Origin: a virus
Reading direction: 5' to 3' (one strand)
Length of the DNA stretch: 33,198 nucleotides
Virus record (IMG/VR): IMGVR_UViG_3300025133_000384
Coordinates: 1-33,198 of that record
The notes under the pieces are model-generated. The model was not told the origin of the DNA. It searched no databases and saw nothing but the letters and a program-made list of their open reading frames with translations. Made by a program: the position numbers and the translations under genes. Of this stretch, positions 1 to 33,198 are shown piece after piece. The first letter of the stretch is position 1. The number at the start of each line of letters is the position of its first letter.

Positions 1-361
1 CAGCGTCAGTTTGGTCGGCTGTCGCACTAGATTCAATGCCATCGAGTTTCGTATTATCAGTGGCCGTAAAGTGGAGGTTGGTTGTGCCTTCAGCTATCTC
101 ATCCAAGTTGTCCTTGGTGAGTATTTGGGCATCGACGTAATCCTTAACAGCCGCCGAGGTTGGCAGCGTGGTGTCATTGTCGTTGCTCGAAATCGTATCA
201 CTTGAATCAACAACGGAGGTCGTGTTGATAATGCCTTTGCTGAAATTCTCAACCGTAACCTTCTTGGTCACTTCAGCATCAGTGTCCACCATCGGCAAAA
301 CATCATCAGTTGCTGGTGCTGCGCCGAGTGAGTCGAGTGCGGTAATTTTCTTGTTAGCCAT
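1..361 (-). CDS. Tail fibre / tail-associated protein, N-terminal part (runs off left edge)
   Basis: An ATG at 359-361 opens a frame that stays open to the window edge (120 codons seen). A strong Shine-Dalgarno (AGGGGGAT) lies 5-6 bases upstream, just after the stop of the adaptor gene. The product begins MANKKITALDSLG and carries DDVLPMVD, a start common in phage tail proteins. It then has VKDYVDAQ and a KLDGIESSATADQTDA segment, the short repeat found in collar/shaft regions of phage tail fibres. Function is inferred from these signatures and from its place after the adaptor. The C-terminus, which would hold the receptor-binding domain, lies outside the window. It could instead be a short fibre-base protein. 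Confidence 0.7.
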   Translation of the reverse strand, partial: MANKKITALDSLGAAPATDDVLPMVDTDAEVTKKVTVENFSKGIINTTSVVDSSDTISSNDNDTTLPTSAAVKDYVDAQILTKDNLDEIAEGTTNLHFTATDNTKLDGIESSATADQTDA

Positions 362-371
362 TTATATCCCC

Positions 372-1079
372 CTAATATGTTTGAACATCCAACCGGCGCA
401 CCTGCCCCTGCTGGCGATAAAGTTTGTCAGCCTCCATCATTAATAAACTCTCCGCATTACGATCAGCCGATAACGCCAATTCGTTATTGCCTGTCGAGCG
501 GAGGTAATCAGCGTAAATTCCGCGAGTCAGGTACACTTGAAAGATTGCCGGGATTTTCACGACATCCCACTTGGCCGCCGATGCAGTGGGCGACTCAGTC
601 ACAGCCACACTCGTGTTTGCATCATAAAAGTTTCCACTGAAATAAACCTGATCACCGCTGCTGTAAGCAGACGTGCTACTGTAGGTTGATCCTGTCAGGT
701 TAGGCCGAACAATTCGGTACTCCAGCCAGATCGGTGTAGCATCGTCACGCAACTGAATATATCGATTCGTCCCGTCATCATAAATAGACCAACCTAACTG
801 AGTGTTGACCGTGGTCTTCCGGGGGTTCTTACTGCTTACATTCAGTATCTCCCCTGCGTCAGCCGGGAAAGGCGCAGTCTCAACCCCGTCAGTGGTGGTG
901 ACAGTTGCACTGGCTACTCGAATAGTATCAGGCCAATATTCTCCCTCCCAGCACATCGACAACCGGCCATCAGCCAAATCTCGTATACGTTGAAACTCGG
1001 TCGTGGAGAGATTGTCCCGATCCAACCCAGACAACTGGGCTACTCCGTTCAATATACTGCTAAAGGTTAGCGTCCTCAT
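372..1079 (-). CDS. Head-tail adaptor / tail tube-like protein (235 aa)
   Basis: This 235-residue product follows the portal gene directly. Its ATG (MRTLTF) overlaps the portal stop by four bases (ATGA), so translation is coupled. Length and position fit the adaptor/tail tubular protein A class of short-tailed phages, which joins the portal to the tail nozzle. The N-terminal part is helical in character (ILNGVAQLSGLDRDNL, EFQRIRDLADGRLSMCWEGEYWPD). Around residues 133-176 there is an insert of the form Y..S.aYs.GDqVyfsGnFYdA...v..sPt.s..kWd, which resembles a small carbohydrate-binding module of the CBM5/12 type. The C-terminus is helical again. I do not see catalytic residues. The adaptor role rests mainly on synteny. 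Confidence 0.65.
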   Translation of the reverse strand: MRTLTFSSILNGVAQLSGLDRDNLSTTEFQRIRDLADGRLSMCWEGEYWPDTIRVASATVTTTDGVETAPFPADAGEILNVSSKNPRKTTVNTQLGWSIYDDGTNRYIQLRDDATPIWLEYRIVRPNLTGSTYSSTSAYSSGDQVYFSGNFYDANTSVAVTESPTASAAKWDVVKIPAIFQVYLTRGIYADYLRSTGNNELALSADRNAESLLMMEADKLYRQQGQVRRLDVQTY

Positions 1080-3187
1080 ACCGACCCACCTCCCTGACCC
1101 GCAGGAGCCACCCCGGTAAGTCCCACCTGTTTATTCTGCATTTGAGATACCCCCATTTGTAAATTTTGCATATACTTGCCAAACAATTCCTTGAACAACT
1201 CATTGCCCTGCATGGCCTCCTGAACGCCCTGACTGCTGCTCGCAATCTCTTGAGCGAACTGCATTTTAGTCCCGGCAGTGGGTTCGTTGCTCATGTCCTG
1301 ATAGGTGGCCTCGACGCCCACCAACATTCCGGTAATCTCGCCCTTCGTTTCCTCGTAAAGTTTTCGGCTGGCACCCTGTTGATCGGTCAGCAATTCATCT
1401 GCACTCTCAGGAGCAACTGCCCTGAGCAATTTATTAACCAGTTTGCTGCGATCAATGGTGCCGCCAACATCCAGCGGAACAATGGCTTGTGCGATGGTTT
1501 GCATTTTTTGCTTCACCATCTCGTTGTCCATCTCGCTCACATTGAACCTTAAATTAAAATCAAATCGAACTGCGTCTTGAGTAATTGCCTGAGAAGCCTG
1601 ACTGCTCGTGATACGCATAATCTCTTCAGGTGAAAGGTACTGGACGCATAACCTGAACATCTGCCGGTACACCTCCGAATAAGACCGCAACCACTCATTC
1701 ACCATGCGCTGTTGCTTCATCATAGTTTGCGTCTGAGGGATTTTAGCGTTGGGCCTGCCAAAATATGCGTCTGCCTGCTCTTGGATCGCCTCAATCAAGC
1801 TGAAGGCCGTTGCAGGGGGCCTGGAGGGTGGCTGTAGCCACGCATAGTCTCCGGGCTTGGTAACAGGCAACTGAACACCCGGCCCTATCTTGTTTGCCAT
1901 GCCAAGACGTTTGCTAACCTGCAAGGGTGGCATCGTCTCAAAGCTCGTAGCATCAAAGATCGAATCACGCTGAACCTTGATTTCGTTCTGCCAAGTCTTG
2001 ACGATGTTAGGCACGCCGCGAGATTCAACCACACGCCGGGTAACATTCTCACGCCTGAACAGGACAAACGGATACTGGTTGTGCGCGTAGTCAAGCATCT
2101 CGTGAAGGGCGAAAAGTTTATTGCCGTCCACGTCCGAAATTAACGGACAGAAAATTGTGTAGTAAATTGATGGAACACCATTTGCATCAATCTGGCGCGT
2201 GTAAGCGTAAACAACCTCAACCAAATTATCGCTCCGGTTAAATTCACTGACCAAGCCTGTCAGGGTTGTCTGATCCAGATAGTTCAATGAACGACCAGAG
2301 GTGTTCAGTGCCGCATCGACAAATTTTTCATCCCAATTATCTGTCGTCACCTTGCTTCGCAACTCAACCTCTGTCAGGTATTGCCTGCGGAATATCACAC
2401 GCGCATTCTGAATATCAATTGTCTCAGGCGGGATGGAAATTTCCTCGTGCGGTTTCAGGGCAACAATGGATGGACGATTGCGGCAAAGATAGGCTTCTGG
2501 AAAGACTGTCGCCCCGTCCTCACGCAATTCCTTAACGATCTTATTAGCCCTGCGCTTCTTCAGGTCAGGCACAAACTGCATCAATAATTCGGAAGCCTGA
2601 TCGGCACGCTCCTTGTCCGCCACCATCTCAGGTAACTCGGCCAGTATGCTTGCCGGGTCACTCTCTTGGGCAATCATAATTAACTGCTCCATCGTGATCG
2701 GTTTGTTTCGTAAAGTCGCCTGCTGGTCCCAGCCGATAAACATGGCCGCCCAGCCGTAAGTGTTTGTGTAGTTAGCCAGCAGCTCTGCCTCTCGCTGTAA
2801 ATCATTCTGCATCGAGGCACGCACCCAGTTCACCAAAGTGGTCGCGGCGGCACTGGGTTCAGTGTCAGTCAGTTCAACCGGGTTAACGCGAAGGTCGGCC
2901 CTGCTGTGGGCCACGGTTAACATGTCAACGCAGTCACCGATGATCTGGTCAGCTAGATAAACCCGGCAGTCGGATGCACCGTCAAACGGGAAGGCTTGGA
3001 CTCCTTCAGTTAAATTCTTGCTCCACTTCTTACCGTCATCAGATTGACCTGACCAGCGGGCGAAACGGGTGTCTTCTGAATCACGAATGTCGGATAAGCT
3101 CAGTCCTTCATCCAATGAACGCTTATACTCCTTGATCAATTCACCGACATCAGGTGAGTCACTATGCTTTGCAAGTTTGTCGTCCAT
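1076..3187 (-). CDS. Portal protein
   Basis: This 703-residue protein would form the dodecameric ring at the capsid vertex through which DNA is packaged and ejected. The N-terminus has the pattern FARWSGQSDDGKKW followed by PFDGASDCRVYLAD, typical of P22/podovirus-like portals, then long helical stretches and a C-terminal Gln/Met-rich helical tail ending in a Gly-rich stretch. The length is within the usual range for large podoviral portals. It lies in the head module (scaffold, capsid, a small gene, portal, adaptor). The start ATG overlaps the preceding stop as TAATG, and its own stop overlaps the next start as ATGA. There is only a weak ribosome binding site (CAGGT), consistent with reinitiation. 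Confidence 0.85.
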   Translation of the reverse strand: MDDKLAKHSDSPDVGELIKEYKRSLDEGLSLSDIRDSEDTRFARWSGQSDDGKKWSKNLTEGVQAFPFDGASDCRVYLADQIIGDCVDMLTVAHSRADLRVNPVELTDTEPSAAATTLVNWVRASMQNDLQREAELLANYTNTYGWAAMFIGWDQQATLRNKPITMEQLIMIAQESDPASILAELPEMVADKERADQASELLMQFVPDLKKRRANKIVKELREDGATVFPEAYLCRNRPSIVALKPHEEISIPPETIDIQNARVIFRRQYLTEVELRSKVTTDNWDEKFVDAALNTSGRSLNYLDQTTLTGLVSEFNRSDNLVEVVYAYTRQIDANGVPSIYYTIFCPLISDVDGNKLFALHEMLDYAHNQYPFVLFRRENVTRRVVESRGVPNIVKTWQNEIKVQRDSIFDATSFETMPPLQVSKRLGMANKIGPGVQLPVTKPGDYAWLQPPSRPPATAFSLIEAIQEQADAYFGRPNAKIPQTQTMMKQQRMVNEWLRSYSEVYRQMFRLCVQYLSPEEIMRITSSQASQAITQDAVRFDFNLRFNVSEMDNEMVKQKMQTIAQAIVPLDVGGTIDRSKLVNKLLRAVAPESADELLTDQQGASRKLYEETKGEITGMLVGVEATYQDMSNEPTAGTKMQFAQEIASSSQGVQEAMQGNELFKELFGKYMQNLQMGVSQMQNKQVGLTGVAPAGQGGGSV

Positions 3188-3564
3188 TACCTGTAAACCT
3201 TTACCTTGCGACCGGGCCGGTGATGAATAAATCCGTCACCATCATAACCAACCTGAATCTTATCACCGTGCGTCTTTACCCGCGCTTCAGGATTGTCGCG
3301 CAGGTATTCGTTCATAAATTGTTTGTCACCCCAGCACTCGTAACCTAAACGGTTGCCCCAGTAATGGTATGCACCTGCCGGGATGCTGCCGCGCATTTCC
3401 CCAAGGCCATCGGTTCTGGCGTAGGAAAGATTGTTGTTGTTGGTGGCAATAGCCTTTGCATCCGTGAATGCAGCAGACTGTTGATCAAAAAGTCTCTGCC
3501 CAAGAATCTCAGTCACTTGACGACCAAGACCCTCAGGCAGAGATTGAATTGCATGTTCGAGCAT
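3187..3564 (-). CDS. Small head-module protein of unknown function (125 aa)
   Basis: This 125-residue protein lies between the major capsid and portal genes. The N-terminal half is helical (VTEILGQRLFDQQSAAFTDAKAIATNN). The C-terminal half has aromatic, Gly-rich segments (GSIPAGAYHYWGNRLGYECW) and ends with a basic HHRPGRKVKVYR tail. The stop codon overlaps the portal start (TAATG). Position suggests a minor capsid, head-completion or assembly factor, but no motif names it. The start ATG lies five bases downstream of the capsid stop, without a clear Shine-Dalgarno, so it is probably translated by reinitiation. Confidence 0.6.
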   Translation of the reverse strand: MLEHAIQSLPEGLGRQVTEILGQRLFDQQSAAFTDAKAIATNNNNLSYARTDGLGEMRGSIPAGAYHYWGNRLGYECWGDKQFMNEYLRDNPEARVKTHGDKIQVGYDGDGFIHHRPGRKVKVYR

Positions 3565-3571
3565 TTAGCTT

Positions 3572-4567
3572 TTAGGAGCCAAGATCGAACTTACCGTGTG
3601 CCAATGGGTTATGAACCACAAGGGCTGCAATGGCTTGGATCATACGGATCGGGCCACCACCAGCGTCAGGCAGTTCTTTAACTTCAGGCAGGTTGCTGTA
3701 ACGCAACTCGATACCACTCATGTCCAGAACATGTCCGTCAGTAGCGGCTGGCATGAAGTTACTTGGCACCAAACTTATTGTGCCAAAATCTCCGCTGAAC
3801 ACATCCAGCGAGACTGTCATTTTCTTGCCGTTGACCGGACTGAACGTGCGAACCTGAGTTGCAGGTGTGCTGGTAGTCGAACCTTCAGCAGCGGTGCGAA
3901 TGCCGGTCAGGCGATCCGTTAAACCACGCTTTAGAGTGCGTCCACAGGGCATCATGTAGCTCTTGATATTGCCGGTTTGGGCAAAGATAGAACTAAGCAC
4001 GTCCTGCACTGTTGCATCAGTGATATTAGCACTGGTCGCTGTCGTCTCAATCGAGGCAGACGGAGTGCGGTATGCACTCGGAACCTGAAGCACAGAGCCA
4101 CCAGCGGTACTGATCCAGGTTGCCAACCCCTTAGTGAGGTAAGCATCAGACCCGTCATCAGCTTGAGCATCATTTGCAGAGCAAACAGTTAGCTCAATAT
4201 CACGTTTCAGTTCTACGATCTTCTTAGCGATACCACCGGCCAACTCAGAGTTGAGTCCAGCAACATTGCTAACGTCCATCGCCAACGTCGATACGCGAAA
4301 AGCGCGACGAAAGACTTGAACGTAGTTCTGTATAAGTGCGCGATTGGCACCGGGGTCTTCGTAAGAAGACACATCAGTTCCATCCACGGTTCCTGTGCTG
4401 ACGGCGGAGGCATAACTGTCTCCCTGCCATGTCATTAATGTATTACCGGGCTTGCTGCCTTTTTTAGCGGCAGAAGTCACCGGAGTGTCGTGTGCATCCA
4501 CGTTGGCAATTAAGTCAGCGAGGTCTTCACGTTTTCCAATTTGTGTTCGTTCTAGGGTAGCGGCCAC
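3572..4567 (-). CDS. Major capsid protein, DUF5309/SU10-like family (331 aa)
   Basis: The product forms the icosahedral shell. The N-terminal region REDLADLIANVDAHDTPVTSAAKKG, followed by GNTLMTWQGDSYASA and then a YVQVFRRAFRVSTLAMDVSNVAG segment with AGGIAKKIVELKRDIE, is characteristic of the DUF5309 (SU10-like) major head protein family, an HK97-fold group. The length fits that family. Translation starts at a GTG (4565-4567) with a strong Shine-Dalgarno (AAAAGGAGGG) just upstream, which fits high expression. It follows the acidic scaffold gene and precedes the portal gene, a standard head module. Confidence 0.88.
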   Translation of the reverse strand: MAATLERTQIGKREDLADLIANVDAHDTPVTSAAKKGSKPGNTLMTWQGDSYASAVSTGTVDGTDVSSYEDPGANRALIQNYVQVFRRAFRVSTLAMDVSNVAGLNSELAGGIAKKIVELKRDIELTVCSANDAQADDGSDAYLTKGLATWISTAGGSVLQVPSAYRTPSASIETTATSANITDATVQDVLSSIFAQTGNIKSYMMPCGRTLKRGLTDRLTGIRTAAEGSTTSTPATQVRTFSPVNGKKMTVSLDVFSGDFGTISLVPSNFMPAATDGHVLDMSGIELRYSNLPEVKELPDAGGGPIRMIQAIAALVVHNPLAHGKFDLGS

Positions 4568-4597
4568 AATAGCCCTCCTTTTCTTTGTGCCACTCGT

Positions 4598-5611
4598 CTA
4601 TAAATGATCTGCGGCGATTAATTGGGCGAGGTCGTCCACTTCACCCGTCTCAGAGAAGCGTTTTCGTGCAGAAGATGAACGGGCTGTCGATTCATCCACC
4701 GGGGCCGGTTCGGCAGTCGGTGCCGCTGGCTGTTTCGGTGCCTTCTTCGGTGCCGCTGTTTTCTTCGGTTGCTTTGCCTGTTGTTCCGCAGCTAATCGCA
4801 TTTGCATCCCCATCAGTGTATCTCCGACGATAACCTTGTAATCGGGAAAGCGTTGAACTTCAGGAAACTCACGAATGATATTGTTAGCGGCTTGGTACTC
4901 GGCGGTGGTTTTATCCTCCCACCACTTGTACGTCTTGTTCGCGTACTCCTCATTCGCCTGATTCTCCTGAATCCACTGCTGTCGCTGCGGCAGGTGTTTG
5001 CGTAAAGCCTTAGACGCTTTTTTGCGGATTCCCCGCACCTCCTCGGCTGAGTATTCCACTTCACCGTCACTGGTGTTGACCACTGCTCCGTCCATGTTGT
5101 CGTCGCACCAATCGATCACCTGCTCGGCGTTGTGTTCTTCCCGTTGTACGTCCTCAAGTTTCGTGACATGCGCGAAAGGGTTGTCCGGGGTGACAGGAGC
5201 CGTAGCAACTGCCTCCGGTTCGGAGTCCTTGGATTCGAGTTTAGCCTTTAAATCGGCTATCGTCTCCTCGGCCCCCTTCCATTTTTTCGTCAGCTTATCA
5301 ATTCGCTTTTGAACGCCACGGGGAGTCTCCTCCTCGGCATCTTCGGCTTCTGCTTCGTCTTCCCCGGCGTTTGCTTCCGTTGCATCTTCATCGGCAGCCG
5401 GTTCATCCTCCGCACTTGCTTCTTCTTCGTTATGTGAAAGAACGTCCTCTTTGCCTTCCTCGGCCTCTGCTTCAGCAGGGGTTTCGTCTGGCGTTTCTTC
5501 TTGCGGAACAGTCTCTAGTTCCAATGTTTGTTTCAGAGCGTCTGCCAAACTGGCTTCGTCTGTAACTTCCACGGTTTGGGGGCTGTCCGTTTGCCCAACT
5601 TTTGTCGCCAT
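4598..5611 (-). CDS. Scaffolding protein (337 aa)
   Basis: This strongly acidic protein is encoded directly upstream of the capsid gene. Residues about 30-100 are almost entirely Glu, Ala, Asp and Pro, followed by a helical, coiled-coil-like section (VQKRIDKLTKKWKGAEETIADLKAKLE) near residues 100-130. A Lys/Pro/Ala-rich linker comes near residue 285, and a short basic-then-acidic C-terminus (SARKRFSETGEVDDLAQLIAADHL) follows. This layout is typical of phage scaffolds, whose C-terminal helix binds the capsid protein. No protease signature is visible. It opens the structural operon, with the rightward island and terminator upstream of it. Confidence 0.75.
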   Translation of the reverse strand: MATKVGQTDSPQTVEVTDEASLADALKQTLELETVPQEETPDETPAEAEAEEGKEDVLSHNEEEASAEDEPAADEDATEANAGEDEAEAEDAEEETPRGVQKRIDKLTKKWKGAEETIADLKAKLESKDSEPEAVATAPVTPDNPFAHVTKLEDVQREEHNAEQVIDWCDDNMDGAVVNTSDGEVEYSAEEVRGIRKKASKALRKHLPQRQQWIQENQANEEYANKTYKWWEDKTTAEYQAANNIIREFPEVQRFPDYKVIVGDTLMGMQMRLAAEQQAKQPKKTAAPKKAPKQPAAPTAEPAPVDESTARSSSARKRFSETGEVDDLAQLIAADHL

Positions 5612-5780
5612 TGCTTTTTTGTGACCCGCAAAGTGGGTCGGTATCCCCAGCGTTTAATTATGTGAGGCGAAAAAAACGCAGAAACATTTCGCCGTTTTAA
5701 GGTAGACAAGAAAAAAGGCTCTGAAGAAAGGGAGTGCTTCCCGAATGGATGGTTAATGCATCTTAATGCACCAACATAAC
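5612..5780. promoter_or_regulatory. Upstream region of the head operon: AT-rich, two inverted repeats
   Basis: This stretch separates the leftward scaffold gene from the rightward island. It holds a GACCC/GGGTC hairpin at 5623-5639 immediately before the scaffold start and a GGCGAAA/TTTCGCC inverted repeat at 5666-5693. It also has a tandem TTAATGCA pair at 5752-5769. The leftward head promoter should lie here, and a CATAAT-like box near 5658 (minus strand) is possible but has no convincing -35. I see no clear promoter for the rightward island either. Confidence 0.4.
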
Positions 5781-5853
5781 GAAGGAGGTGAAATTCAGTT
5801 GATACTTTGAAGGCAGACTTTGCGTCTAACTGATCAGGAAGGGGGCGTATGTT
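5781..5853 (+). promoter_or_regulatory. Leader with perfect Shine-Dalgarno, 3-codon ORF and bulged stem
   Basis: On the plus strand AAGGAGGTGA (5782-5791) is a full complement of the 16S anti-Shine-Dalgarno. Seven bases later TTG ATA CTT TGA (5799-5810) makes a three-codon ORF. The sequence can fold with AGAC (5815-5818) pairing GTCT (5824-5827) and CAGTT (5796-5800) pairing AACTG (5828-5832), so the mini-ORF falls in a 14-base bulge. A second purine-rich stretch (AGGAAGGGGG) then precedes the 35-codon ORF. The arrangement resembles a translational attenuation leader. The function is inferred. Confidence 0.4.
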
Positions 5854-5961
5854 ATGGGTGGAAGCGAACTGGGACTAGTTATGGCCCTCATTGATACCGC
5901 AGCTAATGTTGCGCTGGGATGTGCAGCAGTGGCTTACTGCATCAGAGGGGAAAAACAGTAA
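5854..5961 (+). CDS. Tiny single-span membrane protein on the opposite strand (35 aa)
   Basis: This ORF begins with ATG at 5854 and ends with TAA at 5959-5961. It encodes a short N-terminus, one hydrophobic segment of about 20 residues (LGLVMALIDTAANVALGCAAV) and a charged tail RGEKQ. It is the only well-framed rightward ORF that does not lie inside a leftward gene. It has a leader with a strong ribosome binding site upstream and an 11-bp-stem terminator five bases downstream, so it looks like a complete mini transcription unit. Candidate roles are a holin-like, superinfection-exclusion or toxin-like membrane peptide, and nothing in the sequence chooses among them. Confidence 0.45.
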   Translation: MGGSELGLVMALIDTAANVALGCAAVAYCIRGEKQ

Positions 5962-5965
5962 ACAG

Positions 5966-5996
5966 AAACGGGCGGCTCATTTCGGGCCGCCCGTTT
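5966..5996. terminator. Bidirectional intrinsic terminator
   Basis: AAACGGGCGGC (5966-5976) and GCCGCCCGTTT (5986-5996) form a perfect 11-bp GC-rich stem with a 9-base loop. Rightward it is followed by a T-rich tract (TTTTCTTTT) and leftward by TTTCTGTTT. It would therefore end both the rightward island and the leftward accessory operon that stops at 6018. Confidence 0.85.
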
Positions 5997-6017
5997 TCTT
6001 TTCCATGTGAGGTTGGG

Positions 6018-6218
6018 TTACTTGGGCTTCTTCCCGGCACGAATCTTCCGGTAGTAATCTGAATCCCCGCGCACCTTGCTCTTGCCGGTGCCTGCCCTGC
6101 CGCCTTTGCTGCCTATCTCGGACATGGCTTGCGACAGTAGCTCCTTGCCGAACTTTTCGATTTGGTCGGCTGTATTCAGGTCAGCCTCTTCAGCCTTGGT
6201 TAATTTTCTGCTCTTCAT
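6018..6218 (-). CDS. Small basic protein, function unknown (66 aa)
   Basis: I place the start at ATG 6216-6218 (MKSRKLTKAEEADLN) because it overlaps the upstream stop as ATGA and has GGAGG eight bases before it. A longer in-frame version starting upstream lacks this signal. The N-terminal half is helical and the C-terminal half is Gly/Lys-rich (GSKGGRAGTGKSKVRGDSDYYRKIRAGKKPK), which could be a nucleic-acid-binding tail. It is the last gene of a four-gene cassette and is followed by the bidirectional terminator. No family is recognised. Confidence 0.65.
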   Translation of the reverse strand: MKSRKLTKAEEADLNTADQIEKFGKELLSQAMSEIGSKGGRAGTGKSKVRGDSDYYRKIRAGKKPK

Positions 6219-6493
6219 TTCGTTGCCTCCGTTACAATTTCCGATAGATAAGTTGGGTAGCAATCAATCTGGGCTACTGATTGAAGGAAAGCCAGTAGAC
6301 CCCTTTTATCGGTAGGCACATTGACCTCATCAATTTCTGGATCAGTCACTACTTCCCCTTCGTAGTCGCCCCCGTCTTTGTTCTGCCTAATGATGTGGCT
6401 TTTGATTCGCTGGGCATCCCGCTTTGTGCCAGCCCAGAACACTGGATGGCCGTCAACGTCATCCCACGCACACGTTACTTTATACATTTTCAT
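6215..6493 (-). CDS. Small phage protein with an FWAGTKRDA-type segment (92 aa)
   Basis: This 92-residue product begins MKMYKVTCAWDD and has VFWAGTKRDAQRIKSHI, then a VNVPTDKRGLLAFLQSV segment. This layout recurs in small uncharacterised phage proteins. The start at 6493 is set by an ATGA overlap with the upstream stop and a GGAGG eight bases before it. Its own end (EATK, then stop) carries the same junction sequence for the next gene. The function is unknown. Confidence 0.65.
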   Translation of the reverse strand: MKMYKVTCAWDDVDGHPVFWAGTKRDAQRIKSHIIRQNKDGGDYEGEVVTDPEIDEVNVPTDKRGLLAFLQSVAQIDCYPTYLSEIVTEATK

Positions 6494-6879
6494 TTCGCTG
6501 CCTCCTTTAATTCTGCCCAGCCGTTTTTCAACGCCCAGCGGTGAAGTTGTTTTTGAAACCGATGCGGAACACTTTTACCATTATCAAAATGAGTGGGTAA
6601 CTGAGGGTGGCCATTTGGGTTAAACGTGACATATGCCCAGCCTCGATCCGTAATGCCATCATCATCGTTGCCGTAGTTTTGAACCAACACGAGGTTAATT
6701 GTTTTCCCGGTAGCGGCACGGAGAGTTTTATTTGTGAATTGGTACAAATGACGATCCAAGTCAGCGGTCTTATTTGCGTCCCTGAAATCATGTTCCAATA
6801 CTTCATTCCCGTCACACGCTTCCAAATCCCATTCGTATGTTTTTCGGTTGCGCAATGGTGGAGCAAATTTATAACTCAT
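6490..6879 (-). CDS. Hypothetical protein (129 aa)
   Basis: The product begins MSYKFAPPLRNRKTYEWDLEAC and contains a possible folded core (NLVLVQNYGNDDDGITDRGWAYVTFNPNG). The C-terminus is helical (HRFQKQLHRWALKNGWAELKEAAK). No family is recognised. It is the second gene of the four-gene cassette, and both junctions are 4-base ATGA overlaps with GGAGGCARCGAAATGA. The other long ORF across 6528-6866 in another frame lacks these signals. Confidence 0.65.
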   Translation of the reverse strand: MSYKFAPPLRNRKTYEWDLEACDGNEVLEHDFRDANKTADLDRHLYQFTNKTLRAATGKTINLVLVQNYGNDDDGITDRGWAYVTFNPNGHPQLPTHFDNGKSVPHRFQKQLHRWALKNGWAELKEAAK

Positions 6880-7235
6880 TTCGTTGCCTCCGGGTTGGAT
6901 GTTAAGACCATTTCAGGATAGCCGTCAGATACCTGATCATTGTGCGACCCCATCGTGTTCACTGTTTCCACGCCCTTCCTCACTCGAATGGTGCATCGAT
7001 ACCCTACGTCACCTAGGTCAAAGAATGAAGCACGACTGCCGTCTGAATCGCAAGGGATGATTGCTAGAAACCCAGCCGCATTACCGTTGAAAGGATAGCG
7101 CGGGTTCATTTTATCACTAATGCGCTTTGTGACCCTAAAGAAGTGAGCCGCCATCGTGTAAGGTTTGCCGTTGTAGTTAAGGAAGTGTCGGAGGCAGTAA
7201 ACACCGCCGACCTTGAATTTGATTCTGTTCTTCAT
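6876..7235 (-). CDS. Hypothetical protein, first gene of the accessory cassette (119 aa)
   Basis: The product begins MKNRIKFKVGGVYCLRHF. It has a central Gly/Phe-rich region (AAGFLAIIPCDSDGSRASFFDLGDVGYRCTIRVRKG), probably beta-rich. The start at 7235 has GGAG ten bases upstream and is the first ORF after a good sigma70-type promoter and palindromic operator at 7264-7319. Its end (EATK, then stop) overlaps the next start as ATGA. No family is recognised. Confidence 0.65.
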   Translation of the reverse strand: MKNRIKFKVGGVYCLRHFLNYNGKPYTMAAHFFRVTKRISDKMNPRYPFNGNAAGFLAIIPCDSDGSRASFFDLGDVGYRCTIRVRKGVETVNTMGSHNDQVSDGYPEMVLTSNPEATK

Positions 7236-7263
7236 TTTCGTATCTCCGTTTGTTTTTAGTTGT

Positions 7264-7319
7264 GAGGTGTTTTACACCTCGCGTTGATTCAAACTAGTCC
7301 ACACAACCGCTTGTGTCAA
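7264..7319 (-). promoter_or_regulatory. Leftward promoter with two palindromic operators
   Basis: On the minus strand TTGACA (7314-7319) and TAGTTT (7291-7296) are spaced by 17 bp. An ACACAA/TTGTGT inverted repeat (7301-7316) covers the -35 edge and spacer. A perfect 17-bp palindrome, GAGGTGT/ACACCTC with a 3-bp centre (7264-7280), sits at about +4 to +20. The second palindrome belongs to the AGGTGTA motif family found before other leftward units. The promoter would drive the four genes 7235-6018 under repressor control. Confidence 0.65.
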
Positions 7320-7355
7320 CCCCTCATAGTCGATTTCCTTTAAAAAGGCGTTTTA

Positions 7356-7371
7356 GCCTGAAAAAACAGGC
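7356..7371. terminator. Possible weak terminator hairpin
   Basis: GCCTG and CAGGC pair around a six-base loop, downstream of the gene ending at 7436. Leftward, the stem is followed by a CTTTTTAAAGG stretch after eight bases. A GGCGTTTT direct repeat (7347-7354 and 7389-7396) flanks it. The stem is short, so the call is tentative. Confidence 0.3.
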
Positions 7372-7435
7372 CCAGGATTGCGTTCTAAGGCGTTTTGATT
7401 GATGGCCGGGTATGTTGACATGGGGTAAATTGAGT

Positions 7436-7723
7436 TTAAATTGCCACTCTAGTGAAGCCGCTAGTGTAATGCTCAAATACCGCAGCCCGGTCATCGAGGT
7501 GCTGAATCATCTCACCATACTCATTGAAGCAGCATTCGTATTCATTGATTTGCGCCATGCCCGTCTTCGACAATTTCTTGGCGCACCGTTTTGCCTCGGC
7601 AAGGTTGTGAGTCCATAATCCTCCAAACTCTACATCAGGCTCAACGTACCCCACAACATGATACTGCTTCCCCACCCTTGCTACCGTCTCTCCCTCTACT
7701 GTGTCGCCTATCTCGTAACTCAT
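7436..7723 (-). CDS. Hypothetical protein (95 aa)
   Basis: I choose ATG 7721-7723 (MSYEIGDTVEGETVARVGKQYHVVGYVEPDVEFGG), since the longer in-frame ORF reaches back through the palindromic intergenic region. The product opens with a small beta-barrel-like pattern and continues with a helix (LAEAKRCAKKLSKTG) and a Cys pair. Family unknown. It stands alone between hairpin regions, so it is likely its own transcription unit. Confidence 0.5.
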   Translation of the reverse strand: MSYEIGDTVEGETVARVGKQYHVVGYVEPDVEFGGLWTHNLAEAKRCAKKLSKTGMAQINEYECCFNEYGEMIQHLDDRAAVFEHYTSGFTRVAI

Positions 7724-7778
7724 GCCAATAGTATCGCACAAAGCGTGCCAAACTATAAATGCCTGTTTTTGCGGGGTG

Positions 7779-7796
7779 CATGACTTTAGAGTCATG
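7779..7796. promoter_or_regulatory. CATGACT/AGTCATG inverted repeat
   Basis: A perfect 7-bp inverted repeat with a TTAG centre lies upstream of the gene starting at 7723. There is no T-tract on the side needed for leftward termination, so a protein-binding operator is at least as likely as an RNA hairpin. Confidence 0.4.
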
Positions 7797-7819
7797 TAAA
7801 AAAATCAATCTAGGTTTAA

Positions 7820-7845
7820 ATTTTATCAATAAAGATTGATAAAAT
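7820..7845. terminator. AT-rich 10-bp inverted repeat after the terminase-side operon
   Basis: ATTTTATCAA (7820-7829) and TTGATAAAAT (7836-7845) are perfect arms around TAAAGA. The repeat begins at the stop codon of the gene ending at 7845 and is followed leftward by TTTAAACC. It may act as a weak terminator or as a binding site. The low GC content makes termination uncertain. Confidence 0.4.
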
Positions 7846-8087
7846 CAGCCACCCGTCTTCCGGGCAATAGCCATTTCGCGTAACGCAAGGAAGTGGTCAC
7901 GCACTTCACGCACGGCGGCTGCCTTCCCACACATGTAGGCCCGTTGATTCGCGTCAAGGGTAGCGTCCAGTGCGGTATCAGTCTCCACCTCAACGAAGTC
8001 ATTCATGCCCTTCAGCATTTCCTCAAACAATTCATTCTTACCCTCCCACTGGTAGACCGTGTAATTTATTTCACTTAATTCCGACAT
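7845..8087 (-). CDS. Hypothetical protein (80 aa)
   Basis: This acidic N-terminal, helical C-terminal protein (MSELSEINYTVYQWEGKNE, then CGKAAAVREVRDHFLALREMAIARKTGG) overlaps the end of the HTH gene by 17 bases. The AYMCGKAAAVREVRDH part resembles helical segments of small packaging-region proteins of phages, but I recognise no named family. It is the last gene of the terminase operon and is followed by an AT-rich inverted repeat. Confidence 0.6.
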   Translation of the reverse strand: MSELSEINYTVYQWEGKNELFEEMLKGMNDFVEVETDTALDATLDANQRAYMCGKAAAVREVRDHFLALREMAIARKTGG

Positions 8088-8247
8088 GCTTTAAAAGGTC
8101 TTCCTTATGATATTTATGGCGGCCACCTAAAGTCGTATAAACTTTTATCAGGCCAGCCTTGCGTAGCTTCTGAATGTAACGCTCCTCTAATCCCGTTAAC
8201 TCAGTCGCCTGCTTCAGGCTTAACAGTAATGGCAGTTCTTCGTTCAT
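8071..8247 (-). CDS. Small helix-turn-helix DNA-binding protein (58 aa)
   Basis: An ORF of 58 codons starts at ATG 8245-8247, overlapping the large-terminase stop as TAATG, and ends at TGA 8071-8073. The product (LSLKQATELTGLEERYIQKLRKAGLIKVYTTLGGRHKYHKEDLLKH) has the helix-turn-helix plus wing of the AlpA/MerR/excisionase-like family: two helices, a GGRHKY wing and a final helix. It could be an excisionase, a transcriptional regulator or a packaging-site binding factor. Confidence 0.7.
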   Translation of the reverse strand: MNEELPLLLSLKQATELTGLEERYIQKLRKAGLIKVYTTLGGRHKYHKEDLLKHVGIK

Positions 8248-9905
8248 TAGTAAGCCCCTCCACCCACAGCCGCATACGTCTTCTCATCAACATGCGCCAA
8301 GTCGCTCGTGATCAGGTAACGTAAAACGTCAACCGGGTCTTTGAATTTATTCTTGTCAGCCCCGGCACTGCTCACGTTCTGCAAGCAGTCAATCAGGTTA
8401 CCGCAGTCACGGCTCACATACAGTTTCGGTTCATTGATCATCGTCACAGGTTCCTCAGTGTTATAGCTCATCTGCTCATTGATCTGCTGCACACCCTGAT
8501 CCACGTTCAAACCCGGTGCAGGCGTGAACCACATTTCATTCGGTTCATCCGCCAACATGTCAATCAGCGTAACGCCTCCCTCCTTGGTCGCCTGCGCCGA
8601 TCCTCCCGCTCTTGGATCGATAAAGCGTTCCTCAATCTTTTCGCCATCCTCAAGCTCAAGAAATAATTCCTTATACTCGTTTATTCCGCGACCCTCTGGC
8701 TTCTGCGCTGGCCCCATCTGCCCCTCAACCTTGTCGCCCGGTATAGCCCATTCGCCATACGTCTCTTTGTCAGGCCATTCCTGGTAAACGTACATCTTCC
8801 CATCAGGCGTGCAACGCATCCACAGTGCCGACCAGTTACGACTCCCGGCAGGATCAGTACACATGTAGTTCGTACCCTCCAGAGGCACGTCCTCCGGGTT
8901 AACGATATGGTCAGGGCCGAACTTCGGAAACCAGTTGCCCGTTGCCTTCTCGCACCATCCATAAGCCCTGAGACGAACGGTAACCGTATTCTCCCCGGCC
9001 AAGCTGCGTTCCATCTCTTCAGGAGACTGAAACGGATTCATCTCTGAATGAAACCAGATGACCGCACTATTCTCCTTCACACACTTGGCCTTGTAAGGCA
9101 TGTGACCGGGCTTACAGCCAACCGGGGGAGGCGATTTTTGAAGTAAGGAGGCTTCACGCACCTCGGCAACCTTGCACCCAGCCACAAAATCATTTACCAC
9201 AGGTGTCCACCCGGTAATCGGCGTAGCCGTGATTAACAGCTTACCCGTCCCACGACTACCCCGCCTCGTAATCAATCGATACTCAGCAGTCTCCACCCAG
9301 TGCCACGGCACCAACTCATCAAACACAACCATGTCACCCTCAAACCCCTCCAGAATATCTGGCTGTTGAGCGTAGTTCAGAAACCAACACTGACTTCCGT
9401 TCGGCAATATAAACGTCCCATCAGTAAAACCATTCTTTTGACTGTAATTGATGTTCGTCGTCTTCGTCTTCTTGATGCCCTTAAACTCCAACGGGATATG
9501 CGAAAACACACTCGGCTGCTGGTCACGAATACTACTCGCAGCAGTCATGCTAAACATAGCCACCCTGCTGCCCTCCCGCTCCATCATCATCTGCATGGCG
9601 TAATGCGCCGAGAAATAGCTCTTACCACTCCGGTTGCCCCCAGAGACTAACAACCTATCATTCTCATCCAAAAGCGCAGCAGCGTCCTTCCAGTGTTCAG
9701 GAATGACACAGTGCCGATACGGGTCAACGTAGCTCGGCCTCAGTTTCTTGTAGAAGTAATCATGCAGCCACTCCTGCACCCTCTCAACACCCTGCTCCTC
9801 AACCTGCTCCGCCAAATACTCCTTCGTCAACCCGACAAACCGCGAAGGCGGCCACGCTAAACATGTCTCCAGCAGTTCCTCCGGGGTTTTAGGTTGCAGG
9901 TTCAT
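8247..9905 (-). CDS. terL: Terminase large subunit (552 aa)
   Basis: This is the packaging motor ATPase and headful or site-specific nuclease. Walker A is GGNRSGKS (89-96) and Walker B is DMVVFDE (191-197) with the catalytic Glu. A coupling motif ITATP lies near 225-229. The RNase H-like nuclease domain shows CTDPAG (Asp351), FIDPRAGG (Asp430) and DPVDVLRY (Asp526) as the likely metal-binding acids. The length is typical. The start ATG overlaps the preceding stop as ATGA. The terminase cluster lies upstream of the head module in the direction of transcription. Confidence 0.92.
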   Translation of the reverse strand: MNLQPKTPEELLETCLAWPPSRFVGLTKEYLAEQVEEQGVERVQEWLHDYFYKKLRPSYVDPYRHCVIPEHWKDAAALLDENDRLLVSGGNRSGKSYFSAHYAMQMMMEREGSRVAMFSMTAASSIRDQQPSVFSHIPLEFKGIKKTKTTNINYSQKNGFTDGTFILPNGSQCWFLNYAQQPDILEGFEGDMVVFDELVPWHWVETAEYRLITRRGSRGTGKLLITATPITGWTPVVNDFVAGCKVAEVREASLLQKSPPPVGCKPGHMPYKAKCVKENSAVIWFHSEMNPFQSPEEMERSLAGENTVTVRLRAYGWCEKATGNWFPKFGPDHIVNPEDVPLEGTNYMCTDPAGSRNWSALWMRCTPDGKMYVYQEWPDKETYGEWAIPGDKVEGQMGPAQKPEGRGINEYKELFLELEDGEKIEERFIDPRAGGSAQATKEGGVTLIDMLADEPNEMWFTPAPGLNVDQGVQQINEQMSYNTEEPVTMINEPKLYVSRDCGNLIDCLQNVSSAGADKNKFKDPVDVLRYLITSDLAHVDEKTYAAVGGGAY

Positions 9906-10087
9906 TGATCCACCAAGTCCAGGTTCTTTGAGTGCGACAAATCATCAATCGGCAGATGAACATACGTTTCTGCTGGGCAATTCGTGCAACTCAGGTTCGT
10001 CACTATCCCTTCACCTTCAAAACCATAATCCTCGTAATCATGGTCACCACCCCAAATCAATTCCGAATTGCAATGCCAACAGTTCAT
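9902..10087 (-). CDS. Small zinc-ribbon protein (61 aa)
   Basis: I start at ATG 10085-10087 (MNCWHCNSELIWGG), which overlaps the previous stop as ATGA. The product has two Cys pairs, CWHC at residues 3-6 and CTNC at residues 34-37, spaced as a treble-clef/zinc-ribbon, with an acidic loop (DHDYEDYGFEGEG) between. Proteins of this kind are common beside phage replication and terminase genes, and the specific role is unknown. The stop overlaps the large-terminase start. Confidence 0.7.
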   Translation of the reverse strand: MNCWHCNSELIWGGDHDYEDYGFEGEGIVTNLSCTNCPAETYVHLPIDDLSHSKNLDLVDQ

Positions 10088-10254
10088 TGCCAATCAAAAT
10101 TGCCGGGAAATGATCGGCAACCCGTTTTGTCGATCAAAAGAAAAGCCAACAGGGTGTTCACTATCCCGGTGGAGCTACGCAGCCCAGAAGGCCATGAAGT
10201 TAAACCGGAAGTCCACGACTCTCTCGCGGCTCTATTCCCTGTCAGCGTTTTCAT
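10084..10254 (-). CDS. Predicted small protein linked by ATGA overlaps (56 aa)
   Basis: A 56-codon ORF fills the gap between two better-supported genes. Its ATG (10252-10254) overlaps the stop of the 70-aa gene and its TGA (10084-10086) overlaps the next ATG. Both joins have the 4-base pattern used across this genome, which is the main reason to accept it. The product (MKTLTGNRAARESWTSG, later TGIVNTLLAFLLIDKTGC) has one moderately hydrophobic stretch. No family is recognised. An antisense ORF also crosses here, but it lacks comparable signals. Confidence 0.5.
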   Translation of the reverse strand: MKTLTGNRAARESWTSGLTSWPSGLRSSTGIVNTLLAFLLIDKTGCRSFPGNFDWQ

Positions 10255-10463
10255 CGTATCGGCTGTTTACGTTTTTGTCGAACTTGTGGCCCTTCCCGCT
10301 CCGCCAGCCAAGCACTAGCTCGACGATTAAAAGCCTCACACTCCTTCACCGTAGGTATCTTACCCGGAAACCCCTCACCAGACTCGCTCACACGCAGATC
10401 AGAGTAAGTCGTGTTTCTTGGCCCCTGCCCTGCCGGGACTGGCTCGTGTCGCCCCAACTTCAT
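10251..10463 (-). CDS. Hypothetical protein (70 aa)
   Basis: The start ATG (10461-10463, MKLGRHEPVPAGQ) overlaps the upstream stop as ATGA. The product is polar, with a short helical section (TVKECEAFNRRASAWLAEREG) and a basic tail (QKRKQPIR). No family is recognised. It is within the small-to-large terminase interval. Confidence 0.55.
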   Translation of the reverse strand: MKLGRHEPVPAGQGPRNTTYSDLRVSESGEGFPGKIPTVKECEAFNRRASAWLAEREGPQVRQKRKQPIR

Positions 10464-10870
10464 CCATCGCCCTCCGGTCGCCTCGGCCGCCTGTAACCCT
10501 TCCACCCATTACCCTCCTTCCATACCGTCACCCGTAAACCCGGCTTGTACAGCCGGTTATCACCCACGTTAACAATCTGCGGCTCACTCTCACCATCAAT
10601 CAAGCATCGCACCAAGCGCGTGTTCAATATTCGCGCCTTCAATACCTCCGCACCCCTCGTAACAGGCCCATCAGGCAGTAACTCGCTCACATCGAATTTC
10701 AGGTCTGCCGCTAACCTCCGCAAACCACACTCAGTCCATACCATCGACCGACCAAACATCAGCCAATCCACGTTACCCTCGTACTGGCCGCTCTGGCGGT
10801 GCCGCCTCAGTTCCTCACGCGATAAACCTGTTGATGCCGCGATTGCCGCTTCTTTCGTCATTGCCGTCAT
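10460..10870 (-). CDS. HTH-like hypothetical protein between the terminase genes (136 aa)
   Basis: The N-terminus (MTAMTKEAAIAASTGLSREELRRHRQ) looks like a helix-turn-helix. It continues with EGNVDWLMFGRSMVWTECGLRRLAADL, the layout of a marker-like DNA-binding module with a wing, then a small beta-rich C-terminal part (RVTVWKEGNGWKGYRRPRRP). The start could also be the internal ATG at 10861; neither has a clear Shine-Dalgarno. Position suggests a role in packaging or regulation. Confidence 0.55.
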   Translation of the reverse strand: MTAMTKEAAIAASTGLSREELRRHRQSGQYEGNVDWLMFGRSMVWTECGLRRLAADLKFDVSELLPDGPVTRGAEVLKARILNTRLVRCLIDGESEPQIVNVGDNRLYKPGLRVTVWKEGNGWKGYRRPRRPEGDG

Positions 10871-10886
10871 TGCGCTATTGGTAAAA

Positions 10887-10991
10887 TTAAATTTCCCCCC
10901 TTATCCGTCGCAAACCGCCGCCGGGGAAATCGAGGCACCCCCCCGCCCCCTTCTGTGGGGCATCTTGTCCGTAATTTGTACGGTTTTTCAT
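10887..10991 (-). CDS. Possible 34-aa ORF after the small terminase gene
   Basis: The only ORF in the 120-base gap starts at ATG 10989-10991 with GGAG five bases upstream and ends at TAA 10887-10889. The product is Gly/Arg-rich and has no recognisable motif. The good ribosome binding site favours it, but the G-run-rich sequence is not typical of the neighbours. If it is false, the gap holds no other feature I can see. Confidence 0.3.
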   Translation of the reverse strand: MKNRTNYGQDAPQKGAGGCLDFPGGGLRRIRGEI

Positions 10992-10992
10992 T

Positions 10993-11526
10993 TCACTCCT
11001 GTTTTTCTGGGGGATTTACGTCAACACACACAGACTTTTCGTCTGTTTGTCCAGATTTTAGGCCGCCAAGTAGCTCACCGAGGTCGTTTTTGTCCAAGTG
11101 AAGGTGGATGTTTTCAGATTTGGTCGAACTCTGCCCAGTCTCCTCCCGATAGTGCTGGGAAACGGTTCCGTAGGTGAACGCATATTGATTAGGAGACATG
11201 CGACCAGATTCAACAGCTTCAACCATCTTATCCGACAGCACCTCCCGCAAATTCTCGGACTTACGCGCCATCAGGTCTTTGTGTGACGGGATGATTTCAG
11301 CGTGCCGTGCTTTAATCTCGTGTATCGTCGTTGTGGCGACTCCGAAGCGGTCAGACACCTTCACGACAGGCACGCCTTCTCGTAAGAGCAGCACGACCGT
11401 CCTGTACGTCTCGTATGGCATCCTGCTACCTGATCCACGGTCAGGCTGCACGACCTGAATGGCTTGACCTTCGTTATCGACGACAGCTAGGTCAGCGGCA
11501 GGGCCGAGAGACACCTCCTCGCTCAT
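10993..11526 (-). CDS. Probable terminase small subunit (177 aa)
   Basis: I start at ATG 11524-11526 (MSEEVSLGPAADL), which overlaps the upstream stop as ATGA. A longer in-frame reading has no such signal. Residues about 50-75 (REGVPVVKVSDRFGVATTTIHEIKARH) form a helix-turn-helix, followed by helices (ENLREVLSDKMVEAVESGRMSPNQYAFTYG) and an acidic tail. This matches the DNA-recognition plus oligomerisation plan of small terminases. Its place upstream of the large subunit in transcription order supports the call. A general HTH regulator remains possible. Confidence 0.65.
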   Translation of the reverse strand: MSEEVSLGPAADLAVVDNEGQAIQVVQPDRGSGSRMPYETYRTVVLLLREGVPVVKVSDRFGVATTTIHEIKARHAEIIPSHKDLMARKSENLREVLSDKMVEAVESGRMSPNQYAFTYGTVSQHYREETGQSSTKSENIHLHLDKNDLGELLGGLKSGQTDEKSVCVDVNPPEKQE

Positions 11527-11801
11527 AATTCGTCTGCCTCCCACGGCCAGATGCCTTGGCCTGTTTGTTCTTGGTTTTCGGCCTCGCACTCTTCGCAGAT
11601 TGAGTCTTCCTGTAGTAGCAGCAGCATTGAACCTCTGAAGGCTTCTAATGCGCCTTCAAGTTGTGGCCCCGGTTCAGCGGTTACGCGCACTGTTTCCTTG
11701 TAAACTGCGTGACATCCGCACCCTTCACATTCGGATGCTGTAATGAATGTGTGCAACTGGCCAGATTTTGGCCGTACAGCGTTTCTATTTCCCCTTAGCA
11801 T
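11523..11801 (-). CDS. Cys-rich zinc-binding hypothetical protein (92 aa)
   Basis: I start at ATG 11799-11801 because AAGGAGAAGGAGG lies just upstream. The longer in-frame ORF runs back through the operator and hairpin region. The product has CEGCGCH near residue 25 and CEECEAE near residue 70, a plausible zinc-ribbon, separated by a helix (LEGALEAFRGSMLLLLQE). Function unknown. It opens the terminase operon and sits directly upstream of the small subunit. Confidence 0.65.
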   Translation of the reverse strand: MLRGNRNAVRPKSGQLHTFITASECEGCGCHAVYKETVRVTAEPGPQLEGALEAFRGSMLLLLQEDSICEECEAENQEQTGQGIWPWEADEL

Positions 11802-11825
11802 GATTTGTCCTCCTTCTCCTTTGCG

Positions 11826-11871
11826 GCTCTTAGGAGCCATCCTCGCAACATTAACGAGGTATTCTACACCT
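11826..11871 (-). promoter_or_regulatory. AGGTGTA-family operator/promoter element and leader hairpin
   Basis: On the minus strand AGGTGTAGAATACCT (11857-11871) is followed by a GGCTC/GAGCC hairpin (11826-11837) and then the strong Shine-Dalgarno of the terminase operon. The embedded TAGAAT resembles a -10 box, but no good -35 is seen at 17-18 bp. A CCAAGGT/ACCTTGG inverted repeat lies just upstream (11877-11895), inside the end of the previous gene. Confidence 0.5.
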
Positions 11872-11874
11872 ACC

Positions 11875-12222
11875 TCACCAAGGTAATTGACCTTGGGGCT
11901 TTTGGTCGAGTTTGTTTTGCTCACTAGTTTGACGACTTGTGTGCAATCGGTCATCGAGTTTTTTTTGGATTCGTTGTCTGCCGCTGTAGTGTGCCTTGAG
12001 GCTGCCTGAGAGTTTTTCGATTGCTACGGTATCGGCGGCTGTACGCAACTCGTTCGTAATGCTTGTGATGTAGTCGTTCGTTTTGATGAGTTTAGCTTTT
12101 AGCCCGGAGCATGTATCACAGTGAATGATGCTATGGAGCCTGTTAAGACCGTATGGGTCAGTGTGAGGCAGTTCGACCTGTAGGGCGGTATGGCAGTGGG
12201 GGCATTGATGGTCTTTGATCAT
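11875..12222 (-). CDS. Zinc-ribbon protein (115 aa)
   Basis: The start ATG (12220-12222) overlaps the stop of the initiator gene as ATGA. The product has CPHC near residue 7 and CDTC near residue 37, a zinc-ribbon, then a helical region (KAKLIKTNDYITSITNELRTAADTVAIEKLSGSLKAHY) that may be a coiled coil. The C-terminus is polar. It is coupled to the replication initiator, so a role as a replication accessory or DNA-binding factor is plausible, but no family can be named. Confidence 0.65.
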   Translation of the reverse strand: MIKDHQCPHCHTALQVELPHTDPYGLNRLHSIIHCDTCSGLKAKLIKTNDYITSITNELRTAADTVAIEKLSGSLKAHYSGRQRIQKKLDDRLHTSRQTSEQNKLDQKPQGQLPW

Positions 12223-12971
12223 AGATTGTCGATTTCTGCCATGATGCGTTTGTGCGCTTCGTCGGCTTGGGCTGCGATTCGTTCTGCGTCCCGGTCGAAG
12301 CCGGTTTTGGCTGCTGCCTTGATGCCCCACTCTGTAGCGGGTTCGAGGTAGCACTGCTGATTGAACCAAGTGGCTGGGTGTTTGATGTATTTTGCGGAGT
12401 CGGGTTCTGCGGCAATTCGTTGTTCGCAGGCCGTGGCCCATAGTTTCGTTTTTTCAACCAAGGCTTGGTAAGACAAGCCGTGTTCCTTTTTGGCTGATTC
12501 GAGTTTGAGTGCCTTGCGAATTGCTTTCAGCGCATTCGGCCTGCCGACCTTCCGAGGGTAGGCATCGTAGATAGCCTCAACTTCACTTTCTGGTATATGA
12601 CTGGTTCTTAACTGGTTCTTTACTGGTTTGGGTATCTGTGTGGTACTACCGGAGTAACTGTGTGGTACTACCGTAGTATCTGTGTGATACCCCCTATCAC
12701 TGTGATACCCCTCTGGATCGGCTACTGGGAGGCGGTATAAGTTGGTGCGATTGGCTCTGGATTCGACCTCCAGCAGCTTCTTATCTTGAAGCTCACGGAT
12801 AGCCCGAACGGCGGTCATTCGGCTGATGCCGCAGCGGGTTGCGAGGGTGTCCATTGAGGGCCAAGCGGAGTCATTATCCCTCCCGGCGTAATCGGCAATA
12901 GCAAGCAGCACGAGCTTGGTTAATCCGTTAACTGGCATATCCCATGCCCATGCTGATGCTTTAAGACTCAT
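12219..12971 (-). CDS. Replication initiator-like protein (250 aa)
   Basis: Residues about 15-85 form a winged helix: LTKLVLLAIADYAGRDND-W-PSMDTLATRCGISRMTAVRAIRELQDKKLLEV. The middle (about 90-125) is encoded by a run of iterons. The C-terminal part has DAYPRKVGRPNALKAIRKAL and HPATWFNQQCYLEP, a pairing typical of phage lambda-O/DnaT-like replication proteins. Like lambda O, it appears to bind an origin within its own gene. The start overlaps the previous stop as ATGA. No helicase loader is visible beside it. Confidence 0.75.
   Translation of the reverse strand: MSLKASAWAWDMPVNGLTKLVLLAIADYAGRDNDSAWPSMDTLATRCGISRMTAVRAIRELQDKKLLEVESRANRTNLYRLPVADPEGYHSDRGYHTDTTVVPHSYSGSTTQIPKPVKNQLRTSHIPESEVEAIYDAYPRKVGRPNALKAIRKALKLESAKKEHGLSYQALVEKTKLWATACEQRIAAEPDSAKYIKHPATWFNQQCYLEPATEWGIKAAAKTGFDRDAERIAAQADEAHKRIMAEIDNL
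12598..12711. other. Predicted replication origin: two iteron arrays inside the initiator gene
   Basis: Two arrays lie side by side. At 12598-12630 an 11-bp unit with the core ACTGGTT is repeated three times. At 12631-12711 four copies of a 18-22 bp unit follow, with core CTGTGTGGTACTACC in the first two and CTGTGTGATACCCC and CTGTGATACCCC in the last two. Regular spacing near two DNA turns and the place inside an O-like gene match the lambda-type origin layout. Confidence 0.7.
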
Positions 12972-13228
12972 TCTTCTGAGTAGGTTCCGTGATACGGATT
13001 CGGCTCATAATCCTCTGGAGATGGTTCAGGGTGAATCACCTCTAGTTCGGATGAACCTTCCCACCGTTGCATGATGCGATCCATCAGGCCGGTCTGCTTA
13101 ACGCGCTTCCACCAGTCATCAGGATACTCCTGATTACGGACTGCCTTGATTGCGTCACACGCCTTGCGCCAATCTTGAGGCGACTGACAGGCTTCGAGTG
13201 TTTTTAGTTCTACAGTTGTTATGTTCAT
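12968..13228 (-). CDS. Hypothetical protein (86 aa)
   Basis: The product has a helical N-terminal part (TVELKTLEACQSPQDWRKACDAIKAVRNQ) followed by YPDDWWKRVKQTGLMDRIMQRW and an acidic, Pro-rich tail. The motif with a double Trp after YPDD is seen in uncharacterised small phage proteins near replication genes. Both its start (13228) and its stop (12968) are 4-base overlaps with neighbours. It probably belongs to the replication operon, role unknown. Confidence 0.65.
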   Translation of the reverse strand: MNITTVELKTLEACQSPQDWRKACDAIKAVRNQEYPDDWWKRVKQTGLMDRIMQRWEGSSELEVIHPEPSPEDYEPNPYHGTYSEE

Positions 13229-13407
13229 TTCTTAAATTGTTTTTTAAATTCCCTACGCAACTCGGCCTTCAACATCCTGTCTGCCTTTCTCCTGACCCTC
13301 CTTGAGTCAGGCGTAATCCGATAACAGGAACCTGACGCAGCCCCAAACATTGGCCTGAATGCATCCCCTTTACCCATCTTCACTAAATTTTCATCTATGC
13401 TTTTCAT
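13225..13407 (-). CDS. Basic hypothetical protein (60 aa)
   Basis: This small protein is strongly basic in its C-terminal half (RRVRRKADRMLKAELRREFKKQFKK) and could bind nucleic acid. The start and the stop each form ATGA overlaps. The end of the gene (KKQFKK, stop) shares an 18-base junction sequence with the end of the upstream gene (KQFKK, stop), which suggests a duplicated linker. No family is recognised. Confidence 0.6.
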   Translation of the reverse strand: MKSIDENLVKMGKGDAFRPMFGAASGSCYRITPDSRRVRRKADRMLKAELRREFKKQFKK

Positions 13408-13871
13408 TTCTTAAATTGTTTCAGTTGATCCTGGTTAAGTGCGTACACCGGGCCATGCCCTAGATCAGTCAGGTTGTCCGGGTGGATCAGGTCAGCGGCC
13501 AGTGCGTACCCGGCGATCCGGTAGTTAGGCATCTCACCTATGAGCAGCACGAACACGTCACTGGGGTGCTTCTTTTTGTTGGGGTGAGCGAGTAAGCGGC
13601 CATCCGGGTAGGCTGTTACCTTCACATCGATTGTTTTGCCCTTTAGAATGCCGTCTGAGCCGCCTGAAACGGGTTTTACTTCCATGACAGGGCAGATGTT
13701 GAAATGCTTCGCAAAGGCCAGTTCAGCGGCCATCCCTTCCACCTCGGTCTTGTGCTGTGACTGCTTTCCTTGCTTTTGGTTCGTGATACCGGCTGCACGG
13801 CTCACCAGAGTCCTCATACTGGCCAGCATTTGAGCGACAGCGCACTCTGATGCGGAGAGTTTGACGGTCAT
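13404..13871 (-). CDS. PD-(D/E)XK nuclease-like protein (155 aa)
   Basis: I prefer ATG 13869-13871 (MTVKLSASECAV) because it overlaps the stop of the 27-aa ORF as ATGA. A second possible ATG is at 13895. Likely active-site residues are Glu50 (GMAAELAFAKHF), Asp73 (SGGSDGIL) and Asp82-Val-Lys84 (TIDVKVT), followed by YPDGRLL and SDVFVLLIGEMPNYRIAG, the usual late strands of the fold. It could be a recombination or host-DNA-cleaving nuclease. Substrate unknown. Confidence 0.65.
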   Translation of the reverse strand: MTVKLSASECAVAQMLASMRTLVSRAAGITNQKQGKQSQHKTEVEGMAAELAFAKHFNICPVMEVKPVSGGSDGILKGKTIDVKVTAYPDGRLLAHPNKKKHPSDVFVLLIGEMPNYRIAGYALAADLIHPDNLTDLGHGPVYALNQDQLKQFKK

Positions 13872-13951
13872 AGCAGGATGTAAATCAGCAGCCATACTAA
13901 TAAGCCCACTACAATAAAATCAATTATCAGGCTGTAGTCCTTGGGTTTCAT
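13868..13951 (-). CDS. Possible 27-aa single-pass membrane peptide
   Basis: ATG 13949-13951 opens a 27-codon frame (MKPKDYSLIIDF, then VVGLLVWLLIYILL) ending at TGA 13868-13870. The peptide is a charged start followed by an uninterrupted hydrophobic helix of about 18 residues. Its stop forms an ATGA overlap with the nuclease start, the genome's normal junction style. It overlaps the end of the gene at 13920-14102. A clear Shine-Dalgarno is missing, so expression would rely on coupling. It could be holin-like or a membrane tether. Confidence 0.45.
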   Translation of the reverse strand: MKPKDYSLIIDFIVVGLLVWLLIYILL

Positions 13952-14102
13952 TTTTGAGCGAAGGCGGGTTGAGCCACTTCTTATCGTTGATTCGCTGGTA
14001 GTCACTTAGAGACACATACGTCCCCTTCTTGGAATGGAAGTGACCCTTCCGTTTTGGTGTACCCCAGCACATTTTAAATTTACCTGAATTTTTCCTCTTC
14101 AC
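13920..14102 (-). CDS. Hypothetical protein (60 aa)
   Basis: The product (MKRKNSGKFKMCWGTPKRKGHFHSKKGTYVSLSDYQRIND) is basic with His and Cys residues in the first half. A GTG start at 14102 overlaps the upstream stop as GTGA. An internal ATG (MCWGTPKRKGHF) is an alternative. No family is recognised. It is followed without a gap by the 27-aa membrane ORF in another frame. Confidence 0.5.
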   Translation of the reverse strand: MKRKNSGKFKMCWGTPKRKGHFHSKKGTYVSLSDYQRINDKKWLNPPSLKNETQGLQPDN

Positions 14103-14476
14103 GATTTAGCAATCTCCTTCCACCTCTCCATCTCCTTGCGGAGTTGCTTCTTGCTCATTCCATCATCCTCTGGCTTCTCGTGATCGCTGACCCGGCCCAG
14201 TGTTTGGATAATGTGGAAGCAGGCAGTGCGTGCATCCATCTCCTCATCCAACCCCTTGAGTGCGAGCTTGCACACCTCATCGATTTGGTCGCGGAGTGTG
14301 ATTAGGTAGACAACTTGATCAACAGCCTCGTTGATTGCTTCACGCTCAAGTGGCTTCTCCCACAGGTGTCCTCCGTGTTCCTGAATCCCTTGCAGGTACT
14401 TTGTGTTTACGAGTTCGTCGAACTCCGTCTGGATGTGACTGATGTGTTCGTAGTCGGCTAGTGTTGGTACTCCCAT
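14099..14476 (-). CDS. Phage protein of possible MazG/nucleotide-pyrophosphatase type (125 aa)
   Basis: The protein is all-helical with DYEHISHIQTEFDELVNTKYLQGIQEHGGHLWE and REAINEAVDQVVYLITLRDQI. These acidic helices are arranged like the metal-binding helices of MazG-like or dUTPase-type all-alpha nucleotide pyrophosphohydrolases, but I cannot show the full ExxE/ExxD signature. It has a strong Shine-Dalgarno (AAAGGAGGAAAG) before ATG 14474-14476. The C-terminus is a charged helix. A general phage hypothetical is the fallback. Confidence 0.6.
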   Translation of the reverse strand: MGVPTLADYEHISHIQTEFDELVNTKYLQGIQEHGGHLWEKPLEREAINEAVDQVVYLITLRDQIDEVCKLALKGLDEEMDARTACFHIIQTLGRVSDHEKPEDDGMSKKQLRKEMERWKEIAKS

Positions 14477-14561
14477 TGTTCTTTCCTCCTTTGAATATTA
14501 GGTCGTAGTTGTTTCTGAATTTGTCTGAGAAATTATTTCTCGGCACACTTCCTTTGCTCAT
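14346..14561 (-). CDS. Small overlapping ORF after the DnaA-like gene (up to 71 aa)
   Basis: ATG 14559-14561 overlaps the stop of the DnaA-domain gene as ATGA and opens MSKGSVPRNNFSDKFRNNYDLIFKGGKN. This form (short basic start, then a KFxxNYDxIF motif and a Lys-rich end) recurs in tiny phage proteins, which normally stop there. Here the frame runs on for about 40 codons in a different frame over the next gene. Either the extension is tolerated or the ORF lost its stop. Confidence 0.45.
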   Translation of the reverse strand: MSKGSVPRNNFSDKFRNNYDLIFKGGKNNGSTNTSRLRTHQSHPDGVRRTRKHKVPARDSGTRRTPVGEAT

Positions 14562-14890
14562 ATCTGGTAATCGGAATCGATTGGCTCCTTGACGACTAAC
14601 CATCTGGCAACCTTCCACTTTTCAAGCGAACGTGGGTCTGAGAGGACTCGCCTTTCGACCGCCGATTTAGCGTGCATGACCGTGCCGTGGCACCGTTTAA
14701 ATAAACGGCCAGTTCGACTCAACGCCCCCTTGTTACTGGAAAGCGATTTCCATGTAATCACCATCGCAACCTGACGCGCCTCGGCAATCGGCTCAAAGCG
14801 TGAGCGGCCAAGTATCTCTTCGGGCGTGACCCGGTAAACTTCAGCTACTCCCCGGACAATCCCCTCAAATTGATGTTTAAAATAATTCAT
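14558..14890 (-). CDS. Stand-alone DnaA domain IV-like DNA-binding protein (110 aa)
   Basis: The sequence from VAEVYRVTPEEILGRSRFEPIAEARQVAMV (residues 15-43) to CHGTVMHAKSAVE (67-79) matches the C-terminal DNA-binding domain of DnaA: an HTH plus the HGTVMHA signature that reads the DnaA box. There is no AAA+ ATPase part, so this is a free DnaA domain IV. Phages with such genes may use it to mark or block host-type origins. Start and stop are ATGA overlaps with the exonuclease and the next ORF. Confidence 0.78.
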   Translation of the reverse strand: MNYFKHQFEGIVRGVAEVYRVTPEEILGRSRFEPIAEARQVAMVITWKSLSSNKGALSRTGRLFKRCHGTVMHAKSAVERRVLSDPRSLEKWKVARWLVVKEPIDSDYQI

Positions 14891-15672
14891 AGTTTTGGTT
14901 TGTAGTTTTTTTCGTACTGCCAGAGGCGCAGTGCTGCCTCGAATGCTTCCATCGCTTCACTCACCTCTTCAGGTGTCCACAGCTTGATAATCGGTTCCAT
15001 TGGCTCAGTCGTATTGATTGCAACACTGACCACCGGCACCTTGGTCATCAGGCAACTCTGGTAGAACGCCAACTGCATGACCCATTTGGAATAATAGTTT
15101 GGTTTGTACACCGGCTTCTTGGCTTTACTCAGCTTCATCTTCTGAGTCTTCCAATCGACCAACACTGGCTGATCACCGACAAGCTCGGCTGCCTTGCCCT
15201 TGAAGTAGACCATCGCATCAGCCTTACCGGCTACACCGAGGCTGCGGTTAACCAGTACCCTTTCACTCCACTCATGTGCCTTGATATTTCCTTGGCTCCA
15301 CTCGTGAAACTTTTGCAGGATAGGGCAGGACTCATCCCAGAGCCTGCCGCCGATCATTCTCTCAATGCCATCATGGACAAGCGTCCCAAGCCTCGCCGCT
15401 TCATTGCGGAGAGACTCAGAACGCTCGACTAATCGTCTACCAAAAACGTCACCTGACTCGGCTGCCCCGCGCTGCAATTCCACGGCAGCAACCGCCATCT
15501 GATTGAGCTTCCATCGCTCTAAGCCATCAGATCGGACAATCGACAGGATTGAAGTAGGTGAGGGTAAGAGTTGTTCCTTGCGTGCATCACGCAGGTTAGC
15601 ATCATACCTTGGCTCACCATCGGCTGTATACCAATGGCCGCCACCGTCTGGTTTAACGAATAGAGATGCCAT
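14887..15672 (-). CDS. RecB/Cas4-like PD-(D/E)XK exonuclease (261 aa)
   Basis: I start at ATG 15670-15672 (MASLFVKPDGGG). An upstream in-frame TTG is less likely. Motifs are RLGTLVH (His100), SERV (Glu138), GKAD (Asp152) and VLVDWKT (Asp173, Lys175), the standard order of the PDDEXK_1/RecB-family nuclease. The Gln-rich motif QLAFYQS follows. In phages such enzymes serve in recombination or replication beside an ssDNA-binding protein, as found here. The start follows the stop of the OB-like gene by three bases. Confidence 0.8.
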   Translation of the reverse strand: MASLFVKPDGGGHWYTADGEPRYDANLRDARKEQLLPSPTSILSIVRSDGLERWKLNQMAVAAVELQRGAAESGDVFGRRLVERSESLRNEAARLGTLVHDGIERMIGGRLWDESCPILQKFHEWSQGNIKAHEWSERVLVNRSLGVAGKADAMVYFKGKAAELVGDQPVLVDWKTQKMKLSKAKKPVYKPNYYSKWVMQLAFYQSCLMTKVPVVSVAINTTEPMEPIIKLWTPEEVSEAMEAFEAALRLWQYEKNYKPKL

Positions 15673-15674
15673 GA

Positions 15675-16142
15675 TTACCAACCTGGGTCAGCAGTTACTC
15701 TCTCGTGCGAATCAGGTACTTTAACGTCCTGACCTTTTGCGGGGGGCATTATTGAACTTATCCTAATTGATACCCCGGACCCATCTTGCTTCTGTTTCTC
15801 GATCACGTTCACACTGGCTTGTGCGCCTACCAGTTGCTCGGTGTTGAAGTTACTTTTCTCTTCATTCGACAGGTCTTGGCCGCGCCACTCTATAAGTGCC
15901 TCCCTGAACTTGCCCATCGGATGCAAGGTAGCGTTGAACCAAGCTCCGAGGTAAATAGGATCACCATCCTTCGTAACTTGATCGCCAATGCAAAAGACGA
16001 TCTTAATCTCATTGGTCGTTCGTGTCTTACCCTCGTAGGTGCTTGTTTTTGGGCCAAGCTCAATAACATCAACACAGACTGCCGGGTGTATTCCTACCGT
16101 GGGCTTCTCCCACTCTTCTTGCTTCGCTTCACTCAATATCAT
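15675..16142 (-). CDS. Probable OB-fold ssDNA-binding/recombination accessory protein (155 aa)
   Basis: The sequence has a PTVGIHPAVCVDVIELG strand region, a central GAWFNATLHPMGKFREALIEWRGQDLSNEEKSNFN block and VGAQASVNVIEKQKQDGSGVSIRISSIMPP, followed by an acidic-tailed end. This architecture resembles the DUF669-like/single-strand-binding phage proteins encoded next to RecB-type exonucleases. I infer an OB fold. It overlaps the small upstream ORF by 14 bases. Confidence 0.6.
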   Translation of the reverse strand: MILSEAKQEEWEKPTVGIHPAVCVDVIELGPKTSTYEGKTRTTNEIKIVFCIGDQVTKDGDPIYLGAWFNATLHPMGKFREALIEWRGQDLSNEEKSNFNTEQLVGAQASVNVIEKQKQDGSGVSIRISSIMPPAKGQDVKVPDSHERVTADPGW

Positions 16143-16281
16143 TTTTTTCCTTCTGTTCGGTTGTTTCGGTTTGTTCGTTTCGGGACTGAGTGTCAGCTAA
16201 CGCCTCCAGCCAGTAGCCAAATTCTTTATTGTCTTGGGTTTCGTTCCGCATGTTCTGCGGGTAATTAATTTGCATTCTCAT
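16129..16281 (-). CDS. Small polar protein, first gene of the replication operon (50 aa)
   Basis: ATG 16279-16281 lies five bases after AAAGGAG and opens a 50-codon frame ending at TGA 16129-16131. The product (MRMQINYPQNMRNETQDNKEFGYWLEALADTQ, then a Glu/Thr-rich tail) has no recognisable domain. Its tail overlaps the start of the next gene. It is the first gene after the operator/promoter at 16303-16338. Confidence 0.6.
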   Translation of the reverse strand: MRMQINYPQNMRNETQDNKEFGYWLEALADTQSRNEQTETTEQKEKNDIE

Positions 16282-16302
16282 AAGCTCCTTTGTTTATAGT
16301 GC

Positions 16303-16338
16303 AGGTATTCTACACCTCCTGTAGGACAAACGCTGTCC
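16303..16338 (-). promoter_or_regulatory. Operator/promoter before the replication operon
   Basis: Minus strand: AGGTGTAGAATACCT (16303-16317) sits 22 bases before the first start codon. A GGACA/TGTCC inverted repeat (16324-16338) lies upstream. The 15-mer is identical to the one before the terminase operon, and the TGTCC pair also occurs beside the integrase start. The TAGAAT within it could act as a -10, giving a 5' UTR of about 20 bases. Confidence 0.5.
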
Positions 16339-16348
16339 CACCAAATAA

Positions 16349-16726
16349 CTATTCTGCTGGAGGCAAATCGCCTCGTAAAAACTTAGCAAACTCATCGGCT
16401 GGCATCGTGACCAGCCACGGGCTGTGGTTCTTTTTATGCGCCACAATCGGCACCTTACCTGTTCCTTCACAATCACGCTTGGCTTGATCGATTGCGTCAT
16501 GGATGTTCAGGCGTTCCACTGCCTTCACCTCCCAGTGGATGTAATTCAGTGACGGGCAAACGACATCGGGGAAGTCCTGACCAAACTGATCACGGCCAGC
16601 ATTCTGGCAGCCGCGCTTTGCATCAAACATTGGGGTGCCGTCCTTGTTGAACCCAATGTCTTTGAGGTACAGGCACCAAGCCCTCTCGGCTCTGGCACCT
16701 TTCGCTCTGGAATTAATGCGGCTCAT
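16349..16726 (-). CDS. Holliday-junction-resolvase-like PD-(D/E)XK nuclease (125 aa)
   Basis: The N-terminus SRAKGARAERAWCLYLKDIGF is followed by RGCQNAGRDQFGQDFPDVVCPSLNYIHWEVKAVERLN. Likely catalytic residues are Glu14, Asp54 and Glu66-Val-Lys68. This is the layout of Hjc/VRR-type nucleases and phage PD-(D/E)XK resolvases. A C-terminal helical region follows. The ATG overlaps the excisionase-like stop as ATGA. It may resolve replication/recombination intermediates before packaging. Confidence 0.72.
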   Translation of the reverse strand: MSRINSRAKGARAERAWCLYLKDIGFNKDGTPMFDAKRGCQNAGRDQFGQDFPDVVCPSLNYIHWEVKAVERLNIHDAIDQAKRDCEGTGKVPIVAHKKNHSPWLVTMPADEFAKFLRGDLPPAE

Positions 16727-16923
16727 CGGCGGGGTGTGGGGGTGCCGATGAACCGCTGGAGGGAAGCGAGTGTTATGCGTACCCCTTGCGAACCTATTCG
16801 GATCGGCTCAAGGTCGCCTCGCTTCAATAAAGTGTCGATGTGCGGGATACTGCAATCCATCAACTCAGCCGCATGTTTGCGGGAGACGAGTTGCATTGCT
16901 TCTAATTGTTTATCTATTTCCAT
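16723..16923 (-). CDS. Excisionase-like MerR-type HTH protein (66 aa)
   Basis: The sequence LVSRKHAAELMDCSIPHIDTLLKRGDLEPIRIGSQGVRITLASLQRFI is the minimal winged-HTH of the AlpA/HTH_17/excisionase family: helix, turn, recognition helix, Arg-Ile wing, final helix. It sits a few genes from the integrase, and an Xis role is likely. It could also regulate transcription. The upstream gene ends ten bases inside its start, and its stop overlaps the nuclease start as ATGA. Confidence 0.75.
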   Translation of the reverse strand: MEIDKQLEAMQLVSRKHAAELMDCSIPHIDTLLKRGDLEPIRIGSQGVRITLASLQRFIGTPTPRR

Positions 16924-17093
16924 GTTTTTAATGCGTATGGGGTCACGTCGAAGAGTAGCCCGTTAGTTAATTGCAGCCTGACGTTTCGCTTTTCTGGCTT
17001 GCCAAAGGCATCGCCCACAATGCGTCCCTTAATTGCCGGGTTATCCTTGTGCTTCACCCGGTCGCCCACTTTGAATGTTACTTCTTCAACCAT
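16914..17093 (-). CDS. Small SH3/KOW-like protein (59 aa)
   Basis: ATG 17091-17093 lies inside the last codons of the lysin gene, and TAG 16914-16916 lies inside the first codons of the next. The product (VTFKVGDRVKHKDNPAIKGRIVGDAFGKPEKRNVRLQLTNGLLFDV) has the strand-turn pattern of a small beta-barrel with a VGDRVKHK opening typical of KOW/SH3-like domains. The role is unknown. Confidence 0.6.
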   Translation of the reverse strand: MVEEVTFKVGDRVKHKDNPAIKGRIVGDAFGKPEKRNVRLQLTNGLLFDVTPYALKTWK

Positions 17094-17767
17094 GCCTCAA
17101 TCTTTCGGATCGCACGTTGAGTTGTTGCCGGGGATTTGCTTACATCGAATTTAACCTTGCGTGCATTACCAACACCCCAGTTGTAGCCCATGTATATCTG
17201 GCCTGCCGTGGGGTATTTTACACCTCGGTCACGAATGTATTTCTCGATCCACTGTAAATAGCTGACAGCGTACAGGCGACTCCACTTAATGTCTATAGAC
17301 CCCTCCTTGTAGGATGTGGTGGGAAGTCCGTCACGTTGACGGATTTGCGTGGTGTGCTGCCATGTAGGCTGCCAGAATTGAAATGCGCCTGAAGCCTTAC
17401 CGCCGTCTCCAATCGCCGTGGCTCGCCCGTTCGACTCCACTTGGCATACCGCTTCGATTAGCTTTGCGTTGACTCGGCTTGGTGCCGCTGGCTTCGCAGA
17501 AAATCCGCTCAACGTACTCAGCAGGAGTAAGGCCAGCAGACTTAGCCTCTTTGCGAAGTGCAAGGAGGATTCGTTTATCAAGCCATGCTGCGAGCAATGC
17601 TTTATGTTCTGCGCGTTGGTCTGGCACGGGTCTTCTGTGTCACACTCCATCGGCATATCCGATATAATCTTATCCACCTCATCCATCAGGTAGCGTTTTG
17701 ATTCGGAGTTTAAATGCCCAAATTTCCGGGCAGACGCATTTGAAATGATTAAACTGACACTCTCCAT
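17078..17767 (-). CDS. Endolysin-type transglycosylase/lysozyme-like protein (229 aa or shorter)
   Basis: Residues about 100-170 (AKLIEAVCQVESNGRATAIGDGGKASGAFQFWQPTWQHT) have the lytic-transglycosylase/goose-lysozyme-like pattern with catalytic Glu111 and the GAFQF motif. It is followed by the YLQWIEKYI helix and QIYMGYNWGVGNARKV. Residues 73-91 form a signal-anchor-like segment (KRLSLLALLLLSTLSGFSA), so export without a holin is plausible. The first 68 codons are of unknown role, and a TTG at 17563 just before the signal segment is an alternative start. The ATG at 17767 has good AGGAG spacing. Confidence 0.72.
   Translation of the reverse strand: MESVSLIISNASARKFGHLNSESKRYLMDEVDKIISDMPMECDTEDPCQTNAQNIKHCSQHGLINESSLHFAKRLSLLALLLLSTLSGFSAKPAAPSRVNAKLIEAVCQVESNGRATAIGDGGKASGAFQFWQPTWQHTTQIRQRDGLPTTSYKEGSIDIKWSRLYAVSYLQWIEKYIRDRGVKYPTAGQIYMGYNWGVGNARKVKFDVSKSPATTQRAIRKIEAWLKK
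17397..17627 (-). CDS. Overlapping-frame ORF with ribbon-helix-helix-like segment (76 aa)
   Basis: A GTG at 17625-17627 opens a second frame inside the lysin gene. Residues about 14-42 (AAWLDKRILLALRKEAKSAGLTPAEYVERI) look like the strand plus helices of a CopG/RHH domain, and codon first positions in this frame are G-rich, as in the phage's known genes. It could be a separate nested gene, or the true downstream part of a gene starting at 17767 and reached by a frameshift. Confidence 0.4.
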   Translation of the reverse strand: MPDQRAEHKALLAAWLDKRILLALRKEAKSAGLTPAEYVERIFCEASGTKPSQRKANRSGMPSGVERASHGDWRRR

Positions 17768-17795
17768 AACTAGCTCCTTTTCTCCTATTAGTTTC

Positions 17796-17840
17796 AGGCG
17801 GACTCCGCCCGGTGAGCTACTTATAAGGCGGACTCCGCCC
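17796..17840. promoter_or_regulatory. Twin GGCGGACTCCGCC palindromic operators over the lysin promoter
   Basis: Two identical 15-bp copies (17796-17810 and 17826-17840), each holding the 13-bp palindrome GGCGGACTCCGCC, have centres exactly 30 bp apart, about three DNA turns. The upstream copy falls between a TTTACT (-35-like) and TATAAG (-10-like) on the minus strand with an 18-bp spacer, and the other lies near +13. This is a strong layout for a cooperative repressor. Confidence 0.6.
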
Positions 17841-17881
17841 AGAAGTAAAGTACAATAGTAGACTATATTGTTAACAGGTTA

Positions 17882-18067
17882 TTATTTAGAAGGCTTCTTT
17901 TTCTGACTGCCAATATCGTCAGACTCCCCCATCTCATCCTTGAGCATGTTCCTGATTAAGTCCGAGACACTCACGCCCCGCCTCTTGGCCTCCTTGGCGA
18001 GGCGTTTGCGGAAGTCGCCGGTAACCCAGAATCCGACTCTCTTCATTGATGGATCGCGAAATGGCAT
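17882..18067 (-). CDS. Ribbon-helix-helix (Arc/CopG-like) regulator (61 aa)
   Basis: I start at ATG 18065-18067; a later ATG (MKRVGFW) at 18046 is possible. The sequence VGFWVTGDFRKRLAKEAKRRGVSVSDLIRNMLKDEM has the RHH form: one strand, two helices and a basic helix 1. A Lys-rich tail follows. It sits between two sets of palindromes (17796-17840 and 18087-18103), so it is likely an autoregulated repressor. It is the best candidate for the lysogeny regulator here. Confidence 0.72.
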   Translation of the reverse strand: MPFRDPSMKRVGFWVTGDFRKRLAKEAKRRGVSVSDLIRNMLKDEMGESDDIGSQKKKPSK

Positions 18068-18086
18068 TGCGTTAAAACCAATACAC

Positions 18087-18103
18087 ACACTGTAGCACAG
18101 TGT
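18087..18103. promoter_or_regulatory. Perfect ACACTGT/ACAGTGT palindrome before the RHH gene
   Basis: Two 7-bp arms flank an AGC centre, 19 bases upstream of the RHH start codon. The position over the likely promoter region fits autoregulation by the RHH protein. No other copy was found near the twin GGCGG palindromes, so two different DNA-binding proteins could be involved. Confidence 0.55.
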
Positions 18104-18144
18104 AATACAAATACTACTTATCAACACAACAAAAGCCTATAAGT

Positions 18145-18288
18145 CTATTTACTTATTGGGTTGTCTACCGGATCAAGGTCTGGCAATTGGTCACCAATGG
18201 CGGCCTCCAGATCGGTATCATACACCTCGACAACTTTATCGGCTGTCATCACGTCAAGCTCAACTTCAACGTAAACATTCTTTTCCAT
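18145..18288 (-). CDS. Small acidic protein (47 aa)
   Basis: ATG 18286-18288 opens MEKNVYVEVELDVMTADKVVEVYDTDLEAAIGDQLPDLDPVDNPISK, ending at TAG 18145-18147. The product is strongly acidic with regularly spaced hydrophobic residues. There is no Shine-Dalgarno before it, only a hairpin. The location (directly upstream of an RHH regulator) suggests a partner or decoy for a DNA-binding protein, which is inference only. One copy of the AGGTGTA motif lies inside the gene at 18213-18227. Confidence 0.45.
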   Translation of the reverse strand: MEKNVYVEVELDVMTADKVVEVYDTDLEAAIGDQLPDLDPVDNPISK

Positions 18289-18291
18289 AAC

Positions 18292-18337
18292 AAAGAGGGG
18301 GTTTTCCTGTTGGGAAACAGAACATTACCCCCCCTTT
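18292..18337. promoter_or_regulatory. Long imperfect hairpin before the acidic mini-gene
   Basis: A 10-base arm (18292-18301) pairs with 18328-18337 (one mismatch), and TTTCC (18303-18307) pairs with GGAAA (18313-18317) inside it. The hairpin ends three bases upstream of the start codon at 18288, so it may block or shape translation. Its T-tract is short, so it is a weak terminator candidate. Confidence 0.4.
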
Positions 18338-18374
18338 ATCAGAAAACCAGAAAAAGTTATGACACAAGTTTTTC

Positions 18375-18409
18375 GCAACAAGATTTGTTGCGCTGATGAC
18401 AAGATCAGC
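18375..18409. terminator. Two adjacent hairpins after the integrase gene
   Basis: GCAACAA/TTGTTGC (18375-18391) and GCTGAT/ATCAGC (18392-18409) are two perfect inverted repeats end to end, starting just after the integrase stop. Neither is followed by a T-tract, so rho-dependent ending, RNA processing or a protein-binding role is possible. Confidence 0.4.
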
Positions 18410-19672
18410 TTACCCAACCGCCGCCTGTTTGTTAACAGGCTGCTCGGCGGTCAGGTTAATTTCGTACTCAGGCTGCTTAACAATATCAGCGTAATAACTC
18501 TCGGTAGTGGTAATAGATGCATGACCCAGTAAACGCTGCACCGCGAACAGGTCTTTAATCTGGTGACTTACTTCACTGCCAAACCACCTCCGCAACTCAT
18601 GCGTCTTTTTCTTTTCAGTCCACCCGATAGACAAGAACCACTTACACAGTCTTCTGCCAATCCCCTGCTTGCGATCATTACCACTGTATGCAGGGATGAT
18701 GAACTCAGAGTCATCACTGAGTAAAAGAATCTGATCATACACCGATTCGCTTAACGGCACCCGGCGAATTTTACGACCCTTCGGCACCCACGTCTCAGTG
18801 GGCTGAACGTAAAGCACCCGTTTCCCCTTGTAAAAGGTGATCCATTCCTTCCGAGCCTGTAAAGCCTCTGTCCTCCGCAAGCCACACCCCGCAGCCAACT
18901 GGAATAACAAGTAGGCCGAGGGGTCTGACTCTTTCAACGCAGGGAGGTTAGCTTTCAGTGTCTCCACCTGGCCATCGATCTTCTCGTACAGGAATTCAAC
19001 GGGAGTACACTTCTGGTGCGGTGCTTCAACGAATGTGCTTATGTCAGGCAGGCCGGGATAGAGTTTGTCCACGATGTTTCGCTTGGAAAATAAACTCTTC
19101 GCATCCCCTAGCAAACTGTTTGCACCACGAATACGACTCTCGCGTGCCTCACCCGCTTCCGGGTAACCTAAGAGCCTATTCTTCATAAACTTCTTAACCA
19201 GTTGACGGTCGAGGATTGTAGCAGGTAGCTTGTCAATCGCTGGCTCAACCCATTCCCCTGACTCAGCATCCTTAACCTGTTTCCGTTCAATCTGGAGGGC
19301 TGTACGAATCAGCGTGCGTAAACGATTGCTGGCCTCACGAGAAACGCGCTTGGTCTGAGTCGGCACATCCTGTTCGATAAATAATTGAATGCACTGACCA
19401 ATCGTGATGACACCCTTCTTGTTCTGACCGGCATGAACGAAGTCCCATTGTTCGCGGGAGGCTGCCCGGACTTTGTCCAGAGCAGTGGCTGCTGCTGTAC
19501 GTTCATCCGTGGTGCGGAGGTTGAGTTGGTGGTGCTTGCCGTTGGCAGCGAAGCGGGTGCGCCAGTTCTTACCGCGCAACTCGATCACTGCGGTGGTGCC
19601 GTCCTTCGCAGACACCTTGCGCTTGCTGTCAACCGGCTTGCCGTTGCGGCCTATGTATTTTTCGATCTTCAT
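18410..19672 (-). CDS. int: Tyrosine-family site-specific integrase (420 aa)
   Basis: The protein has an N-terminal arm/core-binding part (residues 1-200, with an SAM-like helical region) and a catalytic part. Catalytic residues are Arg266 (CGLRRTEAL), His358 and Arg361 (HELRR), His384 (LLGHAS) and Tyr393/394 (TESYYADIV). It integrates the phage at attB, here predicted to be the tRNA-His gene. It lies just downstream of the attP site. The ATG at 19670-19672 has AGGAG with correct spacing. No recombination-directionality factor is next to it, and the best Xis candidate is at 16723. Confidence 0.93.
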   Translation of the reverse strand: MKIEKYIGRNGKPVDSKRKVSAKDGTTAVIELRGKNWRTRFAANGKHHQLNLRTTDERTAAATALDKVRAASREQWDFVHAGQNKKGVITIGQCIQLFIEQDVPTQTKRVSREASNRLRTLIRTALQIERKQVKDAESGEWVEPAIDKLPATILDRQLVKKFMKNRLLGYPEAGEARESRIRGANSLLGDAKSLFSKRNIVDKLYPGLPDISTFVEAPHQKCTPVEFLYEKIDGQVETLKANLPALKESDPSAYLLFQLAAGCGLRRTEALQARKEWITFYKGKRVLYVQPTETWVPKGRKIRRVPLSESVYDQILLLSDDSEFIIPAYSGNDRKQGIGRRLCKWFLSIGWTEKKKTHELRRWFGSEVSHQIKDLFAVQRLLGHASITTTESYYADIVKQPEYEINLTAEQPVNKQAAVG

Positions 19673-19700
19673 TTTTAGTAGCTCCTGATTTTGTTTTTAG

Positions 19701-19731
19701 ATGTCCCGCAGGACATTGGTGTTTTACACCT
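19701..19731 (-). promoter_or_regulatory. Integrase promoter/operator (AGGTGTA family plus TGTCC palindrome)
   Basis: On the minus strand AGGTGTAAAACACCA (19717-19731) follows TTGGCA with an 18-bp gap to TAAAAC, a plausible promoter. Just downstream is ATGTCC/GGACAT (19701-19716), a 6-bp palindrome in the 5' UTR, followed by the Shine-Dalgarno AGGAG. Both elements are shared with the start of the replication operon at 16303-16338. Confidence 0.5.
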
Positions 19732-19757
19732 TAACCACCCTTACTGCCAAGCATTAA

Positions 19758-19777
19758 TTTGTCCAAAATTTGTCCAA
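19758..19777. repeat. Integrase arm-type repeat, left copy
   Basis: TTGTCCAAAATTTGTCCAA (19759-19777) contains two near-tandem TTGTCCA sites 11 bp apart. An identical 19-mer occurs at 19998-20016 in the same orientation on the other side of the tRNA-like core, as expected for integrase arm-binding sites. Confidence 0.5.
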
Positions 19778-19844
19778 GGGCTATTTCCGAGGGGCAGCGT
19801 TTAGAGCTGATGTGCAGAATAGCACGGTATAACAGAAGAAAAAA

Positions 19845-19893
19845 TGGGGTGATCGACCGGGCTTGAACCGGCGACAACCAGAATCACAATCTG
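19845..19893 (-). other. attP core: 3' half of a tRNA-His gene
   Basis: Minus strand 19893-19845 reads as the anticodon stem-loop CAGATTGTGATTCTG (anticodon GTG, His), the TTGTCG variable region, the CCGGTTCAAGCCCGG T-arm, the acceptor CGATCAC and C-CCA. The 5' half of the tRNA is absent: position 27 would pair A with G, and no D-arm follows. The T-rich run after CCA may be the old tRNA terminator. This is the usual signature of an attP that restores the host tRNA on integration. Confidence 0.85.
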
Positions 19894-19997
19894 TAAATTT
19901 CTTTGCTCACACAGTCATTCATCCTCATTCACAGGCATAAACTGTAAATCACTCACCCTCCAAAACACCTCATATTAGACATATTAGAAGCACTGAC

Positions 19998-20016
19998 TTG
20001 TCCAAAATTTGTCCAA
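19998..20016. repeat. Integrase arm-type repeat, right copy
   Basis: This is the second copy of the 19-mer TTGTCCAAAATTTGTCCAA, 239 bp from the first. Just to its left, CATATTAGA is repeated in tandem (19971-19989), and CTGTAAAT occurs at 19891 and 19946. These look like further Int/Xis/IHF-type sites around the core. Confidence 0.5.
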
Positions 20017-20018
20017 AA

Positions 20019-20270
20019 TCACCTTCGGGGTTTGATCGACTTTACTGCTCCTCGCGGGATGGCGGTGTAGTCTCCTAGCGTCTCATCAACTGGCCCGTCA
20101 TCGATATATTGGCTGGTCGCTATTACCAAAAATTCCTTGTCGGCCTTTACCAATTTTCCTTCCGTCCAAACGTCGGCAATCTTAACATCCTTCAGTGGCT
20201 GGTTGATATAACCTACGATGTCCTGCCATAGGCACCTGACCCTAGTTCCTACTGGTGGAAGCCGCTTCAT
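20019..20270 (-). CDS. Small protein of unknown function (83 aa)
   Basis: The ATG at 20268-20270 (MKRLPPVGTRVRCLWQD) overlaps the stop of the nuclease-like gene as ATGA. The product has a small beta-barrel-like pattern (VGTRVRCLWQDIVGYIN, TEGKLVKADKEFLVIATSQYIDDGP, DYTAIPRGAVKSI) seen in uncharacterised phage proteins. A longer version starting at 20285 is less likely. It is the last gene before attP. Confidence 0.6.
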   Translation of the reverse strand: MKRLPPVGTRVRCLWQDIVGYINQPLKDVKIADVWTEGKLVKADKEFLVIATSQYIDDGPVDETLGDYTAIPRGAVKSIKPRR

Positions 20271-20671
20271 TTTAATAAATGCCAAGCCTCCTTGAATGGT
20301 TCGTAAACTGGCAGCTTCTTCTTAACGCCGACCGGCCAAGCTACCAGACGGTAGGTGCGTAACACTTTCACCGGGATGACGAAGTTGCCCAGCGGCGTCA
20401 CAGCCACCACAAGGTCACAGTCTCGGAGGTTGTACGGGGTGTGCTTTCGGCTTCCCTTCTGGAGGTTAACTGAGGCTGATCCATTCTTAGCGATCTGGCA
20501 TGTACCCTTAACCTGAATCCTACTGATCTTACCATTGAAGTCTGCGACCAAATCGTAAGCCTGCCCATCGCCGTATGGCCACAAGACTGTCCCGCCCAAT
20601 TCAGCTACCTTCAGGGCTACCGCTAGTTCATGGCAGTTGCCCTGCTGTTTGTACTTCGTAATTGCCACCAC
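20267..20671 (-). CDS. PD-(D/E)XK endonuclease-like protein (134 aa)
   Basis: The GTG at 20669-20671 lies eight bases after the giant gene's stop, with GAGGGAGAAGG upstream; a second GTG follows three bases later. The ORF continues upstream into the giant gene, but the function-bearing part starts here. Glu15 (NCHELAVALKVAELGGTVLWPYGDG), Asp40 (YDLVAD) and Gln53-Val-Lys55 (RIQVKGT) follow the PF11645-type PD-(D/E)XK layout. The Gln in place of the usual Glu is known in this group. Confidence 0.65.
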   Translation of the reverse strand: MVAITKYKQQGNCHELAVALKVAELGGTVLWPYGDGQAYDLVADFNGKISRIQVKGTCQIAKNGSASVNLQKGSRKHTPYNLRDCDLVVAVTPLGNFVIPVKVLRTYRLVAWPVGVKKKLPVYEPFKEAWHLLK

Positions 20672-20678
20672 CCGAAAT

Positions 20679-23600
20679 TCATTTGGCCTTCTCCCTCTTC
20701 CGCAACTCCCGCTTGTACTTGGTCTTAAAGATTTGTTCAGCACGTTGCTTGCTGCCTGCAACCCCAGCCAGTACACCGTCCGGGCCGTACACCCTCCAGT
20801 TGCCTGCCTTGGTCAACAGCATCGACCAGCCTATACTGTTACGCTCGGCACCCGGTACTGCGGCATCAGGCATGAAGCGTGCAATGCCGGTGTCCAGCAC
20901 CTTCGCTTTAACCTCCGGGGTGAGCTTGACGATGTGGACGGGGAGGGGCTTCAGGTCAACACCCTCTAGGAACTCCTTCTGTTCAGGTGTTAACTTGCTA
21001 ATCTCACCCGTCTCCACCTTTAGCCCCAGCTTCTTCCACGTCTTCATCTTGACCAGCATACGGTCGTAGAAACCTTTCATGCCTTCCTTGCGCGGTAGCG
21101 ATGTCCCGGCATCCTCGTTTTGCATTCTCTCCCAAGTGCGGTCGGTTAGCTTATCAACCTGCTTCTCGAAATTCTCCGGTGACCATTGGCCGCGTTCACG
21201 CTCCATCACCGTCTCCTTGATTAGGGCGTGTAACTGTTCCTTGCTGGTGATCGTGTCGCCGCTTTCCTTGAGTATACCTTCTGCACGGGCAGCAGCCTCA
21301 ATGTTAATGCCGTCTGCCTCGCTACCTCGTTGCTCAGTAGCCTTGACCTTCCAACCGTCACCGTCCTTCACCCATGCAATCTCTGAGGAACCGTACCGCT
21401 GAAACTGCGTCTCACCCTTCGTCCAACTGATGGCATCGTAACCATTATCAACGGCATACTTGATCATGCGTTTCATCGCCAGTTCGTGCCACGAGGTCTT
21501 GAAGGGTGCGTCTGGGACTAGGTTAGAATCGTTTCGGTCATGGAAAAAGTTAAGATCAATCCGCTCTTTACCCTCTTTACCAATAGCATTTTGCAGGATT
21601 TGCCACTCCCTAGTAGTTGGCCTTGCGTCAGTGGTTCGTGGTTCTTCTAACAAATGATTGAACGCTTTCTCGACCACCGCCATATCTGTTCCACCGTCCC
21701 GTCTAGCTGCGTCCATAACCCTCTTTCTGAACAATTCAAGCGCATCACCCTGATACCCCTTCTTACGCCCCTCCTGATGCCAATCGCTCTGTATCTCCTC
21801 GATGAATAGCGTCTTACCATGCTCAGATGTGCGGTCGTTGAACCGGACATGGGCGAGGGTGTTCGGGGTGTCGCCGTAGTGGCCTCCCTTGTAGTCGGCC
21901 TTGCCTTCAATATACTCAAACGTAAGGCCGGGGTTTTCTCGCGCAAGGTCGGATGATGACGCTTCTGAAATGTATTCTGCCTTCGTCTGTGGATCAGTGT
22001 TCGGCAGCCTCATTGTGGAGATAATATTTCCGTCGGTATTTTTCGCCAAAAGAAGTGGCGGGTCATTCTTCGGCAACCGCAGCAACAACTCCCGGTAGCT
22101 GCCCTCGACTGCGCCGGGTTCGACGTAGGAGGAGTGTTTGGTTTCTGGCCGCATCATGCTTCGGTGACGGGTAAGTTCGGGGTGAGCGTCAGCGTAGGAC
22201 TGTGCCTCTGCGGCATTTGAGGCAATTCTCTTTGGCACATCAACAAACCCGCCGCTTCCGTCGTGAACCACCCATACGTTTGTATCCTCTCTCACCCCAG
22301 ACTCGTAACGCGGCACTGCCTCGCCACCCCCCAACACCGTCTCCTCAACAGTAATACTATTCTCCACGAGGTGATCGATAATCTCGTCCCTGGTGACGCG
22401 ACGATTGCCCTCAAGGAATTTGTCCAGACCAAGTGCCTGCAACTCCTCATCCTTAACGCCAGCCTTCTTGATCATCGCCAGCATCTGCGAGGCACTACCC
22501 TTCTCCTGCTTCAGGTCAACAGTGGCACGCTCGGCTGCACTGAACATGCCCAAGGCGTCTTGGCCGCCTACGTCAGGCATGAAGCGGGTAGTGACAGTCG
22601 GCTTACCTTTCTCAACTTCAAAACGCTTAAACCCTCCCTCGGATCGTGCCTGCTCAGTAAACTTCTTGGCTACAGTGAATCGCTTAATAAATTCCTTCCG
22701 CTTCTTGGGTGTATCAGGGAATCCATGCTCCAGTGCAAAACGATTAACCACATCCAGCGAGCTATGCCCCACCGGCTCATTCTTGGCAATATTCCATGTC
22801 ACCCAGTGCGTGCCTGAGACGCTGTTAAACGAACCCTGCAACTCAGCAGGTAGATGAGCATCCATTCGGCTTGAAACATCACCCAAGGCACCTTCTAGGA
22901 CGCGATACAGGGCATGTGAGCCAGCCATGCCGCTCAGTTGTTTCTGCACAGTATCCGACCAGCCCGTCTTCTCAACCGGAACATCCCCTTTCTTGGTTAT
23001 GTAAAGAGATGCCCCCGGCCCCTCCTTGGCCTCGACAGCAGCCTTTAACTGCGCCTCCCAGAAATTAATCATCTGCCAGCGGTCAACAATAACCACATCA
23101 TCACGAGCCAGCGTCAGTATCACGAAGCTATTCACCTTGTCGTGAATGCCTGCTGATAATAATCCCTGCGACCACATCGCCTCGCGCATCTGTGGCCCGG
23201 TCAATCTTGAATCATTTAAAACCCTGTTAACGTCATTCCATCTCCCGTTCCATCTAGCCAGCATCGAGTGAAACCCGTTTATGTTCTGGAGTGCATTCAT
23301 GCCAGCCGATTCATGTGACCGGGCCTGCTGACCTTTTGTCACACGGTAAACCAACTCAACCCATGTGCCTTTCTGCTCACGGTTACGGCGATCTGCCATA
23401 TCCTGTGCCAGCTTCCAACGCTTATCGCTGACACTTTGCTTGCCTCTAACATTCTTCCAGCCCTCCGCAGCCACAACTTTTTCAGGTGTCCAGTATTCAC
23501 CTCGTGGCATACTGAACTCGCCATCAATAGACTTGTAAAGTTGCTCCATGAACTTCGGGTTGCTAACCATGCGAATCCAGCCTGCCTCCTGATCATATGG

Positions 23601-26600
23601 GCCAAGCATTCTTGATAAGAATCCCCAGAAGTAATTCAGTGCAGTCGCCTCAACTGGCAGCTTGCCTTGACGAGCAAGCTCGTGCATCTGGCGAACAGAC
23701 TCAAGACCCTCCTTGCTCTTTAAAACCAGATCAGGGTTCTTCGCATAGGCATCACTTATATACTCAGCCAACTTGCTGGGGTCTTGCACCCACTCATGCA
23801 AACGAGATGGGTGAGGTGGAAGTTCTGTCATCGACACCCCGTCAAGGCGCGTCTGAAGTTGTTGCACCCATTCATCAGGGCTAACGCCTTTGTTGGGTGA
23901 TTCTGATTGAAGCTGGTCAGCTAATTGCTCGCGTTCAAGATAGTCGCGCCACTGAGCCTCCCCCCACTTTGAAGAGTCTTTAGGTTTTGGCACCCCATCG
24001 TGTGTCGCGTTGTTAACACGCAGCACGGGTACATCATAACCGTTCTTCGACTTGGCAGTTACTGGCTGGAGTTCGGTGGCTCCGTGCCTTCTGCCTTCTC
24101 TGGGGGAGTCGCCGTACCCTTCTGATTCCCACTTTCGGTAGACGTCCCTAATGGGGTCACCGATCCGACTGTCCACCCTTCGGAATATATCGGGTCGGAC
24201 TCCTCCAACTCTCTCGCCGTGCAGTAACGCCCCTTCCTTATAATTTTCGCCATTTCGATTTTCTTTCCAGTTATTAGTTTCGTAAATTGTATCGCCTGCC
24301 CTAAACTTATCTATAGCAGAACCTGCGTAACTCTCCGTTTCTAGGGCAGCCCATAGTGACTCATACACGCTACCGTATTTTATAGCATCGTTGAAACCGA
24401 GATGAACAATGTCCACGCCAGTTTCTGTCGGGAAAAGGGCAATGTCACCTGCCCCTCCTGATTGGTCAGCCTCGACCCTTTTGAGGATCACGTCAATGTC
24501 TTTTTCTGTAAGCTCACGGCCAATGTCTATGCGGAACGCATTCGCCCCTTTGCTTCGCTTGTAAGCAGGCTTATAACCCCCAACCCCCTCCTGATGAGCG
24601 TACAGGCCAAATAGGTTGGAGGCTACCAACGCTTCCGAACGGGTAGTACCCTTGGCTAACTTGATTATCATCGATGGATTAATCTCAAGTTGACCAGCAG
24701 AATTTAAATAGGCTGATGGACGTGTGGCAATTTCATGTTCAATCTTTAGTTCCTCTAGTATGTGCAGTTTATTTGTTTCAGGATTGATGTGTGCCTGAAT
24801 CATGTCGTTATGATATTGCTCACGCACTAACATTGGCGCACCGATCAGTCTCTCTAAAAACCCTGTTGCCTTGCCCGGTATAAATTCAACTGAAACCTTG
24901 TCCGGTATTGCATCACCCACATCAACCATGAAGCGATCCTTGCTTAACTGGTAGGCATCCTCACTCATCTTGGCCCTCTCGCCGGTAGGCTGTAAGCCGT
25001 CCATACGATCCAAGCGAAAGTTCTTGGTGTATTTACCTCCACCCTTTTCCTTCTTCATCAAAAGTTCCTGAAAGAAGTCAGCCTTGTTTTGCCCGAAAAG
25101 TTTTTTGCTTTTAACCGGATCATCAGAAGCAAGGTTAGTCAGGTACTCCTGAAACTCGTGAATGAATGCAGCATGATCATTATCCCAGAGGCCCAACTTC
25201 TTGGCGAAAGACATGTTAGCTGTGTCAGTCCAGAGCTTTGTCCAATCGATTGCACGCACAAATATGTTACCGGCATTTGATACCTCAATCGTATAAGGCA
25301 GCACAGCACGCTTACTCTTCTTGATGCCTGACGAATACTTGCTGGTGAAAAGCCCGGTCAGCCTGTTCTTACGCCGGGTGGTAGCAGCGTAGTACGTCAT
25401 GTCTGTGATCAGTCCATTCTCAACAGCGTTATTAAACGCCTCCACATTCTGACGAGTGGTCGGAAGGATCGTAGAGTTAGCCTGAATCTCACTGATCTGT
25501 TCCGGGCTGAACCGGGTGCCTCGAATAACCTCGACCGTAGTCCCGTCTTTCGTCTCCGTTTCAATCCGCATTCCATCTGGCCCCCCTTTCTCCAGAATAT
25601 TCTTCATGGCAGAATCACTTGCAGCCTCCTCGGCGGCAATGTCCTTGTCATTCTTCATCACACGACCACCCTTGCCGTCATCCTTCAGCATGTTAAGCCG
25701 CTCAAGTTCTACTTGATGATGTTTAAAGTCTTTCTTCTTAATGGCGGTAGTAATCGTCTTGTCAGTTGCCTCGACCAGTTCGCCAAGGTTCTTTCTGCTG
25801 CGAACCATGTCACGCAGCATGGCCCCCACTACCGGGCTGGTCTTGTCCATGTCAGGGAAGAGCATCGACTTGCCGGGTGTAACGCCTATCTGGCTTAACT
25901 TCGCAATGGCATTATTAATCGCACCGCCGGTCTGCTTCATTACCTGCTCATCGATCACCTTGCGAAGAGGGGTATCGAAGCCGCGCATCATACGGTCATA
26001 CTTCTTACCCTTCTTACCCGTAATAACCATTGCCATATGATCACCAGCAATTTCATCAACAATGTATTTAGCCCTGCCTTCTCTTGTAGCAACAGAAGAT
26101 TCCGATGGCCGGTCACTCGGCTTCAGCTTTTTAACGTAATCATTGAAAAAATTTTCAAGCTGGGCTTCGGGTATCAATCCTTCCTGCAACAGCTTTCCTT
26201 CAGACCACATACCTGCAATCTCTGTTCGGATCGCGTCAGCCATCGGTTGCAACTGCTCGATCTTTGTAAGGCCGTGCCATAGCTCATGGCCGATTGTGTA
26301 GTGACTATCAGCCTTTGCTAGGTTAACTACCAGAGTTGGTATTCCTTCGGCTGACTTCATGTCAGGGACAAATCCCCGTTCAGCCTTTGGATCATTAATA
26401 AACTTAACGCTGGCATCACCAAGCGGCCCTCTGAAAATCCTAGTAACATCAAATATAGTGGCAGCCTGATCCTTGCCGTACTTGTCAATGTAACCCTGCA
26501 TCATGGCTCTATCAGAGTCACTCAGGTTACGCATATAAAAGTCCACATCCTTGGCTCGCTTGGCCCTCATAGCGGCCCCTGTAACGCCCTCTACGCCCCT

Positions 26601-27788
26601 TGCGATGCCTCCACCGAATCCACCTAGTGCTATGCCCCCTCCGAGGCCACTGGCAGCACCTTCCCAGCCGTCTGCTAATCCACCGAGGCCCATACCTACT
26701 ACACCACCGGCAGCCATGCCACCGGCTGCTCCAGCACCTAGCTCCAGCAGTGGGTCGCCGTAGCTAAGAGTCCTTGCCAGGCCATAGCCCTGCTTGCCCT
26801 CTAAACGGGCCGCAGCACCGCCAAAGAAGCCTTCACGGCCCAGCCCCCTCTGAAGACCCTCGCCAGCCTCTGCAAGCACTCTACCGCCAACCTGAAGCCC
26901 TTTAGTGGCACCGTAGGCACCGGCTACGACAGGCGCACCAGCAGCCATAACGCCACCACCTAATCCTGCGCCAACAGCCAGCGCACGACCTGTCTCAGGT
27001 GTCACTCCTGTTGCCCCGGTAAAGGCTCTTGACGTGACATCGCGTGCGCCTTCACCAATCTCGCCCAGTGTGTCGCCTGCCCTATACATGCCTCGGCCAA
27101 CCTTAGAAGCTGCCTTGCCGGTTGCAGTTGCGGCGACCTTCGAGGCTGCTTTAGTAAATGATTTACCGAGGAAACCGCCGAAAGGAAGTGAAGGGTCTAG
27201 GACGTTGGCTTGCCCTCTTGTCGCCTCTGGGTTAGGTGACTCCTCAATTAGCTCTTCCCTGATCTGGCTGAAGTATTGAATTTTATCACGCTCCGCAGCC
27301 ATGTCTTTTTCAAGCTGCTTATCGTACTCAGCCCTTCGGGCTTCAGTGTCTTTTCGGCCAGAGAGAAAATCATCGTAAGTGTCTTCAGCCTTACTAAAGT
27401 GGTTAACAATCTGCTTCCCTAAATGCCACATATCCAGAGTGCCTACCCCAAGCCCAGAAGGAACTGACCTAGCGAATTCAAGTGGCGAAGTGGCCAACTC
27501 ACCTAACGCACCAACAACTTCACCACCAATCTGCTTAAAAGCACCACCGGCAGCCGAGGCAAATTCAGAAACCCCCATCGATTGCTCATTCTTCCATTCC
27601 CGGTAACGCTTGTACTCGTCAAGCGTCATGTCGTTGTTAAACCAATCCGGGTCTAACATCATGTGACCGGCAACCTCTTCGCCGGTCATCGGGTATTCCT
27701 TATCGATGGCAGCCTTAATTTCGTCGTCTCCCATTTCATCGGGAAACTCAAGTATCACGTTCCTGTGAGGCAGGAATATTTCAGGCAT
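20679..27788 (-). CDS. Giant polyvalent internal virion/ejection protein (2369 aa)
   Basis: It starts MPEIFLPHRNVILEFPDEMGDDEIKAAI. Residues about 200-420 are Gly/Ala-rich with hydrophobic stretches, probably for membrane channel formation. A zinc metallopeptidase motif TIGHELWHGL (His501-Glu502-x-x-His505) follows. Near residues 1985-2010 a TLAHVRFNDRTSEHGKTLFIEEIQSDWHQEGRKKGY block appears, and near 2100 WHELAMKRMIKYAVDNGYDAISWTKGE; both are signatures of the large phage polyvalent proteins. It is TAATG-coupled to the upstream gene. Such proteins are injected with the DNA and carry several effector domains. Confidence 0.75.
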   Translation of the reverse strand: MPEIFLPHRNVILEFPDEMGDDEIKAAIDKEYPMTGEEVAGHMMLDPDWFNNDMTLDEYKRYREWKNEQSMGVSEFASAAGGAFKQIGGEVVGALGELATSPLEFARSVPSGLGVGTLDMWHLGKQIVNHFSKAEDTYDDFLSGRKDTEARRAEYDKQLEKDMAAERDKIQYFSQIREELIEESPNPEATRGQANVLDPSLPFGGFLGKSFTKAASKVAATATGKAASKVGRGMYRAGDTLGEIGEGARDVTSRAFTGATGVTPETGRALAVGAGLGGGVMAAGAPVVAGAYGATKGLQVGGRVLAEAGEGLQRGLGREGFFGGAAARLEGKQGYGLARTLSYGDPLLELGAGAAGGMAAGGVVGMGLGGLADGWEGAASGLGGGIALGGFGGGIARGVEGVTGAAMRAKRAKDVDFYMRNLSDSDRAMMQGYIDKYGKDQAATIFDVTRIFRGPLGDASVKFINDPKAERGFVPDMKSAEGIPTLVVNLAKADSHYTIGHELWHGLTKIEQLQPMADAIRTEIAGMWSEGKLLQEGLIPEAQLENFFNDYVKKLKPSDRPSESSVATREGRAKYIVDEIAGDHMAMVITGKKGKKYDRMMRGFDTPLRKVIDEQVMKQTGGAINNAIAKLSQIGVTPGKSMLFPDMDKTSPVVGAMLRDMVRSRKNLGELVEATDKTITTAIKKKDFKHHQVELERLNMLKDDGKGGRVMKNDKDIAAEEAASDSAMKNILEKGGPDGMRIETETKDGTTVEVIRGTRFSPEQISEIQANSTILPTTRQNVEAFNNAVENGLITDMTYYAATTRRKNRLTGLFTSKYSSGIKKSKRAVLPYTIEVSNAGNIFVRAIDWTKLWTDTANMSFAKKLGLWDNDHAAFIHEFQEYLTNLASDDPVKSKKLFGQNKADFFQELLMKKEKGGGKYTKNFRLDRMDGLQPTGERAKMSEDAYQLSKDRFMVDVGDAIPDKVSVEFIPGKATGFLERLIGAPMLVREQYHNDMIQAHINPETNKLHILEELKIEHEIATRPSAYLNSAGQLEINPSMIIKLAKGTTRSEALVASNLFGLYAHQEGVGGYKPAYKRSKGANAFRIDIGRELTEKDIDVILKRVEADQSGGAGDIALFPTETGVDIVHLGFNDAIKYGSVYESLWAALETESYAGSAIDKFRAGDTIYETNNWKENRNGENYKEGALLHGERVGGVRPDIFRRVDSRIGDPIRDVYRKWESEGYGDSPREGRRHGATELQPVTAKSKNGYDVPVLRVNNATHDGVPKPKDSSKWGEAQWRDYLEREQLADQLQSESPNKGVSPDEWVQQLQTRLDGVSMTELPPHPSRLHEWVQDPSKLAEYISDAYAKNPDLVLKSKEGLESVRQMHELARQGKLPVEATALNYFWGFLSRMLGPYDQEAGWIRMVSNPKFMEQLYKSIDGEFSMPRGEYWTPEKVVAAEGWKNVRGKQSVSDKRWKLAQDMADRRNREQKGTWVELVYRVTKGQQARSHESAGMNALQNINGFHSMLARWNGRWNDVNRVLNDSRLTGPQMREAMWSQGLLSAGIHDKVNSFVILTLARDDVVIVDRWQMINFWEAQLKAAVEAKEGPGASLYITKKGDVPVEKTGWSDTVQKQLSGMAGSHALYRVLEGALGDVSSRMDAHLPAELQGSFNSVSGTHWVTWNIAKNEPVGHSSLDVVNRFALEHGFPDTPKKRKEFIKRFTVAKKFTEQARSEGGFKRFEVEKGKPTVTTRFMPDVGGQDALGMFSAAERATVDLKQEKGSASQMLAMIKKAGVKDEELQALGLDKFLEGNRRVTRDEIIDHLVENSITVEETVLGGGEAVPRYESGVREDTNVWVVHDGSGGFVDVPKRIASNAAEAQSYADAHPELTRHRSMMRPETKHSSYVEPGAVEGSYRELLLRLPKNDPPLLLAKNTDGNIISTMRLPNTDPQTKAEYISEASSSDLARENPGLTFEYIEGKADYKGGHYGDTPNTLAHVRFNDRTSEHGKTLFIEEIQSDWHQEGRKKGYQGDALELFRKRVMDAARRDGGTDMAVVEKAFNHLLEEPRTTDARPTTREWQILQNAIGKEGKERIDLNFFHDRNDSNLVPDAPFKTSWHELAMKRMIKYAVDNGYDAISWTKGETQFQRYGSSEIAWVKDGDGWKVKATEQRGSEADGINIEAAARAEGILKESGDTITSKEQLHALIKETVMERERGQWSPENFEKQVDKLTDRTWERMQNEDAGTSLPRKEGMKGFYDRMLVKMKTWKKLGLKVETGEISKLTPEQKEFLEGVDLKPLPVHIVKLTPEVKAKVLDTGIARFMPDAAVPGAERNSIGWSMLLTKAGNWRVYGPDGVLAGVAGSKQRAEQIFKTKYKRELRKREKAK

Positions 27789-30091
27789 TATCTCTTGTCC
27801 TTCAACATATCACGGATAATATTTAACTGCCTTTCCAGCGCATCCCAATCCCTTTCAGGTGCAGGTGCAACAGGTGCAGGTGCAACAGGTGCAGGTGCAA
27901 CAGGCGCAGGGGCAACAGGCGCAGGTGCAGGGCTGCTTGCGCGAGGTGAAGTGAATTTAGTTCCAGTGTAAGCACGGCGAGTAGGCGCACCACCGGCTTG
28001 GGCGGATTGGGTGCCAACAGGTGTCAGGCCAAGGACTTTAGCTTTTTTAGAAACGGAGTTAGTCATCATCCACTTAACTGTCTCTATTTGTGACTTGCTC
28101 GTAGAAGCCCATGTCTTCCAATCATACGGATCAGTAAATAAATTTTCCTGTATATATTTACGCTCCTCAAGAGTAAGCGGCCCACCGCCCGTTAACGGGA
28201 TACGCATCTTGCCCACAAGAGTAGCAATCATTGCCTTTGCCCTTGCCTTCTTCGGGCCGACCCACTCAACCTCCCCCTCTTTAGCCATTTCCATAAGGTC
28301 ATCCATCATTTCATTAACCTCATTGGATGTGGCAATTAAATCACGCATTTTAACAGCCTCTTCTTTTGAAGGAGCAATTCCCGTAAAGCCTGTGTTCGGC
28401 GTGAAGGTGATTGCAGCAACAGCGGCCCTCTCTGTCGCTGACAGTGTTGGAGGTGCAACAACCTGAAGGAACTTACCTTTGGTATCAAATAAGGCCGTAG
28501 CACCCGGAACACCCGGAACAGGCTGACTAATAATACCCGCTTCAGGATACAGCTTATCAAACATCTGCTGATACTCAGGTGTCATCTGACCACGCTGCTC
28601 AATGAACGCTTTCATGTGTGCAGCCTTACGGTCAACAGGTTCAGCAGGGATAGTCTCAGCAGGTATTTCGCGGGTAGTCGTTTCAGTCTCCACCAACGGC
28701 CCTGTCGCGTAGCCGCCTTCAGGCAGGCTGTAATCTGCCTCCTCGGTGACCTGCTTGGCGGAGTCCTCTAACTTTGGTTTAGCATTCAAATGATTCGCAA
28801 GTTTGCCTATCATCTCTTCAACCCCACGGCTATAATCAAGTGGGGCAATAACGCCTGCATCCTTTTTCAGAGCATCGAGCTTCTTCTGATGAGCGTTCTT
28901 AACAATATTGAGATTCTTTTTGGTGGAGGCGGCTATGTCTGGGTTATTAATGTACTTATTCGCATTATCAATTAAGCCCTGTAACTTCTTAACTTCAGGT
29001 TTGCTGTTAAACACTAACAGCTTAACATCCTGTTCAACTTTTCTCTTTTCCAACTTTTCAATAACACCATCAATCTCATTCCTTCGGGCAGCGTGTACGG
29101 CCAGCCGGTCGTCATGCACAGGCTTAACCTTTGCGTTATAGTAATCGAGCTTCTTGGCAATCTCGGCAGCCTCTGCTTCAGGTAATTCGACTATTGATCT
29201 TTCTGCCGCAACAGGATCAAAGTTCGATAGGTCGGGCGGTCGCTGTTGAGGGACTTCTGTAGGATCGCCAGCCCAGTACCTCTCCAGCTTATCAAATTCT
29301 TCAGGGCTAAACTTAGCGTCATCATAACCTATTGCGTCACGCTCGGTCACCGGATTAATCCCAGTTTCCTGCATGTGCCTCAACCGATCCATCTCTTCCT
29401 TGGTAGCTAACTCTGTTGTAGTCGTATCCTCAACCGTTCTTGCAGGTATTTGCGTTGGCTGTAAATTCTGACCTGCACCGTAAGATGATGCATACGCATC
29501 ACGCTGACCTTTCCTAAAGCGATGCTCCTCAATAGCCGCACGCTTGGAGTAATCGTCCAGCTTGGAATTATACATTTGCAGATTGGCAAGCAACCCTTTC
29601 TTCTGTGCAAGAGTCGCGTCATTAGAAAGGAATTTGTCTACCAGCTTCTTATCACCGGCTATCTCATAAAGCAGTTCAGTCTTCTGGCTGAAGGGTGAGG
29701 GTGTAGTAACAACGCTACCCGCGTCACCGCTGTCCCATGTTGCCATTGATTCATTTTGAGCAAGCCGACCCCCTTCTCTCATTTGACCAGTGAGTTCAGG
29801 GTTCACAGACGCGCCTTCAGGTAGCGGCCCTTCCTCGAAGGACTGGACAGGTTTATCACCCTCAAGAAATGTCTTTAACTCAATAGCCTTTTGCGCCTGA
29901 CCGTGGATCAATCCATCCACCGTCTCAGACTCTTCCTTGCGTGCAGCATACGATTTCAACGCATCACCAATTGTGTCGCCAACCCGCTCCAAACCCTTTT
30001 GCGTTTGAGCAGCCTGCTGCATTGCCGCACCCAAGAATCCACTCGGAAGTGGACTCACCCGTTGCCCTGTGTACTGCCCAAATATCGCCAT
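27788..30091 (-). CDS. Internal virion protein with coiled coils (767 aa)
   Basis: The N-terminal MAIFGQYTGQRVSPLPSGFLGAAMQQAAQ and a helical/coiled-coil body (VIEKLEKRKVEQDVKLL, NTDIAAS..., LIDNANKYINN) fit T7 gp15-type core proteins. The C-terminal third has a VAPAP repeat (27856-27930) followed by ERDWDALERQLNIIRDMLKDKR. Position between the 291-aa and 2369-aa proteins matches the internal-core order of T7-like podoviruses. No enzymatic motif is seen. Confidence 0.65.
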   Translation of the reverse strand: MAIFGQYTGQRVSPLPSGFLGAAMQQAAQTQKGLERVGDTIGDALKSYAARKEESETVDGLIHGQAQKAIELKTFLEGDKPVQSFEEGPLPEGASVNPELTGQMREGGRLAQNESMATWDSGDAGSVVTTPSPFSQKTELLYEIAGDKKLVDKFLSNDATLAQKKGLLANLQMYNSKLDDYSKRAAIEEHRFRKGQRDAYASSYGAGQNLQPTQIPARTVEDTTTTELATKEEMDRLRHMQETGINPVTERDAIGYDDAKFSPEEFDKLERYWAGDPTEVPQQRPPDLSNFDPVAAERSIVELPEAEAAEIAKKLDYYNAKVKPVHDDRLAVHAARRNEIDGVIEKLEKRKVEQDVKLLVFNSKPEVKKLQGLIDNANKYINNPDIAASTKKNLNIVKNAHQKKLDALKKDAGVIAPLDYSRGVEEMIGKLANHLNAKPKLEDSAKQVTEEADYSLPEGGYATGPLVETETTTREIPAETIPAEPVDRKAAHMKAFIEQRGQMTPEYQQMFDKLYPEAGIISQPVPGVPGATALFDTKGKFLQVVAPPTLSATERAAVAAITFTPNTGFTGIAPSKEEAVKMRDLIATSNEVNEMMDDLMEMAKEGEVEWVGPKKARAKAMIATLVGKMRIPLTGGGPLTLEERKYIQENLFTDPYDWKTWASTSKSQIETVKWMMTNSVSKKAKVLGLTPVGTQSAQAGGAPTRRAYTGTKFTSPRASSPAPAPVAPAPVAPAPVAPAPVAPAPERDWDALERQLNIIRDMLKDKR
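27856..27930. repeat. Five 15-bp tandem repeats encoding (VAPAP)n
   Basis: Five consecutive 15-bp units follow the form CAGGTGCAGGTGCAA: the first three (27856-27900) are identical, the last two differ by a few bases. On the coding strand they give a VAPAP linker before the C-terminal helix. The number of units could vary between relatives, since such tracts change by slippage. Confidence 0.9.
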
Positions 30092-30107
30092 AATAATTAT
30101 CTCCTAG

Positions 30108-30983
30108 TTAACCCATAAACGCTCCGCGACCAATCGATCCAAACATGCCCATCATACCGGTGCTAAACGCACTCTTGTTAGCCGCATTAGCCTGCGCCAC
30201 AGCAAGCTGCGTAGCCTGATTCCCAGCGTACAAATCTTGCGCCATTTGCGATTCTGGCTGGAAGATGCGTGGCCCCAATGCCTGACCCATCCCAAGACCT
30301 TGTTGGCCGTATCCACCCGCAGCACCAAACGCCTGACCTTGCCGACCCAGCACCTGCATAAACGGATCACCAACCATCTGCTGGCGTTGTCCAAGTAAAC
30401 TGCTCAGTGCAGCCTGCCGTTGTTGTTTAAGCTGGTTAGCCTGCAAGCCCTGCCAGTAAGCCTCTTCTGACGCTGAATACGGGCTGTAGGCCATTCCACG
30501 CGCTGTGGCAGCATTCCTATAACCCTGCTGTACTTCCCTCGCTAATGACGGGTCTAGCTTCGCCCCCAGTTTGTAATCAGAAATTGCACCCTCAAGCAAA
30601 GCATCACTCGCCTCACGTTTCAACGGATCAGCATCAAGGAACGCGCTGGTCGCGTCCTGACCCATAGACCGGACATCAGCTAAGTCCTGCATTCGTCGGT
30701 AACGGTTAGCACCAGCCTCCGTCTCAGATAAGCTCGGTGTAATGTAGTCGCGGTATAACGACAGCACTCCCGGCTGATCCTCTGTGCCGCGCATCGTGTC
30801 GGACAATGTCTGTAATTCAAGGTTAGTCCACTTCGGTCTTTGTGCCGCCTCAATGTCAGCCAACGGGCCTATGTCCGCAAACCTCCCTGTGCCGCTCATG
30901 GCCTCGGCCTGTGCGCGAAGTGTGCTGGCCATGTCATCCCCGTAATCCCTTGGAGCCGGTTGTTGAATCTTAGTGCTTCCCAT
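30108..30983 (-). CDS. Internal virion protein, Ala/Gln/Gly-rich (291 aa)
   Basis: The ATG at 30981-30983 (MGSTKIQQPAPRDYGDDMASTLRAQAEAM) overlaps the previous gene by 14 bases. A longer ORF begins at 31043 but has no ribosome binding site. The product is helical with ADIGPLADIEAAQ, SLAREVQQGYRNAATARGMAYS and a Gly/Gln-rich part (GQAFGAAGGYGQQGLGMGQAL) before FSTGMMGMFGSIGRGAFMG. This matches the first, small internal protein (gp14-like) of podovirus ejection machines. Confidence 0.65.
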   Translation of the reverse strand: MGSTKIQQPAPRDYGDDMASTLRAQAEAMSGTGRFADIGPLADIEAAQRPKWTNLELQTLSDTMRGTEDQPGVLSLYRDYITPSLSETEAGANRYRRMQDLADVRSMGQDATSAFLDADPLKREASDALLEGAISDYKLGAKLDPSLAREVQQGYRNAATARGMAYSPYSASEEAYWQGLQANQLKQQRQAALSSLLGQRQQMVGDPFMQVLGRQGQAFGAAGGYGQQGLGMGQALGPRIFQPESQMAQDLYAGNQATQLAVAQANAANKSAFSTGMMGMFGSIGRGAFMG

Positions 30984-31317
30984 TATTGTATACCTTCTTT
31001 TTAAACTTGTTCCACTCCCAAACGTGCCACCGCTCCTCGCCATCTCGCTGCCAAGAAACGAACTCCAGCTTCATCGGTGTCACCTTCAAAAACCTCTTCA
31101 TCGGGTTTAACCCTGCCGCCAACTGAACCACCCAACAGTTGTGATTGTTGCCCTCGAAGATCATGTCTTCCCCATCCCAAAAAGCCGTTCGCCCAAGCAC
31201 AAACTCTCCGGGCGATGACCACACATAGCCATTCTTCAAATACTCCCCAAGCACCACCTCGAACGGTATCGGTGAATGCTCCTCCTGCCATTTCTTTGCT
31301 GCCTGCCACGGTAACAT
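30970..31317 (-). CDS. Small virion-module protein (115 aa)
   Basis: The product (MLPWQAAKKWQEEHSPIPFEVVLGEYLKNGYVWSSPGEF, then FWDGEDMIFEGNNHNCWVVQLAAG and FLKVTPMKLEFVSWQRDGEERWHVWEWNKFKK) is rich in Trp and has a helical N-terminus. Similar small proteins occur in the tail/internal-protein segment of podoviruses, with unknown function. Start is TAATG-coupled to the fibre gene. Confidence 0.6.
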   Translation of the reverse strand: MLPWQAAKKWQEEHSPIPFEVVLGEYLKNGYVWSSPGEFVLGRTAFWDGEDMIFEGNNHNCWVVQLAAGLNPMKRFLKVTPMKLEFVSWQRDGEERWHVWEWNKFKKKVYNNGKH

Positions 31318-32432
31318 TATCCTATTATTCTAATAACCACTGCTCCTGCTACACCCACATTTCCGGGCTGAGAATTACCAGACCCGCTGGGGTCGTCACC
31401 GCCTGCTCCGTAAAATGCGGTGCTAATTAAACCAAAGTCGCCCAGCTCTTCGTCGATGCCGACGGCGGCCCAATTGGGTGCGGTGTGGGTTATCGCGGTG
31501 TAGCTGGTCGAAGTACCCTCGCCCGCCGCACCGGGGTCGCCGCCGGGGGAAGTTCCTCCTGTTCCACCACTTCCCTTCAGGTAGTAAGCAGAACTTGGAC
31601 CGCCAAAAGTTGTGTCTCCTCCGCCGCCTCCATTAAACCCGCCAGTCAGCCCACCGACACCTTGGCCTGCTGTTCCTGCTGCGCCGACCACGATTGCAAT
31701 TTCATCATCCTCAAGACCATCGCCCCCCAGCGTGCCGCTAACATCAATGTAGTCTGAGATTATACCTCCAAAACCGCCGGGGTCTTCCGCAGTAGACCCA
31801 CCACCCCCGCCGAATACCATGACATGGATTAAACTTACACCAGAAGGTCTAGTCCATGTTGTGTCGGCTCGGTAAACCGTGGTGCTAATCGTTGGAGGAG
31901 CATCAATCCACGAAGGGTTAGCCCCCGCACCGCCTGAAGATAAAAACTGACCGGATGTCCCGGCAGCGAGTCGGACATAGGAGGTTCCGTTGTGATACAG
32001 CACATCACCTTGTGCGTCTGAACCCATCTCAATCTTGGGGCCGGTAACTGCACCTGTTGCGAGCTTCGCGGTGGTCACTCCATCAGATGCGCCGGTTGAA
32101 TCAGCAATCATCGCAGTCTCGATTGAACTTGAAGCAATAGTTAACGCACCTGAACTACTTATAGTCGCATCACCACTGAGAGTCGCAGCGGTTGGTGTGC
32201 CTGCGTTTCCAACAATTAGCTGCCCTGTGGTGAGTGACTCCAGTTTTGAAACCTGAATAGCAGCCCCTGACTGAACGTGGATATTGGCTATTGAGTTGTT
32301 GGCAATCGACAACGATCCAACCGCCCCTGAGATGTCAACGGTTGGTGTGCCAAGTGCATTAAGTTTGCTGATTGTAATTGCTTCCCCTTCGCTAAGGAGA
32401 GTGCCGGGGGTTACTGTTGCTGATACGGCCAT
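31317..32432 (-). CDS. Glycine-rich tail fibre (371 aa)
   Basis: The N-terminal part has repeats of the type ...GTPTAATLSGDATISSSGALTIASSSI..., seen in collar/shaft regions. The C-terminal domain (about residues 210-371) has Gly runs (VFGGGGGS, GGGGGD, GTGGTSPGGDPG) between short aromatic segments, the pattern of adhesin-like or gp38/GRM receptor-binding tips. It follows the nozzle-like gene by nine bases. It is likely the host-recognition protein. Confidence 0.7.
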   Translation of the reverse strand: MAVSATVTPGTLLSEGEAITISKLNALGTPTVDISGAVGSLSIANNSIANIHVQSGAAIQVSKLESLTTGQLIVGNAGTPTAATLSGDATISSSGALTIASSSIETAMIADSTGASDGVTTAKLATGAVTGPKIEMGSDAQGDVLYHNGTSYVRLAAGTSGQFLSSGGAGANPSWIDAPPTISTTVYRADTTWTRPSGVSLIHVMVFGGGGGSTAEDPGGFGGIISDYIDVSGTLGGDGLEDDEIAIVVGAAGTAGQGVGGLTGGFNGGGGGDTTFGGPSSAYYLKGSGGTGGTSPGGDPGAAGEGTSTSYTAITHTAPNWAAVGIDEELGDFGLISTAFYGAGGDDPSGSGNSQPGNVGVAGAVVIRIIG

Positions 32433-32440
32433 AATAAGTC

Positions 32441-33198
32441 CTATGATTTAACGGTGATCGTGCGATCACCTTGGTTGCTTGTTAGATTTGCTTGGGTAAT
32501 TTCAATACGACCCTGCGAGTTGGTTAATTCTAGTTGTGTGTAACGACCTGTCTTTGGGGTCAACGCAAACGGCTCCATCGTCTGCTGCATACGGTCCAGC
32601 CGAACTCCGTTCGATCCAAGGGAGAAGCCACTGACGGATGCCTCCTGAAGTATCGGTTCATCTGCTTCTGAAACAATCGTGTCTCCCGCCTCGGTGAGGA
32701 TGGCATCCAAGTCTACGTCAAGCGTAACACTGTAGTCCTCACGATACGGGTTCGCAATATCGTCATCACGGTTACTCTGCTCAAATGGTAATGCGTCAAA
32801 TGGTCTATAGTAGTTAGTCCTGCTCTTCGTTCGGTCAGTGCAAAGTGTTTGAGACTCCTCTACTCCATCGCACTTCGCTTTGACAGTATACTTTGGATTC
32901 CAGACGCTGATGTTTAACGAGGCTGTGCGATATGTCTTATGGTCAACACCCGGCTGACCGTAGCCACGAGTTAGCAAGTAGCTACTAATCTCCTCATTAG
33001 ATAAACCATCCTCCTGGGTCAGGTCAGCAACATCGTCCCCTTCATAATTCTCCTCCACCAGATTAATAAATCCATCTGTACCGATGTAAAACAGGCGTTG
33101 TGCGTTGTTGTACTCTGCAATAAAGAACTCCTTGGGTTTGATCGCAGTGCCGTTGTCGTGACTAACCCATGTTTGGCTTAGGAAATCATAAACTAGCA
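32441..33198 (-). CDS. Tail nozzle/tubular protein B-like, C-terminal part (runs off right edge)
   Basis: The frame is open through 33198, so an apparent GTG at 33058 is not the true start. Visible sequence includes VYDFLSQTWVSHDNGTAIKPKEF and RLFYIGTDGFINLVEE, propeller-like blades as in T7 gp12 (tail tubular B), then a C-terminal domain (SVTLDVDLDAILTEAGDT, RLDRMQQTMEPFALTPKTGRYTQLELTNSQGRIEI). At least 252 residues are seen. Position before the fibre and internal proteins agrees with the nozzle role. Confidence 0.65.
   Translation of the reverse strand, partial: LVYDFLSQTWVSHDNGTAIKPKEFFIAEYNNAQRLFYIGTDGFINLVEENYEGDDVADLTQEDGLSNEEISSYLLTRGYGQPGVDHKTYRTASLNISVWNPKYTVKAKCDGVEESQTLCTDRTKSRTNYYRPFDALPFEQSNRDDDIANPYREDYSVTLDVDLDAILTEAGDTIVSEADEPILQEASVSGFSLGSNGVRLDRMQQTMEPFALTPKTGRYTQLELTNSQGRIEITQANLTSNQGDRTITVKS

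Follow-up and report, generated by a model that had tools for sequence, protein, structure and literature searches.

The window, i.e., the whole stretch of 33,198 nt analyzed here (virus, IMG/VR record IMGVR_UViG_3300025133_000384, positions 1-33,198), carries a repeated 15-bp dyad whose copies probably (at roughly 0.65) represent dispersed operators of one small phage RHH repressor. This repressor would be encoded by ORF 17397-17627, act at promoters and gene junctions, and regulate its own gene. A preliminary description had proposed a palindromic operator of one phage repressor that marks a phage-wide regulon; both proposals are supported, since the element is symmetric, is conserved in relatives, is positioned at promoters and is linked to an RHH gene. 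These features, as well as the symmetric change of the half-sites, were read from the sequences, and from them we infer binding, silencing and a role in lysogeny.

The dyad occurs in four perfect copies on the minus strand of the window, all of them in gaps separating called ORFs and ahead of four leftward units (Table 1). Under a first-order Markov model, about 0.0002 exact matches to the consensus are expected on this strand. The largest dyad family of the window has four members, and more than three were never reached in 60 Markov genomes. The copy at 7265 is a perfect palindrome, and the element as a whole is nearly symmetric. Two further minus-strand copies lie in coding DNA, with one mismatch (17211) and three mismatches (18213), respectively. 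The former may be a coding chance; the latter, whose host ORF is absent in L054, is probably non-functional. A seventh AGGTGTA, at 1674, comes without a dyad. All six copies listed in the preliminary description were recovered in their places, and their common orientation is real, but for an almost symmetric element such agreement carries little weight. What had been called the integrase unit is better described as the beginning of the early leftward operon, which adjoins attP, since other small genes separate the 19717-type site from the integrase in L054 and L020.

Table 1. Features of the window discussed in the text, with further forms of the site.
Feature	Position	Strand	Sequence, context or evidence
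Putative operator copy 1	7265..7279	-	AGGTGTAAAACACCT, perfect dyad; before moron-like cassette
Sigma-70-like promoter	7291..7319	-	TTGACA-17-TAGTTT; from sequence, missed by promoter scan, fails its -10 rule
TerS-like HTH	10993-11526		
Putative operator copy 2	11857..11871	-	AGGTGTAGAATACCT; before 11523-11801 / TerS-like / terminase unit
Putative operator copy 3	16303..16317	-	AGGTGTAGAATACCT; RusA gene on one side, replication unit on the other
HTH_17 protein	16723-16923		
Possible extra copy	17211..17225	-	AGGTGTAAAATACCC; within transglycosylase ORF
Candidate repressor, RHH family	17397..17627	-	76 aa, GTG start; family HMM, phmmer, alignment, Foldseek RHH matches
RHH1, second RHH protein (Pfam RHH_1), paralog	17882..18127	-	window lineage only
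Weak copy	18213..18227	-	AGGTGTATGATACCG; in ORF 18145-18288, ~150 bp upstream of RHH1
Tyrosine integrase	18410..19672	-	PF00589
Putative operator copy 4	19717..19731	-	AGGTGTAAAACACCA; first element, early leftward operon beside attP
Further site forms			RGGTGACYNACACCY, ACGTGTAAAATACGT, besides AGGTGTAAAACACCT of the window

In the near relatives of the window (clade 1), the sites are kept although the surrounding DNA is only 67-78% identical. At orthologous places the arms persist, while flanks, genes and centre vary. The ortholog of copy 2 is a 14-bp AGGTGTTAACACCT in L014 and ACGTGTAGAACACCT in L064 (at 3763), whereas that of copy 3 reads AGGTGTAAAATACCT in L008, L014 and L016, and AGGTGTATGATACCT in L022. 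L008, L014 and L016 also carry a 14-bp dyad, AGGTGTTAACACCC, at the codons matching the window copy at 17211; the half-site spacing of clade 1 varies by 1 bp (14 vs 15). L054 has the same sequence as copy 4, but other genes follow. The seven bases AGGTGTA, said never to vary, are constant in the six copies of the window only: L006 has an AGGCGTA form at 7471 (AGGCGTAAAACACCT, ahead of a different gene than copy 1), L020 and L021 have an AGGTATT form at the copy-4 place (AGGTATTTAATACCT and AGGTATTCAATACCT, respectively), and L038 and L064 have ACGTGTA. In L064 the switch is coordinated, with ACGTGT found in five out of six half-sites. A search with the replication gene of this ACGTGT lineage (G006) yielded phages with neither RHH gene nor dyad, and therefore the repressor of the lineage was not found.

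Members of a more distant sister clade (clade 2), whose portal is 37-38% identical to that of the window, reveal an element of the form RGGTG-N5-CACCY, i.e., a half-site RGGTGWN as compared to AGGTGTW in the window. One motif is again repeated: next to the four intergenic copies of the window, there are 6-9 copies per clade-2 record (9, 6, 6, 7 and 7 in G001-G005, counts that are not independent because the genomes are related), while a reversed control pattern gave 0. The asymmetric centre appears in both orientations, 19 A..A and 7 T..T among 29 sites. Some of the copies abut TTGACA/-10 promoters; others lie between genes. In particular, sites of G001-G005 abut TTGACA-16/17-GATAAT, and sites of G001, G002, G004 and G005 are located ~7 nt downstream of TTGACR-16-TAYKTT; TTGACR lies within 45 bp of 12 of the 29 sites, compared to 13% of random positions. 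Beside the integrase, an operator is found 3-66 bp upstream of the start of a small RHH gene in G001-G004, L070, L073 and L074. This linkage covers all seven clade-2 genomes with a readable immunity region, of which G004, L073 and L074 were inspected once the rule had been seen. Among additional loci that share one gene, none contained a member of the RHH family, and those longer than 9 kb had no dyad family of at least four members, with the exception of the GC-rich L121. A host search by portal alignment returned only two distant MAG loci, without a clear dyad family; the two distant portal relatives belong to Verrucomicrobiota and Lentisphaerota MAGs.

ORF 17397-17627 overlaps the transglycosylase ORF 17078-17767 in a different frame, and in clade 1 the RHH ORF starts with GTG and overlaps the transglycosylase ORF. 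Homologs were identified by family HMM and phmmer in the window, G008 and G009. Among solved structures, the top profile match (E 0.035) is to the viral repressor SvtR, itself an RHH protein. The matches of the ORF to SvtR, CopG, Arc, AvtR and VapB are consistent with an RHH protein, although each is weak individually; its Foldseek matches are mostly RHH but with E>0.3, and no Pfam family was matched at E<=0.1 when the members from the window, L020 and L056 were scanned. Its alignment fits the RHH pattern, in which an N-terminal strand precedes two helices with a turn; the predicted monomer has helices at 18-31 and 35-47, lacks the strand, and reaches a mean pLDDT of 64. Built on individually weak scores, the assignment to the RHH family is tentative. 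The RHH protein meant in the preliminary description was RHH1, which occurs in the window lineage only, while the conserved, operator-linked family is that of ORF 17397-17627. An L5-like repressor was not among the window ORFs scanned. Several observations count against an RHH operator: besides the weak scores, the overlapping, GTG-started ORF of clade 1, the 1-bp variation of its half-site spacing and the relatedness of the clade-2 genomes, the window holds only 4-5 copies, few of them beside a clear promoter, and G007 (L054/L062) keeps its sites while the RHH core is missing at the syntenic place, on an incomplete contig.

The G007 case would also fit an operator bound by another phage protein, i.e., the HTH_17 protein, RHH1, the TerS-like HTH or an unseen repressor, which we consider unlikely. 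The window, L020 and L054 all conserve HTH_17, but the corresponding clade-2 gene showed no HTH_17 homolog, and RHH1 is missing from relatives. A TerS-like gene lies downstream of a site in several genomes; its recognition helix, however, fails to track the half-site, being near-identical between the window and G006, whose half-sites differ, and different between the window and G008, which share a half-site. Linkage to the operator across every lineage, of the kind shown by the RHH family within clade 2, is found for none of these candidates. Chance, or common ancestry of functionless intergenic DNA, can hardly account for the element: the identity of two copies and the small sample within the window would fit it, but the expected number of matches, the conservation in diverged surroundings and the multiplication of copies in the sister clade all speak against it.

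Action as RNA is a rather improbable explanation, in which a 5-bp stem with a 5-nt loop in mRNA leaders would serve as boxB-like antitermination site, leader stabiliser or protein-binding hairpin. The window copies would suit it, as they read AGGUG-UARAA-YACCU with G-U-compatible changes and are all sense-strand, 20-60 nt ahead of start codons; in L008/L014 the loop is one base shorter and the stem is kept. The sense strand of clade 2, however, has A.C end pairs at 10 sites and G.U at 3, and hence lacks the conserved transcript pairing of a lambda boxB-like hairpin. Moreover, its centre occurs in both orientations, part of the sites are outside the transcript because they lie upstream of the -35, and Rfam gave no match for the element. 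Very improbable is a promoter, either the extended -10 for one sigma factor that the preliminary description had offered as an alternative or an N4 vRNAP-like hairpin promoter serving a phage RNA polymerase. TGTARAAT does resemble a -10, and TTGGCA-18-TAAAAC at 19717 is preserved in L054. The extended -10 is nevertheless unsupported, because the TARAAT core is replaced at orthologous sites (AGGTATTTAATACCT, AGGTGTTAACACCT, RGGTG-ACYNA-CACCY) with the arms kept. A TGnTATAAT-like core with a conserved A at -11, as in sigma-70 extended -10 promoters, was not found, the spacing to any -35 is inconsistent, and 7265, 11857 and 16303 are without a correctly spaced -35. Several sites adjoin separate TTGACA/-10 promoters; copy 1 sits 11 nt downstream of a separate TTGACA-17-TAGTTT. 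The phage does encode a 2369-aa giant protein, a point in favor of this explanation, but this ORF matched no RNA polymerase family, and the sites occur in both orientations.

For the favored RHH operators, we propose that two inverted half-sites form a symmetric operator, which recurs at promoters and gene junctions throughout the genome, and that the product of ORF 17397-17627 would bind it. In a lysogen, repressor on operators overlapping a -35 or start site would prevent initiation at the early operon, the replication unit, the terminase unit and the moron. At intergenic sites without an evident promoter it may be a roadblock, like stoperators, and it would also restrict its own synthesis. 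Most likely, this is a known style of control that operates through another type of repressor in a new group of phages, which are uncultivated and mostly marine. It is conceivable, at somewhat below even odds, that a group of bacterial temperate phages has genome-wide, stoperator-like immunity from a small Arc/CopG-type RHH protein and palindromic sites, that from one lineage to another the specificity of the repressor shifts in concert with all half-sites, and that one clade encodes the repressor inside the transglycosylase gene in another frame.

In cluster A mycobacteriophages (L5), one repressor acts throughout the genome at numerous short sites, located in promoters as well as in intergenic gaps, and the site consensus varies by subcluster (PMC6550527, PMC9283540). 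The proposed single repressor and the dispersed short sites resemble L5 stoperators. The latter, however, are 13-bp asymmetric sites, oriented with transcription, more than 20 in number and bound by a two-domain HTH monomer, whereas here each record has 4-9 copies of a 15-bp dyad (14/15 bp, with both centre orientations in clade 2), and a small RHH protein is the candidate. SPbeta likewise repeats a 15-bp element in one phage genome, the SPBRE, which is bound in several promoter regions of the prophage by the master repressor MrpR (YopR) (PMC10516654). In contrast to our candidate, MrpR has a tyrosine-recombinase fold, and phage, host and site sequence are apparently unrelated. Small RHH proteins like the candidate are the viral repressors SSV1 F55, SIRV1 SvtR, AFV6 AvtR and P22 Arc/Mnt, which bind several viral promoters, their own among them, and stem from archaeal or enterobacterial viruses. 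P22 Arc and Mnt are small RHH repressors that act at one immunity locus, unlike the dispersed sites described here. F55 binds several viral promoters including its own and maintains the carrier state (PMC5569661); its sites are tandem ATAGATAG repeats and thus differ from the dyad.

If our reading is true, it provides a concrete lysogeny switch for an uncultivated, largely marine phage group, with a repressor candidate, an operator sequence and a list of targets. In that case no fewer than three unrelated folds of repressor, HTH (L5), recombinase-like (MrpR) and RHH (here), would have led to dispersed-operator immunity, and immunity groups could be recognized in metagenomes by means of the site. 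Of the annotated phage records, the best match to the large terminase is phage C75C1 (OQ984151, 33% identity), whose early module differs from that of the window.

Each of the six minus-strand copies of the motif listed in the preliminary description was found where it had been placed in the single linear IMG/VR virus record G000 (33,198 bp). For exact matches on the minus strand of the window, the chance expectation is 0.0002. A consensus-free search returned a largest 15-mer dyad family of four members, compared with at most three in 60 Markov genomes, and all four perfect copies fall between called ORFs. The main genes of the window, which comprise portal-like (PF23899), head (phrog_1328), terminase, replication initiator, exonuclease, RusA, transglycosylase, RHH and integrase genes and the 2369-aa ORF, are leftward without exception.

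Coordinates of the dyad copies and other features (window unless stated otherwise)
Feature	Position	Strand	Sequence or remark
Site	7265	-	AGGTGTAAAACACCT
Site	11857	-	AGGTGTAGAATACCT
Site	16303	-	AGGTGTAGAATACCT
Site	19717	-	AGGTGTAAAACACCA
Copy inside ORF	17211	-	AGGTGTAAAATACCC
Copy inside ORF	18213	-	AGGTGTATGATACCG
Second dyad, duplicated	17797-17809, 17827-17839		GGCGGAGTCCGCC
Transglycosylase ORF	17078-17767	-
RHH ORF	17397-17627	-
Transglycosylase ORF, L020	3653-4363
RHH ORF, L020	3799-4041
tRNA-His-like 3' half	19845-19894		CAGATTGTGATTCTG...ATCACCCCA; read by eye
Repeats	about 19755-19777 and 19998-20020		TTGGACAAATTTTGGACAAATT; either side of tRNA fragment
2369-aa ORF	20679-27788	-	weak endolysin-type PHROG match only
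Moron-like cassette	5965-7320
Near match to sigma-54 (-24/-12) promoter	7736-7750	-	TGGCACGCTTTGTGC; small ORF downstream

Counterparts of the sites were compared in relatives. Where the DNA is 67-78% identical to the window, the 16303 site is retained as AGGTGTAAAATACCT (L008, L014 and L016). The 11857 site, shorter by one base, reads AGGTGTTAACACCT in L014 and CGGTGTTAACACCT in L008. The 19717 site (AGGTATTTAATACCT in L020, AGGTATTCAATACCT in L021) lies immediately downstream of the same tRNA fragment, followed by differing genes; in L054 (integrase 71% identical) it is unaltered and followed by two extra genes. At the 7265 counterpart in L006, AGGCGTAAAACACCT, a different gene follows. In L064, five of the six half-sites of three copies carry ACGTGT-like arms, and therefore the half-sites have changed together. 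An extended -10 element is not supported: the TARAAT core that would serve as one is not the conserved part in relatives.

The sister clade (L040-L052, portal 37-38% identical) carries 9, 6, 6, 7 and 7 copies of RGGTG-N5-CACCY in G001-G005, respectively, where the reversed control pattern has no match. The central bases, mostly ACYNA, lack symmetry, and among 29 sites they run either way (19 A..A and 7 T..T); 10 of the sites have A.C and 3 have G.U as their end pair on the sense strand. Such end pairs and both-way centres do not favour a hairpin in the transcript, while two DNA half-sites, each read independently, would allow them. Sites abut the -35 of TTGACA-16/17-GATAAT (G001-G005), lie about 7 nt downstream of TTGACR-16-TAYKTT (G001, G002, G004, G005; resembling TTGACA-17-TAGTTT-11-site at window 7265), occupy gene junctions without evident promoter, or sit in the intergenic space ahead of the rightward gene adjoining the integrase. 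At 12 of the 29 sites a TTGACR is found no more than 45 bp away, versus 13% of random positions; this is a guide only, because the genomes are related. The G002 record (L058/L066), at 60.8 kb longer than others in the clade, possibly represents a prophage flanked by host DNA.

The rightward integrase-side gene is probably that of the repressor. Its products, of about 58-68 aa, share the pattern K-[KR]-C-[LI]-x-[AC]-W ... T-x-T-[DE]-R (17486-17689 in G001; homologs in G002, G003, G004, L070, L073 and L074). In all seven, the start codon is preceded at a distance of 3-66 bp by an operator-like dyad; G004, L073 and L074 were checked only after the rule was known from the rest. In G002, L073 and L074 the dyad is GGGTGTCAAACACC, 3 bp ahead of the ATG; in G004 the copies nearest the gene are imperfect. 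A family HMM, seeded among others with the window and G008 proteins but not that of G009, finds one protein each in the window, G008 and G009 (E<1e-26). Single-sequence phmmer with the window protein gives 3.7e-19 against G008, 6e-4 against G002 and 0.011 against G001. An RHH fold is likely, though not proven: SvtR tops the profile search against solved structures (2kel, E 0.035), and the model (mean pLDDT 64, core 71-85) contains a helix-turn-helix pair and matches the RHH proteins VapB, AvtR, CopG and Arc, each weakly. We infer that each dyad is bound by an RHH dimer or tetramer, which would block initiation where the dyad covers a -35 or +1 and, between genes, may act as a roadblock to elongating polymerase; lysogeny is likewise inferred, and the RHH gene itself would be one target.

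In clade 1, in the window and in two 67-78% identical relatives, the RHH ORF overlaps the transglycosylase ORF in a different frame. Between window and G008, the transglycosylase frame is identical at 16 of 47 positions across the RHH core and 69 of 105 further on, and the whole RHH proteins are 46% identical, so that, over its core, RHH seems to be the more conserved of the two frames. G007 (L054), an incomplete contig, provides evidence against RHH as the binder: three sites are kept, and its transglycosylase ORF is without the RHH core/overlapping segment. No member of the RHH family occurs in additional loci that have the G006 replication gene or neck gene in common, and among those longer than 9 kb only GC-rich L121 has a dyad family of at least four members. 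As other binders, a TerS-like HTH protein fails to track the half-site, and RHH1 (17882-18127), the RHH protein originally suggested, is restricted to the window lineage. The duplicated second dyad, just upstream of the transglycosylase/RHH ORF and present only in the window and a near-identical contig, is possibly an RHH1 site.

The working principle is known from L5 operators/stoperators (PMC9283540, PMC6550527) and SPbeta SPBRE/MrpR (PMC10516654), and from the control of archaeal viruses by RHH proteins such as F55 (PMC5569661). The cluster A stoperator system itself is ruled out, as its site is asymmetric whereas the present one is symmetric. New here are the phage group and the symmetry of its site, together with the RHH candidate, the change of half-sites in concert and the overlap of reading frames.

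Site 19717 is flanked by the integrase on one side and on the other by the tRNA-His-like 3' fragment, an apparent attP for which ARAGORN called no tRNA; the repeats around it probably serve as integrase arm sites. In L054, where the integrase is different, a tRNA-Phe-like piece, CTGAAAATCC, takes its place and the repeats are ACGTACAA, yet the operator is retained. The L054 version of the 2369-aa ORF contains HEAFHA and repeated RFMPD peptides, possibly processing sites. The moron-like cassette has at one end a promoter-like TTGACA-17-TAGTTT of its own plus operator, and at the other a strong GC hairpin with T-runs (5965-5997); its post-operator gene is not the same in L006, and L007 is without the cassette.

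Follow-up and report, generated by a model that had tools for sequence, protein, structure and literature searches.

The window analysed here, a complete virus record of 33,198 bp that is classed linear, very probably carries the phage attachment site (attP) of a marine temperate tailed phage, whose adjoining integrase would pair the core of the site with a host tRNA-His gene in such a way that the tRNA is kept. We propose that the N-terminal domain of the integrase binds both pairs of 11-bp arm sites, that the anticodon-arm core is paired with the same stretch of the host tRNA-His gene, and that strand exchange takes place within the anticodon loop or directly beside it. Once the phage is integrated, the 5' half of the host gene and the 3' half brought by the phage would together form a complete tRNA-His at attL, the end that carries the integrase, and the host would therefore keep its tRNA. 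The proposal builds on features read from sequence, namely the partial tRNA gene, the paired arm sequences, the location of the site inside the genome, the restoration of the tRNA in silico, the conserved geometry and the concerted changes of the arms, and it presumes an integrase that is active at attP.

Layout of the attachment site

The gap of ~350 bp upstream of the integrase gene (18410-19672) holds attP, and within this gap the 3' half of tRNA-His sits between two arm repeats (Table 1). Read on the minus strand from 19893 to 19845, the half is CAGATTGTGATTCTGGTTGTCGCCGGTTCAAGCCCGGTCGATCACCCCA, running from base 28 (C28) to the encoded CCA, with the anticodon GTG at 19885-19887; A27.G43 is mismatched in the anticodon stem. 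The half-gene with its anticodon and CCA, as well as the mismatch at 27-43, had been described in an earlier note on this DNA, and both are as described. A complete tRNA gene across the site, which would speak against that reading, is absent, since ARAGORN finds none in the 33,198-bp window; an Rfam scan of the window likewise gave no matches.

Table 1. Positions in the window of the proposed attP, its parts and the neighbouring genes
Feature	Position	Strand	Evidence or remark
attP (proposed)	19759-20019		adjoins tyrosine integrase gene 18410-19672
Candidate arm-type site pair, integrase side; TTGGACAA at 19759-19766 and 19770-19777	19759-19780	minus	
attP core, tRNA-His 3' half, bases 28-76, CCA encoded	19845-19893	minus	sequence
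Lone difference from nearest hosts, T loop: A57 in attP, G57 in hosts	19864	minus	
Anticodon loop TTGTGAT, probable 7-bp overlap; stems would be the core-type sites	19883-19889	minus	inside bases 30-47
Candidate arm-type site pair, far side of core; 11-bp units with TTGGACAA at 19998-20005 and 20009-20016	19998-20019	minus	
Tyrosine integrase, 420 aa	18410-19672	minus	PF00589 E=8.6e-14; phrog_1 integrase E=1.2e-27
Integrase N-terminal 80 aa, probable arm-binding domain	19433-19672	minus	AlphaFold2
88-aa protein, far side of attP, kept in L003	20019-20285	minus	no Pfam match
PD-(D/E)XK endonuclease-like protein, far side of attP	20267-20776	minus	PF11645 E=1e-13
SLT-domain transglycosylase, downstream of integrase	17078-17767	minus	PF01464 E=4.3e-7
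RHH protein (RHH_1), near integrase gene	17882-18127		

The two repeats (TTGTCCAAAATTTGTCCAA; 19759-19777 and 19998-20016) are 19 bp long, identical and 239 bp apart, as noted earlier, and each is made of two 8-bp TTGTCCAA units 11 bp apart. The longest repeat in the 613 nt of 19673-20285 is thus 19 nt, compared with 14 nt across 500 dinucleotide shuffles. The earlier note had also called the repeats symmetric, which holds for distance, as the GGACAA units start at -125, -114, +114 and +125 counted from tRNA base 32, but not for orientation, since the repeats are direct. As the repeat pairs flank the core, keep their geometry and change their sequences in concert, we regard them as candidate arm-type sites of the integrase.

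Prophage ends too carry tRNA fragments adjoining integrase genes, and one genome of the host order (G185) has an attL-like arrangement adjoining tRNA-Phe. The site could accordingly be thought to be a prophage attL or attR, or the junction of tandem prophages, a reading that is very improbable given that the window is without a complete tRNA, that phage genes flank the site on both sides and that the two ends of the window are linked by phage DNA. The link is provided by the record of the nearest relative, L003 (G327, IMGVR_UViG_3300005514_000004, 31,507 bp), which is circularly permuted relative to the window, with bases 6584 and 13452 of that record corresponding to window positions 32 and 33196, and ~6.9 kb of phage DNA spans the interval between them. 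The site is therefore internal and, as these ~6.9 kb lie between the window ends, the phage genome would measure about 40 kb. The flanking genes, from which attP had already been preferred to attL or attR, and the bridge between the ends thus favour the same assignment.

Host tRNA genes and restoration of the tRNA

The earlier note had suggested that a bacterial tRNA-His equal to 19845-19893, with a prophage next to it, would name the host. No such exact match was found, neither for a 45-nt stretch of the core among 84,980 species (genome_contigs) nor among the tRNA-His genes of 320 genomes of the host order. A relaxed core pattern found 82 stretches, five of which (L031, L039, L057, L073 and L078, with the labels Verrucomicrobia, Verrucomicrobiota or Verrucomicrobiales) are identical to the 49-nt core except at a single base (48/49). 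The next-best class has three differences and consists mostly of Akkermansiaceae and other Verrucomicrobia, together with one gammaproteobacterium (Stenotrophobium). In the host order, 7 of the 320 genomes match the core with at most two mismatches, including G192 and G193, in which A57 is present and two other bases differ. A host tRNA-His differing throughout the stretch, which would have weakened the attP reading, is not what the nearest hosts have, as position 57 is their only departure among the 49 bases. Since base 27 is C in the hosts and A in attP, identity ends at base 28, in line with the earlier placement of its end at the 27-43 mismatch.

The host is probably an uncultured Verrucomicrobiota related to the bacteria of these five stretches, bacteria that we take to be marine, in part from some record names (ETNP, ERR599032). 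The expectation that attB would identify the host thus held as far as a clade, with one mismatch, at clade level only and with no prophage found. Integrase and MCP searches of the 320 order genomes gave no integrated copy of the window phage: a related integrase (E<=1e-20) occurs in one of them, adjoining tRNA-Phe (G185), and the MCP search gave two distant matches (28-32%), while the integrase search of 11 candidate host genomes gave one weak match. A wider integrase profile reached 29 of the 320 genomes at E<=1e-20. Its distant integrases were considered as broader evidence for tRNA targeting and set aside; only 3 of the 30 loci scanned gave a tRNA (tRNA-Phe in G185, whose own integrase is in the profile, tRNA-Pro and tRNA-Gln), and the distant integrases therefore do not extend the pattern. 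Our literature search found no paper on the attB of a Verrucomicrobiota phage lysogen, and among the matches listed none was, by its title, on marine Verrucomicrobia prophages or their tRNA integrases. Megablast of 23.2 kb of the window against phage records likewise gave no match, and the clade is a host lead for a phage group without a close match in the phage records searched.

Joining the host 5' half to the window 3' half yielded a tRNA-His in all seven attL joins with the seven genomes, and none of the seven attR joins yielded a tRNA (ARAGORN). The core is long enough to rebuild tRNA-His in 7/7 cases, and the window phage does not have the short core by which tRNA-dependent lysogeny is recognized. 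Its 33,198-bp record, with ~6.9 kb of the genome outside it, holds no phage-encoded tRNA.

In three genomes (G003, G004 and G005) the DNA 3' of tRNA-His matches the attP of a more distant relative of the phage, G336, over 113 nt (92.9%, 98.2% and 97.3% identity, respectively). The match reaches and includes the arm-site stretch, which holds a GTGCAA pair in G003, a GGACAA pair in G004 and a degenerate second copy in G005. In its simplest reading the segment would be an integration scar, which supports these bacteria as hosts of the group, though it could also be host DNA captured by the phage. In G001, G192 and G193 a lipoprotein gene begins at most ~15 nt after tRNA-His, and in G002 ~55 nt after it. 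We considered that an element might still be integrated between tRNA-His and this gene in G005, an idea that found no support: in this genome the lipoprotein gene is on a separate contig and follows a different gene, the stretch of preceding DNA that was inspected contains no tRNA-His fragment, and no integrase is evident among the open reading frames in the 3.5 kb after tRNA-His. At the loci L095, L090 and L091 (genomes G004, G003 and G005) the G336-like segment follows tRNA-His with no integrase evident in the DNA seen beyond, and G003 has a third arm variant, GTGCAAA.

Relatives with exchanged core and arm sequences

An integrase is present in four of 28 virus records (27 with a related major capsid protein, and the record of L131). 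In two more distant relatives, G334 and G336, the capsid protein is 74% identical to that of the window and the integrase ~49%, and both have G57 in their tRNA-His half, which equals the host sequence across the 52 nt aligned. The relaxed pattern found the tRNA-His half in only three stretches of IMG/VR (G334, G336 and L004), a count that may leave out the window's own record; the phage record of L004 is 100% identical to the window across the 11,175 bp it holds.

The nearest relative, L003, has an integrase 71% identical to that of the window. From the far side inward, identity between the two sites is 109/117 in the far flank, 11/22 in the far arm pair and 92/95 in the spacer from arm to core, followed by 64/122 from the core to the near arm, 12/22 in the near arm pair and 69/83 in the near flank. 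Mismatches thus amount to 21/44 in the arms versus 25/295 in the flanks and spacer (Fisher p=1.5e-9, with the segments drawn after the alignment was seen and the core segment omitted). The units of L003 are GTACAA at -125, -114 and +125 and TTACAA at +114, counted from base 32, which are exactly the positions of the window. Its core, at 1977-1996 of its record, is the anticodon arm of tRNA-Phe only: the 20 nt, CGGACTGAAAATCCGTGTGT (bases 28-47), also occur in the tRNA-Phe genes of five order genomes, and beyond this stretch L003 differs from the rest of the tRNA. Joins with the five tRNA-Phe genes yielded a tRNA in 0/5 cases at attL and 0/5 at attR, the core being too short to rebuild it. No phage tRNA was found in the 31,507-bp record, which is without a counterpart of window 7771-15489. 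These comparisons suggest that L003 switched its target to tRNA-Phe, keeping the flanks and the geometry.

Phages carry pieces of tRNA for reasons besides integration, and the tRNA-His piece might thus be a chance remnant, or a decoy against, for instance, anticodon nucleases, with no role in integration. We hold this to be extremely improbable, as the piece is centred between the arm pairs and adjoins int, the same half recurs in two more distant relatives, and L003 has the anticodon arm of another tRNA at that very position. Taking the piece as the core of attP, the relatives also narrow the crossover. As identity with the hosts begins at base 30 in G334 and G336, and the stretch common to L003 and tRNA-Phe spans bases 28-47, the crossover would lie within bases 30-47 (window 19874-19891) if its position is shared. 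This interval includes the anticodon loop and agrees with the strand exchange in the anticodon arm put forward earlier, provided that the four phages share a crossover. The 7-nt loop, flanked by its stems, is probably the 7-bp overlap.

At L126 2541-4194 (G185, contig C43), near the contig end, a related integrase adjoins an intact tRNA-Phe, from which it is separated by a TGGCCGTAC pair, so that the locus resembles an attL. The integrase, 29% identical in the alignment, is in the same orientation as the tRNA, and the integrase group therefore uses tRNA-Phe as well.

The DNA around attP is almost the same in G334 and G336, but their arm sites differ: the near pair is AGAGCAAA in one phage and AGGACAAA in its partner, and the lone candidate site on the far side likewise has two forms, AGTGCAAA and AGGTCAAA. 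Their integrases differ at 28/411 residues, 12 of which are within the first 60. Residues 34-44 differ at 6/11 positions versus 6/49 elsewhere in the first 60 (p=0.005), and between the window and L003 at 5/11 versus 2/61 elsewhere in the first 72 (p=0.0006), p-values that are descriptive because the range was fixed after both alignments had been seen. At residue 38, the window and G336 (both GGACAA) have R, L003 (GTACAA) has I and G334 (GAGCAA) has E. The arm sites thus appear to change in concert with residues 34-44. An AlphaFold2 model of the N-terminus (pLDDT about 69-90 over residues 1-70) has beta strands at 27-33, 36-43 and 46-51 followed by a helix at 57-79, and places residue 38 within the middle strand; the full-length model is poor (mean pLDDT 39.6). 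Fold searches with the integrase model and with the N-terminal 80 aa gave no clear match among the matches listed, where a tyrosine-integrase arm domain is absent. On the basis of the model, these 80 aa are probably the arm-binding domain.

The TTGTCCA repeats lie in the gap upstream of int, with the RHH_1 gene close by, and could be imagined to be operators at which this RHH protein, or another regulator, controls the integrase gene. We consider this quite improbable, since the repeats form two pairs, one on either side of the core, L003 keeps their exact spacing, in each of two distinct phage pairs the changes go together with a concentration of differences at integrase residues 34-44, and paired 11-bp repeats are the form of arm site published for Cluster K phages (PMC3203893). 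If the repeats are arm sites, one may go further and regard the phage group as a natural series of in-place attP reprogramming, in which few changes in integrase strand 36-43, residue 38 foremost among them, would rewrite all arm sites, and L003 as a tRNA-dependent or tRNA-destroying integrator outside Actinobacteria, its core replaced by the 20-nt tRNA-Phe anticodon arm. We offer this tentatively, as a doubtful though conceivable extension; if true, the cognate tRNA of L003, if any, would be encoded outside the sequenced part of its genome.

Comparison with published systems and neighbouring genes

Pope et al. 2011 (PMC3203893) reported paired 11-bp arm repeats whose consensus varies with N-terminal residues 17 and 19 of Cluster K1 integrases, and a one-base T-loop mismatch to a host that was tolerated in lysogeny. 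Like the Cluster K1/K3 mycobacteriophages of that study (CrimD, Anaya, Adephagia and Pixie), the window phage has two pairs of 11-bp repeats, here candidate arm sites, that flank an RNA-gene core beside int, and the consensus of these repeats varies among near relatives along with residues at the integrase N-terminus; the window phage also has a one-base T-loop mismatch to its probable hosts, as in Cluster K. It differs from Cluster K1/K3 in host phylum, in integrase sequence and in the target, which is tRNA-His and not tmRNA or tRNA-Lys, and, unlike in CrimD, where P3/P4 are inverted, the four arm units of the window are all direct.

Short cores that do not rebuild the tRNA are described for Fionnbharth, Gaia and Daredevil by Guerrero-Bustamante and Hatfull 2024 (PMC10865867); Daredevil, which breaks its target and is without a cognate tRNA, forms clear plaques, and other short-core phages carry one. 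The 20-nt non-rebuilding core of L003 is like theirs, whereas the window phage rebuilds tRNA-His; compared with the phages that have their own cognate tRNA, L003 has no tRNA-Phe in its 31.5-kb record. The window integrase resembles the tyrosine recombinases with an AB domain that are known from phages and ICEs (PMC8138268), with N-terminal, core-binding and catalytic parts and the RKHRH-Y residues (R266, K298, H358, R361, H384 and Y393/Y394), which are invariant across the five aligned integrases; its best NCBIfam matches are XerC-type and far below cut-offs.

The mechanism is an ordinary one. Actinobacteriophages provide published examples of paired 11-bp arm repeats, of co-variation between arms and N-terminus and of short cores that do not rebuild the tRNA. 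Beyond the earlier note, the analysis contributes a host clade, the single mismatch to it, the finding that the repeats are direct, the conservation of attP in more distant relatives and a sister with exchanged core and arms. The explicit attP/attB pair can be tested in vitro without culture of host or phage, and the sister phages are matched pairs for studying how integrases read arm sites and how temperate phages shift their tRNA targets.

Among the neighbouring genes, the SLT-domain transglycosylase is common to all four phages, and the PD-(D/E)XK endonuclease-like protein has relatives in IMG/VR. Elsewhere in the window, 20679-27788 (minus strand) encodes a 2369-aa protein without a Pfam match, along the length of which RFMPD motifs are repeated, and 15-bp tandem repeats at 27856-27900 encode an APAPV-type linker near the end of a 767-aa protein. 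An exact 19-bp direct repeat (13224-13242 and 13403-13421) edges an intergenic gap. L003 encodes at 5084-5284 a 66-aa HTH_17 protein, below the Pfam cut-off, that is a candidate excisionase, and the window may hold its counterpart near 16720-16920.
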